From NCBI GenBank assembly GCA_963921195.1, contig OY992536.1, positions 289,187,530 to 289,251,529 on the forward strand: 64,000 nt of DNA, in the 5' to 3' direction. Origin of the DNA: Pegoplata infirma. Its lineage: Eukaryota > Arthropoda > Insecta > Diptera > Anthomyiidae. Position numbers and translations under genes: made by a program. Shown piece after piece: positions 1 to 64,000 of this stretch (positions are counted from its first letter, which is position 1; each line of letters starts with the position of its first letter). Under the pieces are notes generated by a model. It was given only the letters and a program-made list of their open reading frames with translations, had not been told where the DNA came from and made no database searches.

Positions 1-95
1 TGGCTTAAATCAATTGGTCTTTATCGAATGACACTTGATCTTTTTCAAATTACAACTGATATTTTTCTAATTAAAATCGAATTAAAAGGTGGGAG
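1..95. repeat. Degenerate ~21-bp minisatellite fragment
   Basis: Several diverged units of the pattern CAATTGATCTTTTTCGAATTA run from the window edge to about 95. The same unit forms a cleaner array at 39090-39450, so this is probably the decayed edge of a related array continuing outside the window. Confidence 0.4.
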
Positions 96-670
96 ATTCT
101 AGCAGTGTATCCGTTTTTCGAAGAACTAAGCGATTTTCATCCATCTGGTTTCCCATAAAAAATCATATATCCTATCTACCGCTAATGGTTTAAATAAATT
201 TCTATAATCATTAAATTTTAACAACATTTTAAAAGTCTCTCTTAATTCTTAACGACAATAACTTTCATATTTTTTTATTTTTAAATATGACTTTATGTGA
301 TTATTCCCTAAATTATGATAAACAGATGTTTCCTTTTTTCGTGCTTATTTTCATTTAATTCTCCATAAAATTTATATTTATGAAGGTTTAAGCTTAGCAA
401 AGTAATTTTCATATAAATTCTGTTTATTTGGTTTTTTAACGATAATTTTTATTTTATATTATTTATTTATGAGAAGATAAGTGTCGCAACGTGTAATTTT
501 TGTTATAATGCAATTTGTTAAGATGTTTACAAATCATATAGTTTAATGACTTTAGGGGAAAAGGCAAACAGCAGCAACAATATGTTGTTAACAATGTAAA
601 AGAATATTTTTTAAAAAAATTAAAATCTTGATAATGATTTTTATAATGAATATTAAAAAATAATATTAAC
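96..670. other. AT-rich DNA, no feature recognised
   Basis: I see no repeat family, splice-flanked reading frame or RNA gene here. The 69-codon minus-strand open frame at 463-672 is low-complexity and has no protein-like composition. Confidence 0.4.
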
Positions 671-671
671 A

Positions 672-1339
672 TTTAAATTCTGATTAATTTTTATTAAAAA
701 ATAAAAATTGTTTTATTCGACCTTTAAAAAATTATATTTTGAGGATGTTTATTCTGGCTCGAGGTCATTATTTTCTTTACTAATTAAAACCATGATATTC
801 TCATAGCATAATTTTCAAGAAAATTATTTTTTTGTTTTAAATTTATTTATGTTGGTCATTTTTGCAAGACTTAATCGACACGTGTTTCGGAATTTGTCAA
901 GATTCCATTGTCAAGATTATTTAGCAAATATAGAAACGATATACTACAAAGTAGCAAACGAGTCTAATGACAAATCGTTTGTGCACAAACTAGCATATTA
1001 ATACATATTCGCCTCTATTCGCAATGAGAATTAGAAAGACGAAGAAATTGTACCATACTAATAAGGCAACGATTGTCAATAACCAACAAAAATATTTAAA
1101 ACAATTTTACATACGATAGTCCATTGGACTACAACAATATGTTTTTTGTGTTGTTGTTGTGAGAAAAAACTCCATATTAGGGTTATTCATCACATGGCGT
1201 GCCAACCATTATGTTCAAATTCTGATTAATTTTTATTAAAAAATAAAAAATATAATATTTTAAAGGTCGAATAAAACAATTTTTATTTTTTAATAAAAAT
1301 TAATCAGAATTTGAACATAATGGTTGGCACGCCAAAGAA
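672..1339 (+). repeat. Repeat family H, copy with preceding tail
   Basis: Family H is the most frequent interspersed repeat in the window. Its head reads TTTATTCTGGCTCGAGGTC. The body includes TTTCAAGAAAATT and CGACACGTGTTTCGGAATT, then CAATAACCAACAAAAA, and the tail reads AATTCTGATTAATTTTTATT followed by TTTTGAGGATG. Here a tail (672-745) runs directly into a new head (from about 746), so units can join tail to head. No reading frame is present. The class is unknown; it is a non-autonomous repeat. Other copies are near 33477, 35690, 36030, 38505, 41845, 54960 and 61200. Confidence 0.7.
1195..1334. repeat. Perfect 55-bp inverted repeat inside the H tail
   Basis: The arms at 1195-1249 and 1280-1334 are exact reverse complements around a 30-bp AT spacer. 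They begin TGGCGTGCCAACCATTATG. The arm is the normal H tail, so the structure is a back-to-back duplication of that tail and could extrude as a long hairpin. Confidence 0.85.
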
Positions 1340-1497
1340 GCTTAATATATAAATTAATTTGTAAATCACGACATTTAAATAAGATTTTTAAAAGCGATCA
1401 TTATTGAGTCTAGCTAACAGATTGCTTCTGAAATTACACTAGTTTATGAATTAAAAAATACATTTTGCATTTATTTTCCATCCAAAGGCTCAAAAAA

Positions 1498-1640
1498 AGG
1501 CTGCGTGAGTGTGACTGAAATCAATTTTACTCACGCGATTGTGAGTGAGTGTGAGTGTAGAAAAAAATTGCGTGAGTAAGTGTGCGTGAGTAAGATTGTT
1601 GCGTGCGCGAGTCGATTTTTTTGGTGTGAGTTTACGTGAT
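1498..1640. repeat. GTGAGT-rich simple repeat, left block
   Basis: Interspersed GTGAGTGTGAGTG and ACTCACGCGATTGTGAG motifs form a short degenerate array. A matching block lies at 2043-2225, and the two bracket the V element at 1712-1940. Confidence 0.65.
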
Positions 1641-1711
1641 TTATTTTCTCTTCATATTTCCATTCATACCAAAAAAAGCAACAATAAAATTATAAAATTT
1701 AGCTTAACTTA

Positions 1712-1940
1712 CACTCAAAATAATTCTACAGTAAAAGGTTTAGTAAGTGATATTGTACAAAAATCTACTAATTTGTTACTAATTTTAGTATCTTCAAAGT
1801 ACTAAAATTAGTAATTTTTACTGGTTTTGACTAATATTAGTTAAAAATTTTAGTATTGGTTACCAATTTCTGCACTAGGTCCTTTTGGACTAAAATTAGT
1901 TAAATTTTTAGTATTGAATACCCACGTTTTTTTTTGGGTG
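1712..1940 (+). mobile_element. MITE family V, TA-flanked, 229 bp
   Basis: The left end CACTCAAAATAATTC and the right end TTTTTTTTTGGGTG form imperfect terminal inverted repeats. A TA lies immediately outside each end (1710-1711, 1941-1942). The interior is rich in ACTAAAATTAGT and its complement. An inverted copy lies at 47238-47496, also flanked by TA. A TA target fits Tc1/mariner-type MITEs, but no transposase is present to confirm the superfamily. Confidence 0.7.
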
Positions 1941-2042
1941 TACGTAAGATTTCGTCCCAAAAAAATCAAAACAAATGTAAAATTTTAGATTTTGCTCAAA
2001 TTTTTGAAATTTTAGTTTTTGACATTTTTTTTGTATAAATAA

Positions 2043-2225
2043 GAATATCGTGAGTGGAGTCTACGTGAGTGTGAGTGCACGTGAGTGTGAGTTGTATTTA
2101 CTCACGTGATTGTGAGTGAGTGTGAGTAGAAAAAATATGCTCGTGAGTGAGTGTGCGTGATTTAAAAATTTCTGTCGTGAGCGTGAGTGAGTGTGACTCA
2201 AAAATCACTCACGCGCCCATCTCTA
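2043..2225. repeat. GTGAGT-rich simple repeat, right block
   Basis: Repeated GTGAGTGTGAGTG, CTCACGTGATTGTGAGTGAG and ATCACTCACGCG motifs match the block at 1498-1640. The V element and roughly 100 bp of AT-rich DNA separate the two. Confidence 0.65.
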
Positions 2226-2246
2226 GTAGAAACTATAAATATTTAC

Positions 2247-2502
2247 ATATCGCTCCTTTACTTGTATAGTGTCATAACTCAAAAAATGCGTTTTTTGAGT
2301 TAATGATGCAGATTATATTGTGTCAAAAATTCGTATTAATATCTTTTAAACTCACCGTTTGAGAAGAGTACACGCCATTATTACATTTTCTATGTACCGG
2401 CCCTTTTCAATTAAAAACCAGTTTCAATAGTAAACTTTAAACGTGTTTTCTGAAAAAACAAATATTTCGAGTTATGACACTATACAAGTAAAGGAGCGAT
2501 AT
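2247..2502. mobile_element. MITE-like element R with perfect 34-bp ends
   Basis: The arms at 2247-2280 and 2469-2502 are exact reverse complements, beginning ATATCGCTCCTTTACTTGTA. The element is 256 bp with no reading frame. Short AT flanks prevent a firm target duplication call. No second copy is seen in the window. Confidence 0.75.
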
Positions 2503-2628
2503 ATAAAAAACAGTTTTCATCAACAAGACAAATTTACAAAAGATTTAAAATCCTACTGATGATAACACTAACTGGTGGTGTTTGAAGCCGGTATGGCAAT
2601 AGCAGATATGTCTATAATTTTAGAATTT
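2503..2628 (-). repeat. Repeat family Q, copy 1
   Basis: The minus strand carries GTTAGTGTTATCATCAGTAG within a ~130-bp block shared with 11735-11880 and 30168-30300. The shared part includes CATACCGGNTTCAAACNCNCC. The family has no reading frame and its class is unknown. Confidence 0.6.
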
Positions 2629-2639
2629 CAATTTTTCTT

Positions 2640-2998
2640 CTGGATTTTTTCAAAAATTTTTGAAAAAAAATTTCCGCGGTAAAAAAAATTTTGTTAAAAA
2701 AAAAATCCGCGATTTTTTTCTTTTTTTGTCAAAAAAATATGTTCGTACTTGTTCAAATACCATTTGGTGTTCAATTTTTTTCACATATGTCAACCAGCAG
2801 CCGAATTAAAACATTTTGTATTTTTAGGTTATGTTGAATGTACCAAAATTTTCGAAGTGTCCTTACATTTTCGTTCATAACATTTGAACCGTTCGGGAGC
2901 ACTTCCAACAACTATGTTAAGTTTCATCACCATTTCCGCAGACAGACAGACGGACAGACTGACATTGCTAGAATATTTTAAAATCGATCACTGATCAA
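2640..2998 (+). mobile_element. Mini-me/DINE-like element, type C, 3'-truncated
   Basis: The copy shares the TTCGTTCATAACATTTGAACC and GTTATGTTGAATGTACC blocks and the GACAGACAGACGGACAGAC core with the type C element at 61977-62601. It stops within the ATATAT motif that follows the core, where a family D end begins. This suggests D inserted there and later rearrangement removed the rest. Confidence 0.65.
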
Positions 2999-3003
2999 TT
3001 ATA

Positions 3004-3235
3004 TATATGGGGCATTCCATGTCAAATCGGACACTTTGAAATTTTTTTTTTTAGATTTTCCCAATTTGTTAACAGTTTTTAGAACCCTTCAAAAACTCCT
3101 TCGTGGTAAATTTTCAGATTTTTTTGATGATCCGTTCAAAAGATATCGAATTTAAAAAAAAGGTAGTTTGTTTCCTTACTCAAACTTCTTTTACTCATAA
3201 CTTCTTTTGATGAAAAAAAAAACAATTCATGAAAT
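3004..3235 (+). mobile_element. Family D element, 5' fragment
   Basis: It begins GGGGCATTCCATGTCAAATC, the family D terminus, and continues with TTTTCCCAATTTGTTAACAG and GATCCGTTCAAAAGATATCG as in the long D copy at 34230. The other terminus is absent. Confidence 0.6.
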
Positions 3236-3244
3236 TTTTATTTT

Positions 3245-3684
3245 AAATAAATCTGTTCCGTTTTATTCACCATCTGGTGCAAATCGCTTTTATTCACTAT
3301 CTGGTGAAAAACGCTTTTATTCACCAGCAGGTGAATAATTATCCAAGTTACAAATCGAAGTTACACACCTTTTTGGTTGTAAGAAAATGAAAACTGTAAT
3401 TCTTATTTTCTTTTCGTTAGTCGCTAGTTTATATAGTCAAACTGAGGTGGCGTCCTGCATCATTTTTAAAATTAGACACCAGCTTAATGACATTTATAAT
3501 GTTAAAAAAAGTCTTGAGGTTTTTGTTATCGAAAATGTCAACTTTCGTTAGCTTTTGGTTTCGTCTTATTCCGACTCGGAAACTTCGATTTTGTATCACT
3601 GAGTTATTGATGAAAAAAAATGGTATAAACTTAATTATGTTGTTTTTCACCAGCTTTTTAATTTTTTCACTAGCAGGTGAATTA
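3245..3684 (+). repeat. Repeat family F with GGTGAA palindromes
   Basis: Three imperfect palindromes of the type TTCACCATCTGGTGAA occur at 3255-3345, and related AGCAGGTGAAT motifs follow. The block GAAGTTACACACC plus AAAATGAAAACTGTAATTC recurs in reverse at 7960-8000 and 46095-46210. A GTCAACTTTCGTTAGC stretch recurs at 20010-20110. Overlapping open frames on both strands (3429-3729) are consequences of the repeat and look non-coding. E is inserted at the right end. Confidence 0.6.
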
Positions 3685-4972
3685 CACAGTGCTACAAAAA
3701 ACACAAAATCGAATATACTTTTGAAATGAGGTAGTTAAGGTTGTAGGTCTCGTCAAAAAGATTACAAAATTGCCCATCAAACTTGCCAGATACCCTCAAA
3801 TTTTAAAGTTATTGTAAAAAAACTTTTTTGCGACTTTTCTCACTAAACCACGTGTAACTTTAAAATGTTTCAACCGATTTTTAATTTTGTAACTGTTCTA
3901 GTTAGAAGAAGGATAGGGCTTTTAATGAATGTGAATTGGTCTACATATATAAGAAAGATATGTTTTGATTTTATCAACAATATATAATTTTTTTGTTATT
4001 TTATGAAAACTTTTTGAGTTTATCGATTTTTTCTGCTATAGTTCGTTTAACAACATTTATATTGATAAACGTATTCTTAAATAAAATTTAATTGTGAATA
4101 CGACGAACTTTATGCCGAAAAAATTGGATAACAATTGACAGAGCTGTGATAATTTTTCTAAAGAAGAAAATTAAGATTTTGCATGGAATTGCCATTCGGA
4201 AAACCAAGGCAAAAAAAATATAAAAAACAAACGAACATACTGAGAGGTTGCGTATCATTATTTTAAAGGTTTTTAGCCCCTTGAATTCGAGTTTGACCTT
4301 GAAATTGCGCTACCTTATTAAGTTTTTAATATATCAATATATGTTAAATATCTCAAAAACCTGATGCAATAGAGCAATTTAATGGCCAGATTCGGTTTCA
4401 GCGTACCAAAAACCTTTGCAAATATTGTACATAACCTCTTATGATAAATTTATTTTTTTTGCCTGGGTTATCTGAACGGCGATTTCCTGCAAAATCTTAA
4501 TTTTCTTTTTTAGAAAAATTATCACAACTCTGTCAATTGTTACCCGATTTTTTCAGGATAAAGCTCATCGTATTCAGATTTAAATTACGTACGTTCATAA
4601 ATATAAAGAATGTTTAACGAAGTATAGCAGAAAAAAATCGATAAACTCGAAAAATTAAAAAAAAATAACAAAAAAATTAGATATTATAGAAAAAATCAAT
4701 AGATATCTTTCTTATATGTGTAGACCCATTCACACATATGGAAAGCCCTATTCTTCTTCTATCCAAAACAGTTAAAAAAGTTAAAATCGGTTGAAAATTT
4801 TCTGAATTACACAAGGTTTAGTGAGCAAAGTCCCAAAAAAACGTTTTATTGAGAATAACTCTAAAATTTGAGATTGTCTGGCAAGTCTAATAGGCATTTT
4901 TGTGATCTACTCGACAAAACCAACAACCTATACCATGACACATCAGAAGTATTTTTTCACTGTAGCACAGTG
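3685..4972 (+). mobile_element. Foldback DNA element E, copy 1 (TTA duplication)
   Basis: The ends read CACAGTGCTACA on the left and, inverted, CACTGTGCTACA on the right. A direct TTA flanks each side (3682-3684, 4973-4975). The two arms, each roughly 600 bp, are diverged reverse complements of one another. For example, CAATTGACAGAGCTGTGATA on the left answers CACAACTCTGTCAATTG on the right. No reading frame survives. A 3-bp TWA duplication is typical of PIF/Harbinger, while CACTG-type ends with 3-bp duplications also occur in CACTA/EnSpm, so the superfamily is left open. A second, inverted copy is at 9012-10238. Confidence 0.75.
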
Positions 4973-6360
4973 TTATTATCCTGCTAAAAATCTGACAGTT
5001 TTACTATCAGTGAAAGAATCGTCTATCGGAAAAATATCTCACAGTAAAATAATTTCAAAAATGTCTTAGAAACTTAGACTTTTGTGGCGATTTTTTGATA
5101 CATTTTCTATAATAAAAAAATTGGATATTATAAAAAAAAAAATCTTTCGAAAAAATCCTATAGAATCTAAAAATTTAATTTTTTTTATGGAAAGATTTTT
5201 TATTTTAAATCAAAAAGTTTTCAAAAATTCTAACGGTTAATATAAAAAAGTTCATAATTTTAAAAATTTTATTACAAATTATCACAAATAAAAAAAAATT
5301 TCAAACAATTCATAAATCTCACCCTTATATGGTTATGAACATGTCAATATTGACAAATGTGTGTATTAAAGTGTATAATATTTTTACAAAATATTTACTT
5401 TATTTAACACCCATACATCAAAAAATGTTAAAATCTTCACACAAACACATTACAACATAAAAGTAAATATTTTTTTGGCAAAAAAAAAAAAAAATAAAAA
5501 AATACCACAAAACATTCTTGAATAAATTTTCCCCCTTAAATAAAACTAAAAACTTTTTTTTTGTTTTTATTATTATTTCCACTCAATAAAGTTACACACA
5601 AAAATATAAATAAAAGTATTACCACTAAATATAATATAAATACTTTAACAGACACCAACACACATACACACACACTCTTATAAAAAAAGAAAAACAAATG
5701 GCAACAATATGTATAAAAATAAATACATACATTATTTACTTATTTGTATAAATGTTAAGATTATGTGTGATTTGTGGTTAAGAAAAATTCTCCCAAAAAA
5801 AAAAAAAAAACAAAATTACAAATAAAATGTAATAAAATATATGAATTCTTAGAATTGTTTACGTATGTGTGAGTGTGTGTGTTGTATTTAATTGTATATG
5901 TTATAACATGTAATTAAAATGTATTAATACAAGTTGAAAGATACACTGATACACAAAAACAGACACGCACACATGCAAAACACAATCTCACACACTTACA
6001 CACATTATACAATCATAAACATGCAATTATTATTTGTTACTGATAACATAAACTTTTAATTGCATATTATTTATGTAGGCAAACGTGAAGTCTTTCTTGT
6101 CTACTTTATATTTGTGTGCGGTTTTAGTTGTGGGTTTTTTAATGTTCATTAAAATTGTCTGTTAACATTAAGATAAATTTCTATATGCATAACATATGCC
6201 TGTATGAAAATATTTCAGTTTTAATTTGACATGAATTCATTTAATTATATAAGCAATAGTTTTGGTTAGAAAGAAAACTAAATTATATTTGAAAGTGCAT
6301 TAAATTTGAAATGTTTAGCTTTATTTTTTATAAACCCGGGTAAAAAATATTATATGTGTT
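4973..6360. other. AT-rich probably single-copy DNA with CA/GT tracts
   Basis: No transposon family is recognised. Short (CA)n and (GT)n tracts occur near 5650, 5870 and 5965-6005, and poly(A) runs near 5480 and 5800. No splice-flanked coding frame was found on either strand. Confidence 0.4.
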
Positions 6361-6362
6361 TA

Positions 6363-6412
6363 GTAGGCTGGTGTCTAATTTTAAAAATGATGCAGGATGC
6401 CACCTCAGTTTA
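6363..6412 (-). repeat. Family F fragment left of element G
   Basis: GGTGTCTAATTTTAAAAATG and GATGCCACCTCAGTTTAACT match the reverse complement of 3420-3482. The continuation of this F copy lies at 7935-8000, so G (6413-7934) sits inside it. Confidence 0.65.
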
Positions 6413-7934
6413 ACTATATAAAGCATACCCCCAGAATGATGCTAATTAACGAGCTGATTACGGGAAAAAACAAAAAAAAAAATTTGGCGGTCATCTTCAG
6501 GGCGCAACCAGCGCTTAAAGTTTGCGACCGTAGTGAATTTGGACAAAAAAAAAATATTTTTTTTATTTTTAAAATTAGTGCCAAAAGTTTCGATAAGTAG
6601 AATACATTAAGGAAAAAATAGGTTCAAAGTTTTCATGGAACAATTTTGATTCAGCACAACATTTTGAAATTTTTAAAAGGTGTGATTTATTATATATTTT
6701 TTAACTTTTTGTATAAACCGGAGTTTGTAAGAAATCTTTTAAGATTTTGTGTTAAAAGAGTTTATTTTATGTTCAAACTATTGTATAAAAAGCAGTTTTT
6801 TGCAAAAACTTAGAAAAAATATAAAAAAATTATTAATCTTCGAAGTTTTAAAACGTTGCACTTGACCAAAAGTGCTCTATGAAAACTTTATACGTATTTG
6901 TTCCTTAGTGTACTCTACTTAACGAAGCTTTTGGCACCAATTTTAAAAATAAAAAATGTTTTTTTTTATTAAATGCACTCCCGAGTAAAAAAAGTGATAT
7001 GACGCAATATATAATTTAATATGAGCTCGTGTCTATTTTGATACAATTTTATACGAAAAATGGTTTCATAAGATTTGATCGCATATTATCTAATAATATC
7101 AGTTTATATAACATTATATCGAATTTGATACAAGTTTTGGTCTAATCCAATGATATAAAATTATATCCAATTATATTAAAATTTATACAATTTTATAAAT
7201 CGGATGTTTTTTTTGTTTTTCATAAAAAGTTGAAAAATTAAAATAATAAAAATTAGTTGTTCTTGAAAAAAACTTAGAAAAATTTCAAAAAATGGAGTCA
7301 TGTTAAATTTTATATAAACCACTTAGAAAATATTCTCATGAAAAGTTTGTCCTTGGAAAAACTTAGAAAAATTAAAAAAATGGAGTCATATATAATTTTA
7401 TATAAAATACTTATTGTTAGAAAATATTTCCCGAATAAAAAAAAAACTTTTTAAGATCTAATTTGATCTCAAAATTGGCTGTATCAAGTTGTATCAAATA
7501 ATTATCTAATTGTATTATTTTAGATACACAAATATAAAAAATTATACAATTAGATCCGAATTTTGGTCACATCCAAATAAATCCAGTTGATCTTATTTTA
7601 TATAAATAAATGTAGATTTATATAATTGTATGAAGTCATATATATTTATGTATAACCTCAGATAAGAAAATGGAGCCATATTAAATCTTTCATATAAATT
7701 GATCTCAACATATAAAAACTCATATATATTTTAATATGATTGTATCAAATTATATATTACTATATCAAAACTTTTTTACTAGGGCTACGAATGCAAACTT
7801 TAAGGGCTGGTTGAGCCCTGAAGATGACCATCAAAATTTTTTTAATTTTTTTCCCCGTAATCAGCTCTACAATAAGCATCGTTCTAGGGGTATGCCCAAA
7901 AGAAATTTCAAAATTTCATGATTTCGGGACATGC
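6413..7934. mobile_element. Foldback-type element G inserted in F
   Basis: Inverted terminal regions of about 130 bp share GAGCTGATTACGGG, GGTCATCTTCAGGGC and TTAAAGTTTGC. The outer right end reads TTCGGGACATGCTAC and abuts TATATA. The host F sequence also has ACTATATA at the junction, which suggests a TATATA-type target. The left end appears shortened. The interior holds many TATATAAAATT motifs near 6980-7760 and no credible coding frame. A related foldback is at 48967-49703. Confidence 0.6.
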
Positions 7935-8000
7935 TACTATATAAGCTAACGACTAAAAAAAATTAAATAAGAATTACTGTTTTCATTTTCTTAAAACCAA
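7935..8000 (-). repeat. Family F fragment between G and A
   Basis: AAGAATTACTGTTTTCATTT followed by CTTAAAACCAA is the reverse complement of 3380-3412. The F sequence resumes at 8976 with GTTAAAACTTCGATTTGTAA, so element A has split this copy. Confidence 0.7.
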
Positions 8001-8975
8001 CAAGTAGAAAAGTTAAATTCGACTTTGGCGAATCTATGAATACCCACCACAATGCCTTTTTTAAAGGATAGTACATTTTTAACGTGAAAAAAATTTACAA
8101 CTTTATTAGAAATATTTTATTTTGAGTAAAAAACTCATTTTTTGTCATTAAAAAAAAAAGAAAAATTAACAATTTTTTTTGAGTGTAAAACTTTTTTCGA
8201 GTGTAATGTTTTTTTTACTGTAAAAATATTTCTGAGTGAATGCACGTACGTATGTAAACAAAATATTGTAATTTTTTCTAACGAAAGACTACATTTTTTT
8301 TGAGTGTAAAATTTTTTTTAAGTGCACAATTTTTTTGAGTGTAAAATTTTTTTCGAGTGTAATTTTTAAGTTACTAATGCTTTTAAAACTAAACAAGTTT
8401 GGAACAAGCATTGTTAAGTTACCACCAATGTTTTTAAAACTTTTTTAACACGTGGCATTTTAGATGAAAGCAATCAGAAATTCAGGGTTTTGCTTATAAC
8501 TTTTAAACCACTGAACCGATTGAGCTGAAATTCAATACCAAACAGACCTAGGGGACGGCAAAGATATGTGCCAAGCTTTAGTAGTCTCATTATTGTCCTT
8601 CGAAAGTTAGCGTGTTTTTTGCCTCGTAAATTAGCGAAAAACCCTTGCCGAAATTTACTCTTTTGCTCATAACTTTTGAACAATTGGACCGATTTGGCTG
8701 AATTACAATACCAATTTGACCAGGGAAATGACCAACATATATGCCAAACTTCAGTAGCCCCTGTAAAGTCTTTCAAAATTTAGCGTGTTTTCTACGGACG
8801 GACAGGCGGACGGAAGGACGGACGGGTATCGCTAGATTGACTTAAAATCGACCGAGGATCATGAATATATATACTTTATGGGGTCCTAGACCAATATTTC
8901 GATGTGTTACAAACGGGAAGACAAACTTATATGTATGTATATACCCTCTATCACTAGAGTGGTGGGTATATATAA
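8001..8975 (+). mobile_element. Mini-me/DINE-like element, type A, complete
   Basis: The 5' end is CAAGTAGAAAAGTTAAATTC and the 3' end is the small inverted motif TACCCTCTATCACTAGAGTG plus GTGGGTATA. In between lie repeated TTTTTGAGTGTAAAA motifs and two copies of the CATAACTTTTGAACNAYTG block. A GGACGG-rich core precedes ATCGCTAGATTGACTTAAAA, and the TATATACTTTATGGGGTCC block follows. The host F sequence reads straight across the junctions, which fixes both ends. The 100-codon minus-strand open frame inside (8474-8776) also occurs in the 42115 copy and follows the repeat, not a protein. Confidence 0.85.
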
Positions 8976-9011
8976 AAAGGTTAAAACTTCGATTTGTAAC
9001 TTAGAAAATAA
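8976..9011 (-). repeat. Family F fragment resuming after element A
   Basis: AACTTCGATTTGTAACTTAG matches the reverse complement of the F segment near 3340-3360. E copy 2 begins immediately after a TAA. Confidence 0.6.
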
Positions 9012-10238
9012 CACTGTGCTACAGTGAAAAAATACTTCTGATGTGACATAGTATACGTTGTTGGTCTTGTCAAGTAGATCACAAAAATGCCCATTAAACT
9101 TGCCAGACACCCTAAAGTTTTAGAGTTGTTGTCATGAAAACGTTTTTTGGGACTTTTCTCACTAAACCTTGTGTAATTCAGAAAATTTTCAACCGATTTA
9201 CGAAAAAGAAAGATATCTATTGATTTTTTCTATAAAATCAATTTTTTTTGTTATTTTTTGAAAATTTTTCTAGTTTATCGATTTTTTTCTGCTATAGTTC
9301 GTTTAACAACCTTTATATTTATGAGCGTTTTTTTTTAAAGATAATTTAATTCTAAATACGATAAGCTTTATCCTAAAATAATCGGATAATAATTGACAGA
9401 GTTGTGATAGTTTTTTTAAAAAAGAAAATTAAGATTTTGCAGGAAATCGCCGTTCAGATAACCCAGGCAAAAAAAAAAAAAAAATTATCATAAATGGTCA
9501 TGTACAATATTTTTAAAGGTTTTTGGCGCGCTGAATCCGAATCTGGCCTTGAAATTGCTCTATCTCATCAGGTTTTTGAGATATTTAACATAAATTGATA
9601 TATCAAAAACTTAATAAGATAGCGCTATTTCAAGGTCAAATTCGAATTCAGGAGGTCAAAAACCTTTAAAATAATGATACGCGACCTCTCAGTATGTTCG
9701 TTTATTTTTTTGCCTTGGTTATCAGCACGGCAATTTCATACAAAATCTTAACTTTCTTTTTTTTTTTTTTAATTATAACAACTCTGTCAATTGTTATCCG
9801 ATTTTTTTGGCATAAAGCTCATCGTATTCATAATTAAATTTTTTTTAGGAATGCGTTTATTAATATAAATGTTGTTGAACAAACTATTGCAGAAAAAAAT
9901 CAATAAACTCAAAAAATTTTCAAAAAATAACAAAAAATTCGATATTGTTGAAAAAATCAATACATATCTTTCTTATATGTATAGACCAATTCACACACAT
10001 TAAAAGCCATATCCTTCTTCTATCCAAAACTGTTGAAAAATTTAAAATCGGTTGAAAACTGTTTAAGTTACACGTGGTTTAAGAAATGTCCCAAAAATAC
10101 GTTTTTTGACAATAACTTTAAAATTTGAGGGTGTCTGGCAAGGTTGATGGCATTTTTGTGATCTTTTCGACGAGACCTACCCCCTTAACTACCTCATTTT
10201 AAAAGTATATTCGATTTTGTGTTTTTTGTAGCACAGTG
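9012..10238 (-). mobile_element. Foldback DNA element E, copy 2 (TAA duplication)
   Basis: This is the inverse orientation of the copy at 3685. It begins CACTGTGCTACAGTG and ends TGTAGCACAGTG, with TAA directly outside both ends (9009-9011, 10239-10241). Two ~600-bp arms again pair around a centre near 9600. The copies differ by many substitutions and small indels, so neither insertion is recent. Confidence 0.75.
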
Positions 10239-10241
10239 TAA

Positions 10242-10336
10242 TATATATACTTTATACAGTTATTTTTATGCATTACAAACGGAATGACAAAGTTAGTATA
10301 CCCCCATACAGTGGTTGGAGGGTATAAAAAATATAG
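10242..10336 (+). mobile_element. Mini-me/DINE-like element, type B, 3' end only
   Basis: TATATACTTTATACAG, ATTACAAACGGAATGACAAA and CCCCCATACAGTGGTTGGAG with GGTATAAAA form the B 3' terminus. Element E lies immediately upstream and probably interrupted this copy. Confidence 0.7.
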
Positions 10337-10930
10337 CCCTCATATTTCGCTGCCATCCTAATGGATATAGCTAGAGTGTCTTAGAAACGTATTAATAATA
10401 TGTTATTGTTTGTGGGTTAATCGAGCGATATTTCAAATCGTTTTGCATGGAATGGGAAATTAATATAACATTACTTTTTCTATAAAAAAAAACTTTTCTT
10501 TGGCAATGTTTTGGGCAGCAGTACAAAATTCGCAGGCATTTTTTGATTTTTGTATGGGCTACCCGGAATATATATTAAGCACCGTGACATCACACCCAAA
10601 AAAGGGACGGACATTTTTAGGACCCCTTGGTGCCCGCTTTTAGAGTTTGATTTAGTTCTTCAACTGATAGCTTACTTCCATATGTTCCGCATTGGTCCAT
10701 TTATAAATTTTTCCCACCTTCCAACACAAGACATATTCGGCTCAAAATTTCGGGAGTGTGGCTTTATTAGTTTGGGCTGCATTGTGCTTTCCACAGACAA
10801 ACCATTAGAAGAACATTTCTATAATGTCTTAGATTCGATTTTGCTCATTAGATTTATAAAGTTTTTACAAAAAAAATCTTTGTATCATAAAAAGAACAAG
10901 GCAAGCCTTTACACACAAATAATTTGCTAA
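10337..10930 (+). repeat. Decayed B-like fragments with a fortuitous open frame
   Basis: GCTAGAGTGTCTTAGAAACG near 10370 and GGGCTGCATTGTGCTTTCCA near 10780 correspond to type B internal blocks. An open frame of 126 codons (10550-10930) crosses them. It has no recognisable domain and includes the B-derived sequence, so I do not call it a gene. Confidence 0.45.
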
Positions 10931-11734
10931 AAATGTTCATTTGAATCATTCATTGTTTTGATAAAAATTTATTTGCTTATTTCTTTTACTGTCGAATTAC
11001 AATTTATCAACCTACCAGATTTTTTTGATTTTATTTATTTAACTGCATTAATTGAAAAAATAAAGCAAATTATCGGACAAAAGCAGGAAATTAAATTAAT
11101 AGCTGATAAAATTTGTGATAAAAATCAGAAATTTGTTTGGTTGAAAAAATGTTTGAGTAATCAACTATTAATTTGTGGATTGGCTTAACAACTTTCTTTA
11201 TCGGAAGAGTTTTAATCAAAAAATTAATTTAAACCGCATTTTTCGTGATTGAAATTTTTTTTCAATTACAGGCTTTTTAGTTCTTTTACAATTTTTGTTT
11301 TTAAGTGTATTAATTCCACTTAATTTTACTACTAAAAAAAACCAAACAATTCAAAACTTCCGTTGAATATTAAATTTCTACCAAAATAATTTTGCACGTG
11401 CAAACAATGAGTTTCACATTAATTTTCTGTAAATTTTTAAGTAAGGAAATTGAAAAATAAAGTTGTTCTTTGGTTGTAAAATGCATTTGAAATATTCGAA
11501 ATTATTTATATGTGTATGCGGCCATAAATTATTACTGCTGAAGGCGACATAGCAGAAAATTAAGTTTTTGCAAATTGTTGTGCTTCATGGAAATTTGAGA
11601 GCACCTTTGTTAAAAAGTTCATCTTAAATCGAAACTTGGAAAAAATTGTATTTTCTCCGAAAATAAATGACTTTAATTATTTTTAAAAGGTCTTAAAATG
11701 AAAAATTTAAATGAAAATTTTAATTTCTAAAAAT
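10931..11734. other. AT-rich DNA, no feature recognised
   Basis: A 76-codon plus-strand frame at 10958-11188 has some lysine/glutamine-rich character but no splice or homology support that I can see. Nothing else stands out. Confidence 0.35.
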
Positions 11735-11875
11735 TATAGATATTTGTGGTACTCACATAGCGGTTTCAAACACTCCTGTTAAAGTGTTATCATCAGTAGA
11801 GTTTGAAATGTCAGTTTTTTTTTGTTAATGTTTAATTGTTTTTATATATGTGATTTTTATTACCATCTATATTCC
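11735..11875 (+). repeat. Repeat family Q, copy 2
   Basis: GCGGTTTCAAACACTCCTGT, then AAGTGTTATCATCAGTAG and TATATATGTGATTTTTATTA match the Q copies at 2503 and 30168. It abuts a tRNA-like module on its right. Confidence 0.6.
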
Positions 11876-11985
11876 AGTCTGGAATCGAACCACCGATATT
11901 TTGTTGTCATATTCATACCATTAACAACATACACTGGTTGTCACCTTAGACGTCACAGCCACCACAATGTTTGGATATGATTAGA
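11876..11985 (-). repeat. tRNA-like pol III promoter module (SINE-head-like)
   Basis: The minus strand contains GGTGGTTCGATTCCA, a good match to a tRNA B box. Upstream of it is a GTGGCTGTGACG stretch resembling an A box. It does not fold as a complete tRNA by eye, so a degenerate tRNA-derived repeat head is the more likely reading. Family Q follows downstream on the minus strand. Confidence 0.35.
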
Positions 11986-12289
11986 CAAATACTCGTTTTG
12001 TGTTCTAATACTGCACACAACAAGTTTTACACAATTACAACAAAAACAAATTCTATTTTTGCAATCTTAACATTAGTTTAAACTCTTTTTTAACTATTTG
12101 GTCGCCTATATATTTCTTGGTACTCAAATTTATAATCAATTTAATATCAATTTTGAAAAAAGGTTTAAAGACATTGTTTTTTTTGCAAAGTTAAAAAAAG
12201 TTTAAAAAACTCTAATATAAATATAATTTGGAAGTTTCTCACCTTGTCAAATATTAATAAAATTTAAATTTGACATTTCCATTTTTTTT

Positions 12290-12362
12290 TTAATTTTTAT
12301 ATTTGACACTTCAATGTGTTTTGAATATTGTACATTTGACACTTCAATGTGTTTTTCACAGA
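12290..12362. repeat. Two-unit direct repeat
   Basis: TTTGACACTTCAATGTGTTT occurs twice, about 36 bp apart. The surrounding DNA (11986-12886) is otherwise AT-rich with nothing recognised. Confidence 0.6.
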
Positions 12363-12986
12363 AATATCAATATGTTTTATTTGTTTTTCACTTAACCATT
12401 CAATAATATCTACTATAGAATAAAATGTATTTTCTTTTGAATTAAATTTTAATTCCTGAGGGGAGTGCGCAAAAATACATACACAGAAAATTGACAACTT
12501 TGCAAATGTGTGTCAGTATGATGTATTCTTAATAAAATATGTGGTAGCAGTATGTTGACAGCCACGACTTTCATATTATGTGAAAATGAAACTTCCAGTA
12601 CATCAACCATGGCTACATAAAAACACATATTGTACATACAAATATAACATACATATAAGGAATTTCAAAATTAAAATCAAAGATTTTTGGGGAGTCATAA
12701 ACTCCTTAAACAAATCGTAGGCGTATAAAGAATAATTTTAAAATTTTAAAACTCTTTATGCAACAAATGTTTCCCCTTACGGTACTCCCGTAATTCCTTA
12801 CACTTTTCAATGGAAATTGCAAGAAAAATTTTTCTTTTTCAAAAATTATTCAGGAATGCCCCATATTTATATGAAGATTTAAACAAATGACGCAACTTAA
12901 CCCAGGTTGTCATACAACACACTTGAAATTGTTGAACTTTTTCTTTTATCTTTCTTATATTTTCATTTTGTTTTCTTTGGAAAAAG

Positions 12987-13084
12987 CAGCACAACAAGAA
13001 TTGACACAAAAGGAAGTAAAACTACAAATTCTCCTTGGTAAAATATTTGAATATTTAAATTTCGAAGTGTGGGGAGAAGATTAA
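12987..13084 (+). CDS. Weak candidate exon, plus strand
   Basis: A pyrimidine-rich stretch (TTTTCTTTTATCTTTCTTAT and on to TTTTCTTTGG) precedes AAAAAGCAG, a plausible acceptor. The frame then reads through AAQQELTQKEVKLQILLGK and on to FEVWGED before TAA at 13082-13084. The composition (Q, E, K, L) resembles a coiled-coil segment and is richer in GC than its surroundings. A possible donor, CTTGGTAAAA, lies at 13034-13043, so an internal micro-exon ending at 13037 is an alternative. I do not recognise the protein. The same frame is open upstream to an ATG at 12887, but that part is phenylalanine-rich and looks intronic. Chance remains a serious possibility. Confidence 0.25.
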
Positions 13085-13194
13085 CCAACAAATCAGTAAG
13101 AGTGTTAAAATCAGGTATAACGAATTGTTTAATACCCTGTTTTGGAAGTAAACTAGTAAACTAGTTACAGAGATTTTAACCCAAGACATTTTTG

Positions 13195-13361
13195 AAGAAA
13201 TAACTTAAGAAATTTGTACATTTACGAAACAAATTGTAAGATTACAAAAAAGAAAAATTAAATTTCGATCGAAAAATGTTTGTTAAAAAACTAGGAAAAC
13301 TGTCAAATATTTGTAAAATGAGATTACGAAACTTTTTGTAGTAATTTGTCTTTTTTTGAGT
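13195..13361 (+). mobile_element. MITE family W, right-half fragment
   Basis: GAAATTTGTACATTTACGAA, ATTTCGATCGAAAAATG and GGAAAACTGTCAAATATTTG lead to the terminus TTTTTTTGAGTG. They match the right half of the full W copy at 53952-54434. The right end is followed by TA. The left half is missing. Confidence 0.65.
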
Positions 13362-13604
13362 GTAGATTTAAATAACACAGTGCAACAACAAAAATCGGAG
13401 TGGGATGAAATTAAAAGCAAATGGAAAGATTACATATTCCATAGCAAAACCCTCAAAGCTTTTATTTAGTTCAGCGTTAGATTTTTTACACGCATTTGAA
13501 TTTAGTGAAACAAAAAATGTGCAGTATCATGTTTTTTTCTACACATTGTATTGATAAATGGGTAAGGAATTTATCCGTTTCCGAAGATTTTAAAAAATCT
13601 GGCA

Positions 13605-13800
13605 TCGATTTGTTAGAGCATATTTTTTAGCCTAAGAAGCATATTTTTTTGAATATTTTAGGTTTAATGCCATATTTTAACATGAGAGCATAATTTTAGA
13701 GCATTTTTTTTTTTTAATTTTCAGAGCATTTTTTCACTTTTTAGAGAATTTTTTTTTAATTTTGTAGAGAATTTTTTAAATTTTTTAAAGCATTCTTTCA
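13605..13800. repeat. Cluster of AGAGCATWTTTTT motifs
   Basis: TTAGAGCATATTTTTTAG and variants such as AGAGCATTTTTTTT and AGAGAATTTTTTTT repeat roughly every 20-40 bp. The same motif appears in the same orientation at 19200-19350, beyond the M array. Confidence 0.5.
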
Positions 13801-13932
13801 GTTTGAAATGTCCTTGAAATGTCTGGTAACTCTGCTAGAAAAAATTACATTGAACAACAATTTCAAACTTTTTCCAAAATTACGGTGTTCTGACGATTGA
13901 TTACCATTTGGCCCGTTCTTGCTTCATATCTA

Positions 13933-14060
13933 GGCTGACCATTCGTACTGATTTGATCAGTACATGTACTGATTTTTGATCACGTGTACTGATCAAAAAA
14001 CGTTGTACTGATTTGTACTGATTTTTTAAAATATGTACTGATTGTACTGATTTTTAACAT
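13933..14060. repeat. GTACTGATTTT short-motif cluster
   Basis: The motif TGTACTGAT, with the inverse ATCAGTACA, recurs about nine times in 130 bp just before the M array. One further copy (GCGTACTGATT) lies at 19073. Confidence 0.65.
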
Positions 14061-14089
14061 TTCAACATCTATATATATATAATTTCCCT

Positions 14090-15765
14090 ATTTGTGTGTT
14101 CCTCTTTTTTTGTATATCCAGAGCTTTTTGAAGCCAACTGATGAGCTACAAAGCTGAAAATTGGCATGCATATAGTAAAACACGATTTTTGGCCTGTGGG
14201 CGTAGAAATAAGCGGAAAAATGGGTGTGGCAAAACTCAACTTTTTGACATTTTTGCTTAATTTAAAGCCCCCTAATGACTTAGGAAGCTGAAAACTTCCT
14301 AGAATATAGTCCTAACGTTGGCGCATATCACCAAGTAGTCGGATTTAAAATTTTCGCAAAGTGGGCGTAGAATTGAGGGGAAAAGTGGCGTGGCAAAATT
14401 GAGATTTTTTAACATTTTTACTCCTTTTGAAGCCCCCAAATGAATTAGGAAGCGAAAAATTGCTTAGCATTTAGTTCTAACAATGAAGCATATCCTGAAG
14501 TAATCGGATTTCAATTTTTTAGACTGTGGAAGGAGAATTAAGAGAAAAATGGGGCGTGGCAAAATTGTGTTTTTTAATATTTTAACTAATTTGAAGACGC
14601 CCAATGACTTATGAAGATGAAAATTTACATTTTTGCATATTTTAAAGTCCTCTAATGACTTAGGAAGCTGAGAATTTCCTAGCATATAGTCCTATCGATG
14701 AAGCATATCCTGAAGTAGTCCAATTTTAAATTTTTTCACTGTCGGCGGAGAATTGAAAGGAAATGGGGAGTGACAAAATTAGGATTTTTAACATTTTAAC
14801 TTCTTTTGAATCCCCCAAAGGAAGCGGAAAATGCATAGCGTATAGTCCTAACGATGTAGTATATCCTGAAGTAATCGGATTTATTTCTGTGGACGGAGAA
14901 TTAAAAGATAAAAGAGCGTGGAAAAATTGGGATTTTTAATATTTTAACTAATTTGAAGACCCCTAATAACTAAGGAAGATGAAAATTGGCATGTATATAG
15001 TAGGTTTCATGGGGAAGATCAACACGAACCTGTTTTTTTGATATCCAGTGTGTGGGTGGAGAACAAAAAAGGCAAAGGGGCGTGGTAAATTTATTTCCAT
15101 CTATTCTATGTATATATATTTTTTTTTTGTGTTTCTCTTATTTTTTGTGTATCCAGCGCCTTTTGAATCTCATTGATAGACTTAAACGCTTAAAATTAGC
15201 ATGCATATAGTAAAACACCAGGGAGAGATTCTTACGAAGTCGGATTTTTTGCCTGTGGCCGGCGAATTACGAGAAAAAGGGGACTTGGCAAAATTAATTT
15301 TTTTTTAGCATTTGAGAGTATTTTTAAGCTCCACCCCAATGAATTAGGAAGCTGAAAATCCCTAACATGTTGTCCTAACTATAAAGCATGTTCTAAAGTA
15401 GTCTAATTTAACATTTTTGGAATGTAGACGGAGAGTTGAGAGGAAAAAGGTTGCCAGGCAATATTGTGTTCTATTTTTTTTTAATTTAACTAACTTTAAA
15501 GCCCTAATGACCTACGCAGCGGAAATTTGGCAAGCATATTGTCCTGATACTGGAGCATATTCTAAAGTAGTATGACTTAAAATTTTGGACTGTGGACGGA
15601 GAATTAAGAGGGAAAAGGGGCGTGGATACGAGTATAGTACTAACAATGGAGCTTATCCTAAAGTAGTCCGATTTAAAGATTACGGAATATGGACGTAGAA
15701 TTAACAGAAGAAATGGGCGTGAAAAAATTAAGTTTTTACATCTTACCTAATTTTGATGACACCTT
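14090..15765. repeat. Degenerate tandem array M, left part (~150-180 bp units)
   Basis: About ten diverged units follow one another. Each has TAATGACTTAGGAAGCTGAA, then CATATAGTCCTAACGATG, CCTGAAGTAGTCGGATTT, GTGGACGGAGAATTAAGAG and GGGGCGTGGCAAAATT. Two units also contain TTTTTTTGTATATCCAGAGC-like text (14105, 15140), hinting at a higher-order repeat. The array resumes at 17721 after palindrome U. No coding frame is conserved between units. Confidence 0.75.
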
Positions 15766-17720
15766 ATGGGGTCATTATTTGTGAAATCAATCATGAATAT
15801 TTTCGACCCCCTCCGATATTGATGAAATTTGGTTAAGTTCTTACACTACGTAAAAAACTAACAAATGCAAATTTTCAGCCCTCTAAGTCAACAGGGGCCG
15901 AAAATACGAAGGGTCAAAATTTCCCCCAAAATCTCCCAGTCGCGACACTTTACACCGTAAAAACTTAATATCGTTGGTTCTATTATAGCTAGAAAGCCCA
16001 TTTTGGGTTTGTTTTGAAGCTCATAATATGCTCTACAAGACCTACCATAACCAAAAAATTTTCGATTACCTCTCTTATTTTAAGGTCGTGATAAAGGGAG
16101 GAGAAAATGGGGAGGATGGTATCTCTCGATTTTTTTTTTACTTGCTAATCTTTGAGAGAAAGTCCTAAAGAATATATTCTAAAATTTTTAAGTTGGGACA
16201 ACAATGGGATCACTCAAAATCAAAATTTTTCACAACTTCCCCTAAAATCTCTAAATTGCAACACTCTTGAACCTTAAAAATTTAATAGCATAAGTGCTAT
16301 TGTAGCTACAGAGCCCATTTTTGTTTTTTTAAAGCTTACAGTACGCTCTACAATACCTACCTTAACCAAAAAATTTTAGAAAAAAAGGAAGGGTGCCCCC
16401 CATATTTAAAGATCGTGACAAAGGGTGGAGGAAATGGGGGGAAAGTATCCCCCGAGTTTTTTTTTACTTGGTATTCTCAAAGTGCAAGTCCTAATGAACA
16501 TATCCTAAAATTTTTATGTTGGGACAACAATCAGATCGACCAAAATCAAAATTTTTCACAATTTCCCTTAAAATCTCCAAATCGCGACACTCTTGCACAT
16601 TACAAATTTAATATCGTGGACTGTATTGTAGCTACAGAGTCCATTTTTGGCTTGTTTTAAAGCTCTTAATATGCCCTACAATATTGCTATCACAAAAAAA
16701 AAATAAAAAAAATGAGGGGTGCCTCTTGTATTAAAAGATCGTGGCAAGGGGTGGGAGAAATTAGGGGACAGTATCCCCCAATTTTTTTTTATCTTGTTTT
16801 TTTTTTAAAAGAGTAAGTTCTAGAGAGCATATCCTGGAATTTTTATCTTGGGAGTCCAATGGGAGGCGCAAGAATGTCGCGATTTGTTGATTTTGGGGGA
16901 AAATTTTGAAAAATTTTGATTTTGGTCGACCCCATTGTTGTCCCAACATAAAAATTGTAGACTATGTTCATTAGGACTTGCACTTTGAGAATACCAAGTA
17001 AAAAAAAAATCGGGGGATACTTTCCCCCATTTCCTCCACCCTTTGCCACGACCTTCAAATAAGGGGGGCACCAATTCCTTTTTTTGGAAATTTTTTTGGT
17101 TTTTGTATGTCTTGTAGAGCGTATTATAAGCTTTAAAACAAAAAAAAATGGGCTCTGTAGATGCAAAAGCACTTATGATATAAAATTTTTAATGTTAAAG
17201 AGTGTTGGGATTTGGAGATTTTTGGGAAAATTGTGAAAAATTTTGATTTTGAGCGATCCCATTGTTGTCCCAACATAAAAATTCTTGAATATATTCTTTA
17301 GGACATTCTCTCAAAGATTAGCAAGTAAAAAAAAAAAATCGGGGGATACCATCCTCCCCATTTTCTCCTCCGTATATCACGACCTTAAAATAAGGGAGGT
17401 AACCCTTATTTTTTTTAAAAATTTTTGGTTATGGTAAGTCTTGTAGAGCATATTATGAGCTTCAAAACAAGCCAAAAATGGGCTTTCTAGCTAAAATAGA
17501 ACCAACGATATTAAGTTTTTTCGGTGCAAAGTGTCGCGACTGGGAGATTTTGGGGGAAATTTTGACCCTCCGTGTTTTCGCCCACTGTTTACTTAGAGGG
17601 CTGAAAATAAGTGTGTGTCAGTTTATCACTTAGTGTTACAACTAAACCAAATTTCATCAAAATCGGAGGGGGTCACGAAAATTTTTAGCTATTTTTGATT
17701 GATTTCACTAAGACTGACCC
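15766..17720. mobile_element. Long palindrome U splitting array M
   Basis: The left arm (from about 15766) and right arm (to about 17720) are reverse complements over roughly 880 bp each. Matching landmarks include GACCCCCTCCGAT, AATTTCCCCCAAAATCTCCC and AATATCGTTGGTTCTATT on both strands. Each arm contains two to three ~340-bp direct units carrying CACTTGGTATTCTCAAAGTG-like, ATTTTTATGTTGGGACAACA and CCCCCATTT motifs. Array M sequence reads up to the junctions on both sides, so U looks like an insertion or local inverted duplication. Open frames of 62-109 codons on the minus strand here are mirrored by the other arm and are not supported as genes. Confidence 0.75.
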
Positions 17721-18235
17721 TATGACCTTGAAAGATGAAAATTGGGATGCATATGGCACGGACTATGGCAAGATCAACACTGACCTTGATATCCAGTGAA
17801 ATGGTGGAGATACAAAAAAAATCCGTTGTGAATTTTGTTCAGTTTATATATATAATCTGTAACGTAGCCGGATTTTCGGCCTTTGAGACAGGGGGAGTGG
17901 CGGAAGACGGCGAAATTAAGTTTTCAATCATTTAAACTATTTCTGCAACCCCTAATGACTAAAGAAGCTGAAAAGTGTAAAGCATAAAGTATTGACAATG
18001 TATCATATCCATATTAAGTCAACTGTGTACGGAGAATAATAAGAAGAAATTGAAGTGAAAAAAATTGTGTTTTTCAAAAATTTTTCTAATTTTAAAACCC
18101 TTCATGACTAAGAAAGATACAAATTGCCATGTAAATAGGAGTGACCATGGGACTGATCCACACGATGGATTTTTGATATCCGGTTTAAGGACGGAAACGA
18201 AATGGAAGTGCTAAATTTAGTTTTAAAATTTTATC
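17721..18235. repeat. Degenerate tandem array M, right part
   Basis: About three further units are visible: GAAAATTGGGATGCATATGG, CCTAATGACTAAAGAAGCTG and CAAATTGCCATGTAAATAGG with the accompanying TTGATATCCAGT motif. The orientation matches the left part. Confidence 0.65.
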
Positions 18236-19610
18236 AATAAAACCTTTTATAGTCATAAAGTTTTTTTCCAGTTTGGGAAATACATTGATGTAACTCAATC
18301 TAGCAATATTAAATTTTTGAAGCACAAACATAATTTTTTATAAAGTTTGGTAAAAAATTAGAATTATTAAGAAAAGTGATTTGGTGTTCCGCCTGGCAGG
18401 GACAGGCTATTCGACTAGTAAAAAATAATTTTATTCGAAAATTCTGTACAAAAACTTGAATTTCCATTATATAAGTCGTCAGAGTTGTTTTTTATAACTT
18501 AAGTCTGAAAATTAAATAATTTATAAAAACGCAAAAAGGTTATTTTGATATTCCTTAATTTATATGAAAATGCGCACAGACTCTTTGAGGTTTTCTATAA
18601 CGAAAAGTTCAATGGGCCGATGGATTTTTTATATTTTTAGAAAGATGATGTAAATTGCATGAATCCAAATGATTCTGAGATCTTAGATGAGGTAATGTCA
18701 TAAGAGCTTATTTGAAAAAGCGCTCAGAAAATCAGGGCATTTAAAAAAAAAAAAAAACACGTGCTTATTAGCTGTGAAGTTTTCTTACAGAAAAAGTTGT
18801 CAAACTTACCGAAAAAGTCTTAAAAATCTGAGGGATTTTCTTATTCTCAAAGCCTGTGGAATTTGTTATATTTTCTACTCTGAAACGATCAAAACATTCA
18901 AGTGAAGTCTTTTAAAGTCAACTAAATTTTCTGCAAAATAACTACAGTTGTTTTTAACAGTTGTTTTTACTCAAAATACTTTTTTTTTAATGTTGAAAAA
19001 ACATTTGTGTTTTCTCATAGAAAAAAATTTAAGAGAGTTATTTATAGAAAAAAAAAAACATAAAAACTTGGGCGTACTGATTTAAGCTCAGAAAAAAATT
19101 GTCACCCTATTCATATGAATAGGGTGGCCATTTTTTAGGGTGTTTTCTTTAGATCTGAGTGTAGGGTATATTCAGTAACTTTGTAGAAAATATTATGGCA
19201 AATATTTTTATAGAACATATTAACCCTTTAACTATTCTCTAAAAAATTGCAAAAAAGGGGACTTTATTTTTTTAAGAACATATTTTTATTCTTTTTAGAG
19301 CATATTTTCCGTTTTTAAGCGCATAAAAAGTGTTTTTTAGAGCATATTTTTGGTTTCCCTGATTATAATTATAATAATAATAACTTGAAAACTTTATAAG
19401 GCGAATGATTAATTTTGTTATTGCCTTTAAATAACAATCATACGCAACGATACACAGTGGATTATTTTTAATAATTTGGCTATTCAGTAAGTAGGTACGG
19501 AATCGATTGCAAAGAAATTCATACTGGTTATAGCTAAAGTAATTTCAAAAAAATTCTCCCTAAATCTATGAAAAAGTTCATAGGCTGTGAAAAAATTATG
19601 ATCCAATTCT
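18236..19610. other. AT-rich DNA with minor motifs
   Basis: No element boundaries are clear. The palindrome-containing CCCTATTCATATGAATAGGG lies at 19104-19123, and AGAGCATATTTT motifs lie at 19200-19350. A GGCGAATGATTAAT block at 19398 recurs at 27780 and 27887. Confidence 0.4.
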
Positions 19611-19611
19611 A

Positions 19612-19692
19612 TTTTATTTATTTTATTATTTAAATTTTATTTATTTTATTATTTCAATTTTATTTATCTTATTATTTTATTTATTTAAAATT
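19612..19692. repeat. (TTTTATTTA)n low-complexity microsatellite
   Basis: Tandem ATTTTATTTATTTTATT units run for about 80 bp. Confidence 0.75.
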
Positions 19693-19721
19693 TTCTAATT
19701 TTAAAATTTTATAAGTTTTTT

Positions 19722-19795
19722 AACTTATCCCCACCGAGATTCGAACACAGAACCAGTTGTTCGTGAAGCTTAGTCGGTAGCCACTTTGCTAAAGT
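19722..19795 (-). repeat. tRNA-like pol III promoter module
   Basis: The minus strand reads GTGTTCGAATCTCGGTGGGG, close to a tRNA T-arm and B box, with AAAGTGGCTACCGACTAAGC upstream in A-box position. No complete cloverleaf is evident, so it is best described as a tRNA-derived repeat remnant. Confidence 0.4.
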
Positions 19796-20540
19796 CTATA
19801 AACAAATAATAACATTTAGAATCCATTTTATTTAATATTCTGCTTTAACACATTGAGTTTGTATCTATCATCTGTCACAATGCTCTGCCAAAAGCTGTGT
19901 GTGTGTGTTTGTAGAAAACAAAATTTTTGCGAACGATACAAAACTAAGTGTTAGTTGGCAGGATTTTCCTCCTTTGAACTTTTTTTCCTAGAACTAAAAA
20001 AACGCCTTTGGGGTTTTGTTATGTAAAATGTCAACTTTAAACTGCTTTTGGTTTCGTCCCATTCCGATTCAGAGAGTTCGATTTTGTATCACTTTTGCAG
20101 TGAAAAAATCATATAAATAAATTTTTCACATTTATCGCGAAAGGAGGGTTTCCAAAATATTTCCCAGACCCCGTGAGTATAATCGGAAATTACGTTAAAT
20201 TTAGTCGTGGGATAAGTAAGTGAGCGCAACTTAAAAATTTTAGTGAGTCATGAGTGATTCGAGAGGCCCTCTTTTTTTCAGAAAAAGTTTTGTATTCAGA
20301 TAAGTTTTTTTAATAAAAATTTAAAATTCTGAATAATTTTACCATCAGAAAAAATTTTCAGATTTGCGGAAAATTTCACCGTAGAAAAAAATTGACTTTT
20401 AGACAATTTATTGTAGATTCTTAAAACTCAGATTCTTAAAATTTTCTTTAAAAGTTCCTTTGAAGATTAACAATTTAGGACGCCTTGTGCCTCATATTTA
20501 TGTGAACCGGTTGACTATAATTTATGTACACCACAGACGT
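19796..20540. other. Mostly AT-rich DNA with one F-like fragment
   Basis: At 20010-20110, AAATGTCAACTTTAAACTGC and GTTCGATTTTGTATCACTT repeat text of family F at 3530-3600. Nothing else is recognised. Confidence 0.4.
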
Positions 20541-20544
20541 AGTT

Positions 20545-20612
20545 AAATTAAATATTTCGATCTGTTGCAAACTAAAATACATCCTCTATCACAGAGTGTA
20601 GAGTATACAAAA
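20545..20612 (+). mobile_element. Mini-me/DINE-like 3' end fragment, degenerate
   Basis: ATATTTCGATCTGTTGCAAA and CCTCTATCACAGAGTGTAGA with GTATAC resemble the type A 3' end, with many substitutions and a deletion. Confidence 0.5.
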
Positions 20613-21861
20613 AAAAGTAAAAGTTGATATTGTGTTTCAAGTTTTTTGTAGAGAAATACATGGGAAACATTTAACAAAAAATGAAACTAAATTTGTTTAT
20701 ACAAAAACTTACACATACACGCACAAAAATATAATAATCTACATACACACCAGCACTCACTATTAAAATATATACATACTGATAAAATATATAAATACCA
20801 GAAATCTTTTAACATCTCTGAAGCTGTATGTAGTTGTGTGTAGTTGTGTGTATTGTTGCCAGAAGACATATTGACACATAAAAACAACATACACAATTTA
20901 GTTTTAAAAACAAATACAAATATACACACTCACACGATTTTGTCAAGAAGAAAATATAAAAGAGGAGTATCAAAATCCCTTAGATCGAACAGTAGACCAG
21001 ATCAAAAACTAATTTTAATTTTTTTGTTCTCCACATACCAACATATTTTAAAAAAATATGATGAGAATAAAAAAATGTTCCCTTTTTTTTAAATTAATTT
21101 TATTAAATATATTTAACAAAAAGGTCGAACAAAAATTAACATCTTGTGTAATTTTTTATGTTAAATTCTTTTAATATTGAAAGTGTTTCAAAATAAGCGT
21201 ACATCAATTCCTTATAGCTAAAATTTTCGTTTGTCGCCCGGTCTGGTCCGGTTAAGTCTTCCAGAATTTGTTAATCCTCTTGTAACATACTTCTGGCTCC
21301 CACACACCGAAAATTTCTCATTTCCCTATACACTACACACTATTACATTTTCATAAAACTTTCAGTTTTTTTTTTCTTTGCTTTCAATTCTATTAGTCCT
21401 TTGCTTCCTTTAAGCAAAGATGACACCATCCTTAAGAAGAAGTAGAGCTGTGCTATATATGTATGTGTGTGTGTGTCAATGTGTTTTATCAATTTTTTGC
21501 AATCTGTCACTTGGGTGAGGTTGTCGTAAGTGTATGTGTCTGTGTGTTATGAGTCTCTTTTTGTTATAGTAGTATGTGTGTTGTTTTTTTTTTTTTTTTT
21601 TAGTGTCATAAAGAAAAATGATGTCAAACTTAACAAAAATTCTTGATATCACTTCACTTATGTTGTTGTTGTTATTTAGCACTTGCCCTTGTTTTTTATA
21701 TCCGTCCACCTCTAACCATTTGTAAAATATTTTAATAGTATTAATTTTTGACATTATAAACCAAATTCTTATATATACTGAGATTTACCTAATTAAAGTC
21801 ATTTATATGGAAAGTAATTGGGAACCCTACATGTGATAGTATGACACAAATTTATTTTAAG
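20613..21861. other. Probably single-copy AT-rich DNA with GT/CA microsatellites
   Basis: (CA) and (GT) tracts occur at 20700-20760, 20830-20850, 21465-21480 and 21520-21590. A poly(T) run is at 21583. A slightly GC-richer patch at 21230-21260 (CGCCCGGTCTGGTCCGG) stands out, but it has no supported feature. Confidence 0.4.
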
Positions 21862-24800
21862 TGGAATCGATATTTTTTTAACGAAAATTAGTTGTCGATG
21901 TATAAATAACAAAACTTTCTTCAGAAAAAATAACAACTCCTCATCTATAACAATTTTTCTATAGTTATCGATAGTAAATTTGTGTATAACAATTTCGACA
22001 ACAAACTTGTCTATAGAAAATAAGCTGTCGATTTATCGATAGAAAACTCTCCTAAAGGAAATTAATTGTTGATTAAAACTTTTCTATTGAACATTTTTTA
22101 TTGATGTGACGATAACAAACTTTTTCATTGAAAATTAGTAATCAATGTATCGATATTAACGTTTTCTCTAGAAATTTAGTTATCGATGTATCGATACCAA
22201 AATTTTCCAAAGCAATTTAGTTATTGATGTATCGATAACAAACTTTTTCATTGGAAATTAGTAATCAATGTATCGATATTAAAGTTCTCTCTAGAAAATT
22301 ATTTTTTAGAGTATCGATAACAAGCTTTTCTATAGATAATTAGTTATCGATATGTCGATAACAAAGTTTTCTATCGCAAATTAATTATCGATTAAAACTT
22401 TTCTTTGGAAAATTTGTTATTGGTGTGTCGATACAAACTTTTCTATAGAAAGTTAATTAACTTTTCTTCAGTAACTTAGTTATTGATGTATCGATACATC
22501 AATAACTAAGTTAACAAACTTTTGTACAGAAAACTAGTTCTCAGTGTATCAATAATTCTATAGATTACTTATCCATTGAAAATTAGTGGCTGATGCATCG
22601 ATAGCAAACTTTTCTATATAAAATTAGTTATCGACATCGAACTTTTTTATAGAAAAACAAACTTTTCTATTGACAATTTGTTATCGATATGTGGATAATA
22701 ATATTTTTAATAGGAAATTTATTATCGACAACAAACTTTAATATAGAATAATAGCAACATATGTATCGACAACAAACTTTTTTAAAGAAAATTATTTATC
22801 GATGTATCGAATAACAATCTTTTCTATAAAGAATTGGTTATCGATGTGTCGATAACAAACTTTTCTATAAAAAATTGGTTATCGATGTATCGATAACAAG
22901 GTTTCAGTAGAAAATTAGTTATCGATAACAAAATTTTTAAAGGAAACTAAACCGTTTTATCGATAACTGTAAAAATATAGTAACCGATGTAGCGATAACA
23001 AACTTTTCTGCAGAAAATTAAAAATCGATGAATCGATAACAAACTTTTCTGCAGAAAATTAAAAATCGATGAATCGATAACAAACTTTTTAAAGAAAATT
23101 ATTTATCGATGTATCGATAACAAACTTTTCTACAAAAAATTGCTTATCGATAACAAACTTTTCTATAAAAAATTGGTGATCGTTGAATCGATAACAAGAT
23201 TTCTATAGAAAATTAGTTATCTATAGCAAATTTTTCTATGAAAAATTAGTTATCGATATATTGATAACAAAAAATTAGTTACCGATGTATCGATATAAAA
23301 ATTTGCAAGAGAAAATTAGTTATCGATGTATCGATAATAAAGTTTTCTATAGAAAATAGGTTATCGATAACAAAGATTTCTATATTTCTACAGAAAAATA
23401 GTTATCGATAACAAAATATTCTATAATAAATTAGTTATCGATGTATCGATAACAAACTTGTTTATAGAAAATTAGTTACCCATCGATAAATCGATTAGTT
23501 ATCGATGCATCGATAGCAAAACTTTCAATAGAAAATTTGATATCGATATATCGATACCAAAATTTTACCAAAATTTTCGATAAACGATATCGATAACAAA
23601 TATTTCTATAGAAAATGAGATATCGATGCCAAAATTTTCTATAAAGAATACATTTTCTATAGCAAAAAAAAATTTATGGTTAAATAATTTTCTCTAGAAA
23701 ATATTTTTATCGATAACAAAATTTAATTTTCTATAGATATTTTTGTTATCGATTCATCAAAAACAAATTTTCTAAAGAAAATTCTATAGAAAATAAATTT
23801 TGCTATAACAACATCTATATCTAATTTTCTATAGAAAATTTAGAAAATTTTGTTACATCGATTTTCTATAGAAAAATATTGTTATCGATATATTGATAGT
23901 TAATTTTCTTAAGAAAAGATTGAGTTCGATATCTTATTTCTATTAAAAAGTATGTTATCAATACATCGATAACTAATTTTCTAAACAAATTTTAGTTATC
24001 CATATATAGTCATCAAATTTTCTATAGAAGAGTTTTCTATCGAAAATTAGTTTTCTATAGAAAGGTTTTTTTTATCGATACATTGATACATAATTTAATA
24101 TCTAAATGTTTGTTTCGATAACTATTTTTCTATGGAAAATAAGTCATCGATAACAACATTTTTTATAAAAAATAAATTAGTTATCGATAACAAAATTTTC
24201 TATAGAAAATCAATTAGTTATCGATGTATCGATAACAAAATTTTCTATAGAAAATAAATTAGTTATCGATGTATCGATAACAAAATTGTTCTAAAGAAAA
24301 TTAGTTAGCGATGTAACAGTAACAAAACTTTCAAAAGAAAATAAGTTGATGATGTATCGATAACAAACTTTTCTAAAGAAATAGTAAAGTACTTATCGAT
24401 AACAAACTTTTCTAAAGAAAATTGTTTATCAATGAACCAAATACAAACGCTTCTGTTGAAAATTAGTTATCGATGTAGCGATTACAAACTTTAGTTATCG
24501 ATAGCAAAGATTTCTATAGAAAATTGGTTATCGATACCAAAGATTTCTATATTTCTACATAAAATTAGTAATCGATGTATCGATAGTAAAATATTCTATA
24601 GAAAATTAGTTATCGATGTATCGATACCAAAATTGTCTATAGAATTTTAGTTATCGATTTATCGATTACAAACTTTTCAATGGAAAAAAAGTTTTTGATG
24701 TATTGAGAACAAAGTTTTCTACAGAAAATTATTTATGGATGAATGGATAACAAACTTTTCTTTAGAATATTAGTTTTATATATAGCTTATCAATCTTTCC

Positions 24801-24929
24801 ATAGAAAATTACTTATCGATGTATCGAAATCATCTACTTTGCTATTGAAATTAAGTATCGATAACAAACATATATAGAAAATTCGTTATCTTTAACAAAT
24901 TTTTCTTTAGAAAATTTATTGTTGATGTA
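21862..24929. repeat. Satellite 1, ~41-bp TATCGATA/TATAGA double-palindrome units, left block
   Basis: The consensus unit joins two palindromes, GTTATCGATGTATCGATAAC and TTTTCTATAGAAAA, with short spacers (AAAC on one side, TTAGTT on the other). The period is about 41 bp, and diverged units fill about 3 kb. Because both halves are palindromic, the array reads alike on both strands, and only the spacers give polarity. Polarity is mainly forward to about 23650, mixed with reversed units at about 23870-24130, then forward again. Many units carry TATCGATA, the Drosophila DREF/BEAF-32 core. No coding potential is seen. Confidence 0.9.
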
Positions 24930-24933
24930 TTTA

Positions 24934-25432
24934 CCCATTACTGCCTGCCTAAAGATCGGCTCGTACGATTTTGATGAAGTTTTGATATGTGTGCCTGGAA
25001 GACCACAGAAGTTGATAGAAAAAATAAAAAAAAATTTACCTCAGCTCCGACCTGAGATATGACATGGGTATTAGGCCGTGTAGTTTTTTACTTTAATTTT
25101 TTGTTTGAGCTGAAAGGGGTCCAAAAAGTTTCTATTGGGTGTCAAAATAACTCTAATAAATTTTCGTGAAAACCAAAATTGTCCTTACCCCCCCCGCATC
25201 GCGTTTTGGGTGCACTTTTCCTGAGTATTTTCGATTAAGAAAAATCGTCGATTTTTGTCAGTGAAAAACAAAAGTTAAACAAAACAAAAAAAAATCTTGT
25301 TAAATCTTGCCCAATCTCTTCTCTTTTTTATAAAAGAAGAATTAGCCCGATATCTTCCATCTAGCCCGCGCTAAATTTTTTTAAGTATCAACACTTTTTT
25401 GGGTATTTAAATACCCATTAGGCAGGAATGGG
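24934..25432. mobile_element. piggyBac-like MITE inside satellite 1, 499 bp
   Basis: The ends are CCCATTACTGCCTGCC and, inverted on the right, CCCATTCCTGCCTAATGG. The right end is followed by TTAA (25433-25436), and the left is preceded by TTTA (24930-24933), a one-base departure from TTAA. CCC..GGG ends at TTAA are the hallmark of piggyBac transposition. The body is clearly less AT-rich than the satellite around it and contains CCCCCCCCGC and TAAATACCCATTAGGCAGG near the right end. It has no transposase frame. Confidence 0.75.
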
Positions 25433-25436
25433 TTAA

Positions 25437-26242
25437 TAACAAACTTTACTATTGAAAATAAGTTATCGATAATAAACTTTCCATTGATAACTAATTTTCT
25501 ATAAAAAATTTGTTATCGATACATCGATATCGCATTTTCGATAGAAACATTGTTATAGATACCTCAACAGCTCATTTTCTTTAGAAAATTTGTTGTCGAT
25601 TAATCGATAACTCATTTTCTATAAAAAACTTGTTATCGAACTTTTTTATAAAAAATTAGTTATCAAAGTATCGATATCAAACTTTTTACAAAAAAAAAGA
25701 TATCGTTGAATCGATAGAAAACTTTTCCATAAAAAATATTGTTATCGATAACTTATGGCATTTAAAAAAGTTTGCTGTCGATAATTCGATAACTAATTTT
25801 CTAAAGAAAAGTTTTTTATCGATACTTCAATAACAAATTTTTTATAAAAAAGTTTGATATCGATATATCAATAAATATTGTCTATAAATATACCTATATA
25901 GAAAACTTATTATCGATACGTCGATAACTCTTTTTCTGTAGAAAATTTGTTATCAATAACTGACGTCCTTTTGAAAAGTTTGCTGTCGATAATTCGATAA
26001 CTAATTTTTATAGAAAAGTTTGTTGTCGATTCATCGATAACTTATTTTTTTTAGAAAAGTTTGTTATCAAGAAAATATTACCTATAAAAAAGTTTCTTAC
26101 CATTACATCGATCACTAATTTTCTATAGAACTCAACAAACTTTTCTGTCGAAAATAAGTTATGGATCTGTCAATAACAAACTTTTCTTTAAAAAATAAAT
26201 TTAAGTATAGTTATCGATATATCGACAACAATTTTTTCGGTA
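25437..26242. repeat. Satellite 1, right block, mostly reversed polarity
   Basis: After about 50 bp of forward units, the spacers switch to the reverse order from about 25490 on (ATCGATAACTAATTTTCTAT, then AAGTTTGTTATCGAT). The polarity flip lies just beyond the piggyBac-like insertion. The array fades out at about 26242. Confidence 0.85.
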
Positions 26243-26279
26243 AAGTTAACAACACATTTTTAAAGTTCCCAAATCTAGT

Positions 26280-26367
26280 TTAATATTGATTTAGCATTAA
26301 TCTGAAATCCGTTGAATCAATCGCCACTTTTGCTTCCTGCTGATATAGAGCTTTTGCTATTGTCTGC
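26280..26367 (-). CDS. Candidate terminal coding exon, minus strand
   Basis: Read on the minus strand, the tract GGATTTTTTTTGTTTTTTAA ends in TAG at 26370-26368, a good splice acceptor. The exon then gives one phase base and 28 codons starting QTIAKALYQQEAK and ending TDFRLMLNQY before TAA (26282-26280). GC content is near 40 percent, well above the surroundings, and residue use looks like a real soluble protein. I do not recognise the family. If correct, it is the last exon of a minus-strand gene whose earlier exons lie at higher coordinates. The 3' UTR would run towards satellite 1. No partner exon was identified in the window. Confidence 0.4.
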
Positions 26368-26370
26368 CTA

Positions 26371-26936
26371 TTAAAAAACAAAAAAAATCCTTTTAATTTA
26401 TTCTTATTTTTTTTTTAAATATCCTTTTTATTTGTATTTGAAACATTGTTTAACATATTAAACATTTGCGATACACACAGACACACAAACACATAAACCG
26501 CCCTATGTAAATAAAGTAAATATATGAACATCATATAAACACATGTAAATTTATTTTTTAACCATAAAAATTTATATCGTTATAGAAAATCTCCCGCCCA
26601 TTGTATTAAAATAAAAATGTTGTTTTCAGCTTTGGTTAGCAAACCTTTTTTTATTTATTTATTTGAATAATAGTATTATGGCTTACTGTGCGTATCTGTT
26701 TTTGTTGTTGCTTTTTCTCTATCTTTAAATACTATATGGGCATTATAGATTTTCCATTTATTAGACTTTTAGTACTATTTTAATAGTGTGTGTCATTAGA
26801 AAAGTGGCAATTCGGAAGTATTTTATGGGTGTGCGTGCGTGTGAATATCAAGTTTAATTTATAAGTTACATAATAATGTAACAAATGTTAAAATTTCAAT
26901 GTTAATAAAAGTTAGAATGAATAATACACATATGTA
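26371..26936. other. AT-rich probably single-copy DNA
   Basis: It holds short CA tracts (26470-26495) and GTGTGCGTGCGTGTG at 26829. If the exon at 26280-26367 is real, this is the intron upstream of it. Confidence 0.4.
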
Positions 26937-26939
26937 TAT

Positions 26940-27493
26940 GGAGAATTCCAAGCCAAATTGGACACCTTGAATCATTATTATTTCTGATTTTCCCAATTTT
27001 TGATCAGTTTTAAGTACTTTTTGAGTATTTGCCCCTCTAGGACGCAGCATTAAAGCAGTGGATCTGATATAAAATTAGAAACAAACTGAAAAAAAAAAAA
27101 TTTTCATGATCTTCCTGGGCAAAAAATTTGTAAAATCGAAAGGAGTTTAAAAAAAAAAATAAAAATAAAAAAAGTCATTAAGTAAAAACATTTTAAAAAA
27201 TAAGATTTAAAGATAAAAATTTTAAGATCGCACTATGGAACACTTTTAGTTTTTTTTTTTTAAGTATGTACATAAAAAACAAAAAAACTTTTGAATTTGG
27301 ACCATTTGTGAAGACGTTATGAGTAAAAGAAGTTTGAGTTAACAAACACGCTCCATATTTTGGAAATTTCGATATCTTTGGAACGGGTCATCAAAAACAT
27401 TTACCAGGAGGGAGTTTTAAAGGGTATTTAAAATTTTAAAAAAATTGGAAAAATCTAGAAAAAATTTTTGTTCGGTTTTACATGGAATGCCCC
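26940..27493 (-). mobile_element. Family D element, short form (~554 bp)
   Basis: The left end GGAGAATTCCAAGCCAAATT and the inverted right end GGGGCATTCCATGTAAAACC are imperfect terminal repeats. Interior blocks TTTTCCCAATTTTTGATCAG, GATCTTCCTGGGCAAAAAAT and GGAACGGGTCATCAAAAAC match the longer D copies. The central tandem section present in those copies is missing. Confidence 0.65.
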
Positions 27494-28280
27494 TTGTATA
27501 TTTCGGTTTAATACCATCAATTGCGTTTGAATTTGCAATAAACATAATAACTAAGTATTGATTTTTTTTTTGAATTTATACTTTTAGCTCTTATTTTAAA
27601 ATGTTGTGCCTAAAGTTTTAGGGTAAAACATTTGGGCTGGATTACTTAATATATAGTAAGCTGCTAAATAGGACAGTTACAAATATTTTTGTTTTTTAGT
27701 TTGTTTAAAATATATAGTAACATTGAGAAATATGACCTTAACTTTATAATAATTTTTTGAGTGTTAAAAGTCCTCCAAGGCGAATGATTAATATTTTATT
27801 ATTATTAACTAATATTACTCATATGCCACAATATACACGTAAAACTGTCAGCAAATGTCGCAAAATGTCGCATTAAAAGTGCTTCATGGCGAATGATTAA
27901 TATTTAATTATTTACTAACATTACTTATACGCACCCAGCAAAAACTTGGCAATGATGCATAGTGTGTAGAATTTTTATCCTTTTTTTTTTTTTTTAAATG
28001 GAAGGTTTCGGACTGACTTTGTCCAACTTTTTTTAAAATATCAAAATTTTTTACTCGTCAGAATTAATTGAAAATTTCAAGTCTTTAATTTTTTTTAGAA
28101 ATCTCTATTTTGAAAATTTGATTACTCAACACCAACTTGGTATACAAGACTGAAAATTTGAGTGAAGTTGCACTTGATATCCAAAAAAATTAATCCAAGG
28201 GGGTGGGGTCTAAAAGTGAGTGATTTGGCCTGGAATGCCAAAATATTCTTATATATCACATCTGATTTGAGATTTGGAAG
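27494..28280. repeat. AT-rich DNA with a duplicated GGCGAATGATTAAT block
   Basis: Segments at about 27770-27845 and 27878-27945 are imperfect direct repeats (CAAGGCGAATGATTAATATT and CATGGCGAATGATTAATATT, each followed by an ATTACTYATAYGC motif). A third relative is at 19398. The remainder has no recognised feature. Confidence 0.5.
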
Positions 28281-28599
28281 ATCAGTACTAGAGTTGTCAA
28301 TTATTCGCCTTTTTACTTTGTTCGAATTATTCAAATAATTGTTTTTGTTCGTTCGATCAAACGATCAAATCTTAAAAATTATTCGATTAATCGATGAGAA
28401 TAACGAATGAAAAAGTGGTTATTAAAAAAATATTTTTTTTTTTATTTAAAAAAAAAAAAATCATACAAAAAACTTAAAAATAAAATAATTAATATTTTAT
28501 AAAAAATAAATAAGCAAAAAACTTATAAATTGAATATACTTTTTTAAGTAAAAAATGCATAAAAAACTTAAATTTAAATAATTTTAAGTTTTAAGTTAG

Positions 28600-29759
28600 T
28601 CGATGTCGGCGGAGACGATTGAAGGACACTTTTACCCTCCTCATAAATGTTTACAAATTCATTTTTACGATATTTACGCCTAAAAAAACCATCATTATTT
28701 TGTATTATTTTCTAAAGCCACGCCCTTAAATGGGGCGGGCCTAACAAATAGCAAATTCCTAATTATCTTGGTCATTTGGACCAAGCAGGTCAATAAAAAA
28801 ATGTTGTAGGGTAAAAATAAATGGGGGTCGGTCTCACTAATAACCCCTCCCGGACGCACCATTGGACCGGTAGAAGCTGATTAAATAAAACAAATTTACA
28901 AAAAATAAAAAAAATTGTATGGGGACCGCCTTAACAGTTAAAGATAAAGGGTAGGTGTGTTCAGAGAAAATGTTTGGATTAAAAAATATTGTGGGTCGAT
29001 CATACATTTTGTTGCTCTAAGGGCACTATTAGGGCAGTTAGAGCGGTTGGAACAAATTTTTAAAAATGTCGTTTTGTGTGGGAGCCCCCTTAGAAATTGG
29101 AGATAGGGTATTAGTTTGTATCAAAGAAATGTTAAGACCTAAAAATTAATGGGGGTCGGTCTTATAAAGGACCCCTCTATGACGCACCATTGGAGTAGTA
29201 GAAATGATTTTAAGATTGGAAAATTACAATAAATTTTTTTCAAAAAATTTTAAAAAATAGTAATAATCGTTATCCCACGATCCTCCTGGGCAAAAAATTT
29301 GTAGAATTGTTAGAAGTTTTACACAAAAAAATTTCAAAAAAATCGAAGAGTACAAACATTTTCAAAAATGAGATTTAAATTTTAAAACTTTAAAATCGCA
29401 TACTAGAGCGCTTTTAAGAATTTTTTAGGATTTTTTTTTTAAAAGTACGTAAAAAAACAAAAATTAAAAAAAAAACAATTTGAAATTTGGACCATTATTG
29501 AAGAAGTTATGATTAAAAGAAGTTTGAGTAAAGGAGCAAACTACCAATTTTTCAAAATTCGATATCTTTTGAACGGGTCATCAAAAAATCTGAAAATTTA
29601 CCACGAAGGAGTTTTCGATGGGTACTAAAAACTGTTAACAAATTAGGAAAATCTAAAAAAAAATTTTTTCAATGTGTCCGATTTGACATGGAATGCCCCA
29701 TATATTCTTAATGGGGTCCTAGACCAGTATTTCGATACTGTAGTTGGAGGGTATAAAAA
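28600..29759 (+). mobile_element. Mini-me/DINE-like type B copy inside K, split by D
   Basis: The B internal block CCACGCCCTTAAATGGGGCG is at about 28718-28737. The B 3' end (TTAATGGGGTCCTAGACCAG, then TGTAGTTGGAGGGTATAAAA) is at 29707-29759. The D element lies between them. The 5' end is degraded and was placed only approximately. Confidence 0.6.
28760..29697 (-). mobile_element. Family D element with ~165-bp internal tandem units
   Basis: The right terminus, inverted, is GGGGCATTCCATGTCAAATC at 29697. Towards the other side, three related units of about 165 bp start near 28823, 28992 and 29153, each with a GGGTCGGTC-like start and a CCATTGGANNGGTAGAAG-like or GGCAGTTAGAGCGGTTGG block. The left terminus is not clear. 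The same units occur inverted at 34800-35130. Confidence 0.6.
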
Positions 29760-29903
29760 AAATTGTTCGATTAATTGACTATTAATTTAATCGATTTATT
29801 CGTTATTGGAAAATCGTCAATTTAAAATTAATCGAACAAGAGTTTGGGTTTTTTGATCGATTAATCGAGTTATTCTTAATCGGTTGACAACTCTAATAAG
29901 TAC

Positions 29904-30167
29904 TGATTCGAAAAATGGATCGCTAAAATTATATCAACTTTAATCGGACGGATAAAATTTCATCCGAAAAATTGGTTAATATATTTAGATGTAGATCTTT
30001 CACATTTTTACTCGGGATATATTAAATTTATTTAAATTTTGAGTGTTTTGTTTAATAGAATTTTCAAAAATTATAAAATACTCATCCAAAGTACCCCACC
30101 AATATATATTGTACATCTTATCATAAGTCTTTGTCTAAAAAATGCAGAAGAAAAATTGAATTTAAAA
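29904..30167. other. AT-rich DNA, no feature recognised
   Basis: This is the flank of element K. Nothing further is supported. Confidence 0.35.
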
Positions 30168-30300
30168 AAATTATGGACATTTCTGGTATTCCCATACCGG
30201 TTTCAAACTCTCCAGTTAGTGTTATCATCAGCAGGATTTTAAATGTCAGTTTGTCTTGTTAATGGAAATTATTTTTAATATATGTGAATATTTATAGTTT
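30168..30300 (+). repeat. Repeat family Q, copy 3
   Basis: CCATACCGGTTTCAAACTCT and GTTAGTGTTATCATCAGCAG match the copies at 2503 and 11735. Confidence 0.6.
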
Positions 30301-30811
30301 CTACAGAATAAATTTTGACAGTTTACATCACTACAATTCTATATTTAGCAATCTCGACCTCACTTTTTGCTTTATTTCAATTTTTTTTATTTGTTTACGT
30401 GTAGTTTTGTACTCCTTCATCTCTTTTATCTTTTTATTTCTAAAATATATTCTATTTATATTTAAATTTAATTTATTTAGTTTTTTATTTAGCTTCCCAA
30501 TTAGAAATGTCGTTAAGACATCTCAAAGACTTCCTTATGACATTGTCAGTGTACCTGCTGACTGAAAAATCTCTGACCATACAAAAAACCTCATGACACC
30601 TCCTGACTTTTTCAAGTATTTTGTCAAAATTCCTCACCGACAAGTATGCAGGAAGTCAATAGTGCTGACTACATTATGACATGTACATAGTACGTCTGAG
30701 ATCGTCCAAAAATTTAAAATTTATTAATCACGTCTTTTAATTTACACTACTTACTATTTTTATCTGTCTATTTCTTAAATTTAATTTTTTAAAACTTACT
30801 ATTTTGATCTG

Positions 30812-30885
30812 CCTCACTTGGTCCGCGTACTCAGAACCTTCTGTTTACTGGTCTAGCACCTTACCCCTTTAGCCAAACTTTGATA
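30812..30885 (-). repeat. tRNA-like module, left half of N
   Basis: The minus strand reads TTTGGCTAAAGGGGTAAGGT (A-box-like) and then GAAGGTTCTGAGTACGCGG (partial B box). It is degenerate and not a functional tRNA by eye. Confidence 0.3.
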
Positions 30886-31249
30886 ATAAATGTGTTTATT
30901 TAAAAACAAATTTAAATTAATTTATTATTTGAATTGTCCTGTTACATATATTTCGTCGCCTGAATTGAAAAATGCTACAATATGAATTTTTCTTCCTCAA
31001 AGATAACATTTTTTGAAATATTAATTGGAATTTGGTTTCATCCTATTTAACAAGATTTTGTTAGAGTTATTTAGGCGTATCTTAGTTGTTTTTAATATGA
31101 ATTATACAAAACAAAAAAAAATATTTACAAAAAATATATTGCATGAGCCCTTTACAATTAAGGTGACGATATATTCAATTTATTTTGTTTTTGACAAATT
31201 TGAAAATATTATGATTTCAAAATATATTTTATTACAAACAATTTTAAGT

Positions 31250-31330
31250 TGTGGTTGGCCTAGTTGTCTAGCAGGTTCGACAGCTTACGTGTTGTAGATT
31301 TTTGGCCTCGGTTCAATCCCCGGTCGCGGA
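31250..31330 (+). repeat. tRNA-like module, right half of N
   Basis: GGTTGGCCTAGTTGTCTAGC resembles an A box, and CCTCGGTTCAATCCCCGGTC is a near-perfect T-arm/B box. A poly(T) run follows and could terminate pol III. The expected acceptor-stem pairing is missing. Confidence 0.45.
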
Positions 31331-31939
31331 TTTTTTTTTTATTTTTTTTTATTGTTTTAAGACCAATTTAATTTTATTTTTTTAATTACAAAGAAAATTA
31401 AAAGAGTTTTAAAGGATTAAACAACATTACATCGATTTTACATCGGAAAAAAAAAAATTTAGTGATTGGTCGGATTTGCTATATAATTGTCAGCATTAAA
31501 GACATGATTTTTCTAAATTTATAAGACAACTTATATGACAAGTCAGTACATTTATAGAACTTGGGGAGCTCCGACAAAAATTATGACATGTCCTTAAGTT
31601 GTCTTTAGTAAAATGTATTCACTTGCTGACTTCTACCTGATGAATCATTACTGACATTGTCTTAAAGACAAAATTTCTAATTGGGTTAATTTAAGAAGTT
31701 TTTCATTTAATTTTTATAAATAAATAACTGTCCGGGTAAAAACAATTAATTATATTTACAGTCAGAGCAAACAGATAAGATGAAATAGCAGAATTTATAA
31801 GCAACTGATTGTGAGTGGTTCGATTGCAACAAACAACAATTTACGTTGCAATTACCGAAAATTGTTTATAACAACTTAATATCTATTGGTTCAAATAAAT
31901 TTCGGTGATCGCATATTTTATATAATCAAATCATATTAT

Positions 31940-32162
31940 GGGGCATGTCACAGACTCAATTCAGTTCGGATTTGAAAAAAGAGGTTTACTCGTAAAACAC
32001 AAAACTAATATTATTTATTTCGGAATGAAATCACTTTCAAAAATTTAAGTGGAATTAAAATTCATAAAAGTGGTTTTATTCCGAAAAAAAGTATTTGCTT
32101 TGCGTTTTACGAGTAAACCACTTATTTCACTTCCGAACGGTATTGCGTCTGTGACATGCCCC
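31940..32162. mobile_element. Foldback MITE L, 223 bp
   Basis: Inverted ends GGGGCATGTCACAGAC extend into arms of about 90 bp with matching GTTTACTCGTAAAAC blocks on both sides. TAT lies directly outside each end. The first bases resemble family D ends (GGGGCAT), but the rest differs. Confidence 0.7.
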
Positions 32163-33302
32163 TATATCATATAAGATATTAATGTATGATATTCTATTTA
32201 ATTTATTATCTTTATGTATAATTTTACAAAACTTGATCCCCCTTTTTTATAATTTGATACAAAAAATTTGTAATTTATCAAATAATATATTTACTTTTTT
32301 TACTCTGGTATTTACATTTTTACAAGTATAACTTACATGTATATAAGTAATTTATAACCTTAAACTTGTTTCCAAAGAAGAAAAAAAAAATAAGTAAAAA
32401 GTCAAAAGAAAAACTACATAAAAACTGTAATCATATTTGAAATAAACACAAATCCTCATAAAAATATTTACAAGTTTAAAAGAATTCTAACAAGGGAAGT
32501 CGCCGAACCATTACACAACAGAAACTTAAAATATATTAACGAGATTTTGAGGTTAAGGTGTCTGGACTTATCGGCAATATCTGGCGATTTTTTTAGTTTT
32601 TCGGATTTTTTATCTATTTCTTCTTTAGAAATTATATTATGCTTTTATATGGAAAGAAAGCTTTATTTAATACCTACAATGGTAAAAATTCAACTTCATT
32701 AATTTTTTTTTTTACAAAAATGTGATAATTTTGTGAGGGTCACATATGAAGACATCGTAGGTGTATGAATATAAAAGAATATTTCTTAAATTTAAATCGA
32801 CACTTATTTTTGCTCTGGGCAATATTCCTGTTAGGTCGTGAGTTATCGAAATTTTTCCCGAAGGACCATATTATTTCATAAGTTGGCAAATAAATTCTTA
32901 AACACTTGTATGGCCGATAAACCGAAACACCCTTTCTTTTCAATCGTCACTTTTTTATATATTTTTAGTTTCAGGCAAATCGGTGTATAACCGCTTTGGG
33001 TGACTTCTCCATTAAGTTAAATTGAATAAGAAAATATTTTATTGTTATTTACAACTATGGCTACGAGTATGTTAAAAGTCAAAAATAAAGCCACCATACA
33101 AGAGAAATAAAAGAGTATGTCTACTTGGAAGAAATAAAATGATACAATTTATTATATTACATACTTGGCACAGTGGGTGGTAATCAATTTTGATAATAAT
33201 TTAAACAATTTATTAGATTCAAATGATTGAAAACACCGCTTTAACTTGAATATTATAATGGCTTAACGTGTTTTCAATTTTATTTAACTCAACAAAATAA
33301 TT
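32163..33302. other. AT-rich DNA, no feature recognised
   Basis: I find no repeat family here. Open frames up to 67 codons (32740-32943 minus) lack splice context or protein-like composition. Confidence 0.35.
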
Positions 33303-33400
33303 GGTTCCGTCCGTCCTTCTGTCTGTGGAAAGCACGATGCAGGGGGAAAAGTTTCCGCTTGAGGATCTAAACCAATCTCTAAAAAAAAACACACCCAAGT
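33303..33400 (-). mobile_element. Mini-me/DINE-like type B fragment
   Basis: CCGTCCGTCCTTCTGTCTGT, CATGCAGGGGGAAAAG-like text and GAGGATCTAAACCAATCTCT correspond to the core and following block of type B on the minus strand. Both ends are missing. Confidence 0.6.
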
Positions 33401-33476
33401 GAATTCACACAAGTTTCGCTCACACTCACCTTGACTCACCTTTACCAAACTCTCAGTTATATAAAAAAATTAAACT

Positions 33477-33905
33477 ATTCTAGCTCGAGGTCGTTATTTC
33501 TTTTACTAATTAAAACTATCATATTCTCATAGAATAATTTTCAAGAAAATTATTTTTCTGTTTTAAATTTATTTATGTTGATTTTTTGTTACTTGTAGTA
33601 TAGGGTTTTTATATTTTCTAAATAATCTTGAGAATGGAATCTGACAAGTTGCGAAACACGTGTCAATTAAGCCTTGCAAAAATGAGCAACATAATAAATT
33701 TAAAGCAGAAAAATAATTTTCTTGAAAATTATTTTATGAGAGTATCATAGTTTTAATTAATAAAGGAAATAATGACCTTTAGCTAGAATAAATCTACTCA
33801 AAATATAACATTTTAATGGTCGAATAAAACATTTTTTTGTTTTAATAAATATTAAACAAAATTTAAAAAATTAAAATCTTATAAAAAGCAAAATTCAAAC
33901 TTTAG
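33477..33905 (+). repeat. Family H palindromic copy
   Basis: H head text (TCTAGCTCGAGGTCGTTATT) runs inward from 33477. Its reverse complement (ATAATGACCTTTAGCTAGAA) closes the copy near 33790, so two H heads face each other around GGAATCTGACAAGTTGCGAA. An H tail follows. Confidence 0.65.
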
Positions 33906-33959
33906 CCAAATTTGCAAAAAAAATTTTTTTAGCAAAATTAGAATTAGTCACATTTTATT

Positions 33960-34229
33960 ATTTTTTTTTCTTGGCGAATGGAAATGCGTGCCTGAGGTTT
34001 TTGAAACTCAGGCACGCAATAAATTTTTTCACTCACAATCACATCAATAATGAGTTTTATTAGCACTCACACGTGAAAACTCATAAATCACTCCCGTATC
34101 TGCCAATCTCTTATTCAAATTACTGCAAATCACTCACAACATTAAATTCTGTTTAAAATTCTGAAAAATTTAATTTAAAAACTTTTCATATTCGTTACAC
34201 TGTTCAACCTTAGAATAGAATATACATAT
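33960..34229. repeat. Duplicated segment with hairpin and GTGAG motifs, copy 1
   Basis: The hairpin GCGTGCCTGAG (33986-33996) pairs with CTCAGGCACGC (34007-34017). It is followed by CACTCACAATCACATCAATA, ACTCACACGTGAAAACTCAT and TTCGTTACACTGTTCAACCT. The same order recurs at 36655-36930. The GTGAG-type motifs recall 1498-2225. Confidence 0.7.
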
Positions 34230-35674
34230 GGGGCATTCCATGTGAAATCGGACACTTTGAAAAACTTTTTTTTTAGATTTTCCCAATTTGTTTACAGCTT
34301 TTAGTTCCCTTCGAAAACTCCTTCGTTGTAAATTTTCAGATTTTTTTGATGACCCGTTCAAAAGATATCGATTTTTTAAAAATTGGTAGTTTGTTCCTTT
34401 ACTCAAACTTCTTTTAATCATAACTTCTTCAATAATAGTCCAAATTCCAATTTTTTTTTTCCAAATTTTTGTTTTTTTACGTACTTAAAAAAAAAATCCC
34501 AAAAAATTCCTAAAAGCACTCTATTATGCGTTTTTTAAAAGTTTTAAAATTTCAATCTCATTTTTTAAAATGTTTGTACTCTTCGATTTTTTTTAAATTT
34601 TTTTGTGTAAAACTTCTATCAATTCTACAAATTTTTTGCCCAGGATATCGTGGGATAACGATTATTACTATTTTTTAAAATTTTTTGAAAAAATTTTATT
34701 ATAATTTTCCAATCATAAAATCATTTCTAACGATTATTACTATTTTTTAAAATTTTTTGAAAAAATTTTATTGTAATTTTCCAATCTTAAAATCATTTCT
34801 ACTGCTCCAATGGTGCGTCATAGAGGGGTCCTTTATAAGACCGACCCCCATTAATTTTTACGTCTTAACATTTCTTTGGAACAAACTATTACCCTATCTC
34901 CAATTTCTAAGGGGGCTCCCACACAAAACGACATTTTTTAAAATTTGTTCCAACCGCTCTAACTGCCCTAATAGTGCCCTTAGAGCAATAAAATGTATGA
35001 CCGACCCACAATATTTTTTAGTACAAACATTTTCTCTGAACACACCTACCCTCTATCTTTAACTATTAGGGAGGTCCCCATAAAATTTGTTTTATTTTTT
35101 GTAAATTTGTTTTATTCAATCAGCTTCTACCGATACATTTGTGAGCTTCTACCGATCTATTTGTGATTTGTGAGTTCAACCCCCATTTCTTTTTACCCTC
35201 AATTTTTGTAAAACATACATATACTATCGCCACTCCCCAAGCAGGCTTCCATATAAATTACAGTTGGAGCAAATTTTATAAAACATCTAATCTTGAAAAA
35301 ATAAAAATTAAAAAACAAAACAAAATTGGCCGGATTTTTTATAAATTGACTTTAAAAAAAAATGCCAAATTTCAGAACATGTTCTGAAAATTTTCCAAAA
35401 AAAAAAAAGTTTTAATCGATAGCCCATATAAAACTATACAAGAATGTAAATTTTTGAGATTGTGGTGCAATCCGTTTTAATTTGATAAATATTTAAACAA
35501 CAAATTTGATAATTTTTCCAATATTTGACCACGCCTCCTAAGCCCAGTTTATAAAAAATTGAAAATCCAAAAACGCAATTTTTTTAACTTCATATAGTGC
35601 TATCCATACAACCTATTCAGAAATTTACGGTACACATGTTTTTTTTTCACTGGACATTTGGTGCGGAATGCCTC
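34230..35674 (+). mobile_element. Family D element, long form (~1445 bp)
   Basis: The left end is GGGGCATTCCATGTGAAATC, and the inverted right end is GAGGCATTCCGCACCAAATG. The body holds GACCCGTTCAAAAGATATCG and a direct duplication of AACGATTATTACTATTTTTT at 34660 and 34730. The inverse of the ~165-bp tandem units follows at 34800-35130, and a right section has GACCACGCCTCCTAAGCC near 35530. This is the most complete D copy. It has no transposase frame; the 101-codon open frame at 34757-35062 crosses the tandem units. Confidence 0.7.
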
Positions 35675-35689
35675 ATAAATTAAAATGTT

Positions 35690-36020
35690 CAACCTCGAGG
35701 TCATTATTTCCTTAACTAATTAAAACGGTGATATTCTCATAGAATAATTTTGAAGAAAATTATTTTTCTGTTTTAAATTTATTTATGTTTGTCATTTGGT
35801 TCTTGTAGTATTGGGTTTTTATATTTGCTAAATAATCTTGAGAATGGAATCTGACAAGTTCCGAAATACGTGTCAATTAAGTCTTGCAAAAATTATTAAC
35901 ATAAATAAATTTAAAACAGAAAAATACTTTTATTGAAGATTATTCTATTAAGATATCATAGTTTTTATTAGTAAAGGAAATAATGACTTCGAGGTAGAAT
36001 AAAAATACTCAAAATATAAT
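35690..36020 (+). repeat. Family H palindromic copy
   Basis: CTCGAGGTCATTATTTCCTT at the start and its inverse ATAATGACTTCGAGG near 35980 face each other, as in the copy at 33477. Confidence 0.65.
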
Positions 36021-36027
36021 ATTTTAT

Positions 36028-36540
36028 TTTGTGAGGATGTTTATTCTGGCTCGAGGTCATTATTTTCTTTACTAATTAAAACCATGATATTCTCATAGTA
36101 TAATTTTCAAGAAAATTATTTTTTTGTTTTAAATTTATTTATGTTGGTCATTTTTGCAAGACTTAATCGACACGTGTTTCGGAATTTGTCAAGATTCCAT
36201 TGTCAAGATTATTTAGCAAAAATAGAAACGATATACTACAAAGTAGCAAACGAGTCTAATGACAAATCGTTTTTGCACAAACTAAAACATTAATACATAT
36301 TCGACTCTATCCACAATGTGAATTAGAAAGACGAAGAAATTGTACTATGCTAGTAAGTAACAATTGTCAATAACCAACAAAAACCTAATAATGGTATAAT
36401 TTCATTCACAGCAACAAAAAACATATTGTTGTAGTCCAATGGACTATCGTATGTAAAATGTTTTAAATATTTTTGTTGGTTATTGACAATTGTTACTTAC
36501 AATCAGAATTTATAATATTTTAAAATTTTTTTGTTTTAAT
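36028..36540 (+). repeat. Family H copy, close relative of 746-1150
   Basis: The run from GAGGATGTTTATTCTGGCTC to ACCAACAAAAA is nearly identical to the copy at the start of the window, suggesting fairly recent spread or exchange. Confidence 0.75.
36353..36500. repeat. Perfect 31-bp inverted repeat in H
   Basis: Arms at 36353-36383 and 36470-36500 (beginning GTAAGTAACAATTGTCAATA) are exact reverse complements. The palindrome TAGTCCAATGGACTA sits in the loop. Confidence 0.8.
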
Positions 36541-36654
36541 AAAAATTAACCAAAATTTAAAAAATTAAAATCTTATAAAAAGCTAAATGTAAACATAAGC
36601 CAAATTTGCAAAAAAAAAAAAATTACCAAAATTAGAATTAGTCACATTTTAATT

Positions 36655-36930
36655 TTTTTTTTCCTTTTTCTTGGAGAATAGAAATGCATACCTGAGGTTT
36701 TTGAAACTCAGGCACGCAATAAATGTTTTCACTCACAAACACATCAATAAAAATGAGTTTTATTAGCACTCACGCGTGAAAACTCATGAATCATTCCCGT
36801 ATCTGTCCATCTCTTATTCCAATTACTCACAACATAAAATTATGTTTTAAATTTTGAAAAAAAAAAATTATTTAGAATTTGTTTTTCATTCGTTACACTG
36901 TTCAACCTTAGAATAGAATATACATATGTT
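36655..36930. repeat. Duplicated segment with GTGAG motifs, copy 2
   Basis: It matches 33960-34229 block by block up to GAATAGAATATACATATG, where copy 1 is interrupted by D. Here the sequence continues as TTAAATTGC, so this copy shows D-free DNA at that point. The hairpin's left arm has two changes. Confidence 0.7.
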
Positions 36931-37073
36931 AAATTGCTATTACAAAGAAACATACAAACAAAAAAATATAAACTTAAAAGTAACATTGAAATAAATTCGT
37001 GTATGTAAATTTCTATATTTCAACTGTCTACATCTAAAAAAAATATTTTGTTATGTTCACATACATAAAACTA

Positions 37074-37996
37074 CCCTGCAAGCAATTCGATACGAAGAAG
37101 ATACGCTAGCGTATCGCCTGGAAGATAAATTGTATTGCGGGGGATATCTTCTTCGTATTGCGGAAGAAACACCTTTTGGTAGAAATCGTGTCCCGAAAGC
37201 GATACGTCCAGGAGATACGAAAGCAATTCCTCTGGAAGATAAATGGGCAATATTGCCAGATAATCGTTTGGAAGATAAATTTATGATTTTACTCAAATTT
37301 TACCAAGAAAATATTGCCAGATAATCCCCTAAATGATATCCGCAATGTTGTTCTTGGAAGATAAAAAGAAGATGTCGCCGTTTTTGTTTCAAAATTATGG
37401 TTTTTAGTGTTAGATATAATTTAAAAGATACCACACTACAAAAAATTGTCTTGAATGATGATTTCTTGATTGGTTCCATGATCTTGATAAATTTTGTGCG
37501 TCAAAAATTGGTCACAAATTTGCTGGACCTAATGGAGAAACGAAATTAAGTTAATCAATAGTGCAGATTTATATCTATTTGTTGCAAATGCATTACTTAC
37601 CTCTCAAAACCACTTTTAAGGAATTTTTCTTTGATTTATTTCACATTTATTGCGAAAAAACGAAGAAAACCCATATTATAATATGGAAATTTATTTTTGA
37701 CAACAAATAAAATATTTTGATTTCGTTTTTTTTTCATCCGTATGATAAAAGGAAGATATCGTATATGAATCGCGCAGGTGAAAAATCGCCTGGAAGATAC
37801 ATTTTCGATAATTTGGCGATTTTATCTACTTTATAATTGACAAAAAAAAAAATTTTTTTAAATATTGCTAAAATATCCTCAAAATGATAAATGGAAGATT
37901 TTAAAAATATACTACTTTGATGATTTCTAAATACGATAAAAAGAAGATATCTCCGCAATTTCTCTTAGGCGATATTTCTTCCAAATGTTTGCAGGG
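37074..37996. mobile_element. Element P, CCCTGCAA ends, TA-flanked, 923 bp
   Basis: The left end CCCTGCAAGCAATTCG and the inverted right end CCCTGCAAACATTTGG are flanked by TA (37072-37073, 37997-37998). At least six TGGAAGATAAA-type motifs and two ATTGCCAGATAAT motifs lie inside, densest near the left end. Short overlapping frames occur on both strands (37057-37324) with no recognisable product. The TA target suggests a Tc1/mariner-like mechanism, but the superfamily is not proven. Confidence 0.65.
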
Positions 37997-37998
37997 TA

Positions 37999-38504
37999 TA
38001 GACAGTCCTTAAAGCTTTCAAAATTAATACATGAAAACAAAAATTTATGTAAATTTAGCAAAAAAAAAAAATCATAAACAAGATGTGTTTATGGAGGACT
38101 ATCGTTTTTTATGTAAATGTTGTTTGTAATTTGTTGTCTCTATGTTTATTTTTTACATTTTTATTAAAATCAAAAAGTTTTTTTTTATTCGCAAAAACTT
38201 AAAATTAACATACATAGAGGTAAATAATCTTGAACATTTTTGTTATACTTACATTAATGTATTATTTGCAATCTAAAAAGAAAGAAAATTAAATTAGTTT
38301 TCTTTTTATATATTTTACTTAAGGTTTGTATATTATTTTAAATTAAGACAATTGTCAGGTAGGCGGCTAGGTAAATATCACCCAAGTCTAAATGAAACTA
38401 GGAAAAATATAAATTTGGTTTAACCGAATTCATGAATACCCTCCACAATGATCAAAATATTTTGCACTCTAATGGATTTCTTGGTGATTTTATAGAAAAT
38501 ATAT
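37999..38504. other. AT-rich DNA, no feature recognised
   Basis: A GAATTCATGAATACCCTCCA stretch at 38429-38448 is a short, decayed mini-me 5' region. Nothing else is supported. Confidence 0.35.
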
Positions 38505-39089
38505 TTTGAGTAGGTTTATTCTAGCTCGAGGTCCATATTTTCCTTTACAAATTAAAACTATGATACTTTCATAGAATAATTTTCAAGAAAATTATTTTTC
38601 TGTTTTAAATATAATTTTGTTGGTAATTTTTGATAAGTCGACACGTGTTTTGGAGTCTGTCAGATTCCATTGTCAAGACTCTTTAACAAATATTTAAACA
38701 CTATACTACAAGTGGCAAAGGGAATGTAAATGGCAAATCGTTAATGTTTAAAACATTCACAAATATTAATAGATATTAAACTCTACATTCATTGAGAATA
38801 AGAGGAAGCAAATTGTAAATCTGTTTTTAATAGTTTTTTTGTTGGTAATTTGACGATCGTGATCTTACTAAGAGATTGTACAAGATTCTTCTTTTACTTT
38901 TCAATGAATGAAGAGTTAAATATGTATTATTATTTTTGTTTGAACATTAGAGATTTGTTATTTAAATTCCCTTTGCTACTTGTAGTATAGGGTTTTTTTT
39001 ATCAAATTCTGATTAATTTTTATTTAAAAATTAAAATTCTTTTATTCGACCTTTAAAATATTATATTATGAGAATGTTTATTCTAGCTC
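38505..39089 (+). repeat. Family H copy, left part of a compound locus
   Basis: The H head (ATTCTAGCTCGAGGTCC) starts near 38515. The copy is diverged and is followed by an H tail and the start of another head at 39080-39095, where a minisatellite begins. Confidence 0.6.
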
Positions 39090-39450
39090 GAGGTCGAAGA
39101 TTCCAATTGTAATTCGAAAAATATAAACTGTATTTCCATTGATATTTTTCGAATTACAATTGGAATCTTCGAATTACAATTGATCTTTTACGAATTACAA
39201 TTGATCTTATTCGAATTACAATTGATCTTTTTCGAATTACAATTGATCTTTTTCGAATTACAATTGATCTTTTTCGAATTACAATTGGAATCTTCGAATT
39301 ACAAATGGAATCTTCGAATTACAATTGGAGTTTTCGAATTACAAATGGAATCTTCGAATTACAAATGGAATCTTCGAATTACAAATGGAATCTTCGAATT
39401 ACAAATAGAATCTTCGAATTACAATTGATCTTTTTCGAATTACATCTGTA
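39090..39450. repeat. ~20-21-bp minisatellite (CAATTG / TTCGAA units)
   Basis: About seventeen units alternate CAATTGATCTTTTTCGAATT and AAATGGAATCTTCGAATTAC variants. Each unit holds the palindromes CAATTG and TTCGAA. The 82-codon repetitive open frame (ELQ repeats) at 39180-39428 is a product of the tandem period. Confidence 0.85.
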
Positions 39451-39451
39451 A

Positions 39452-39584
39452 ATGGTGTAGTAAGGCAAAGATTGTCAATAACCAACAAAAATATTTAAAA
39501 CATTTTACATATGATAGTCCAGTGAGTGAAATAATACCATATTAGGGTTATAATACCATATTAGGGTTATTCATCACTATGGCG
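39452..39584 (+). repeat. Family H, segment left of Transib-like T
   Basis: CAAAGATTGTCAATAACCAA and TTAGGGTTATTCATCACTA precede TGGCG. The H sequence resumes after T at 41145 with TGGCGTGCCAACC, matching the uninterrupted order at 1180-1210. Confidence 0.75.
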
Positions 39585-41144
39585 CACATTGGTTGATGTT
39601 CATAGAACGAGCGGCTAAAAATTGAAGAAGTTGTCGAAGGACAATGAAACTTGGCACATAGGCATTTTTTGTTTGAATCAAAAAAAAAAAATGCAAAAAT
39701 CAAAATGATCCGCCCACTTTTACGCCCACCTCCCATACAAAGTGAAAATTAAATTTTGACCTACTGCATTGTTTTTTGACACATATCATTTTTAAACACT
39801 CAGAATTATTTGTGTGAAATTTGAAAAATATCCGCCCACTTCCCATACAACTTGTATTAAAAAAGTGGCATAACTCACTTGATTTTTAATTTATCAACTA
39901 AATTTTCACAAAAAATAAATATTATAATTGTAGAATGGGCTCCTGAAAATATATACCTCATCCGCCCACTTTTACGCCCACCTCCCATAGAAAAAAAAAA
40001 CAAATAGAAACAAGTAAGGGTGTTAAATTCGGCTGTGCCGAATCTTTCATAACCTCGAATACGTTTAAAATAAAAAATAAATCGCAGGGGCGACCTTTTT
40101 TGTCGTTATTTTTAATTAATTTCTATAACCACGCCCCCAAAAGGGGGCGGACTGAAAAAAATCGAATTTTCGAACCCCCTTGATCCAAGCGCAGGTCTAT
40201 GAACATAATATGGCATACAAATGTTACATTTGTTGAGCAAAAATTAAAAAAAACTCGTAAAAATATCGTATTTTTCAGGGGTGGTTTTAGTTCTTCAAGG
40301 GGGAACTTTTTTCCCCTGTTCCGATTTTGCCCATCTTCGAAATTAACCTTAACAGTAACATAAGAGATATTCTTGCCCAATTTCAGGGGTCTAGCTCTTT
40401 TTGTTTGGACTGCATCGTTATTTCTACAGACGGACGGACGGACATCGCTAGAATGTCTTAGATTCTATAATGGATCAATATTATATATACTTTTTGGGGT
40501 CCCGACCGTTATTTCGATGTGTTACACACGGAATGACAAAGTGAGTATACCCCCATACTGTGGTTGGAGTGTATAAAAATCAGAGTTTCTGAAACATGAA
40601 CGAAAATTCATATTTTGTTACTTTATTATTTTATAGTTTTTACTGTTTCTTTTGGAAATGAGCAGGTATGAGCAGCTGAATTTTTTTTTAACTTCTAGCT
40701 GAGACTTCAAGCTATAATTTGACATCTTTCGTTAAACAGCGCTCCACAGCGCTAAAAAGATGCAGTCCACTGAAGTTGATGAACATTGAAATTTTTATGT
40801 TGTTTATATTTTGTTCTACGAAATTTTTTATATGGCACTTTTTACAACTTTTTTTAATGCAAATCTCATCCATGGAAATTGTCATTTACGAAAATATACA
40901 ACAAAGTCAAATGATAAGTTTACTTTGATTGTAACAAAAGATTGAATATACAGTAAATTTGCATGACATTTTAAACAAGCGAACATATATGAACTTTGAG
41001 CGTGTCTGTCCAAACAAATAATAAATATATCAGCCTAATATTACGGAATCATAATATTCAGATATCTGACAACAAAATACCAAAAAATTATCCAAATCGG
41101 CGAATATGAAAAAAATTAATTTCGGCCACTCTTCAACCAATGTG
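39585..41144. mobile_element. Transib-like element T in H, TGGCG duplication
   Basis: The ends are CACATTGGTTGATG and, inverted, CACATTGGTTGAAG. TGGCG directly flanks both sides (39580-39584, 41145-41149), while the H copy at 1195 has a single TGGCG at this point, giving an empty site. CACATTG ends with a 5-bp GC-rich duplication fit Transib, the transposon group related to RAG1. Internal direct repeats of CCGCCCACTTTTACGCCCAC lie at 39710 and 39962. A type B element occupies 40011-40579, leaving about 990 bp of T. Confidence 0.75.
40011..40579 (+). mobile_element. Mini-me/DINE-like element, type B, complete, inside T
   Basis: The 5' end is CAAGTAAGGGTGTTAAATTC, and the 3' end is CCCCCATACTGTGGTTGGAG plus TGTATAAAAA. 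Between them lie CCACGCCCCCAAAAGGGGGC, TTCTTCAAGGGGGAACTTTT, a short GACGGACGGACGGAC core and CATCGCTAGAATGTCTTAGA. This is the best reference copy for type B here. The open frames on both strands follow the element. Confidence 0.85.
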
Positions 41145-41226
41145 TGGCGTGCCAACCATTATGTTTAAATTCTGATTAATTTTTATTAAAAAATAAAAAT
41201 TGTTTTATTCTTCCTTTAAAATATTA
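41145..41226 (+). repeat. Family H tail between T and S
   Basis: TGGCGTGCCAACCATTATG through CTTTAAAATATTA is the H tail. The element S begins right after TTA. Confidence 0.75.
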
Positions 41227-41838
41227 CACAGGTTGACAAAAGTTGAACTTTCTCAATTTGCCTGACCTTTGACAACTGATTTATATAGATTCCGAATCTG
41301 TTATCCGATTTTTTCCATCAGCTCGCGTTCGCGAGCAAATCGCTGTTAAAGAGCCGAAAAAGTGTGTTTTTTACCAACTTTGCTTGGCTATAATTTCCAA
41401 AAATAATTTTAGACCCTCAGTTTTAAACACGAACTTAACTATATTGGATGCGAGGATTCCAAAACTGGTATTAGCTTTTTTCTGACAGCTTCAGTTTTCG
41501 AGTTATTAAAAAGGGCATAAATATTCAGAAAAAATTAAAAAGGGCATAAATTTAAAAATTTTATTTTAGCGATATCTCGAAAACTAAAGATGACTCAACA
41601 AAAGTAAGAGCATTTTTGGAAACAGCATATCCAACATACATAAAATCGTCATTCACTTTTTGGATGTAAGACAAGTGTTGGTAAATATGGACTTACAAAA
41701 ATGCCAAAAATGCCCTAGGCTATATCTCAAAAACTAGAGCTGACCCAAAAAAAAAACGGTAGCCAAATTTGAAATCAGCGTACCCCAATTACCCAAAATT
41801 AGCTATCAGAACCCGGGCAAAAAAAGTGTTGCTCTGTG
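41227..41838. mobile_element. Element S in H tail, TTA duplication, 612 bp
   Basis: The ends CACAGGTTGACAAAAG and TGTTGCTCTGTG are short inverted repeats flanked by TTA (41224-41226, 41839-41841). Uninterrupted H tails read AAAATATTATATTTTGAGG with one TTA, giving an empty site. The interior includes TCAGCTCGCGTTCGCGAGC and two CTCGAAAACT/CTCAAAAACT blocks. The superfamily is open between PIF/Harbinger and CACTA-type, as for E and J. Confidence 0.75.
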
Positions 41839-41841
41839 TTA

Positions 41842-42114
41842 TATGTTGAGGATATTTATTCTAGCTCGAGGTCATTATTTTCTTTACTAATTAAAACCAT
41901 GATATTCTCATAGCATAATTTTCAAGAAAACATTTTTTTTTGTTTTAAATTTATTTATTTGCACAAACGATTTGTCAGTAGACTCGGTTAATACTTTGTA
42001 GTAAATCGTTTCTATTTTTGCAAAATAATCTTGACAATGGAATCTGACAAATTCCGAAACACATATCGATTAAGTCTTGCAAAAATGACCAACATAAATA
42101 AATTTAAAACAAAA
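41842..42114 (+). repeat. Family H, new head left of element A
   Basis: GTTGAGGATATTTATTCTAG begins the head. The copy is palindromic, and its inverse arm resumes at 43108 after element A. Confidence 0.75.
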
Positions 42115-43107
42115 CAAGTAGAAAAGTTAAATTCGACTTTGCCGAATCTATGAATACCCTCCACAATGCCTTTTTTAAAGGATAGTACATTTTAACGTGA
42201 AAAAAATTAACAATTTTGATTAGAAATATTTTATTTTGTAAAAAAAGTAAAAAACTCTTTTTTTGTCATTTAAAAGAAAAATTACTATTTTTTTTTTTGA
42301 GTGTAAAACTTTTTTTTGAGTGTAAAGTTTTTTACTTTAAAAATATTTCTGAGTGAATGCACGTACGTAAGTACACAAAATATTGACAATTTTTGTAAAA
42401 AAACTAAATTTTTTTGAGTGTAAAATTTTTTTTGAGTGCAAAATTTTTTTCGAGTGTGAAATTTTTTTCGAGTGTAATTTTTAAGTTACCAATGCTTTTA
42501 AAACTAAACAAGTTTAAAAAGCATTGCTTTAAAACTAAACAAGTTTGAAAAGCATTGCTTAATTACCAGCAATGCTTTTAAAACTTGTTAAAACACGTGG
42601 CATTTAAGATGAACAAAATCTGAAATTCGGGGTTTTGCTTATAACTTTTGAACCACTTTACCGATTGCGATGAAATTCGATACCAAACAGACGTGAGGAA
42701 CGGTAAAGATATATGCAACGTTTCAGCAGTCTCATTATTTTTCGAAAGTTATCGTGTTTTTTATCTCGTAAATTTGCAAAAACCCCTTGCCGAAATTTAC
42801 TCTTTTGCTTATAACTTTTGAACCACTGCACCGATTTGGCTGGATTGCAATACGAACCTGACCAGGTAAATGACCAACATATATGCCAAACTTCAGTAGC
42901 CTCTGTGAAGTCTTTCAAAAGTTAGCGTGGTTTCTACGGACGGACAGACAGACAGACGGTCGGACGGACATCGCTAGATCGACTCAAAATCGAACGAGGA
43001 TTATGAATATATATACTTTATGGGGTCCTAGACCAATATTTCGATGTGTTACAAACGAAATAACAAACTTATATATACCCTCTATCACTAGAGTGGAGGG
43101 TATAAAA
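42115..43107 (+). mobile_element. Mini-me/DINE-like element, type A, complete, inside H
   Basis: It runs from CAAGTAGAAAAGTTAAATTC to CTATCACTAGAGTGGAGGGT plus ATAAAA. Internal order: TTTTTTGAGTGTAAAA motifs, two CTTTTGAACCACT blocks, a GACAGACAGACGG core, ATCGCTAGATCGACTCAAAA and ACTTTATGGGGTCCTAGACC. This is the cleanest type A copy. H sequence continues across both junctions. The open frames at 42658-42918 and 42883-43134 are repeat-derived. Confidence 0.88.
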
Positions 43108-43210
43108 ATAATTTTCTTGAAAATTATGCTATGAGAATATCATGGTTTATTTTAGTAAAGAAAATAATGACCTCGAGCCAGAATAAACATCCTCAAAATA
43201 TAAAATTATA
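43108..43210 (-). repeat. Family H, inverse arm right of element A
   Basis: TTTTCTTGAAAATTATGCTA and AATGACCTCGAGCCAGAATA are the reversed H head, completing the palindromic H copy begun at 41842. Confidence 0.75.
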
Positions 43211-43389
43211 TTTTGATAAAATTTCACACATGCTTTCCTTTTAAATATATTTAAAACTTTTTGTATGAAAAACCATGAGTTTTGGACAAAGACACATAAT
43301 TTGACTGCATCAGTATTGCGCATTAATCAGCGCTGCAAAGAGTGCTTCAATCATAACACCTTTAACACATTTTGAATGAAAAAAAATTT
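43211..43389. other. AT-rich DNA, no feature recognised
   Basis: Nothing is supported in this short stretch. Confidence 0.3.
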
Positions 43390-43715
43390 AAGTAAATCAT
43401 TTCCACTTTAGTTTCTGAAAATACAAATTACAAAAAATTTCCAATCATATTTTAGAATCTATAATTATATTTAAAAATATCCAATTATATTTCAAAAATT
43501 TCCAATGGTTAAGGACTTTGAACTGTTTCGACATAAAAATGTTTAATTTTCTAACAATACTACAAAATAAATTAAAAAACACGTTTTCAACCATTTTTAT
43601 TTGTATTTCAGAAATAGTCAACTGATTTTCAGAATTAGTCAATTGTATTTAAGATTTTCCAATTGTATTCAGAAACAGTCAATTGTATTTCAGAAATAGT
43701 TAAATGTGCTTCATC
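43390..43715. repeat. Degenerate ~21-bp minisatellite (AGTCAATTGTATTTCAGAAA)
   Basis: The cleanest units lie at 43600-43710. Earlier units near 43440-43505 have CCAATTATATTT variants. The period and the CAATTG motif resemble 39090-39450 without being the same unit. Confidence 0.6.
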
Positions 43716-45774
43716 TTTATTCTGCTTAAATCTGCTCTAAAAAGACACATGAATTCACTGCATCTTTGTAGCGTTTTTTCCGCGCTCTAAAGAGATGTAA
43801 ATTCAGAGCATCTTAAGAGCGCTTTTTCGGTGTATCCAACTAGCGCTCTAAAGTGTGATATCGCCTTAATGAATCATGCATGAATTCAGCAGGTTTGGAT
43901 GCGCTCCTTGACTCGAGTTTCCTTTCCAAAAGCTGCTGCCAGTTCAGCAAAATTTCTGCTGGGTAGTGTATAAAATTATATTTTTTTTTAAATATTTTAA
44001 CTTATTGTCTTTTAAATAACCTTTTAAGAATGTATACACAAAAGGCTTTCTATATAGCCTCAAAGTTAATATGGACTATGTTACATTTTACCCAAACAAA
44101 GCTTAATAAGTTTTTGTAAAAGAAAAGGCAAAAAAAAAAACTTGAAACAACAAGGCTTAAAAATACATATTTCTTTAACTGCCCACACACATTTTGCAAA
44201 TAAAGTTTTTTTCCAGCAAATGTTAATTGTTTTACCCACCACTACTACTATACCAGAACAACAGCAACACTAACATATACAAATTAATCTTTAGTAACAG
44301 TATATTGAAAAGGAAACACTTTAATTACACTAGTTTACAGAATTGTTTCATGTAAAATCTCGAGTCCGAAAATGAAGTCCAAAATAAAAAAAAAAAGTGA
44401 AATCATTTTTCAGATATTGCTAACTTTTCAAATTTTAAATTTTTAAAAAAAGTGGTTTTGCTTAAATAAATTGTTTCAAATTTCATTTATCGCTTTACAG
44501 TGCAAGTTTGATCCATTTACGAAGAAAATAAGAGGGTTTTTACAACAAAATTTTTGAAATTTGTTCAGAATCAACTCGAAATTTTACATTGAAAATAAAT
44601 GTAAAATGTCGTGTATCAAAGTCTCTGTGAACTTGTGTTATCTATATGTGCGTGCTGTTAGAAAAGCATGAATAAACAAAAAAAAGTGTTCAAGTATTAA
44701 GTGTTTGCCTAGTTATGTATGTGTGATTTCCTTTTAAGTAAACATTTTTTTTGTTTCTTTATTGTAGTGTTTTTCTCGAGAATTTCTTCTTTAACTTTTG
44801 ACCTTTTTGTTGTTGTTCTTTATATTTTTTTTCTCTTTTTTGCACAAATTCATTAACTCATAGTAAATATAATTTAAATACTATTTAATATGGTGGCAAA
44901 CACATACAAATGTTTATAGAGGCACGTTTATATTTTCTATAATAGATTTGCCTAATTTTCTTCACAAATTGTTTTCTTTTATTTTCTTTGCCTTTTGGTT
45001 GCCTACTTAAAAATCAGTTTGAATTCTTGTTAAATTTTCTACTTGAGTTATAATCGTAAACAGCAAAAAATGTCCTAATCTTGAATATTTAAGAGTATTT
45101 TCTCATTTTGATTTAATGCCTTGTAAATTATTCAAATTATGTTTCGTTCGTATTTCGCAGAATTTTAATAAATTTTCACTTTTCTGTATTTTTAACTCTT
45201 TTTGTTTAATAAAGAAGAAGAAGTAATAAAACAGCTTGTAAGGATTTTAAAATGAAAAAAGTAATTGGTTTTTGCTAAAAGAGAAAATCAATGTCATAAT
45301 GGCCAGGGGCGTACTCAATTGATTTGTATTTGCTTTCTTCCGATTGAAAAGGAGTATGTTGGAAATACTTATTAGCAATTCATTGAAAAAAAAATCTTTA
45401 GCAAAAAATTTCTGAAATCAATAAATTATTCTTAAGACTTAGAATGTTAAAGTTTTTCTAAAGAAAAACTGCCTCAGAGGCTGACATTTTTTCTGAAGGA
45501 AAAATGTTGCAGAAACTTTTGAGAAAATTTTATCCAATTTTATTTTTTATACCCTTCATTAAAAATTTTAAGAATAATCAGTAGTTTTTACTTACAGAAC
45601 AAAAATAAATGATTTTAAAAATTAAATGTTAATGAAAGTCTTTATTTTTTAGTGAGTTATTTTTGAAACAAAGGACAGAAGTAGTCATTAATAAAAACTG
45701 AACATCAAACAAATGTTTTTCATTTAAAAAAGACTAAACGTAAAACTTTTTAAATAAACTACAAACAGTTAATG
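43716..45774. other. Largely single-copy AT-rich DNA
   Basis: This is the longest stretch without a recognised repeat. It includes four direct variants of GCGCTCTAAAGAG near 43770-43860. No splice-flanked coding frame, RNA gene or promoter signal could be supported. Confidence 0.4.
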
Positions 45775-46085
45775 ACATAATTTTTTTAGTGTAGGAAAAT
45801 TCCGTTTTTGATTTTTCAATTTTTAAAAACCGGGCTAAGGAGGCGTTAAAATATTGAAAAAAATGGCCAAATCCGTGTCGAGTTCTCTTGATTAAATATA
45901 TATCAAATTAAAACGAAGTTCACCACAATCTCAAAAATTTACATTCTTGTATAGTTTTTTGTTCGATATCAATAAAAACTTTTTATTTTGGAAAATTTTC
46001 ACAACCCGTTGTGAAATTTTTCATTTTTTTTAAAAAGTTAATTTTTCAAAAATTCGGCCATACTTTTTTTTTAAGTTTATTTTTT
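45775..46085 (-). mobile_element. Family D fragment, right section only
   Basis: On the minus strand it parallels 35410-35570: the CACAATCTCAAAAATTTACA and CTTGTATAGTTTT blocks and the AAACCGGGCTAAGGAGGCG block. Both termini are missing. Confidence 0.5.
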
Positions 46086-46094
46086 TTAACATAA

Positions 46095-46212
46095 TAATGT
46101 TTTGAACAACAAAAAAGAAAATAAGAATTACTGTTTTCATATCCTAGAAACCAAGAAGGTTTGTAACTTCGATTTCTAACTTGAATAATAATTCACAAGC
46201 TGGTGAATAAAA
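46095..46212 (-). repeat. Family F fragment
   Basis: ATAAGAATTACTGTTTTCAT, GTAACTTCGATTTCTAACTT and ATTCACAAGCTGGTGAAT are the reverse complement of 3330-3410. This copy lacks the insertions seen at 8001 and 9012. Confidence 0.7.
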
Positions 46213-47189
46213 ATTAATATAATTATTTTTCAACAACATTTTTTTTTTTTTCATCATATTTTTTTCAAATTTTGTATTACATAAGTATTTTTTTTTTCAT
46301 CAATTTTTTCATTAGTTTTTTGACATTAGTTTTTTTGTTTTCAACAATTTTTTTTTTCAAAATTTTTTTTTTTTTTTTTCATAAATTTTTTTTTCATCAA
46401 ATTTTTTATTACATCAATTTTTTTTCACCAAAATTTTTTTTTTTCAATTTATTTTTCATTAAACATTTTTATCAAATTTTCTATTACATAAATTTTTTTT
46501 CTTCATTTTGTTTTTTTTTAATTATTTTTCACCAAAATTTTATACATTTTTTTTATAATTTTTTTTTCATTAAAAACTCTGTTTTCATCAATTTTTTTTT
46601 TTTGTGTTTTAAATACTTTTTCTTCAAAAAAATTCTTTTTTTTGATAAAATTTTTTTTCATTTCTGAAAATTGCCAAATTTTTTGAAAGCATAAACTCTA
46701 TGAGTATTTGATGGGAGAATATCCTAATAAAGAAAGTAGAGTTAACATAAATAAGTACTTGTAATGTTAATTCGTAATGGGGAAATTGACATCGAACTGG
46801 AATAAACTATATTTCATAAAAAAACTTTTATCAAAAATTTAGTTTTTTTTTATCAAAAAATTTTTTTTTTTAGTCAATTTTTTTTATCAAAAATTTGTTT
46901 ATTAAGTTTTTATTACATACATTTTTTCTGAACAATGTGTTTTCACATTAGTTTTTTTTTCATAAAATTTTTTTTCATCAATTTTTTTTATCAATTTTCT
47001 ATTTTCATCAAATTTTTTTTTATAAATTTTTTTTTTGTAACAAAATTTTCATATCATTTTTTTTACATCAAAAAAATTTTTATGTCATTAAATTCTTTTT
47101 TTTTATCATTAAATTCTTTTTTTTATCAAAATTTTTTTTTTAGTTTTAAATTTTTTTTCAAAAATTTTTTTTCTTTATTAAAAATTTTT
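46213..47189. repeat. T-rich low-complexity tract with TTTTTTCATCAA motifs
   Basis: Poly(T) runs are punctuated every 15-35 bp by CATCAA, CATTA or CACCAA. The 131- and 111-codon phenylalanine-rich frames here are a direct consequence of the T runs. It may be an expanded part of the TTTTTTGAGTG-type sequence of mini-me elements. Confidence 0.65.
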
Positions 47190-47237
47190 TATACCCTCCA
47201 CTTACAAGAAAGGTCTTTCACAGGGCACACACCGATA

Positions 47238-47496
47238 CACCCCAAAAAAAACGTGGGTATTCAATACTAAAAATTTTACTAATGAACTAATTTTTTAGTC
47301 CAAAATGATCTAGTGCAGGCGTTGGTAATCAATACTAAAATTTTTTACTAATATTATTCAAAACCAGTAAAAATTACTAATTTTAGTACTTCGAAGATAC
47401 TAAAAAACTACCGTACTACTGGTAATTAGTAACTTATTAGTAGATTTTGGTACCAAATCACTTACTAATATTTTTACTGCAGAATTATTTTGAGTG
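47238..47496 (-). mobile_element. MITE family V, inverted copy, TA-flanked
   Basis: It begins CACCCCAAAAAAAACGTGGG and ends ATTATTTTGAGTG, with TA at 47236-47237 and 47497-47498. It is the reverse of 1712-1940 with extra sequence around CTACCGTACTACTGGTAA. Confidence 0.75.
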
Positions 47497-47991
47497 TATA
47501 TAGGAAAGAGGGGAGCAAAATAAGAGTTACCTGATTTTATATAGCTGCGAAAACTCACATTTATTGGGTCAAAAGGGAGGGGAAAACGGATTTTTTTTTC
47601 GTTTTTTGAAGATTTTCTCCATTTCTTCAAAAGAAACTATTTGCACATTTTATACAGGTCGAAAGGTTTTTTGAAGGCCTATCAAATGGTGTATAGGCTG
47701 TGTTTAAATTCGGCTTCGTTAAGTTCGTTATTGTCAAAAAATGTATAATCGTAGGGTTAGTAGCGGTTCGGTTCAAAAGTTATGAACGAACATGTTAGGG
47801 CACCTTGAAAATTTTGGTACATTCAACACAACCTTAAAATACAAAATGCTTTAATTTGGCTGCTGCTTGACATATGTGAATAGAATTGAACACCGGATGG
47901 TATTTAAGGAAGTGCGAATCTTTTTACATATAAAGAAAAAAATCGCAGACTTTTTTCTGTATTTTTTTTCGCGGAAATTTTTTTCCAATTT

Positions 47992-48504
47992 TTATACCCT
48001 CCAACTACAGTATGGGGGTATACTCACTTTGTCTCGTCAAGTTTAGCAGGAATATGTGTTTTGTTCCTAGGCAGTTTAAGTTCGTAAATGGGCAAAATCG
48101 GACCGGTGGGAAAAAAGTTCCCCCTTGAAGAACTTAACTAACCTCTGAAAAACGCCATATTTTCACAGGTTTTTTTGTATTTCTGTTAAGCAAATGAAAT
48201 AATATAATGTCAGAAAAAGTTCAAGGTGTACCCAGGAAATAAAAAAAAATGTTTTTTTTTGCCTGCCCCCTTTTGTGGGCGTGGATATTAAAAATGTTTT
48301 TAAATAATGTTAAAATTGTATTATTTAAGCTCCAAAAGCATAATAAATGAATTTTTAAACATTTACAGCATGGGTTTATGTGTCCATCAATGACCCCTAC
48401 TGACCCCCCCAAAAAAACGCCACTGCAACTTTTTTTTAAATTATTTTTTTATATGTTGGAGGGTATTAAAGATTCGGCACAGCCGAATTTAACACTCTCA
48501 CTTA
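47992..48504 (-). mobile_element. Mini-me/DINE-like type B copy inside type C
   Basis: It starts TTATACCCTCCAACTACAGT and ends with GGAGGGTATTAAAGATTCGG and CCGAATTTAACACTCTCACT. CGTGGATATT and the C-rich GACCCCCCCAAAAAAACGC stretch sit in the usual positions. The core between TTTGTC and CGTCAAG is deleted, so the microsatellite is absent. Type C sequence reads across both sides. Confidence 0.75.
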
Positions 48505-48612
48505 TTTTTTCTCAAAAGTAATTTTTTTGAAATAAATTATTTTGCAATAGTCATTTTGCATTGTGGGTATCAATACATTCGGCAAGGCCGAATTTAACTT
48601 TTTTACTTGTTT

Positions 48613-48819
48613 TTTATTTATTTTTTTTTTTGTGTCAAAATCTTTCTTTTTTTTTAAATTACTAAAATTTTGTTCCATCAATTTTTATTTGTCATAATTT
48701 TGTTTTTCGTAAAAAAATATTTTTTTTTCCACTTTTTTTTCCAAAATAATTTTTTCACCAAGTCCAAACTTGTGACACAAAAATGATCCATTTGTTTAAC
48801 AAATGCATAAAAAGAAAAA
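48613..48819. other. T-rich spacer
   Basis: Low-complexity T-rich sequence lies between two mini-me elements. Confidence 0.4.
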
Positions 48820-49780
48820 CAAGTGAGAGTGTTAAATGCTTCGGTGCCGACCGAGTCAATGTAAAAATACTTTTTTGCACTTAAGTAATACATTTATTTA
48901 CCAAATTTACAGCTCTTTTGGTTTGGAATGCATCTTGCTTTTCACAGATAGATGGACGGATTTATATAGTAGCGCGTCCCGAATTCGGCTCTTTTTCGAA
49001 TTTGGAAATGCTTGCCCCCTTAAATGATGGGGATTTAGGACCCTTTTACGGGAAAAATAAAAAAAAAAATTTGGACAAAAAACCAGTTGGCTACCAGCAG
49101 CTAAAGATTGCAATCTTAGTGCATTTTGAAAAAATATATTTTTTTTGTTTTTCAAAAACTTGACGCCAAAAGTTGCGCACTATAGAGTACATTCCGGGAA
49201 AAATATTAATAAAATTTACCTGGAGTAATTTTGGTGCAGCGTTGCATCTTAAAGATGGAAACTGTGTACTTGAATTTTTTTATGTTTTTCTTTTAAGCTA
49301 AATTAGTCTCAAAAGCTGCGCAAAACAGATGACATTCGTCAAAACTGTTTTAAAGAAGAATTTGAGACTAATTTGGATTAAAAGAAAAAAAAAAAGAAAA
49401 AATTAAGTACACTTTTTCATCTTTGAGATGCAACGCTGCACCAAAATTACTCCATGGAAATTTTGTTAATATTTTTCCCGAAATGTACTCTATATTGCGC
49501 AACTTTTGACGTAAATTTTTTTAAAAACAAAAAACATAATTATTTTTTCAAAATGCACTAAGATTGCAATCTTTAGCTCTTGGTAGCCAACTGGTTTTTT
49601 CTTCAAATTTTTTTTTGTTATTTTTCCCGTATAAGGTCCCAAATCCCCATCATTTGTGGGGGCAAGCTTAAAAAAAAAATAATTCGGGACACGCTATTAT
49701 ATAGCTTGAGTGTCTTAGAAATGGATTAATAATACTTGAACTTAATGGGGTCCTCGACCTATATTTCAATTCGTTTTGCT
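48820..49780 (+). mobile_element. Type B element split by a foldback element
   Basis: The 5' part (CAAGTGAGAGTGTTAAATGC to GATAGATGGACGGATTTATA) is at 48820-48966. The 3' part (GCTTGAGTGTCTTAGAAATG, ATGGGGTCCTCGACC) is at 49704-49780. The order matches 40011-40579. The GAGGGTATA terminus is missing. Confidence 0.7.
48967..49703. mobile_element. Foldback element related to G, inserted at TATATA
   Basis: Outer ends GTAGCGCGTCCCGAATTC and, inverted, ATAGCGTGTCCCGAATTA adjoin TATATA on both sides. The arms, roughly 330 bp each, share CCCCATCATTTNNGGGGGCA-type text, CCAGTTGGCTACCA, ATTGCAATCTTAG, GGTGCAGCGTTGCATCT and TGTACTC. The arms meet near 49340. Frames at 48836-49163 are mirrored by the other arm and unsupported. 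Confidence 0.8.
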
Positions 49781-49825
49781 TCAATTCGCATTTTAAAAAT
49801 TGGATTTTATAAAAAAATCTGTAAT

Positions 49826-49948
49826 TCTTTAATATTTTATTGTGTCAACATCGCGTATGAGTAACAAATTTTCAAAACCAACAATTTTGCAAATAATGTT
49901 ACTCATACGCGATGTTGACGCAATAAAATACTAGAGAATTAAAGAATT
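49826..49948. repeat. Hairpin with GTTACTCATACGCGATGTTG arms
   Basis: The left arm (49829-49869) and right arm (49899-49940) pair over about 40 bp with three mismatches around a 29-bp loop. The fragment may be a small MITE, but no flanking duplication is clear. Confidence 0.65.
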
Positions 49949-49984
49949 CTTATAAAAAATTAACTCCTGAATTTTTTTCTGTGA

Positions 49985-50160
49985 ATAGAAAAACATTTAA
50001 GCTTTTTTAAAAAAATATGTGGACGGATTTTTGATAAATTATTTTTTTTTAAATAAAAAATTTCAGAATAGGTTCTAAAAATTTTACAAAATGTTGTATG
50101 GGTTTTTTGGTAATAAAAGTTGTAAATTAAAAATCTACATTTATGTATATTTAATATAGT
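49985..50160 (+). mobile_element. Family D-like fragment
   Basis: GTGGACGGATTTTTGATAAA, TTTCAGAATAGGTTCTAAAA and AAATCTACATTTATGTATA parallel 35330-35460 with many changes. Confidence 0.4.
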
Positions 50161-50499
50161 TTTTTATTTTTCCTTTCGATATTTCGACCAGTCATTGATG
50201 GTTTGTAATAATAATAGTTTTTTTTTTGATCACATGATCAATTATTTTTATTTATTCTTTCTATTATTTACAACTCATTTTTAATAAATTCAACCTAACC
50301 GAGAACTGGTAACAATGACCGTCGCACATTGGGTTCAAATGGTACCAAAGTGGCGATTAATTGAAATTTATAAATGAAGCTTTTGTTATAAGTTTTGGTA
50401 TGGGGTAAAAGTAGATAAAATTCTGCAACGCTAGTTATCAAAATCAATAAACTAAGTTGTTTACTTTTTTTTCGGTGAGCTGTCAAAGTTAGCAAATTA

Positions 50500-51716
50500 C
50501 ACTGCGTGACAAAAGTGACCACTATTTTAGAAAACAAGAGGTACGACCGTCATTTCTATATATTTCGGACATGCTGAATCGAATGGCGTACTCCGTTTTT
50601 CGATGTATGGTACAGTTTTCTTGCAAAATGTCGTTAAAGATTTGCTGATTTCGAGCCAGTTTTTCAACAAAAAAATTTGCAAAGTTAATAATTTTTAAAT
50701 TGTATGGCATGAAAAATAAAGATATGACTTGTAGCAATATTTCTTATGCCAATTTGGTTTAAAGCTTTTCATCTTAAGCCCTTAAATTCGCGAATTTATT
50801 AATTTTTTGAGGTTTTCGCGAAATTAACCGCCAAGTTGGTCTTTGATTAAAAACTTGCTTTTAGTGAATCAACAAGACATCCCTAACAATACGAATAGTG
50901 GACAAAAAACAGCTATGTTTAATGGACCATCATGATGAAAATCGCGAAAAACCGTTTTTTTGTATATGCCAGCATCACATTACGAGGTGATTTAAGACTC
51001 CATCTTTTAGTATATAATGTAGGATTCTTAAACAATTAACTGACCAAAAATTTGGCCAAAAAAGTTTTCATTTGCAAAAGTTATCTTAACAAAAACTATT
51101 ATTTCAGTGTTAACCCTACAATAATTATAGTTTTTGTTAAGATAACTTTTGCAAATGAAAACTTTTTTGGCCAAATTTTTTGGTCAGTTAATTGTTTAAG
51201 AATCCCACATTATATACTAAAAGATTGAGTCTTAAATCATCTCGTAAAGTGATGCTGGCATATACAAAAAAACGTTTTTTCGCGATTTTCATCATGATGG
51301 TCCATATAACATAGCTGTTTTTTATCCACTATTCGTATTGTTAGGGATGCCTTTTTGATTCACTAAAAGCAAGTTTTTTATCAAAGACCAATTTGGCTGT
51401 TAATTTCGCGAAAACCCTAAAAAATTAAGAAATTCGCGAATTTAAGGGCTTAAGATAACAAGCTTTGAACCAAATTTGGATAAGAAATATTGCTAAAAGT
51501 CAGATCTTTGTTTTCCATGCCATAGAATTTATAAATCATTATCTTTGCAAATTTTTTGGTTAAAAAACTGGCTTGAAATCAGCAAATCTTTAACGACATT
51601 TTGCAAGAAAACTGTACCATACATCGAAAAACGGAGTACGCCATTCGAATGAGCATGTCCGAAATATATAGAAATGATGGTCGTAACTCTTGTTTATTTT
51701 TTAGTGTTCCGCAGTG
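50500..51716. mobile_element. Near-perfect foldback element J inside O, TTA duplication, 1217 bp
   Basis: The ends are CACTGCGTGACAAAAG and, inverted, CACTGCGGAACACTAAAA, flanked by TTA (50497-50499, 51717-51719). Two arms of about 600 bp pair with few mismatches around a short centre near 51115 (CCCTACAATAATTATAG). Landmarks such as CATCGAAAAACGGAGTACGC occur on opposite strands in the two arms. The 71-codon frame at 50522-50737 is repeated in the opposite arm and not supported as coding. Confidence 0.85.
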
Positions 51717-52120
51717 TTATTGCAGTCTTTGAAAAAAGTTAAAAAATTCAAATTTTTTACAATTCAAGCGATTATTAGTAGTATTAAATCTTTTAAAAGA
51801 AAATCTTTTATAATGGAACCTTAAACAACAGGTATTAAACTAAATTGCAAAATTTTTTTTGTTTATAAAAATTGGGTCGTAACATTTTTAATAATTTTTT
51901 TAAAAAGGACCCGAAATTGGGATATTTTCCCCATTTAATGGGCTACACATATTAAGTTAGTAATAGTTGGATTTAGTTTTGTGGATTTTAAAAAAGTATA
52001 GGATATCAGCTTTTATTTAAAAGAAAAAAAAGTACAGACAATGCCCGGCCCTTTTTTTTTATTCCCGTTTTTGTGTAAAAAGTCTGGGTATCGTTTATTA
52101 AACAAGACCATAATATGTGT

Positions 52121-52735
52121 GTTTATACCCTTCAACTACGGTATGTATATTATTGATCATTATTATTGACCATAAAGTGTATATTATTGATCACTGATCG
52201 ATTCTAAGACATTCTGTGACTAACAGTGTGTCCGTCCGTCCGTCTGTTGTTGGGCACACCATAAAGTACATAAAACAAGAGCTAGAATCCTGAAGTTTGT
52301 CACACATATGTATAATGGTCATAGGCTGGTTAAGTTCTTGAACGAGCAAAATCGGACCAGGGGGGAAAAAGTTCCCCCTTGAAGAACTAAAACTACCCCA
52401 GAAAAATATTTTTTTTACAAGTTTTATTTGTATATTTGTTCAATAAATGAAACATTTTAATGCCATATGAAGTTCATCGACCTGAATTTGAACCAAGGGG
52501 GATCAGGAAAGCGAATTTTTTCTGTCCGCCCCTTTTTGGGGGCGTGTATAGAAAAAATAATTTAAATAATGATAAATTTTTATTAATTAGGTGCAAACAA
52601 TTACATCTATTTTGTTGGCAACGTTTATCGCGAGGGGAAGGTGTCCCCCATAGTCTCCCGGTAAACCCCCCACCCGCTACGCCAAAAAAACGTCCCCTCC
52701 ATTTGTTTTTTGTAGCTTTATTATATGTTCAAGTG
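52121..52735 (-). mobile_element. Type B copy inside O, 5' truncated
   Basis: It starts TTTATACCCTTCAACTACGG, then CGTCCGTCCGTCTGTTG, GAAAAAGTTCCCCCTTGAAG, CCGCCCCTTTTTGGGGGCGT and a C-rich block near 52660. The GGGTATCAAAGATTCGGC end seen in other copies is absent. The 104-codon frame 52460-52774 crosses the element boundary and is not a gene. Confidence 0.65.
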
Positions 52736-53283
52736 TTTCGTGTTTTTTTCCAAAAACAAAAAAAAAACGACTAAAAGATTAAAAAAAAAACATTTTGTTA
52801 AATTTTTTTTTCTCAAATGCTGTGTTTTTATGTATTTTTGATAATTCGTTAATAAAAAACTACAATATTCCCATAAATCACTTTTTTCAGATAAATTTGT
52901 ACATTTATGAGATTTTGTGAAAAACAAAAATTGGATGTTAAATAAAATTTAAAATAATATAAATACATATTGTGCATCCTTTCTTTGATTACTTTGATAG
53001 CACATTATGTACACTTTAATTTCCATTTTTTTTTATTAATTTATCGCTTTTCATTCCAAAGTTACAGCAAAAATTGTGAACTATAACCCTTTTTTCCGAA
53101 AAACAAAAAAACGCCTAACAGGTTAAAAAATTTGTTTTTTTCTAATTTTTTTTTTTCCAAAATGTGTATTTTTACGTGTTTATATTAGTTCATTAATAAA
53201 AAAATATAATATTCTAAAACTACTGCTTATCTGAATTAATCGCCATTTTGGGTACCATCGAACCCAATGTGCGTCGTCTCGTT

Positions 53284-53372
53284 GTAGCGAAAAAAACCAA
53301 GGGTTCTGGTGGAAATCGAACCCTCGACCGCCACGTTGAAAGGCTAGCACGCTACCAACTAGCCTACGAGGG
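53284..53372 (-). repeat. tRNA-like sequence beside element O
   Basis: On the minus strand TAGGCTAGTTGGTAGCGTGC resembles a tRNA D-arm/A box, and GTCGAGGGTTCGATTTCC a T-arm/B box, with CTTTCAA between them like an anticodon loop (TTC). The anticodon and acceptor stems do not pair properly, so a tRNA pseudogene or SINE head is more likely than a working tRNA. Confidence 0.45.
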
Positions 53373-53499
53373 CCCCCAAATCATTGATGGTCATCATTAA
53401 GGTATTTAAATCATCAGGGTATTTATTATTAATTACTAAAGCAAAGGTTTTAATCAAAATAAAGTATTTATTTTGGTCAAAATTTTTGAAAAAAAAAAT

Positions 53500-53592
53500 G
53501 TTCACGTTAGAAATTTTTGCTATCACTTAAAAAGGGCATTGTGGGGGGTATTCATGGAATCGGCAAAGTCGAATTTAACTTTTTGCATTGTT
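53500..53592 (-). mobile_element. Mini-me/DINE-like end fragment
   Basis: GTGGGGGGTATTCATGGAAT and GGCAAAGTCGAATTTAACTT with TTTTGCATTG match the CAAGTA-type terminus on the minus strand. The remainder of the element is not recognisable. Confidence 0.5.
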
Positions 53593-53951
53593 TTTAATTA
53601 AAAGGCACAAATTAAGGGGGTAGGTAATACCTCAAAAAAAAAATTTATCTGGGCACTTTAGTATTGAGTCCTGTTTTCCAATTCTTTTCCATACAATTGG
53701 TTATTTAAACAATATGGGCATTGTTTAAATTATACGGCTTTATATTGAGAAATAAATGTGAAGGCATGTTGACCTGTACATTGTTTTATGTTTGTATTTA
53801 TTTATTTTTTTAATTTTTTCCATTGTATTGACTGGCAAGTAGTCAGAAAATTCATTCATTAAGTTTTACTAAAAAGCAACCAACAACAACACCATCATAT
53901 TCTGTGAGTATTTAAGTGGGGTAAGTGACAAAAGTTCTTCATTCATAAACA
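53593..53951. other. AT-rich DNA, no supported feature
   Basis: A short frame near 53835-53910 ends at a GTGAGTAT donor-like site, but it lacks a convincing acceptor. Confidence 0.3.
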
Positions 53952-54434
53952 CACTCAAAAAAAAATCTTGTAAAATTACCAAAAAAACATCGTAAAATAA
54001 TTGCTACCTCGTATTTCACTTGAGTTCCTAGTAAAATTACAATATTATTTGTAAAAAGCTTAAAATTACAAAAAGTTTACAAGCTTTTTACATATAAAAT
54101 TGTAAATTAACAAATTTTTTTGAGCTATAAAAATTACAAAAATTACTAGGTTTTTTTGTAATTTTACAAGTATTTTACTAATAAAATTGTAAATTTTTCA
54201 ACTTTTTTGATGCGGTAAGACTTCAAGGAATTCTCGTGACTTAACTAGATTTTTTTTTGTAAAATTGCCTTGGAAGTTTGTACATTTACGAAAAAAATTT
54301 GTAAAAGTACAAAAAAAAAAAATTAAAATTCGATCAAAAATTTTTTTGCAAAAAAACACAGAAAACTGTCAAATATTGGAAAAATAGAATTACGGTACTT
54401 TTTCTAGAAATTTGACAAGATTTTTTTTTGAGTG
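53952..54434. mobile_element. MITE family W, full copy, 483 bp
   Basis: The ends CACTCAAAAAAAAATCTTGT and, inverted, CACTCAAAAAAAAATCTTGT agree over about 20 bp. The interior has TTACAAAAAGTTTACAAGC and GTAATTTTACAAGTATTTT pieces. The flanks are CA and GA, not TA, so the target duplication is either decayed or of another type. A right-half fragment is at 13195. Confidence 0.75.
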
Positions 54435-54496
54435 GAAGAAACAAATTGTTGTTCGTGCTGTGCAAGTTTTCAGTGTTATTATTAACTATGCTTATA

Positions 54497-54767
54497 CACT
54501 CAAAATAATATTTCAGCAATGGTTTGAGGGAAATTTTTCAATTGTTGCTCATAAATTTTGATAGTAAACTGATTTAAGTAATTAAAATTTTTATTTATTA
54601 ATAATAGGAGACCGCCAAAAATGTTGTCGCAAAATTTTTAAAACAAAATTTTTTTTTGTAATTTAACAAAGTTTTTTTCACTGATTAATGAGTTACTATA
54701 AATTAAAAAGCTTAGGACAAAAAATAAAAAGTTTTTCGGAGACCATTACTAAAACAATTTTTGAGTG
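54497..54767. mobile_element. Possible small MITE with CACTCAAAA ends
   Basis: CACTCAAAATAATATTTCAG on the left and, inverted, CACTCAAAAATTGTTTTAGT on the right enclose 271 bp. The left flank is TA and the right flank TT. Only the outer nine bases match well. Confidence 0.35.
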
Positions 54768-54959
54768 TTCTCTTTGTTTCTTGTTTTTTAACATTAATAT
54801 AAGATTTAGAGAGAGCAAATTTTAATACGAGGAAAGAGAGATTAAATACAGGGTGATCTAACTTGGGCTTTTAATTTTTTAATAAAAGTGAACTAATAGC
54901 TTCAAATCCTGATAAATTTTTACCAAAGAAAAACATTTTTTAAAATACTGTATTTTAAG
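54768..54959. other. AT-rich DNA, no feature recognised
   Basis: Nothing is supported in this short stretch. Confidence 0.3.
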
Positions 54960-55170
54960 TAGGGTTCTTCTAGCTCGAGGTCAGTTTTTTTACTAATTAA
55001 AACACTGGTATTCTGATTTTTTTAAATTTTATTTAGGTTAGTTATTTTTGCTTGATTTAGCAGTCACGTGTTTTGACCTCGTTTAGATCTTGTCAAGATT
55101 ACTTTGCAAAATATCATCAACATGATCCTATTTTTGCAAAAAAAGAAAGCAATGGGAATGCTATAAAATC
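54960..55170 (+). repeat. Family H copy, diverged and shortened
   Basis: TCTTCTAGCTCGAGGTCAGT opens the head, and GTCACGTGTTTTGACC corresponds to the CGACACGTGTTTCGG block. Several internal deletions are evident. Confidence 0.55.
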
Positions 55171-55307
55171 ATAAAATTTAGTATGTTTTGCCAAACCACT
55201 GCAGCCAGTCAAAAAACAGAGACCTCCTTAAACGGAGCTTTGTTTTTTATGATCATATTTCCGTTTAGATCAATTTCTTTAATTTGTTTTTAAAGAATAT
55301 GTTACAG

Positions 55308-55444
55308 TTTCTATGTAGACAAAGTCTCAGATTCTAAAACATTTGTCGTATGAAAAAATCTAAATCTGAGAATTTTTTTAATAGAATAAATTCTTCCAAC
55401 ATAGAAAAAATCAAAGTCTCAGACATTTTTTGTTAAAAAAATAA
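55308..55444. repeat. Satellite 2, left outlier block
   Basis: Diverged CAAAGTCTCAGATTCTAAAA units belong to the array at 56330-58150. MITE Y separates them from the main block. Confidence 0.65.
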
Positions 55445-55446
55445 TA

Positions 55447-56326
55447 CATTCAAAATAATACATTAGTATATTTACTATATTTTTTTACTAATGCTGGTTA
55501 ACTAACTTTTAGCAAATTTTTAGTTGAGATTAACATGTTAGCAAAAATATCTTATAAACTTCATTTAGCGCATTAGCAATTTTAAACAAAATTTGAACTA
55601 ATTTTTTTTGCTAAATTTAAAATTGAGTTGACCAAATTTTTACAAGCTTTTTTGCTAACATTAGCAAAAATAAATGGTAATTTTTTTTTTATTTTCAGAA
55701 AACCAAAAATGGCGCTATCTCGGGAACTAAGCCAGATAGAGCAAAATGGAGGCCATTTTTGGTTCTCGGGCTCTCGCCGGTCCTCTTCACATGTGTGGAC
55801 CCTAATGGGTCCTAACTTTGGATCCAAAAAAGTTAGCATTCCCGAAAATTTTAAAATGCTCATATCTCGGTAAATATTGCCGACACAACAAAAAGTCCAA
55901 AAGCATTTTTGTAGCTCTCAACACGTAGAACAAGACCGCCAGATAATCAAAAGCTCTCCGAGTAATATTTTTGAAGTTATCGAGTTTTGTAATTCTCAAA
56001 AACCCCGGTGGTCCCCTAAAATCACGTATCTCAAAAACTAAGCAAGGTAGAGCGAAACGGACACAAATTTGGATCAAAAACTGTGAAGATTTTTCAGGAA
56101 CCCAACTAGGTCTAGGCCCATCGGGGTCTGGACCTATAGGGTCCGAACCCAATGGGGTCCTCAAATGTGTATGAACTAAGTTGAAATAAAAAAATTTCAG
56201 TTAACTAATTTTAATCAAAACGTTTTTGCTAGCTTTACCAAAAAAATTGTGGGTTCGAAATCAGCAAATTTTCTTGTACGTTTACAAGTTTTTTTTTGCT
56301 AACTTTACAGTTTTTTTTTTTGAGTG
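55447..56326. mobile_element. TA-flanked element Y with a GC-rich interior, 880 bp
   Basis: The right end TTTTTTTTTTGAGTG and left end CATTCAAAATAATACA are weak inverted repeats, flanked by TA (55445-55446, 56327-56328). The subterminal parts carry many TTAGCAAAAA and inverse motifs. The centre (55705-56165) is much less AT-rich, with two ATCTCRRGAACTAAGC/ATCTCAAAAACTAAGC-like blocks and several ATGGGGTCCT-like motifs. Overlapping frames of 81-120 codons on both strands occur there. Because both strands stay open over the same bases, I do not call a gene. Confidence 0.6.
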
Positions 56327-56329
56327 TAT

Positions 56330-58150
56330 AGGAAAAATGTCTCAGAAGCTGAGAAACGAAAAATGTCTCAGAATCTGAGAGTTTTTTCCTATAGAAAAAT
56401 TTCCTATAGAAAAATCCTATGAACTTTTTTCCTCAGAAAAAGTCTCAGATTCTTGAACCTTTTACTATAGAATAAGCCTCATACTCTAAAGCATTTTTGG
56501 TATATTTTTCATATAAAAACGGTATCAGATTCTTAAATTTGTTTCGTATAGAAAACTTTTAGATTCTAAGAACTTTTTTCAATAGAAAAAGTCTCAGACT
56601 CTGAGACCTTTTTCCTATAGGAAAAATTTCAGACTCTAAAACAAGGCTCAAATTCGAAGATTCTGATATCTTATTCCTACAAAAAAAGTCTATGATTCGA
56701 AGACATTTCTTCTATCAAAAAACTCTTAGATTTTAAAACCTTCTTACAATAGAATAAGTTTCAACTTCAGAGACATTTTTTAACAAATAAAGTCTCAGAC
56801 TTAAGACATTTTCCTTTAGAAAATGTTTCAGATTGTGAGACTTTTTCCTATACAATAAGTCCGACATTCAGAAGACCTGAGACCTTTTTCCTATAGAAAA
56901 TGTTTAAGATTCTTAGGCATTTTTCCAATAAAAATATTCTCTGATTCGGAGACATTTTTCCTATAGAAAAAGTCTCAGATTATGCAACTTTTTTCAAATA
57001 GATACAGTCTTCAATTCTGAGACATTTTTCCAATAGAAAGTTTCAGATTCTAAGTATTTTTTTCTATAGAAAAAGTCTCAGATTCTGCGACATTTTTCCT
57101 ATAGAAAAAGTATCATATTCTGAGACATTCTGCCTATAAAAAAAGTTTTAGATTCTGAAATATTTTTCTTATAATAAAATTGTCAGATTCTGAGACATTT
57201 TTCCTACAAAAAAAGTCTCAGATTCTGAGAAATTTTTACTATAGAAATAGTCTCTGATTCTGAGACATTTTTCCTATAGAAAAAGTCTGATATTCTGAGA
57301 TATTTTTCCTCTAGAAAGTCATTTTTTCTGTAGAAAAAGTCGCAGATTCTGAGACATTTTTTCTATAGAAAAATTCTCAGATTCTGAGACATTTTTCCCG
57401 CTGAAAATGTCTCAGGTTCTAAAACATTTTCCCAAAAGAAAAAGTCTTAGATTCTGAGACATTTTTCTTATAGAAAGTTTCTGAGACATTTTTTTCTATT
57501 GAAAAAGTTTCAGATTCTGAGACAATTTGCCTTGTCGCAGATTCTGAGACATTTTTCCGATAGAAAAGTTTCAGATTTAGATACATTTTTTCTATAGAAA
57601 AGTCTCAGATTCTGAGACATATTTCCTATAGAAAAGTTTCAGATTCTGAGACATTTTTCTACCTTCTTCTGAGACATTTTTCCTACCTTCTTGCAATAGA
57701 ATAAGTTGCAATTTCAGAGACTTTTTTCAACAGAAAAATTCTCAGATTTTAAGACATTTCCTTTAGAATTAAAATTAGTCTGAAATTAAGTGGATCTGGG
57801 GACTCAAATTCTCAGATTCGGAGATATTTTTCTTATAGAAAAAGTCTCAGCTTCGGAGATAATTTTCCTTTAGAAAAAGTCTCAGATTCTGAGACATTTT
57901 GCCTACTGTAAATCTCTCAGATTGTGAAGCATTTTCCCAATAGAAAAAGTCTTAGATTCTGAGACATTTTTCTTATAGAAAAAATCTTAAATTCTGTGAC
58001 ATTTTTCTTATTGAAAAAGTCTTAAATTCTGTGACATTTTTCCTACATAAATAGTCTCAAATTCTGGACATTTTTCCTATAGAAATTTCGCAGATTCTGT
58101 AACATTTTTTCTATAGAAAAAGTCTCTGATTCTGAGAAATTTTTTCATAT
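56330..58150. repeat. Satellite 2, ~35-bp CTCAGATTCTGAG/CTATAG double-palindrome units
   Basis: The consensus unit joins GTCTCAGATTCTGAGAC to TTTTTCCTATAGAAAAA, with a period near 35 bp. About fifty diverged units are expected from the length, and the middle (57000-57650) is the most regular. Like satellite 1, both halves are palindromic, and the CTATAGAAAA half is essentially shared. Confidence 0.9.
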
Positions 58151-58695
58151 TAGGAACTTCTAGATGGACAGATTTTTTTTTTTTTACAAACAATTTTAAA
58201 ATTTAGTCATATTTTTCCTTTAACAATTTTCAGATTTTTCCTATTAAATTTTTAGATTTTCTCCTTTAAAAATGTTAAAATTTTTTTCAATGAAAGATTT
58301 TCGGATTTCAACATTTTTTCCTTTGGGAAATTTTTTTGAAACTTCCTTCTTTTTTTCTTTCTTTTCAATTTTTTTTTTTTTTTAATTTTGGTCTGGGGGG
58401 GAATTTCTTTACCCCTTGTACCCGCGCATGATATAAATACCCACTGGGTAAAATTTTATGATTGCTGTATTTTTAATGCTCAAATACCCATAATTTAGTA
58501 TTCCACTTTTTTTTAATTCCGGTTTTTAGTACTTTTACTTAAAATGAGCTAGAATTTGAACCAGCAAGTTAGCATTCAAAAAACAAAAATTCATTTTGGC
58601 CCACCCTTTACTAAAAAGTTGAAAGAAGGTCTTCATTTAGTTTTATATTTTGTTTCATCCATGATTTGTATATATTGTTTGCTACCACAAACTTT
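58151..58695. other. T-rich decay zone after satellite 2
   Basis: TTTTTCCTTT and TTTCAGATTTT remnants fade into unrecognised DNA. ATACCCACTGGGTA near 58436 is a short palindrome. Confidence 0.4.
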
Positions 58696-59314
58696 TTTAT
58701 ACCCTCCAACCACAGTATGGTGGTATACTCACTTTGTCATTTCGTGTGCAACGTATCGAAACATCGGTCGGGGAAACCATAAAGTATCCATGTTCGATTT
58801 TAACACATTGTATGATTGTCCGTCCGTTTGCAAAAAGCAGTCCAATGATGCAGTCCAAAATAAAACGGGTAGGCTGCTTAAATTTGGCACGGTTATGTCT
58901 TGTAGTAGTCAGAAGGTTAAGTACGTAAATGGGTAAAAACGGCCCAGGAGTAAAAAAGTTTCCCCTTGAAGAACTAAACCAACCTCTATAAAAAAGTAAT
59001 TTTTTTTACAGGTTTTTCGTATATTAGAAGTACTGCGCTTAAAGCCAGGGGATTATATTGTGACATTTTTTTCGACCCGCCTTCTATTGTGGGCGTGAAT
59101 GTAACGAATCAATTTAAATTATTATAAAATTGTTGCATTTGTAAGTGCAAAAAGCATTTTAAACCAATTTGTAAATATTTGTCGAGTGGGGGAAGGTATT
59201 CCCTAATAAACCCCTTCCATCAACAAAAAACACACCCCTTCAATTTTTTTATTGTTAGCATGTTGGAGGGTATCAAAGATTCGGCACAGCCAAATTAAAC
59301 CTTTTTACTCGGTT
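58696..59314 (-). mobile_element. Mini-me/DINE-like element, type B
   Basis: It starts TTTATACCCTCCAACCACAG. GTCCGTCCGTTTG, TTCCCCTTGAAGAACTAAAC, TATTGTGGGCGTGAATG and CACACCCC follow, and it ends GGAGGGTATCAAAGATTCGG plus TTTTTACTCGG. The ORF at 58556-58936 overlaps its start by chance. Confidence 0.8.
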
Positions 59315-59316
59315 TT

Positions 59317-59456
59317 TTTATACCCTCCACTCTAGTGATAGAGGGTATATATAAGTTTGTCATTCCGTATGTAACACATTGAAATATTGGTTTAGGACCC
59401 CATAAAGTATATATATTAATGATCCTTGATCGATTCTAAGTCGATCTAGCGATGTC

Positions 59457-59488
<32 letters not shown>

Positions 59489-60591
59489 CGTCTGTCTGTC
59501 TGTCTGTTGAAATCACGTTTTTGACTATAATCCAGAACCGATTTAAACGCCTGGGGTACCAAAAGTTGCGTAATTCTCCTAGGCAGAATCTAATGGTTTT
59601 TTTTTTTAAATCGGTTAAGTATTTTAAAAGTTATGAGTGAAAATGTAAATTTTGATGAGTGAAAATGTGAATTTTACACAAAATAAATGCTATAACTTGA
59701 CACCTGTTGAATGAATGTAAACGAAACTTTGAATTTAATGTAATTTTATCATTCCTAACACTCACAAAAAATTTGGGCCGAATCGCACAATGGGGCGTGG
59801 CACCAGCCATTTAACCCAAAATTTTAAAATGATTTATCTTGGCTCATGGTTGACATATTCAAATAAAATTTTAAATAGGTTCTTATTTTATTGTTCTCAA
59901 CGTTCTTCTGGTTATTTTGGTACCAATTATGGCAAAATCGGTTCAGGGGTTAAGAAGCTATGAGCAATTGAGATGAGTTTCAGTATAAACCTCTATGATA
60001 TGGCGTGGCAGCGCGTTTTTGTAGTTGTTGATGGTTGTTTGGCTTGTTGTTATTTGTATCAAAAGAAGTTAAAAATACGTAGTATGTATCATACACGTGC
60101 CACGTGGTTGCTTTTATATAATTTTTATATAATTTTCATACATACATATTTATAAAATATTTTTTTTTGTTTTTTAAATATTTGCATTGCACTATAGTTC
60201 CGATTATCACTTTTCTTGGCCAAAATTACAAAAATGGAAAAAATTTTGATTTTAAATAGGTTTTGTGGTAAAAATTGTTATAATTTTTTTGTTTTCCATG
60301 TATAATATTATAAAAAAATTTTTGTATTTAAACTCAAAAAATTAATTGAAAAAATTTAAAAAAATACTTTTTTTTATTTTTAGCTAAATTTGTTTTTGAA
60401 CAATAAATGAGTTTGTACAAAAATAGAATATGTTTTCTGTTGTTTGTAAGTGTTTACGACTTTCTATAAAATCCATTTTGAGAAAATTGAATTTTGGCCA
60501 ACAAAGGTCGTCCGCGAAACCATAGTGCATTGGTTAACATTGTGGAGGGTATTTAAAGATTCGGCACAGCCGAATATAGCTTTCTTACTTG
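59317..60591 (-). mobile_element. Long mini-me/DINE-like element adjoining the previous one
   Basis: It starts TTATACCCTCCACTCTAGTG, with the TCGATCTAGCGATGTCCGTC core context and a (GTCT)n tract at 59456-59510. It ends GTGGAGGGTATTTAAAGATT plus CGGCACAGCCGAATATAGC and CTTACTTG. At about 1.27 kb it is longer than types A-C. Its central part has ATTGAGATGAG-like and TGGCGTGGCA blocks. It lies head to tail with the B copy at 58696-59314, separated by a few T residues. Confidence 0.8.
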
Positions 60592-61199
60592 TTTTTTTTC
60601 ATTTTGACCGACATCAGTGATGTTTTACAGTAGAGTTGTTATTGAGTTTTTCGTTTTTTTGCTGTGTTCCAGTGCGGTTTTTCCTAATTTTTATTTTTTG
60701 TTTTCTAAGCTCTATTGAATTTTGTTTGCTAAAAACTTGTATTCTATATGAACACGAGAACACACTACATACATTTAATCATATATATTTATTGTTTATA
60801 GTGTTTGCTGTAGTGTTTTTTCTTTCCTTCTTTTTGTGGAAGAGTGTATACTTAGAATTATTCGAAAAAGGATATTTTTAGATTTTGAGAAACTTTTTCA
60901 TAGGGTAAATATGTGTACTTTGGTTTTGCGGATTGTAGGATAATCCAGCGAAAAAAAAACATTATAATAAAAGTACTCTTTAGAAAGTTTTGGTGCTTAA
61001 AGTGTAGAAAAACGTACTTTGGTGTTTTTTACTTCTGAAAAACTGGAATTCTAAAATGTAGGCTCCTTTTTTTTATTTTTTTCTAAATTTTTCTTATTTA
61101 TTTTTACTACTATGTATTAAATTTCCTTATTTTTTTGAATTTCCCCAAGTTTATTTAAAATTTTCTGATTTTAGAATCTCTTTAACTATTTTAAGTATT
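60592..61199. other. AT-rich DNA, no feature recognised
   Basis: No repeat family, splice-flanked frame or RNA gene could be supported. The 81-codon frame at 60636-60881 is rich in Phe and Leu from T runs. Confidence 0.35.
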
Positions 61200-61600
61200 T
61201 TTTGAGTAGGTTTATTCTAGCTCGAGGTCATCATTTTCTTTACCAATTAAAACTTTGATATTCTCATAGAATTAAGTAAATAAATAATCGAGCTCAAGGC
61301 CTTGAGCTCGAGTGCAAGACCTTGCAAGACCTAATCGACACGTGTTTCGAAATTTGTCAGATTCCATTGTCAAGATTATTTTTCAAATTTCAAAACCCTA
61401 TACTACAAGCAGCAAAGGGGACTTACATAAATGACAAATCGTTTATGTTCAATGTATTAATATTTTAGTTGGTACATAAACGATTTTAAATCCCATCTAG
61501 TATAGGGTTTTTATATTTTTTAAATAATCTTGACAATGGAATCTGACAAATTCCGAAACACTTGACAATTACTTTTTGCAAAAATGACCAACATCATAAT
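61200..61600 (+). repeat. Family H palindromic copy
   Basis: TTTATTCTAGCTCGAGGTCA opens it. An extra CTCAAGGCCTTGAGCTCGAG palindrome lies at 61292-61311. A reversed portion with TCTTGACAATGGAATCTGAC closes it. Confidence 0.65.
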
Positions 61601-61734
61601 TGAAGTGCAATTTTAAATGAAAAACCGTGAGTGACGTGTTTATTATTATTGTTCCTCTTTACCCAGAAGATGAGATCCAATGGATTTCGAAATATTGGAA
61701 ACATTTTATAAATTGTAAATATAAAAATTAAAAA

Positions 61735-63218
61735 CAAGTAGAAAAGTTGAATTCGACTTGACCGAATCTATGAATACCCTCCACAATGACCGTTTTGAGT
61801 GATAGTAAATTTCTAACGTCAATAAAATAACATTTTTGATTAGAAATATTTTATTTTGTTTAAAAAAAAAGTTTTTTTTTAGTAATTTTTGAAAAAAAAA
61901 AAAAAAATAAAATTGCAAAAATTTTTTTTTTGAGTGTAAAATTTTTTTTGAGTGTAAAATTTTTTTCGAGTGTATTTTTATACCCTCCAATCTAGTGATA
62001 GAGGGTATATATATGTTTGTCATTCCGTTTGTAACTCATCGAAATATCGATCTGGGACCCCATAAAGTATATGCATTCATGATGCCCGATCGATTTTAAG
62101 ACATTCTAGCAATGTCCGTCTGTCCGTATGTCCGTCTGTCCGTCTGTCTGTCTGTCTGTGGAAAATGCTGTCGCGAACAAAATATTGCACAGAGATGACT
62201 GAAACTTAACATAATTATTGGAAGTTCTCCCGAGAAGTTTGGTATTGCATTTGAGCGATATCGGTTTAGCGGTTCAAAAGTTATGAACGAAAATGTAAGC
62301 TCACCTCCAAAATTTCAGTACATTCAACATAACCTAAAAATACAAAATGCTTTAATTCGGCTTCTGGTTGACATATGTGTACATAATTGAACACCAAATG
62401 GTATTTAAACAAGTAAAAACATATTTAAAAAAAAAAAGAAAAAAATCGCGGATTTTTTTTTCGCGGATTTTTTTTTTTTTTTTTAATTTTTTTTTTTTTC
62501 AAGAGTAATTTCCTTTTAAAAAAAGTTTTTTGCAATAATCTTTTTGAAATTGTGGAGGGTATCACTAAATTCGGCAAGGCCGAATTTAACTTTTTTACTT
62601 GTTTTTTTTTTTTTGCTTTAGTGTAAAAATATTTTTGAGTGACAAAAATACGATGTAAAATATTTTTGTCACTCAAAAATGTTTTTAAAACATGTTTAAC
62701 GGGTTTTCAACACGTGAATTTAGTTGAAACTAATCTGAAATTCACGGTTTTGCTAATAACTTTTGAACCATTGGACCGATTTGGCTGAAATTCAACACTA
62801 ATTAGGCCAGGGGAAAGACAAATATATATGCCAAGCTTCAGCATCCTTAGAATTTTCGAGAGCTAGCGTATCTTTTATCTCGTAAATTCACGAAAAACCC
62901 TTGCCGAAATTCAGTCTTTTGCTCATAACTTTTGAACCACTAAACCGATTTCGCTGGATTGCAACACCAACCTGACCAGGTAAATACCCAACATATATGC
63001 CAAACTTCAGGAGCCTCCGGAGAGTCTTTTAAAAGTTAGCGTGTTTTAAACAGACAGACAGACAGACAGACGGACGGACGGACGGACATCGCTAGATCGT
63101 CTTAAAATCGATTGAGGATCATGAATATATATACTTTATGGGGTCCTAGGCCAATATTTAGTGGTGTTACAAACGGAATGACAAACTTACCCTCTATCCT
63201 AGAGTGGAGGGTATAAAA
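61735..63218 (+). mobile_element. Type A element split by an oppositely oriented type C element
   Basis: The left part is 61735-61976 (CAAGTAGAAAAGTTGAATTC to TTTTTCGAGTGTA). The right part is 62602-63218 (two CTTTTGAACCAYT blocks, a GACAGACAGACAGAC core, ATCGCTAGATCGTCTTAAAA, CTAGAGTGGAGGGTATAAAA). Joining them restores the order of the copies at 8001 and 42115. Confidence 0.85.
61977..62601 (-). mobile_element. Mini-me/DINE-like element, type C, complete, nested in type A
   Basis: It starts TTTATACCCTCCAATCTAGT, then a GTCCGTCTGTCCGTCTGTC core, GGTTCAAAAGTTATGAACGA, ACATTCAACATAACC, CGCGGATTTTTTTT, and ends GGCAAGGCCGAATTTAACTT with TTTTACTTG. This is the reference copy for type C in the window. 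Confidence 0.85.
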
Positions 63219-63289
63219 ACTGACCTTGAGTTTAACAAATTATTTACATTAAAATTACAACAAAAGGTCGAACCACACACATATTGAAT

Positions 63290-63835
63290 TTTTAATAAAA
63301 AATTTTGATTTGGAAATTCATGCTGTTCTTTACAGAGAAAGGGCATTCCAATATGGTTTTAAAAAGTTTTTTTTTTTTGGATTTTTTTGAAATTTTTTTT
63401 TTGTTTCTAAATTTTAAGTCCCCATAATTTAATCAACAATATTGTCACTCAAAATGTTTTCGTACAACTTACGGTTTTCGAGTAAAAACAGAAAAGAAAA
63501 AACACAAAAGAACTATTTGACTAAATTTTGAAAAAAAATCAAATATTTGGCAACAATACGAAAACCACCTTTCTGAAATTTTAACAGAGTTATGAGTATA
63601 TACTTAACTTTAAAACAAAATTTTGTTTTTGGAAGTCCATAATGTCCTTCCCAGGAAAAAAGGACACTGAAATATAGTTTTCAAAATTTTTTGTTGAAAT
63701 TAAAAAAAAAAAAAAAAATTATAAATTTTAAATCTTCATAATTTTATAAAAAAAACTATTGTTTTTATAGGTTTTTTCGTACGACTGACGGTTTCGGAGC
63801 ACAAAAATGTTAAAAAACTGTCAAAAAGTCAATAT
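63290..63835. repeat. Two-unit tandem repeat, period ~310 bp
   Basis: Unit 1 (about 63295-63490) and unit 2 (about 63605-63805) share ATTTTGATTTGGAAATTCAT / ATTTTGTTTTTGGAAGTCCA. They also share a CNNAATATRGTTTT block and a CGTACRACTNACGGTTTYSG block. Sequence from 63836 to the window end shows no further unit. Confidence 0.6.
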
Positions 63836-64000
63836 TGTCAAAAATAGCGCTTTTTAAACGCCCATCAAATAACCAAAAATTAGCAAAATCGGTGATCCGT
63901 CAGTTAAATTTCCCATGAATTTGACAATCAGATTTCGTGAATGTGGTTGCCCTCCTTTTTGGTAGGTTTATTAACAGTTAACATCTTATTATCTTCAATG
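63836..64000. other. Window end, no feature recognised
   Basis: Nothing is supported in this short stretch. It may belong to an element continuing beyond the window. Confidence 0.3.

What the first reader, a model, noticed from the sequence alone, without database searches (positions are those of the whole stretch)
21862..58150. Two long satellites share one palindromic half and differ in the other
Satellite 1 (21862-26242, ~41 bp) pairs a TATCGAT..ATCGATA palindrome with TTTTCTATAGAAAA. Satellite 2 (55308-58150, ~35 bp) pairs CTCAGATTCTGAG with TTTTTCCTATAGAAAAA. The shared CTATAG palindrome suggests modular satellites in which one half is kept and the other swapped. It could also mean convergent amplification of a hairpin-prone unit. 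I know of no described family with this architecture, but I could not search.
Basis: partly seen in the sequence, partly recalled or inferred. Interest (0 to 1): 0.8.

Follow-up and report, generated by a model that had tools for sequence, protein, structure and literature searches.

The report
Double-palindrome satellites sharing one half
One large genome carries many tandem-repeat arrays whose short units each hold two palindromes, one nearly constant and the other differing between families, which offers a way to study how such repeats start and spread.

Summary
In detail: satellite 1 (94 units, 41 bp) and satellite 2 (56 units, 35 bp) lie where stated. Each unit is nearly its own reverse complement (36 of 41 and 32 of 35 bases). 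A tandem array of such a unit must have two palindrome centres half a period apart, so "two halves" is geometry; what needs explaining is the shared half. The window alone was only suggestive (P 0.002 to 0.04). The source genome added more. Of 20 evenly spaced 10-kb pieces of one contig, 6 held arrays with the CTATAG half, 5.9% of the bases; so did 1 of 3 pieces of a second contig. Of 64 palindromic cores CTATAG has the most clustered sites. Of 33 arrays, 9 were clearly self-complementary and all 9 carry it, with partners of GTTATC..GATAAC or TCAGA..TCTGA type. No common flanking element was seen and isolated CTATAG palindromes are not enriched. Best reading: one satellite superfamily with a constant palindrome and a differing partner.

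The parts
21862..26242 (.). Satellite S1: 94 units of a 41-bp unit with two palindromes (GTTATCGAT-GT-ATCGATAAC and TTTTCTATAGAAAA), centres mostly 20 and 21 bp apart
21862..23640 (+). S1 segment, forward orientation (score 1750 against 1176)
22472..22513 (.). 42-bp perfect palindrome inside S1 whose arms carry the same non-consensus letters; suggests a fold-back copying event, but 12 to 14 of 300 arrays with shuffled units reach this length
23660..24120 (-). S1 segment, inverted (258 against 374)
24150..24930 (+). S1 segment, forward (856 against 552)
24931..25437 (.). Element inserted into S1: inverted ends 24928-24946 / 25420-25438, 89% complementary, TTTA/TTAA next to CCC; piggyBac-like by inspection
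   Evidence: type is inference
25740..26070 (-). S1 segment, inverted (228 against 354)
55308..58150 (+). Satellite S2: 56 units of a 35-bp unit (GTCTCAGA-T-TCTGAGAC and TTTTTcCTATAGAAAAA), centres mostly 17 and 18 bp apart
55445..56325 (.). Element inserted into S2; ends TACATTCAAAA and TTTTGAGTGTA seen by eye
   Evidence: ends not tested
45438..45530 (-). About two units related to S2 outside the array (best stretch 45457-45517, E 6.7e-11, 38.6 bits; best of 30 random controls 10.0 bits)
5056..5083 (-). Fragment resembling S2 (15.9 bits; best control 10.0 bits)

Best explanation
S1 and S2 belong to one satellite superfamily. Each unit (33-47 bp) is nearly its own reverse complement, so it has two palindromes half a period apart. 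One (T4-5 C TATA G A4-5) is nearly constant; the other belongs to one of at least two sequence groups (GTTATC..GATAAC; TCAGA..TCTGA). Shown: the shared half, its spread in the sampled genome, differing partners and linkers, arrays of different ages, neutral-looking decay inside S1 and S2. Inferred: a unit that folds on itself is amplified in a burst by replication slippage, fold-back copying or rolling circles; the array then decays with little homogenisation; units with intact palindromes are the ones that found new arrays; the partner changes by template switching inside the hairpin.
For: Self-complementarity of both consensuses, none of up to 300 shuffles as good. All 21 array consensuses tested are self-complementary at P 0.03 or better. 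Of 64 cores between T4 and A4, CTATAG has 142 clustered sites in 6 of 20 regions; TATATA (131) and TCTAGA (104) fit the same arrays in shifted register, by my inspection; then TTATAA 54, TTTAAA 49 (14 regions), ATCGAT 22 (one region, where it is the partner), GTATAC 7, median 0. As an exact hexamer, CTATAG reaches 5 copies in 400 bp in 4 of 20 regions; the next core with C or G, TTGCAA, in 2, four others in 1. 9 of 9 self-complementary arrays carry CTATAG, against 3 of 24 others. In 14 S1-type consensuses the CTATAG half is identical in 10, while each linker takes 10 different forms. The pattern for the S1 partner has 6080 + 5657 places against 1 + 0 for the reversed control. Old arrays fit a burst: pairwise identity is that expected from independent columns (0.723 and 0.730 against 0.719 and 0.729), nearly flat with distance, with no significant edge decay. 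Founders of ten younger arrays score 0.56-0.78 for self-complementarity; single old units average about 0.25. Nine single strands from S1 and S2 fold with z -7.4 to -1.3; four background pieces near 0. Inverted segments in S1 and, by inspection, in L056.
Against: No compensatory changes in the arms within S1 or S2 (P 0.14 to 0.73 in five tests), so no selection on folding is visible inside arrays. Pairwise identities vary more than with permuted columns (sd 0.090 and 0.102 against 0.074 and 0.076) and S1 has a few near-identical units, so decay is not purely star-like. Founders of young arrays may descend from other young arrays, which weakens. A unit with one palindrome is already partly self-complementary, so searches are partly built in. 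The sample is 224 kb of 1.38 Gb, from two contigs, and the 9 arrays come from 6 loci. Two small arrays in the window (3261-3335, 42493-42560) are self-complementary without CTATAG. The 42-bp palindrome is not beyond a shuffle null. No swap intermediate was seen.
Confidence: 0.55

Rival explanations
1. The units are, or derive from, very short transposable elements with ends TAGAAAA..TTTTCTA. CTATAG is the junction between neighbouring copies; different elements share the ends and differ inside. Arrays arise by insertion into their own junction or from circular intermediates.
For: It would explain a constant CTATAG half with a variable interior. S2 has two small relatives outside the array in the window. 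Satellites from MITEs, foldback elements and Helitrons are described (PMC12628747, PMC4079207, passages seen).
Against: Isolated CTATAG palindromes are not enriched (6 in 200 kb, rank 14 of 64 cores), and flanks of 12 arrays share no common sequence at the edge, apart from three short matches of 22-62 bp among L025, L029 and L042. No S1 copies outside the array in the window. No Pfam domain in the 10 reading frames tested.
Confidence: 0.2
2. A DNA-binding protein holds the palindromes constant: the arrays are binding platforms. S1 would bind DREF- or BEAF-32-like proteins; an unknown dimeric factor would bind the CTATAG half.
For: S1 has 148 CGATA on both strands (33.8 per kb against 1.28 in background), 45 TATCGATA, and 3873 of 4381 bases in clusters of at least 3 CGATA in 200 bp, the BEAF single-element definition (PMC2605929, passages seen). 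The C and G of the full TATCGATA core are better kept than the other C/G columns (144 of 168 against 496 of 670, P 0.001).
Against: Against the C and G of the CTATAG half the difference is not significant (P 0.16) and against the mirror core it is P 0.036, uncorrected. S2 has 2 CGATA. Palindrome columns are hardly better kept than linkers within S1 (0.83 and 0.86 against 0.82).
Confidence: 0.13
3. Coincidence: unrelated hairpin-prone units amplified independently and happen to share CTATAG in an AT-rich genome.
For: Within the window the similarity is modest (P 0.04 when T/A-run flanks are taken as given) and nothing beyond the CTATAG half is alike (P 0.26). One IMG/VR contig and eight bacterial contigs also hold repeated CTATAG palindromes, found because I searched for them.
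Against: CTATAG cores are rare among background palindromes of the window (1 of 544 with arms of 4 or more, 0 of 174 with arms of 5 or more), yet lead in arrays of the genome sample.
Confidence: 0.1

Closest known systems
TIR-220 satellite from the foldback element Tetris, Drosophila virilis (PMC4079207, passages seen)
   Same: Tandem units linked to inverted repeats; neighbouring units about as alike as distant ones
   Different: About 220-bp units inside terminal inverted repeats of an element; here 33-47 bp, self-complementary units and no element found at the edges
Macro-dyad satellites of Tribolium (PMC13081366, passages seen)
   Same: Arrays switch orientation, as in S1 and L056
   Different: There the symmetry lies in kilobase subarrays of putative (peri)centromeres; here every unit is itself self-complementary and arrays are spread along the sampled contig
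Dyad-rich centromeric DNA of Kasinathan and Henikoff (as described in PMC9070824, passages seen)
   Same: Short palindromes able to form cruciforms
   Different: Not limited to one place in the sample; PMC9070824 reports that dyads are not common at most D. melanogaster centromeres
Satellite library model (recalled)
   Same: A set of related satellites amplified at different times
   Different: Here relatives share one half-unit and differ in the other
CTATAG-containing tandem repeats of house fly and relatives (recalled, untested)
   Same: A TTTTCTATAGAAA half beside another sequence
   Different: Could not be checked: no fly collection is on hand, and it is from memory

Membership tests
Satellite DNA | Head-to-tail tandem arrays, many copies | tested here: met
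Satellite DNA | Heterochromatic or centromeric location | not testable with these tools
   No karyotype or chromatin data; arrays occur at several places along contig C1
One superfamily with a shared half | Shared half over-represented across arrays with different partners | tested here: met
   224-kb sample only
One superfamily with a shared half | Intermediate or hybrid units showing a swap | tested here: inconclusive
   None among 21 array consensuses; the genome-wide CTATAG-pair search did not complete
MITE or foldback derivative | Dispersed single copies | tested here: inconclusive
   Isolated CTATAG palindromes not enriched; no S1 singles in the window, but two small dispersed S2 matches
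MITE or foldback derivative | Common flanking or terminal sequence at array ends | tested here: not met
   12 arrays, up to 1.2 kb of flank where at least 150 bp was held; only three short matches near edges
MITE or foldback derivative | Target-site duplication | not tested
   Array edges too decayed to place exactly
BEAF-32 binding cluster | At least 3 CGATA in 200 bp | tested here: met
   S1 only: 3873 of 4381 bases; S2 has 2 CGATA in all
BEAF-32 binding cluster | Protein bound in vivo | not testable with these tools
   No chromatin data
Macro-dyad satellite | Inverted subarrays of one unit | tested here: met
   S1; L056 by inspection of forward-strand consensuses and junction

The most novel reading that the evidence does not exclude
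The CTATAG palindrome is an amplification module: a fold-back or replication-start signal that turns whatever partner palindrome lies beside it into tandem arrays, so that the genome holds a library of satellites with exchangeable partners and selection acts at the moment of amplification, not within arrays.
Probability: 0.3. Interest if true: 0.82.

Novelty: new variant of a known kind. Interest (0 to 1): 0.62.

Why it matters
How new satellites start and why some sequences amplify is an open question. A superfamily with one nearly constant and one variable palindrome, in arrays from 84% to 97% identical to their own consensus, lets one ask which part of a unit is needed for amplification. 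If the sample holds, such arrays make up several per cent of a 1.38-Gb genome (5.9%, bootstrap 1.2-11.7%).

Tried and rejected
Compensatory change in palindrome arms: none beyond permutation in five tests. Edge decay: not significant (rho 0.04 and 0.21). Local homogenisation: identity nearly flat with distance, apart from a few near-identical units in S1 and more spread than permuted columns. Common flanks: left against right flank of S1 gave only matches of about 30 bp or less, of S2 two dispersed direct repeats of 113 and 60 bp far from the edges; among flanks of 12 arrays the longer matches (53-133 bp) lie 422 bp or more from an edge, and three of 22-62 bp lie nearer, at L025, L029 and L042. 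An inverted repeat around the 45.4-kb S2 relative looked like an element, but about 59 such pairs occur in 29 kb, so it was dropped. The wider claim that self-complementary arrays are common in the window failed: 4 of 37 at P 0.05 or less, two of them S1 and S2. An ungapped version of the test was superseded. Counts of the CTATAG half with up to 4 changes overcount in S1 and were not used. Rfam: 0 matches. Pfam: 0 for 10 frames of 58 listed. IMG/VR patterns: 0, 0, 0, 0 and 1 match. Paper searches for letters of the units found 4 and 3 papers, none on satellites by title; topic searches showed no description of this superfamily in the rows listed, which were a part of the papers found.

Selection: the 20 loci were chosen by me from the places printed, favouring clusters; they are not a random sample. 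The 20 regions and the 3 were set at round coordinates beforehand. One search used 21 arrays picked from these loci and the window; one search used ten of them as younger arrays.
Full report
Observation. Both arrays are there. A wraparound alignment gives 94 units of 41 bp for S1 and 56 units of 35 bp for S2, each 84% identical to its consensus on average and 72-73% pairwise. Palindrome centres alternate, mostly at 20 and 21 bp in S1 and at 17 and 18 bp in S2. Each array is broken by an inserted element, and S1 has at least two inverted segments.

Geometry. Each consensus is nearly its own reverse complement as a circle: 36 of 41 and 32 of 35 bases, better than all of up to 300 dinucleotide shuffles. 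A tandem array of a self-complementary unit has exactly two palindrome centres per period, half a period apart. So two palindromes per unit is one property, not an assembly of two modules. What needs explaining is that one centre is alike in both.

Similarity within the window. The CTATAG halves match better than random palindromes (P 0.002), less clearly if T-run flanks are taken as given (P 0.04). Whole-unit nulls give 0.006, 0.016 and 0.003; beyond the CTATAG half nothing is alike (P 0.26). CTATAG cores are rare among background palindromes of the window: 1 of 544 with arms of 4 or more, 0 of 174 with arms of 5 or more. S2 has two small relatives elsewhere in the window, S1 none. On this evidence alone shared origin was open.

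Source genome. The genome search answered once. The window lies at C1:289187530-289251529 of a 1.384-Gb assembly, and a 22-base pattern from the S1 partner half, with up to 2 mismatches, has 6080 + 5657 places against 1 + 0 for the reversed control. I fetched 20 of the printed places, favouring clusters. All 20 hold a CTATAG-type half within 2 changes, though it was not in the pattern; exact CTATAG is in 17 of 20, and two of the other three (L023, L036) have CTTTAG; periods differ (33, 39, 41, 47 bp). In 14 S1-type consensuses (11 from these loci, one from the window, two from L042) the CTATAG half is identical in 10, while the linkers on each side take 10 forms.

Unbiased sample. Of 20 evenly spaced 10-kb pieces of contig C1, 6 hold CTATAG arrays, in total 11783 of 200000 bases (5.9%, bootstrap 1.2-11.7%). 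Of 3 pieces of C2 one does. Partners: the S2 type in L040, L043, L053, L055 and L060; GTTATCGATAAC and GTTATCGATGGATAAC in L042; TGTCAGAAATTCTGACA in L056. Among all 64 palindromic cores between T4 and A4, CTATAG has 142 clustered sites in 6 regions. TATATA (131) and TCTAGA (104) fit the same arrays in shifted register, by my inspection; TTATAA has 54, TTTAAA 49 in 14 regions, ATCGAT 22 in the one region where it is the partner, GTATAC 7, and the median is 0. As an exact hexamer CTATAG is clustered in 4 of 20 regions, TTGCAA in 2, ATCGAT, ATGCAT, ACCGGT and CCTAGG in 1 each. Of 33 arrays with at least 4 copies in 224 kb, 9 are clearly self-complementary and all 9 carry CTATAG; 24 are not and 3 of those carry it. 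The 9 come from 6 loci, and the two properties are not fully independent.

Ages and decay. Arrays range from 84% to 97% identity to their own consensus, and the consensus of old S2 and of the younger L053 array is the same. In S1 and S2 mean pairwise identity is that of independent columns, nearly flat with distance between units, and does not fall significantly at the edges: mostly a burst followed by decay. Against a pure star, pairwise identities spread more than with permuted columns and S1 has a few near-identical units. Palindrome arms show no compensatory change. Founders of ten arrays at 91-97% identity score 0.56-0.78 for self-complementarity; single units of S1 and S2 average about 0.25, and 0.8% to 5.9% of them reach the founders. 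This suggests that intact palindromes matter for founding arrays, not for keeping them. The founders may however descend through other young arrays.

How it may work. Single strands of the arrays fold well (nine pieces of S1 and S2, z -7.4 to -1.3; four background pieces near 0). Self-folding units can stall replication and be copied by slippage or fold-back. Inverted segments in S1 and L056 (by inspection), an odd-centred palindrome at the L056 junction read by eye and a 42-bp perfect palindrome in S1 with mirrored non-consensus letters fit this. The last is reached in 12 to 14 of 300 shuffles. These steps are inference.

Rivals. A transposon origin is possible, but isolated CTATAG palindromes are not enriched and array flanks share nothing beyond three short matches near the edges. 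Protein binding is possible for S1, which is dense in CGATA and TATCGATA (definition from passages of PMC2605929), but S2 lacks them and conservation within S1 is only weakly structured. Coincidence is disfavoured.

Known kinds. Of Tetris (PMC4079207), Tribolium macro-dyads (PMC13081366), centromeric dyads (PMC9070824) and the review PMC12628747 I saw passages. None of those passages describes self-complementary units with a constant and a variable palindrome. My searches cover open-licence papers and showed only part of what they found.

Noticed in passing
L001-L008, around the match: Seven Lachnospiraceae and one Clostridiales metagenome-assembled genomes (several labelled rumen or omasum) hold 2-3 copies of TATTTTTCTATAGAAAAA 32-33 bp apart with a variable spacer, like a bacterial operator pair.
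   Followed up: partly
L009:248-446: A 150-kb IMG/VR contig holds a 49-bp tandem repeat with a CTATAGG half beside GGGTCCCCTGGAACCC; self-complementarity P 0.06.
   Followed up: partly
window 3261-3335 and L046:1120-1184: A 27-bp hairpin repeat (TTCACCA..TGGTGAA) seems to recur in another sampled region, by eye.
   Followed up: no
window 8174-8362, 42290-42477, 61924-61974; L044, L051, L053, L057, L059: Short 18-bp tandem arrays TTTTTTTTGAGTGTAAAA recur across the sample; similar letters end the element inserted in S2.
   Followed up: no
window 46242-47192; L040:7261-7554, L046, L058: T-rich arrays built on TTTTTTTTCATCAA-like units recur, by eye.
   Followed up: no
L040:8152-9743 and L053:6058-7473: A satellite of about 24-25 bp with GATAGGTCCTTTTGAT lies within 10 kb of an S2-type array in both regions.
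   Followed up: no
window 39148-39427: A 20-bp satellite TTCGAATTACAATTGGAATC, borderline self-complementary (P 0.03 and 0.06).
   Followed up: partly
window 20324-20380: A weak S2-like stretch, 11.1 bits, just above the best control of 10.0.
   Followed up: no
window 24931-25437: Inserted element with CCC ends next to TTTA/TTAA, piggyBac-like by inspection.
   Followed up: partly
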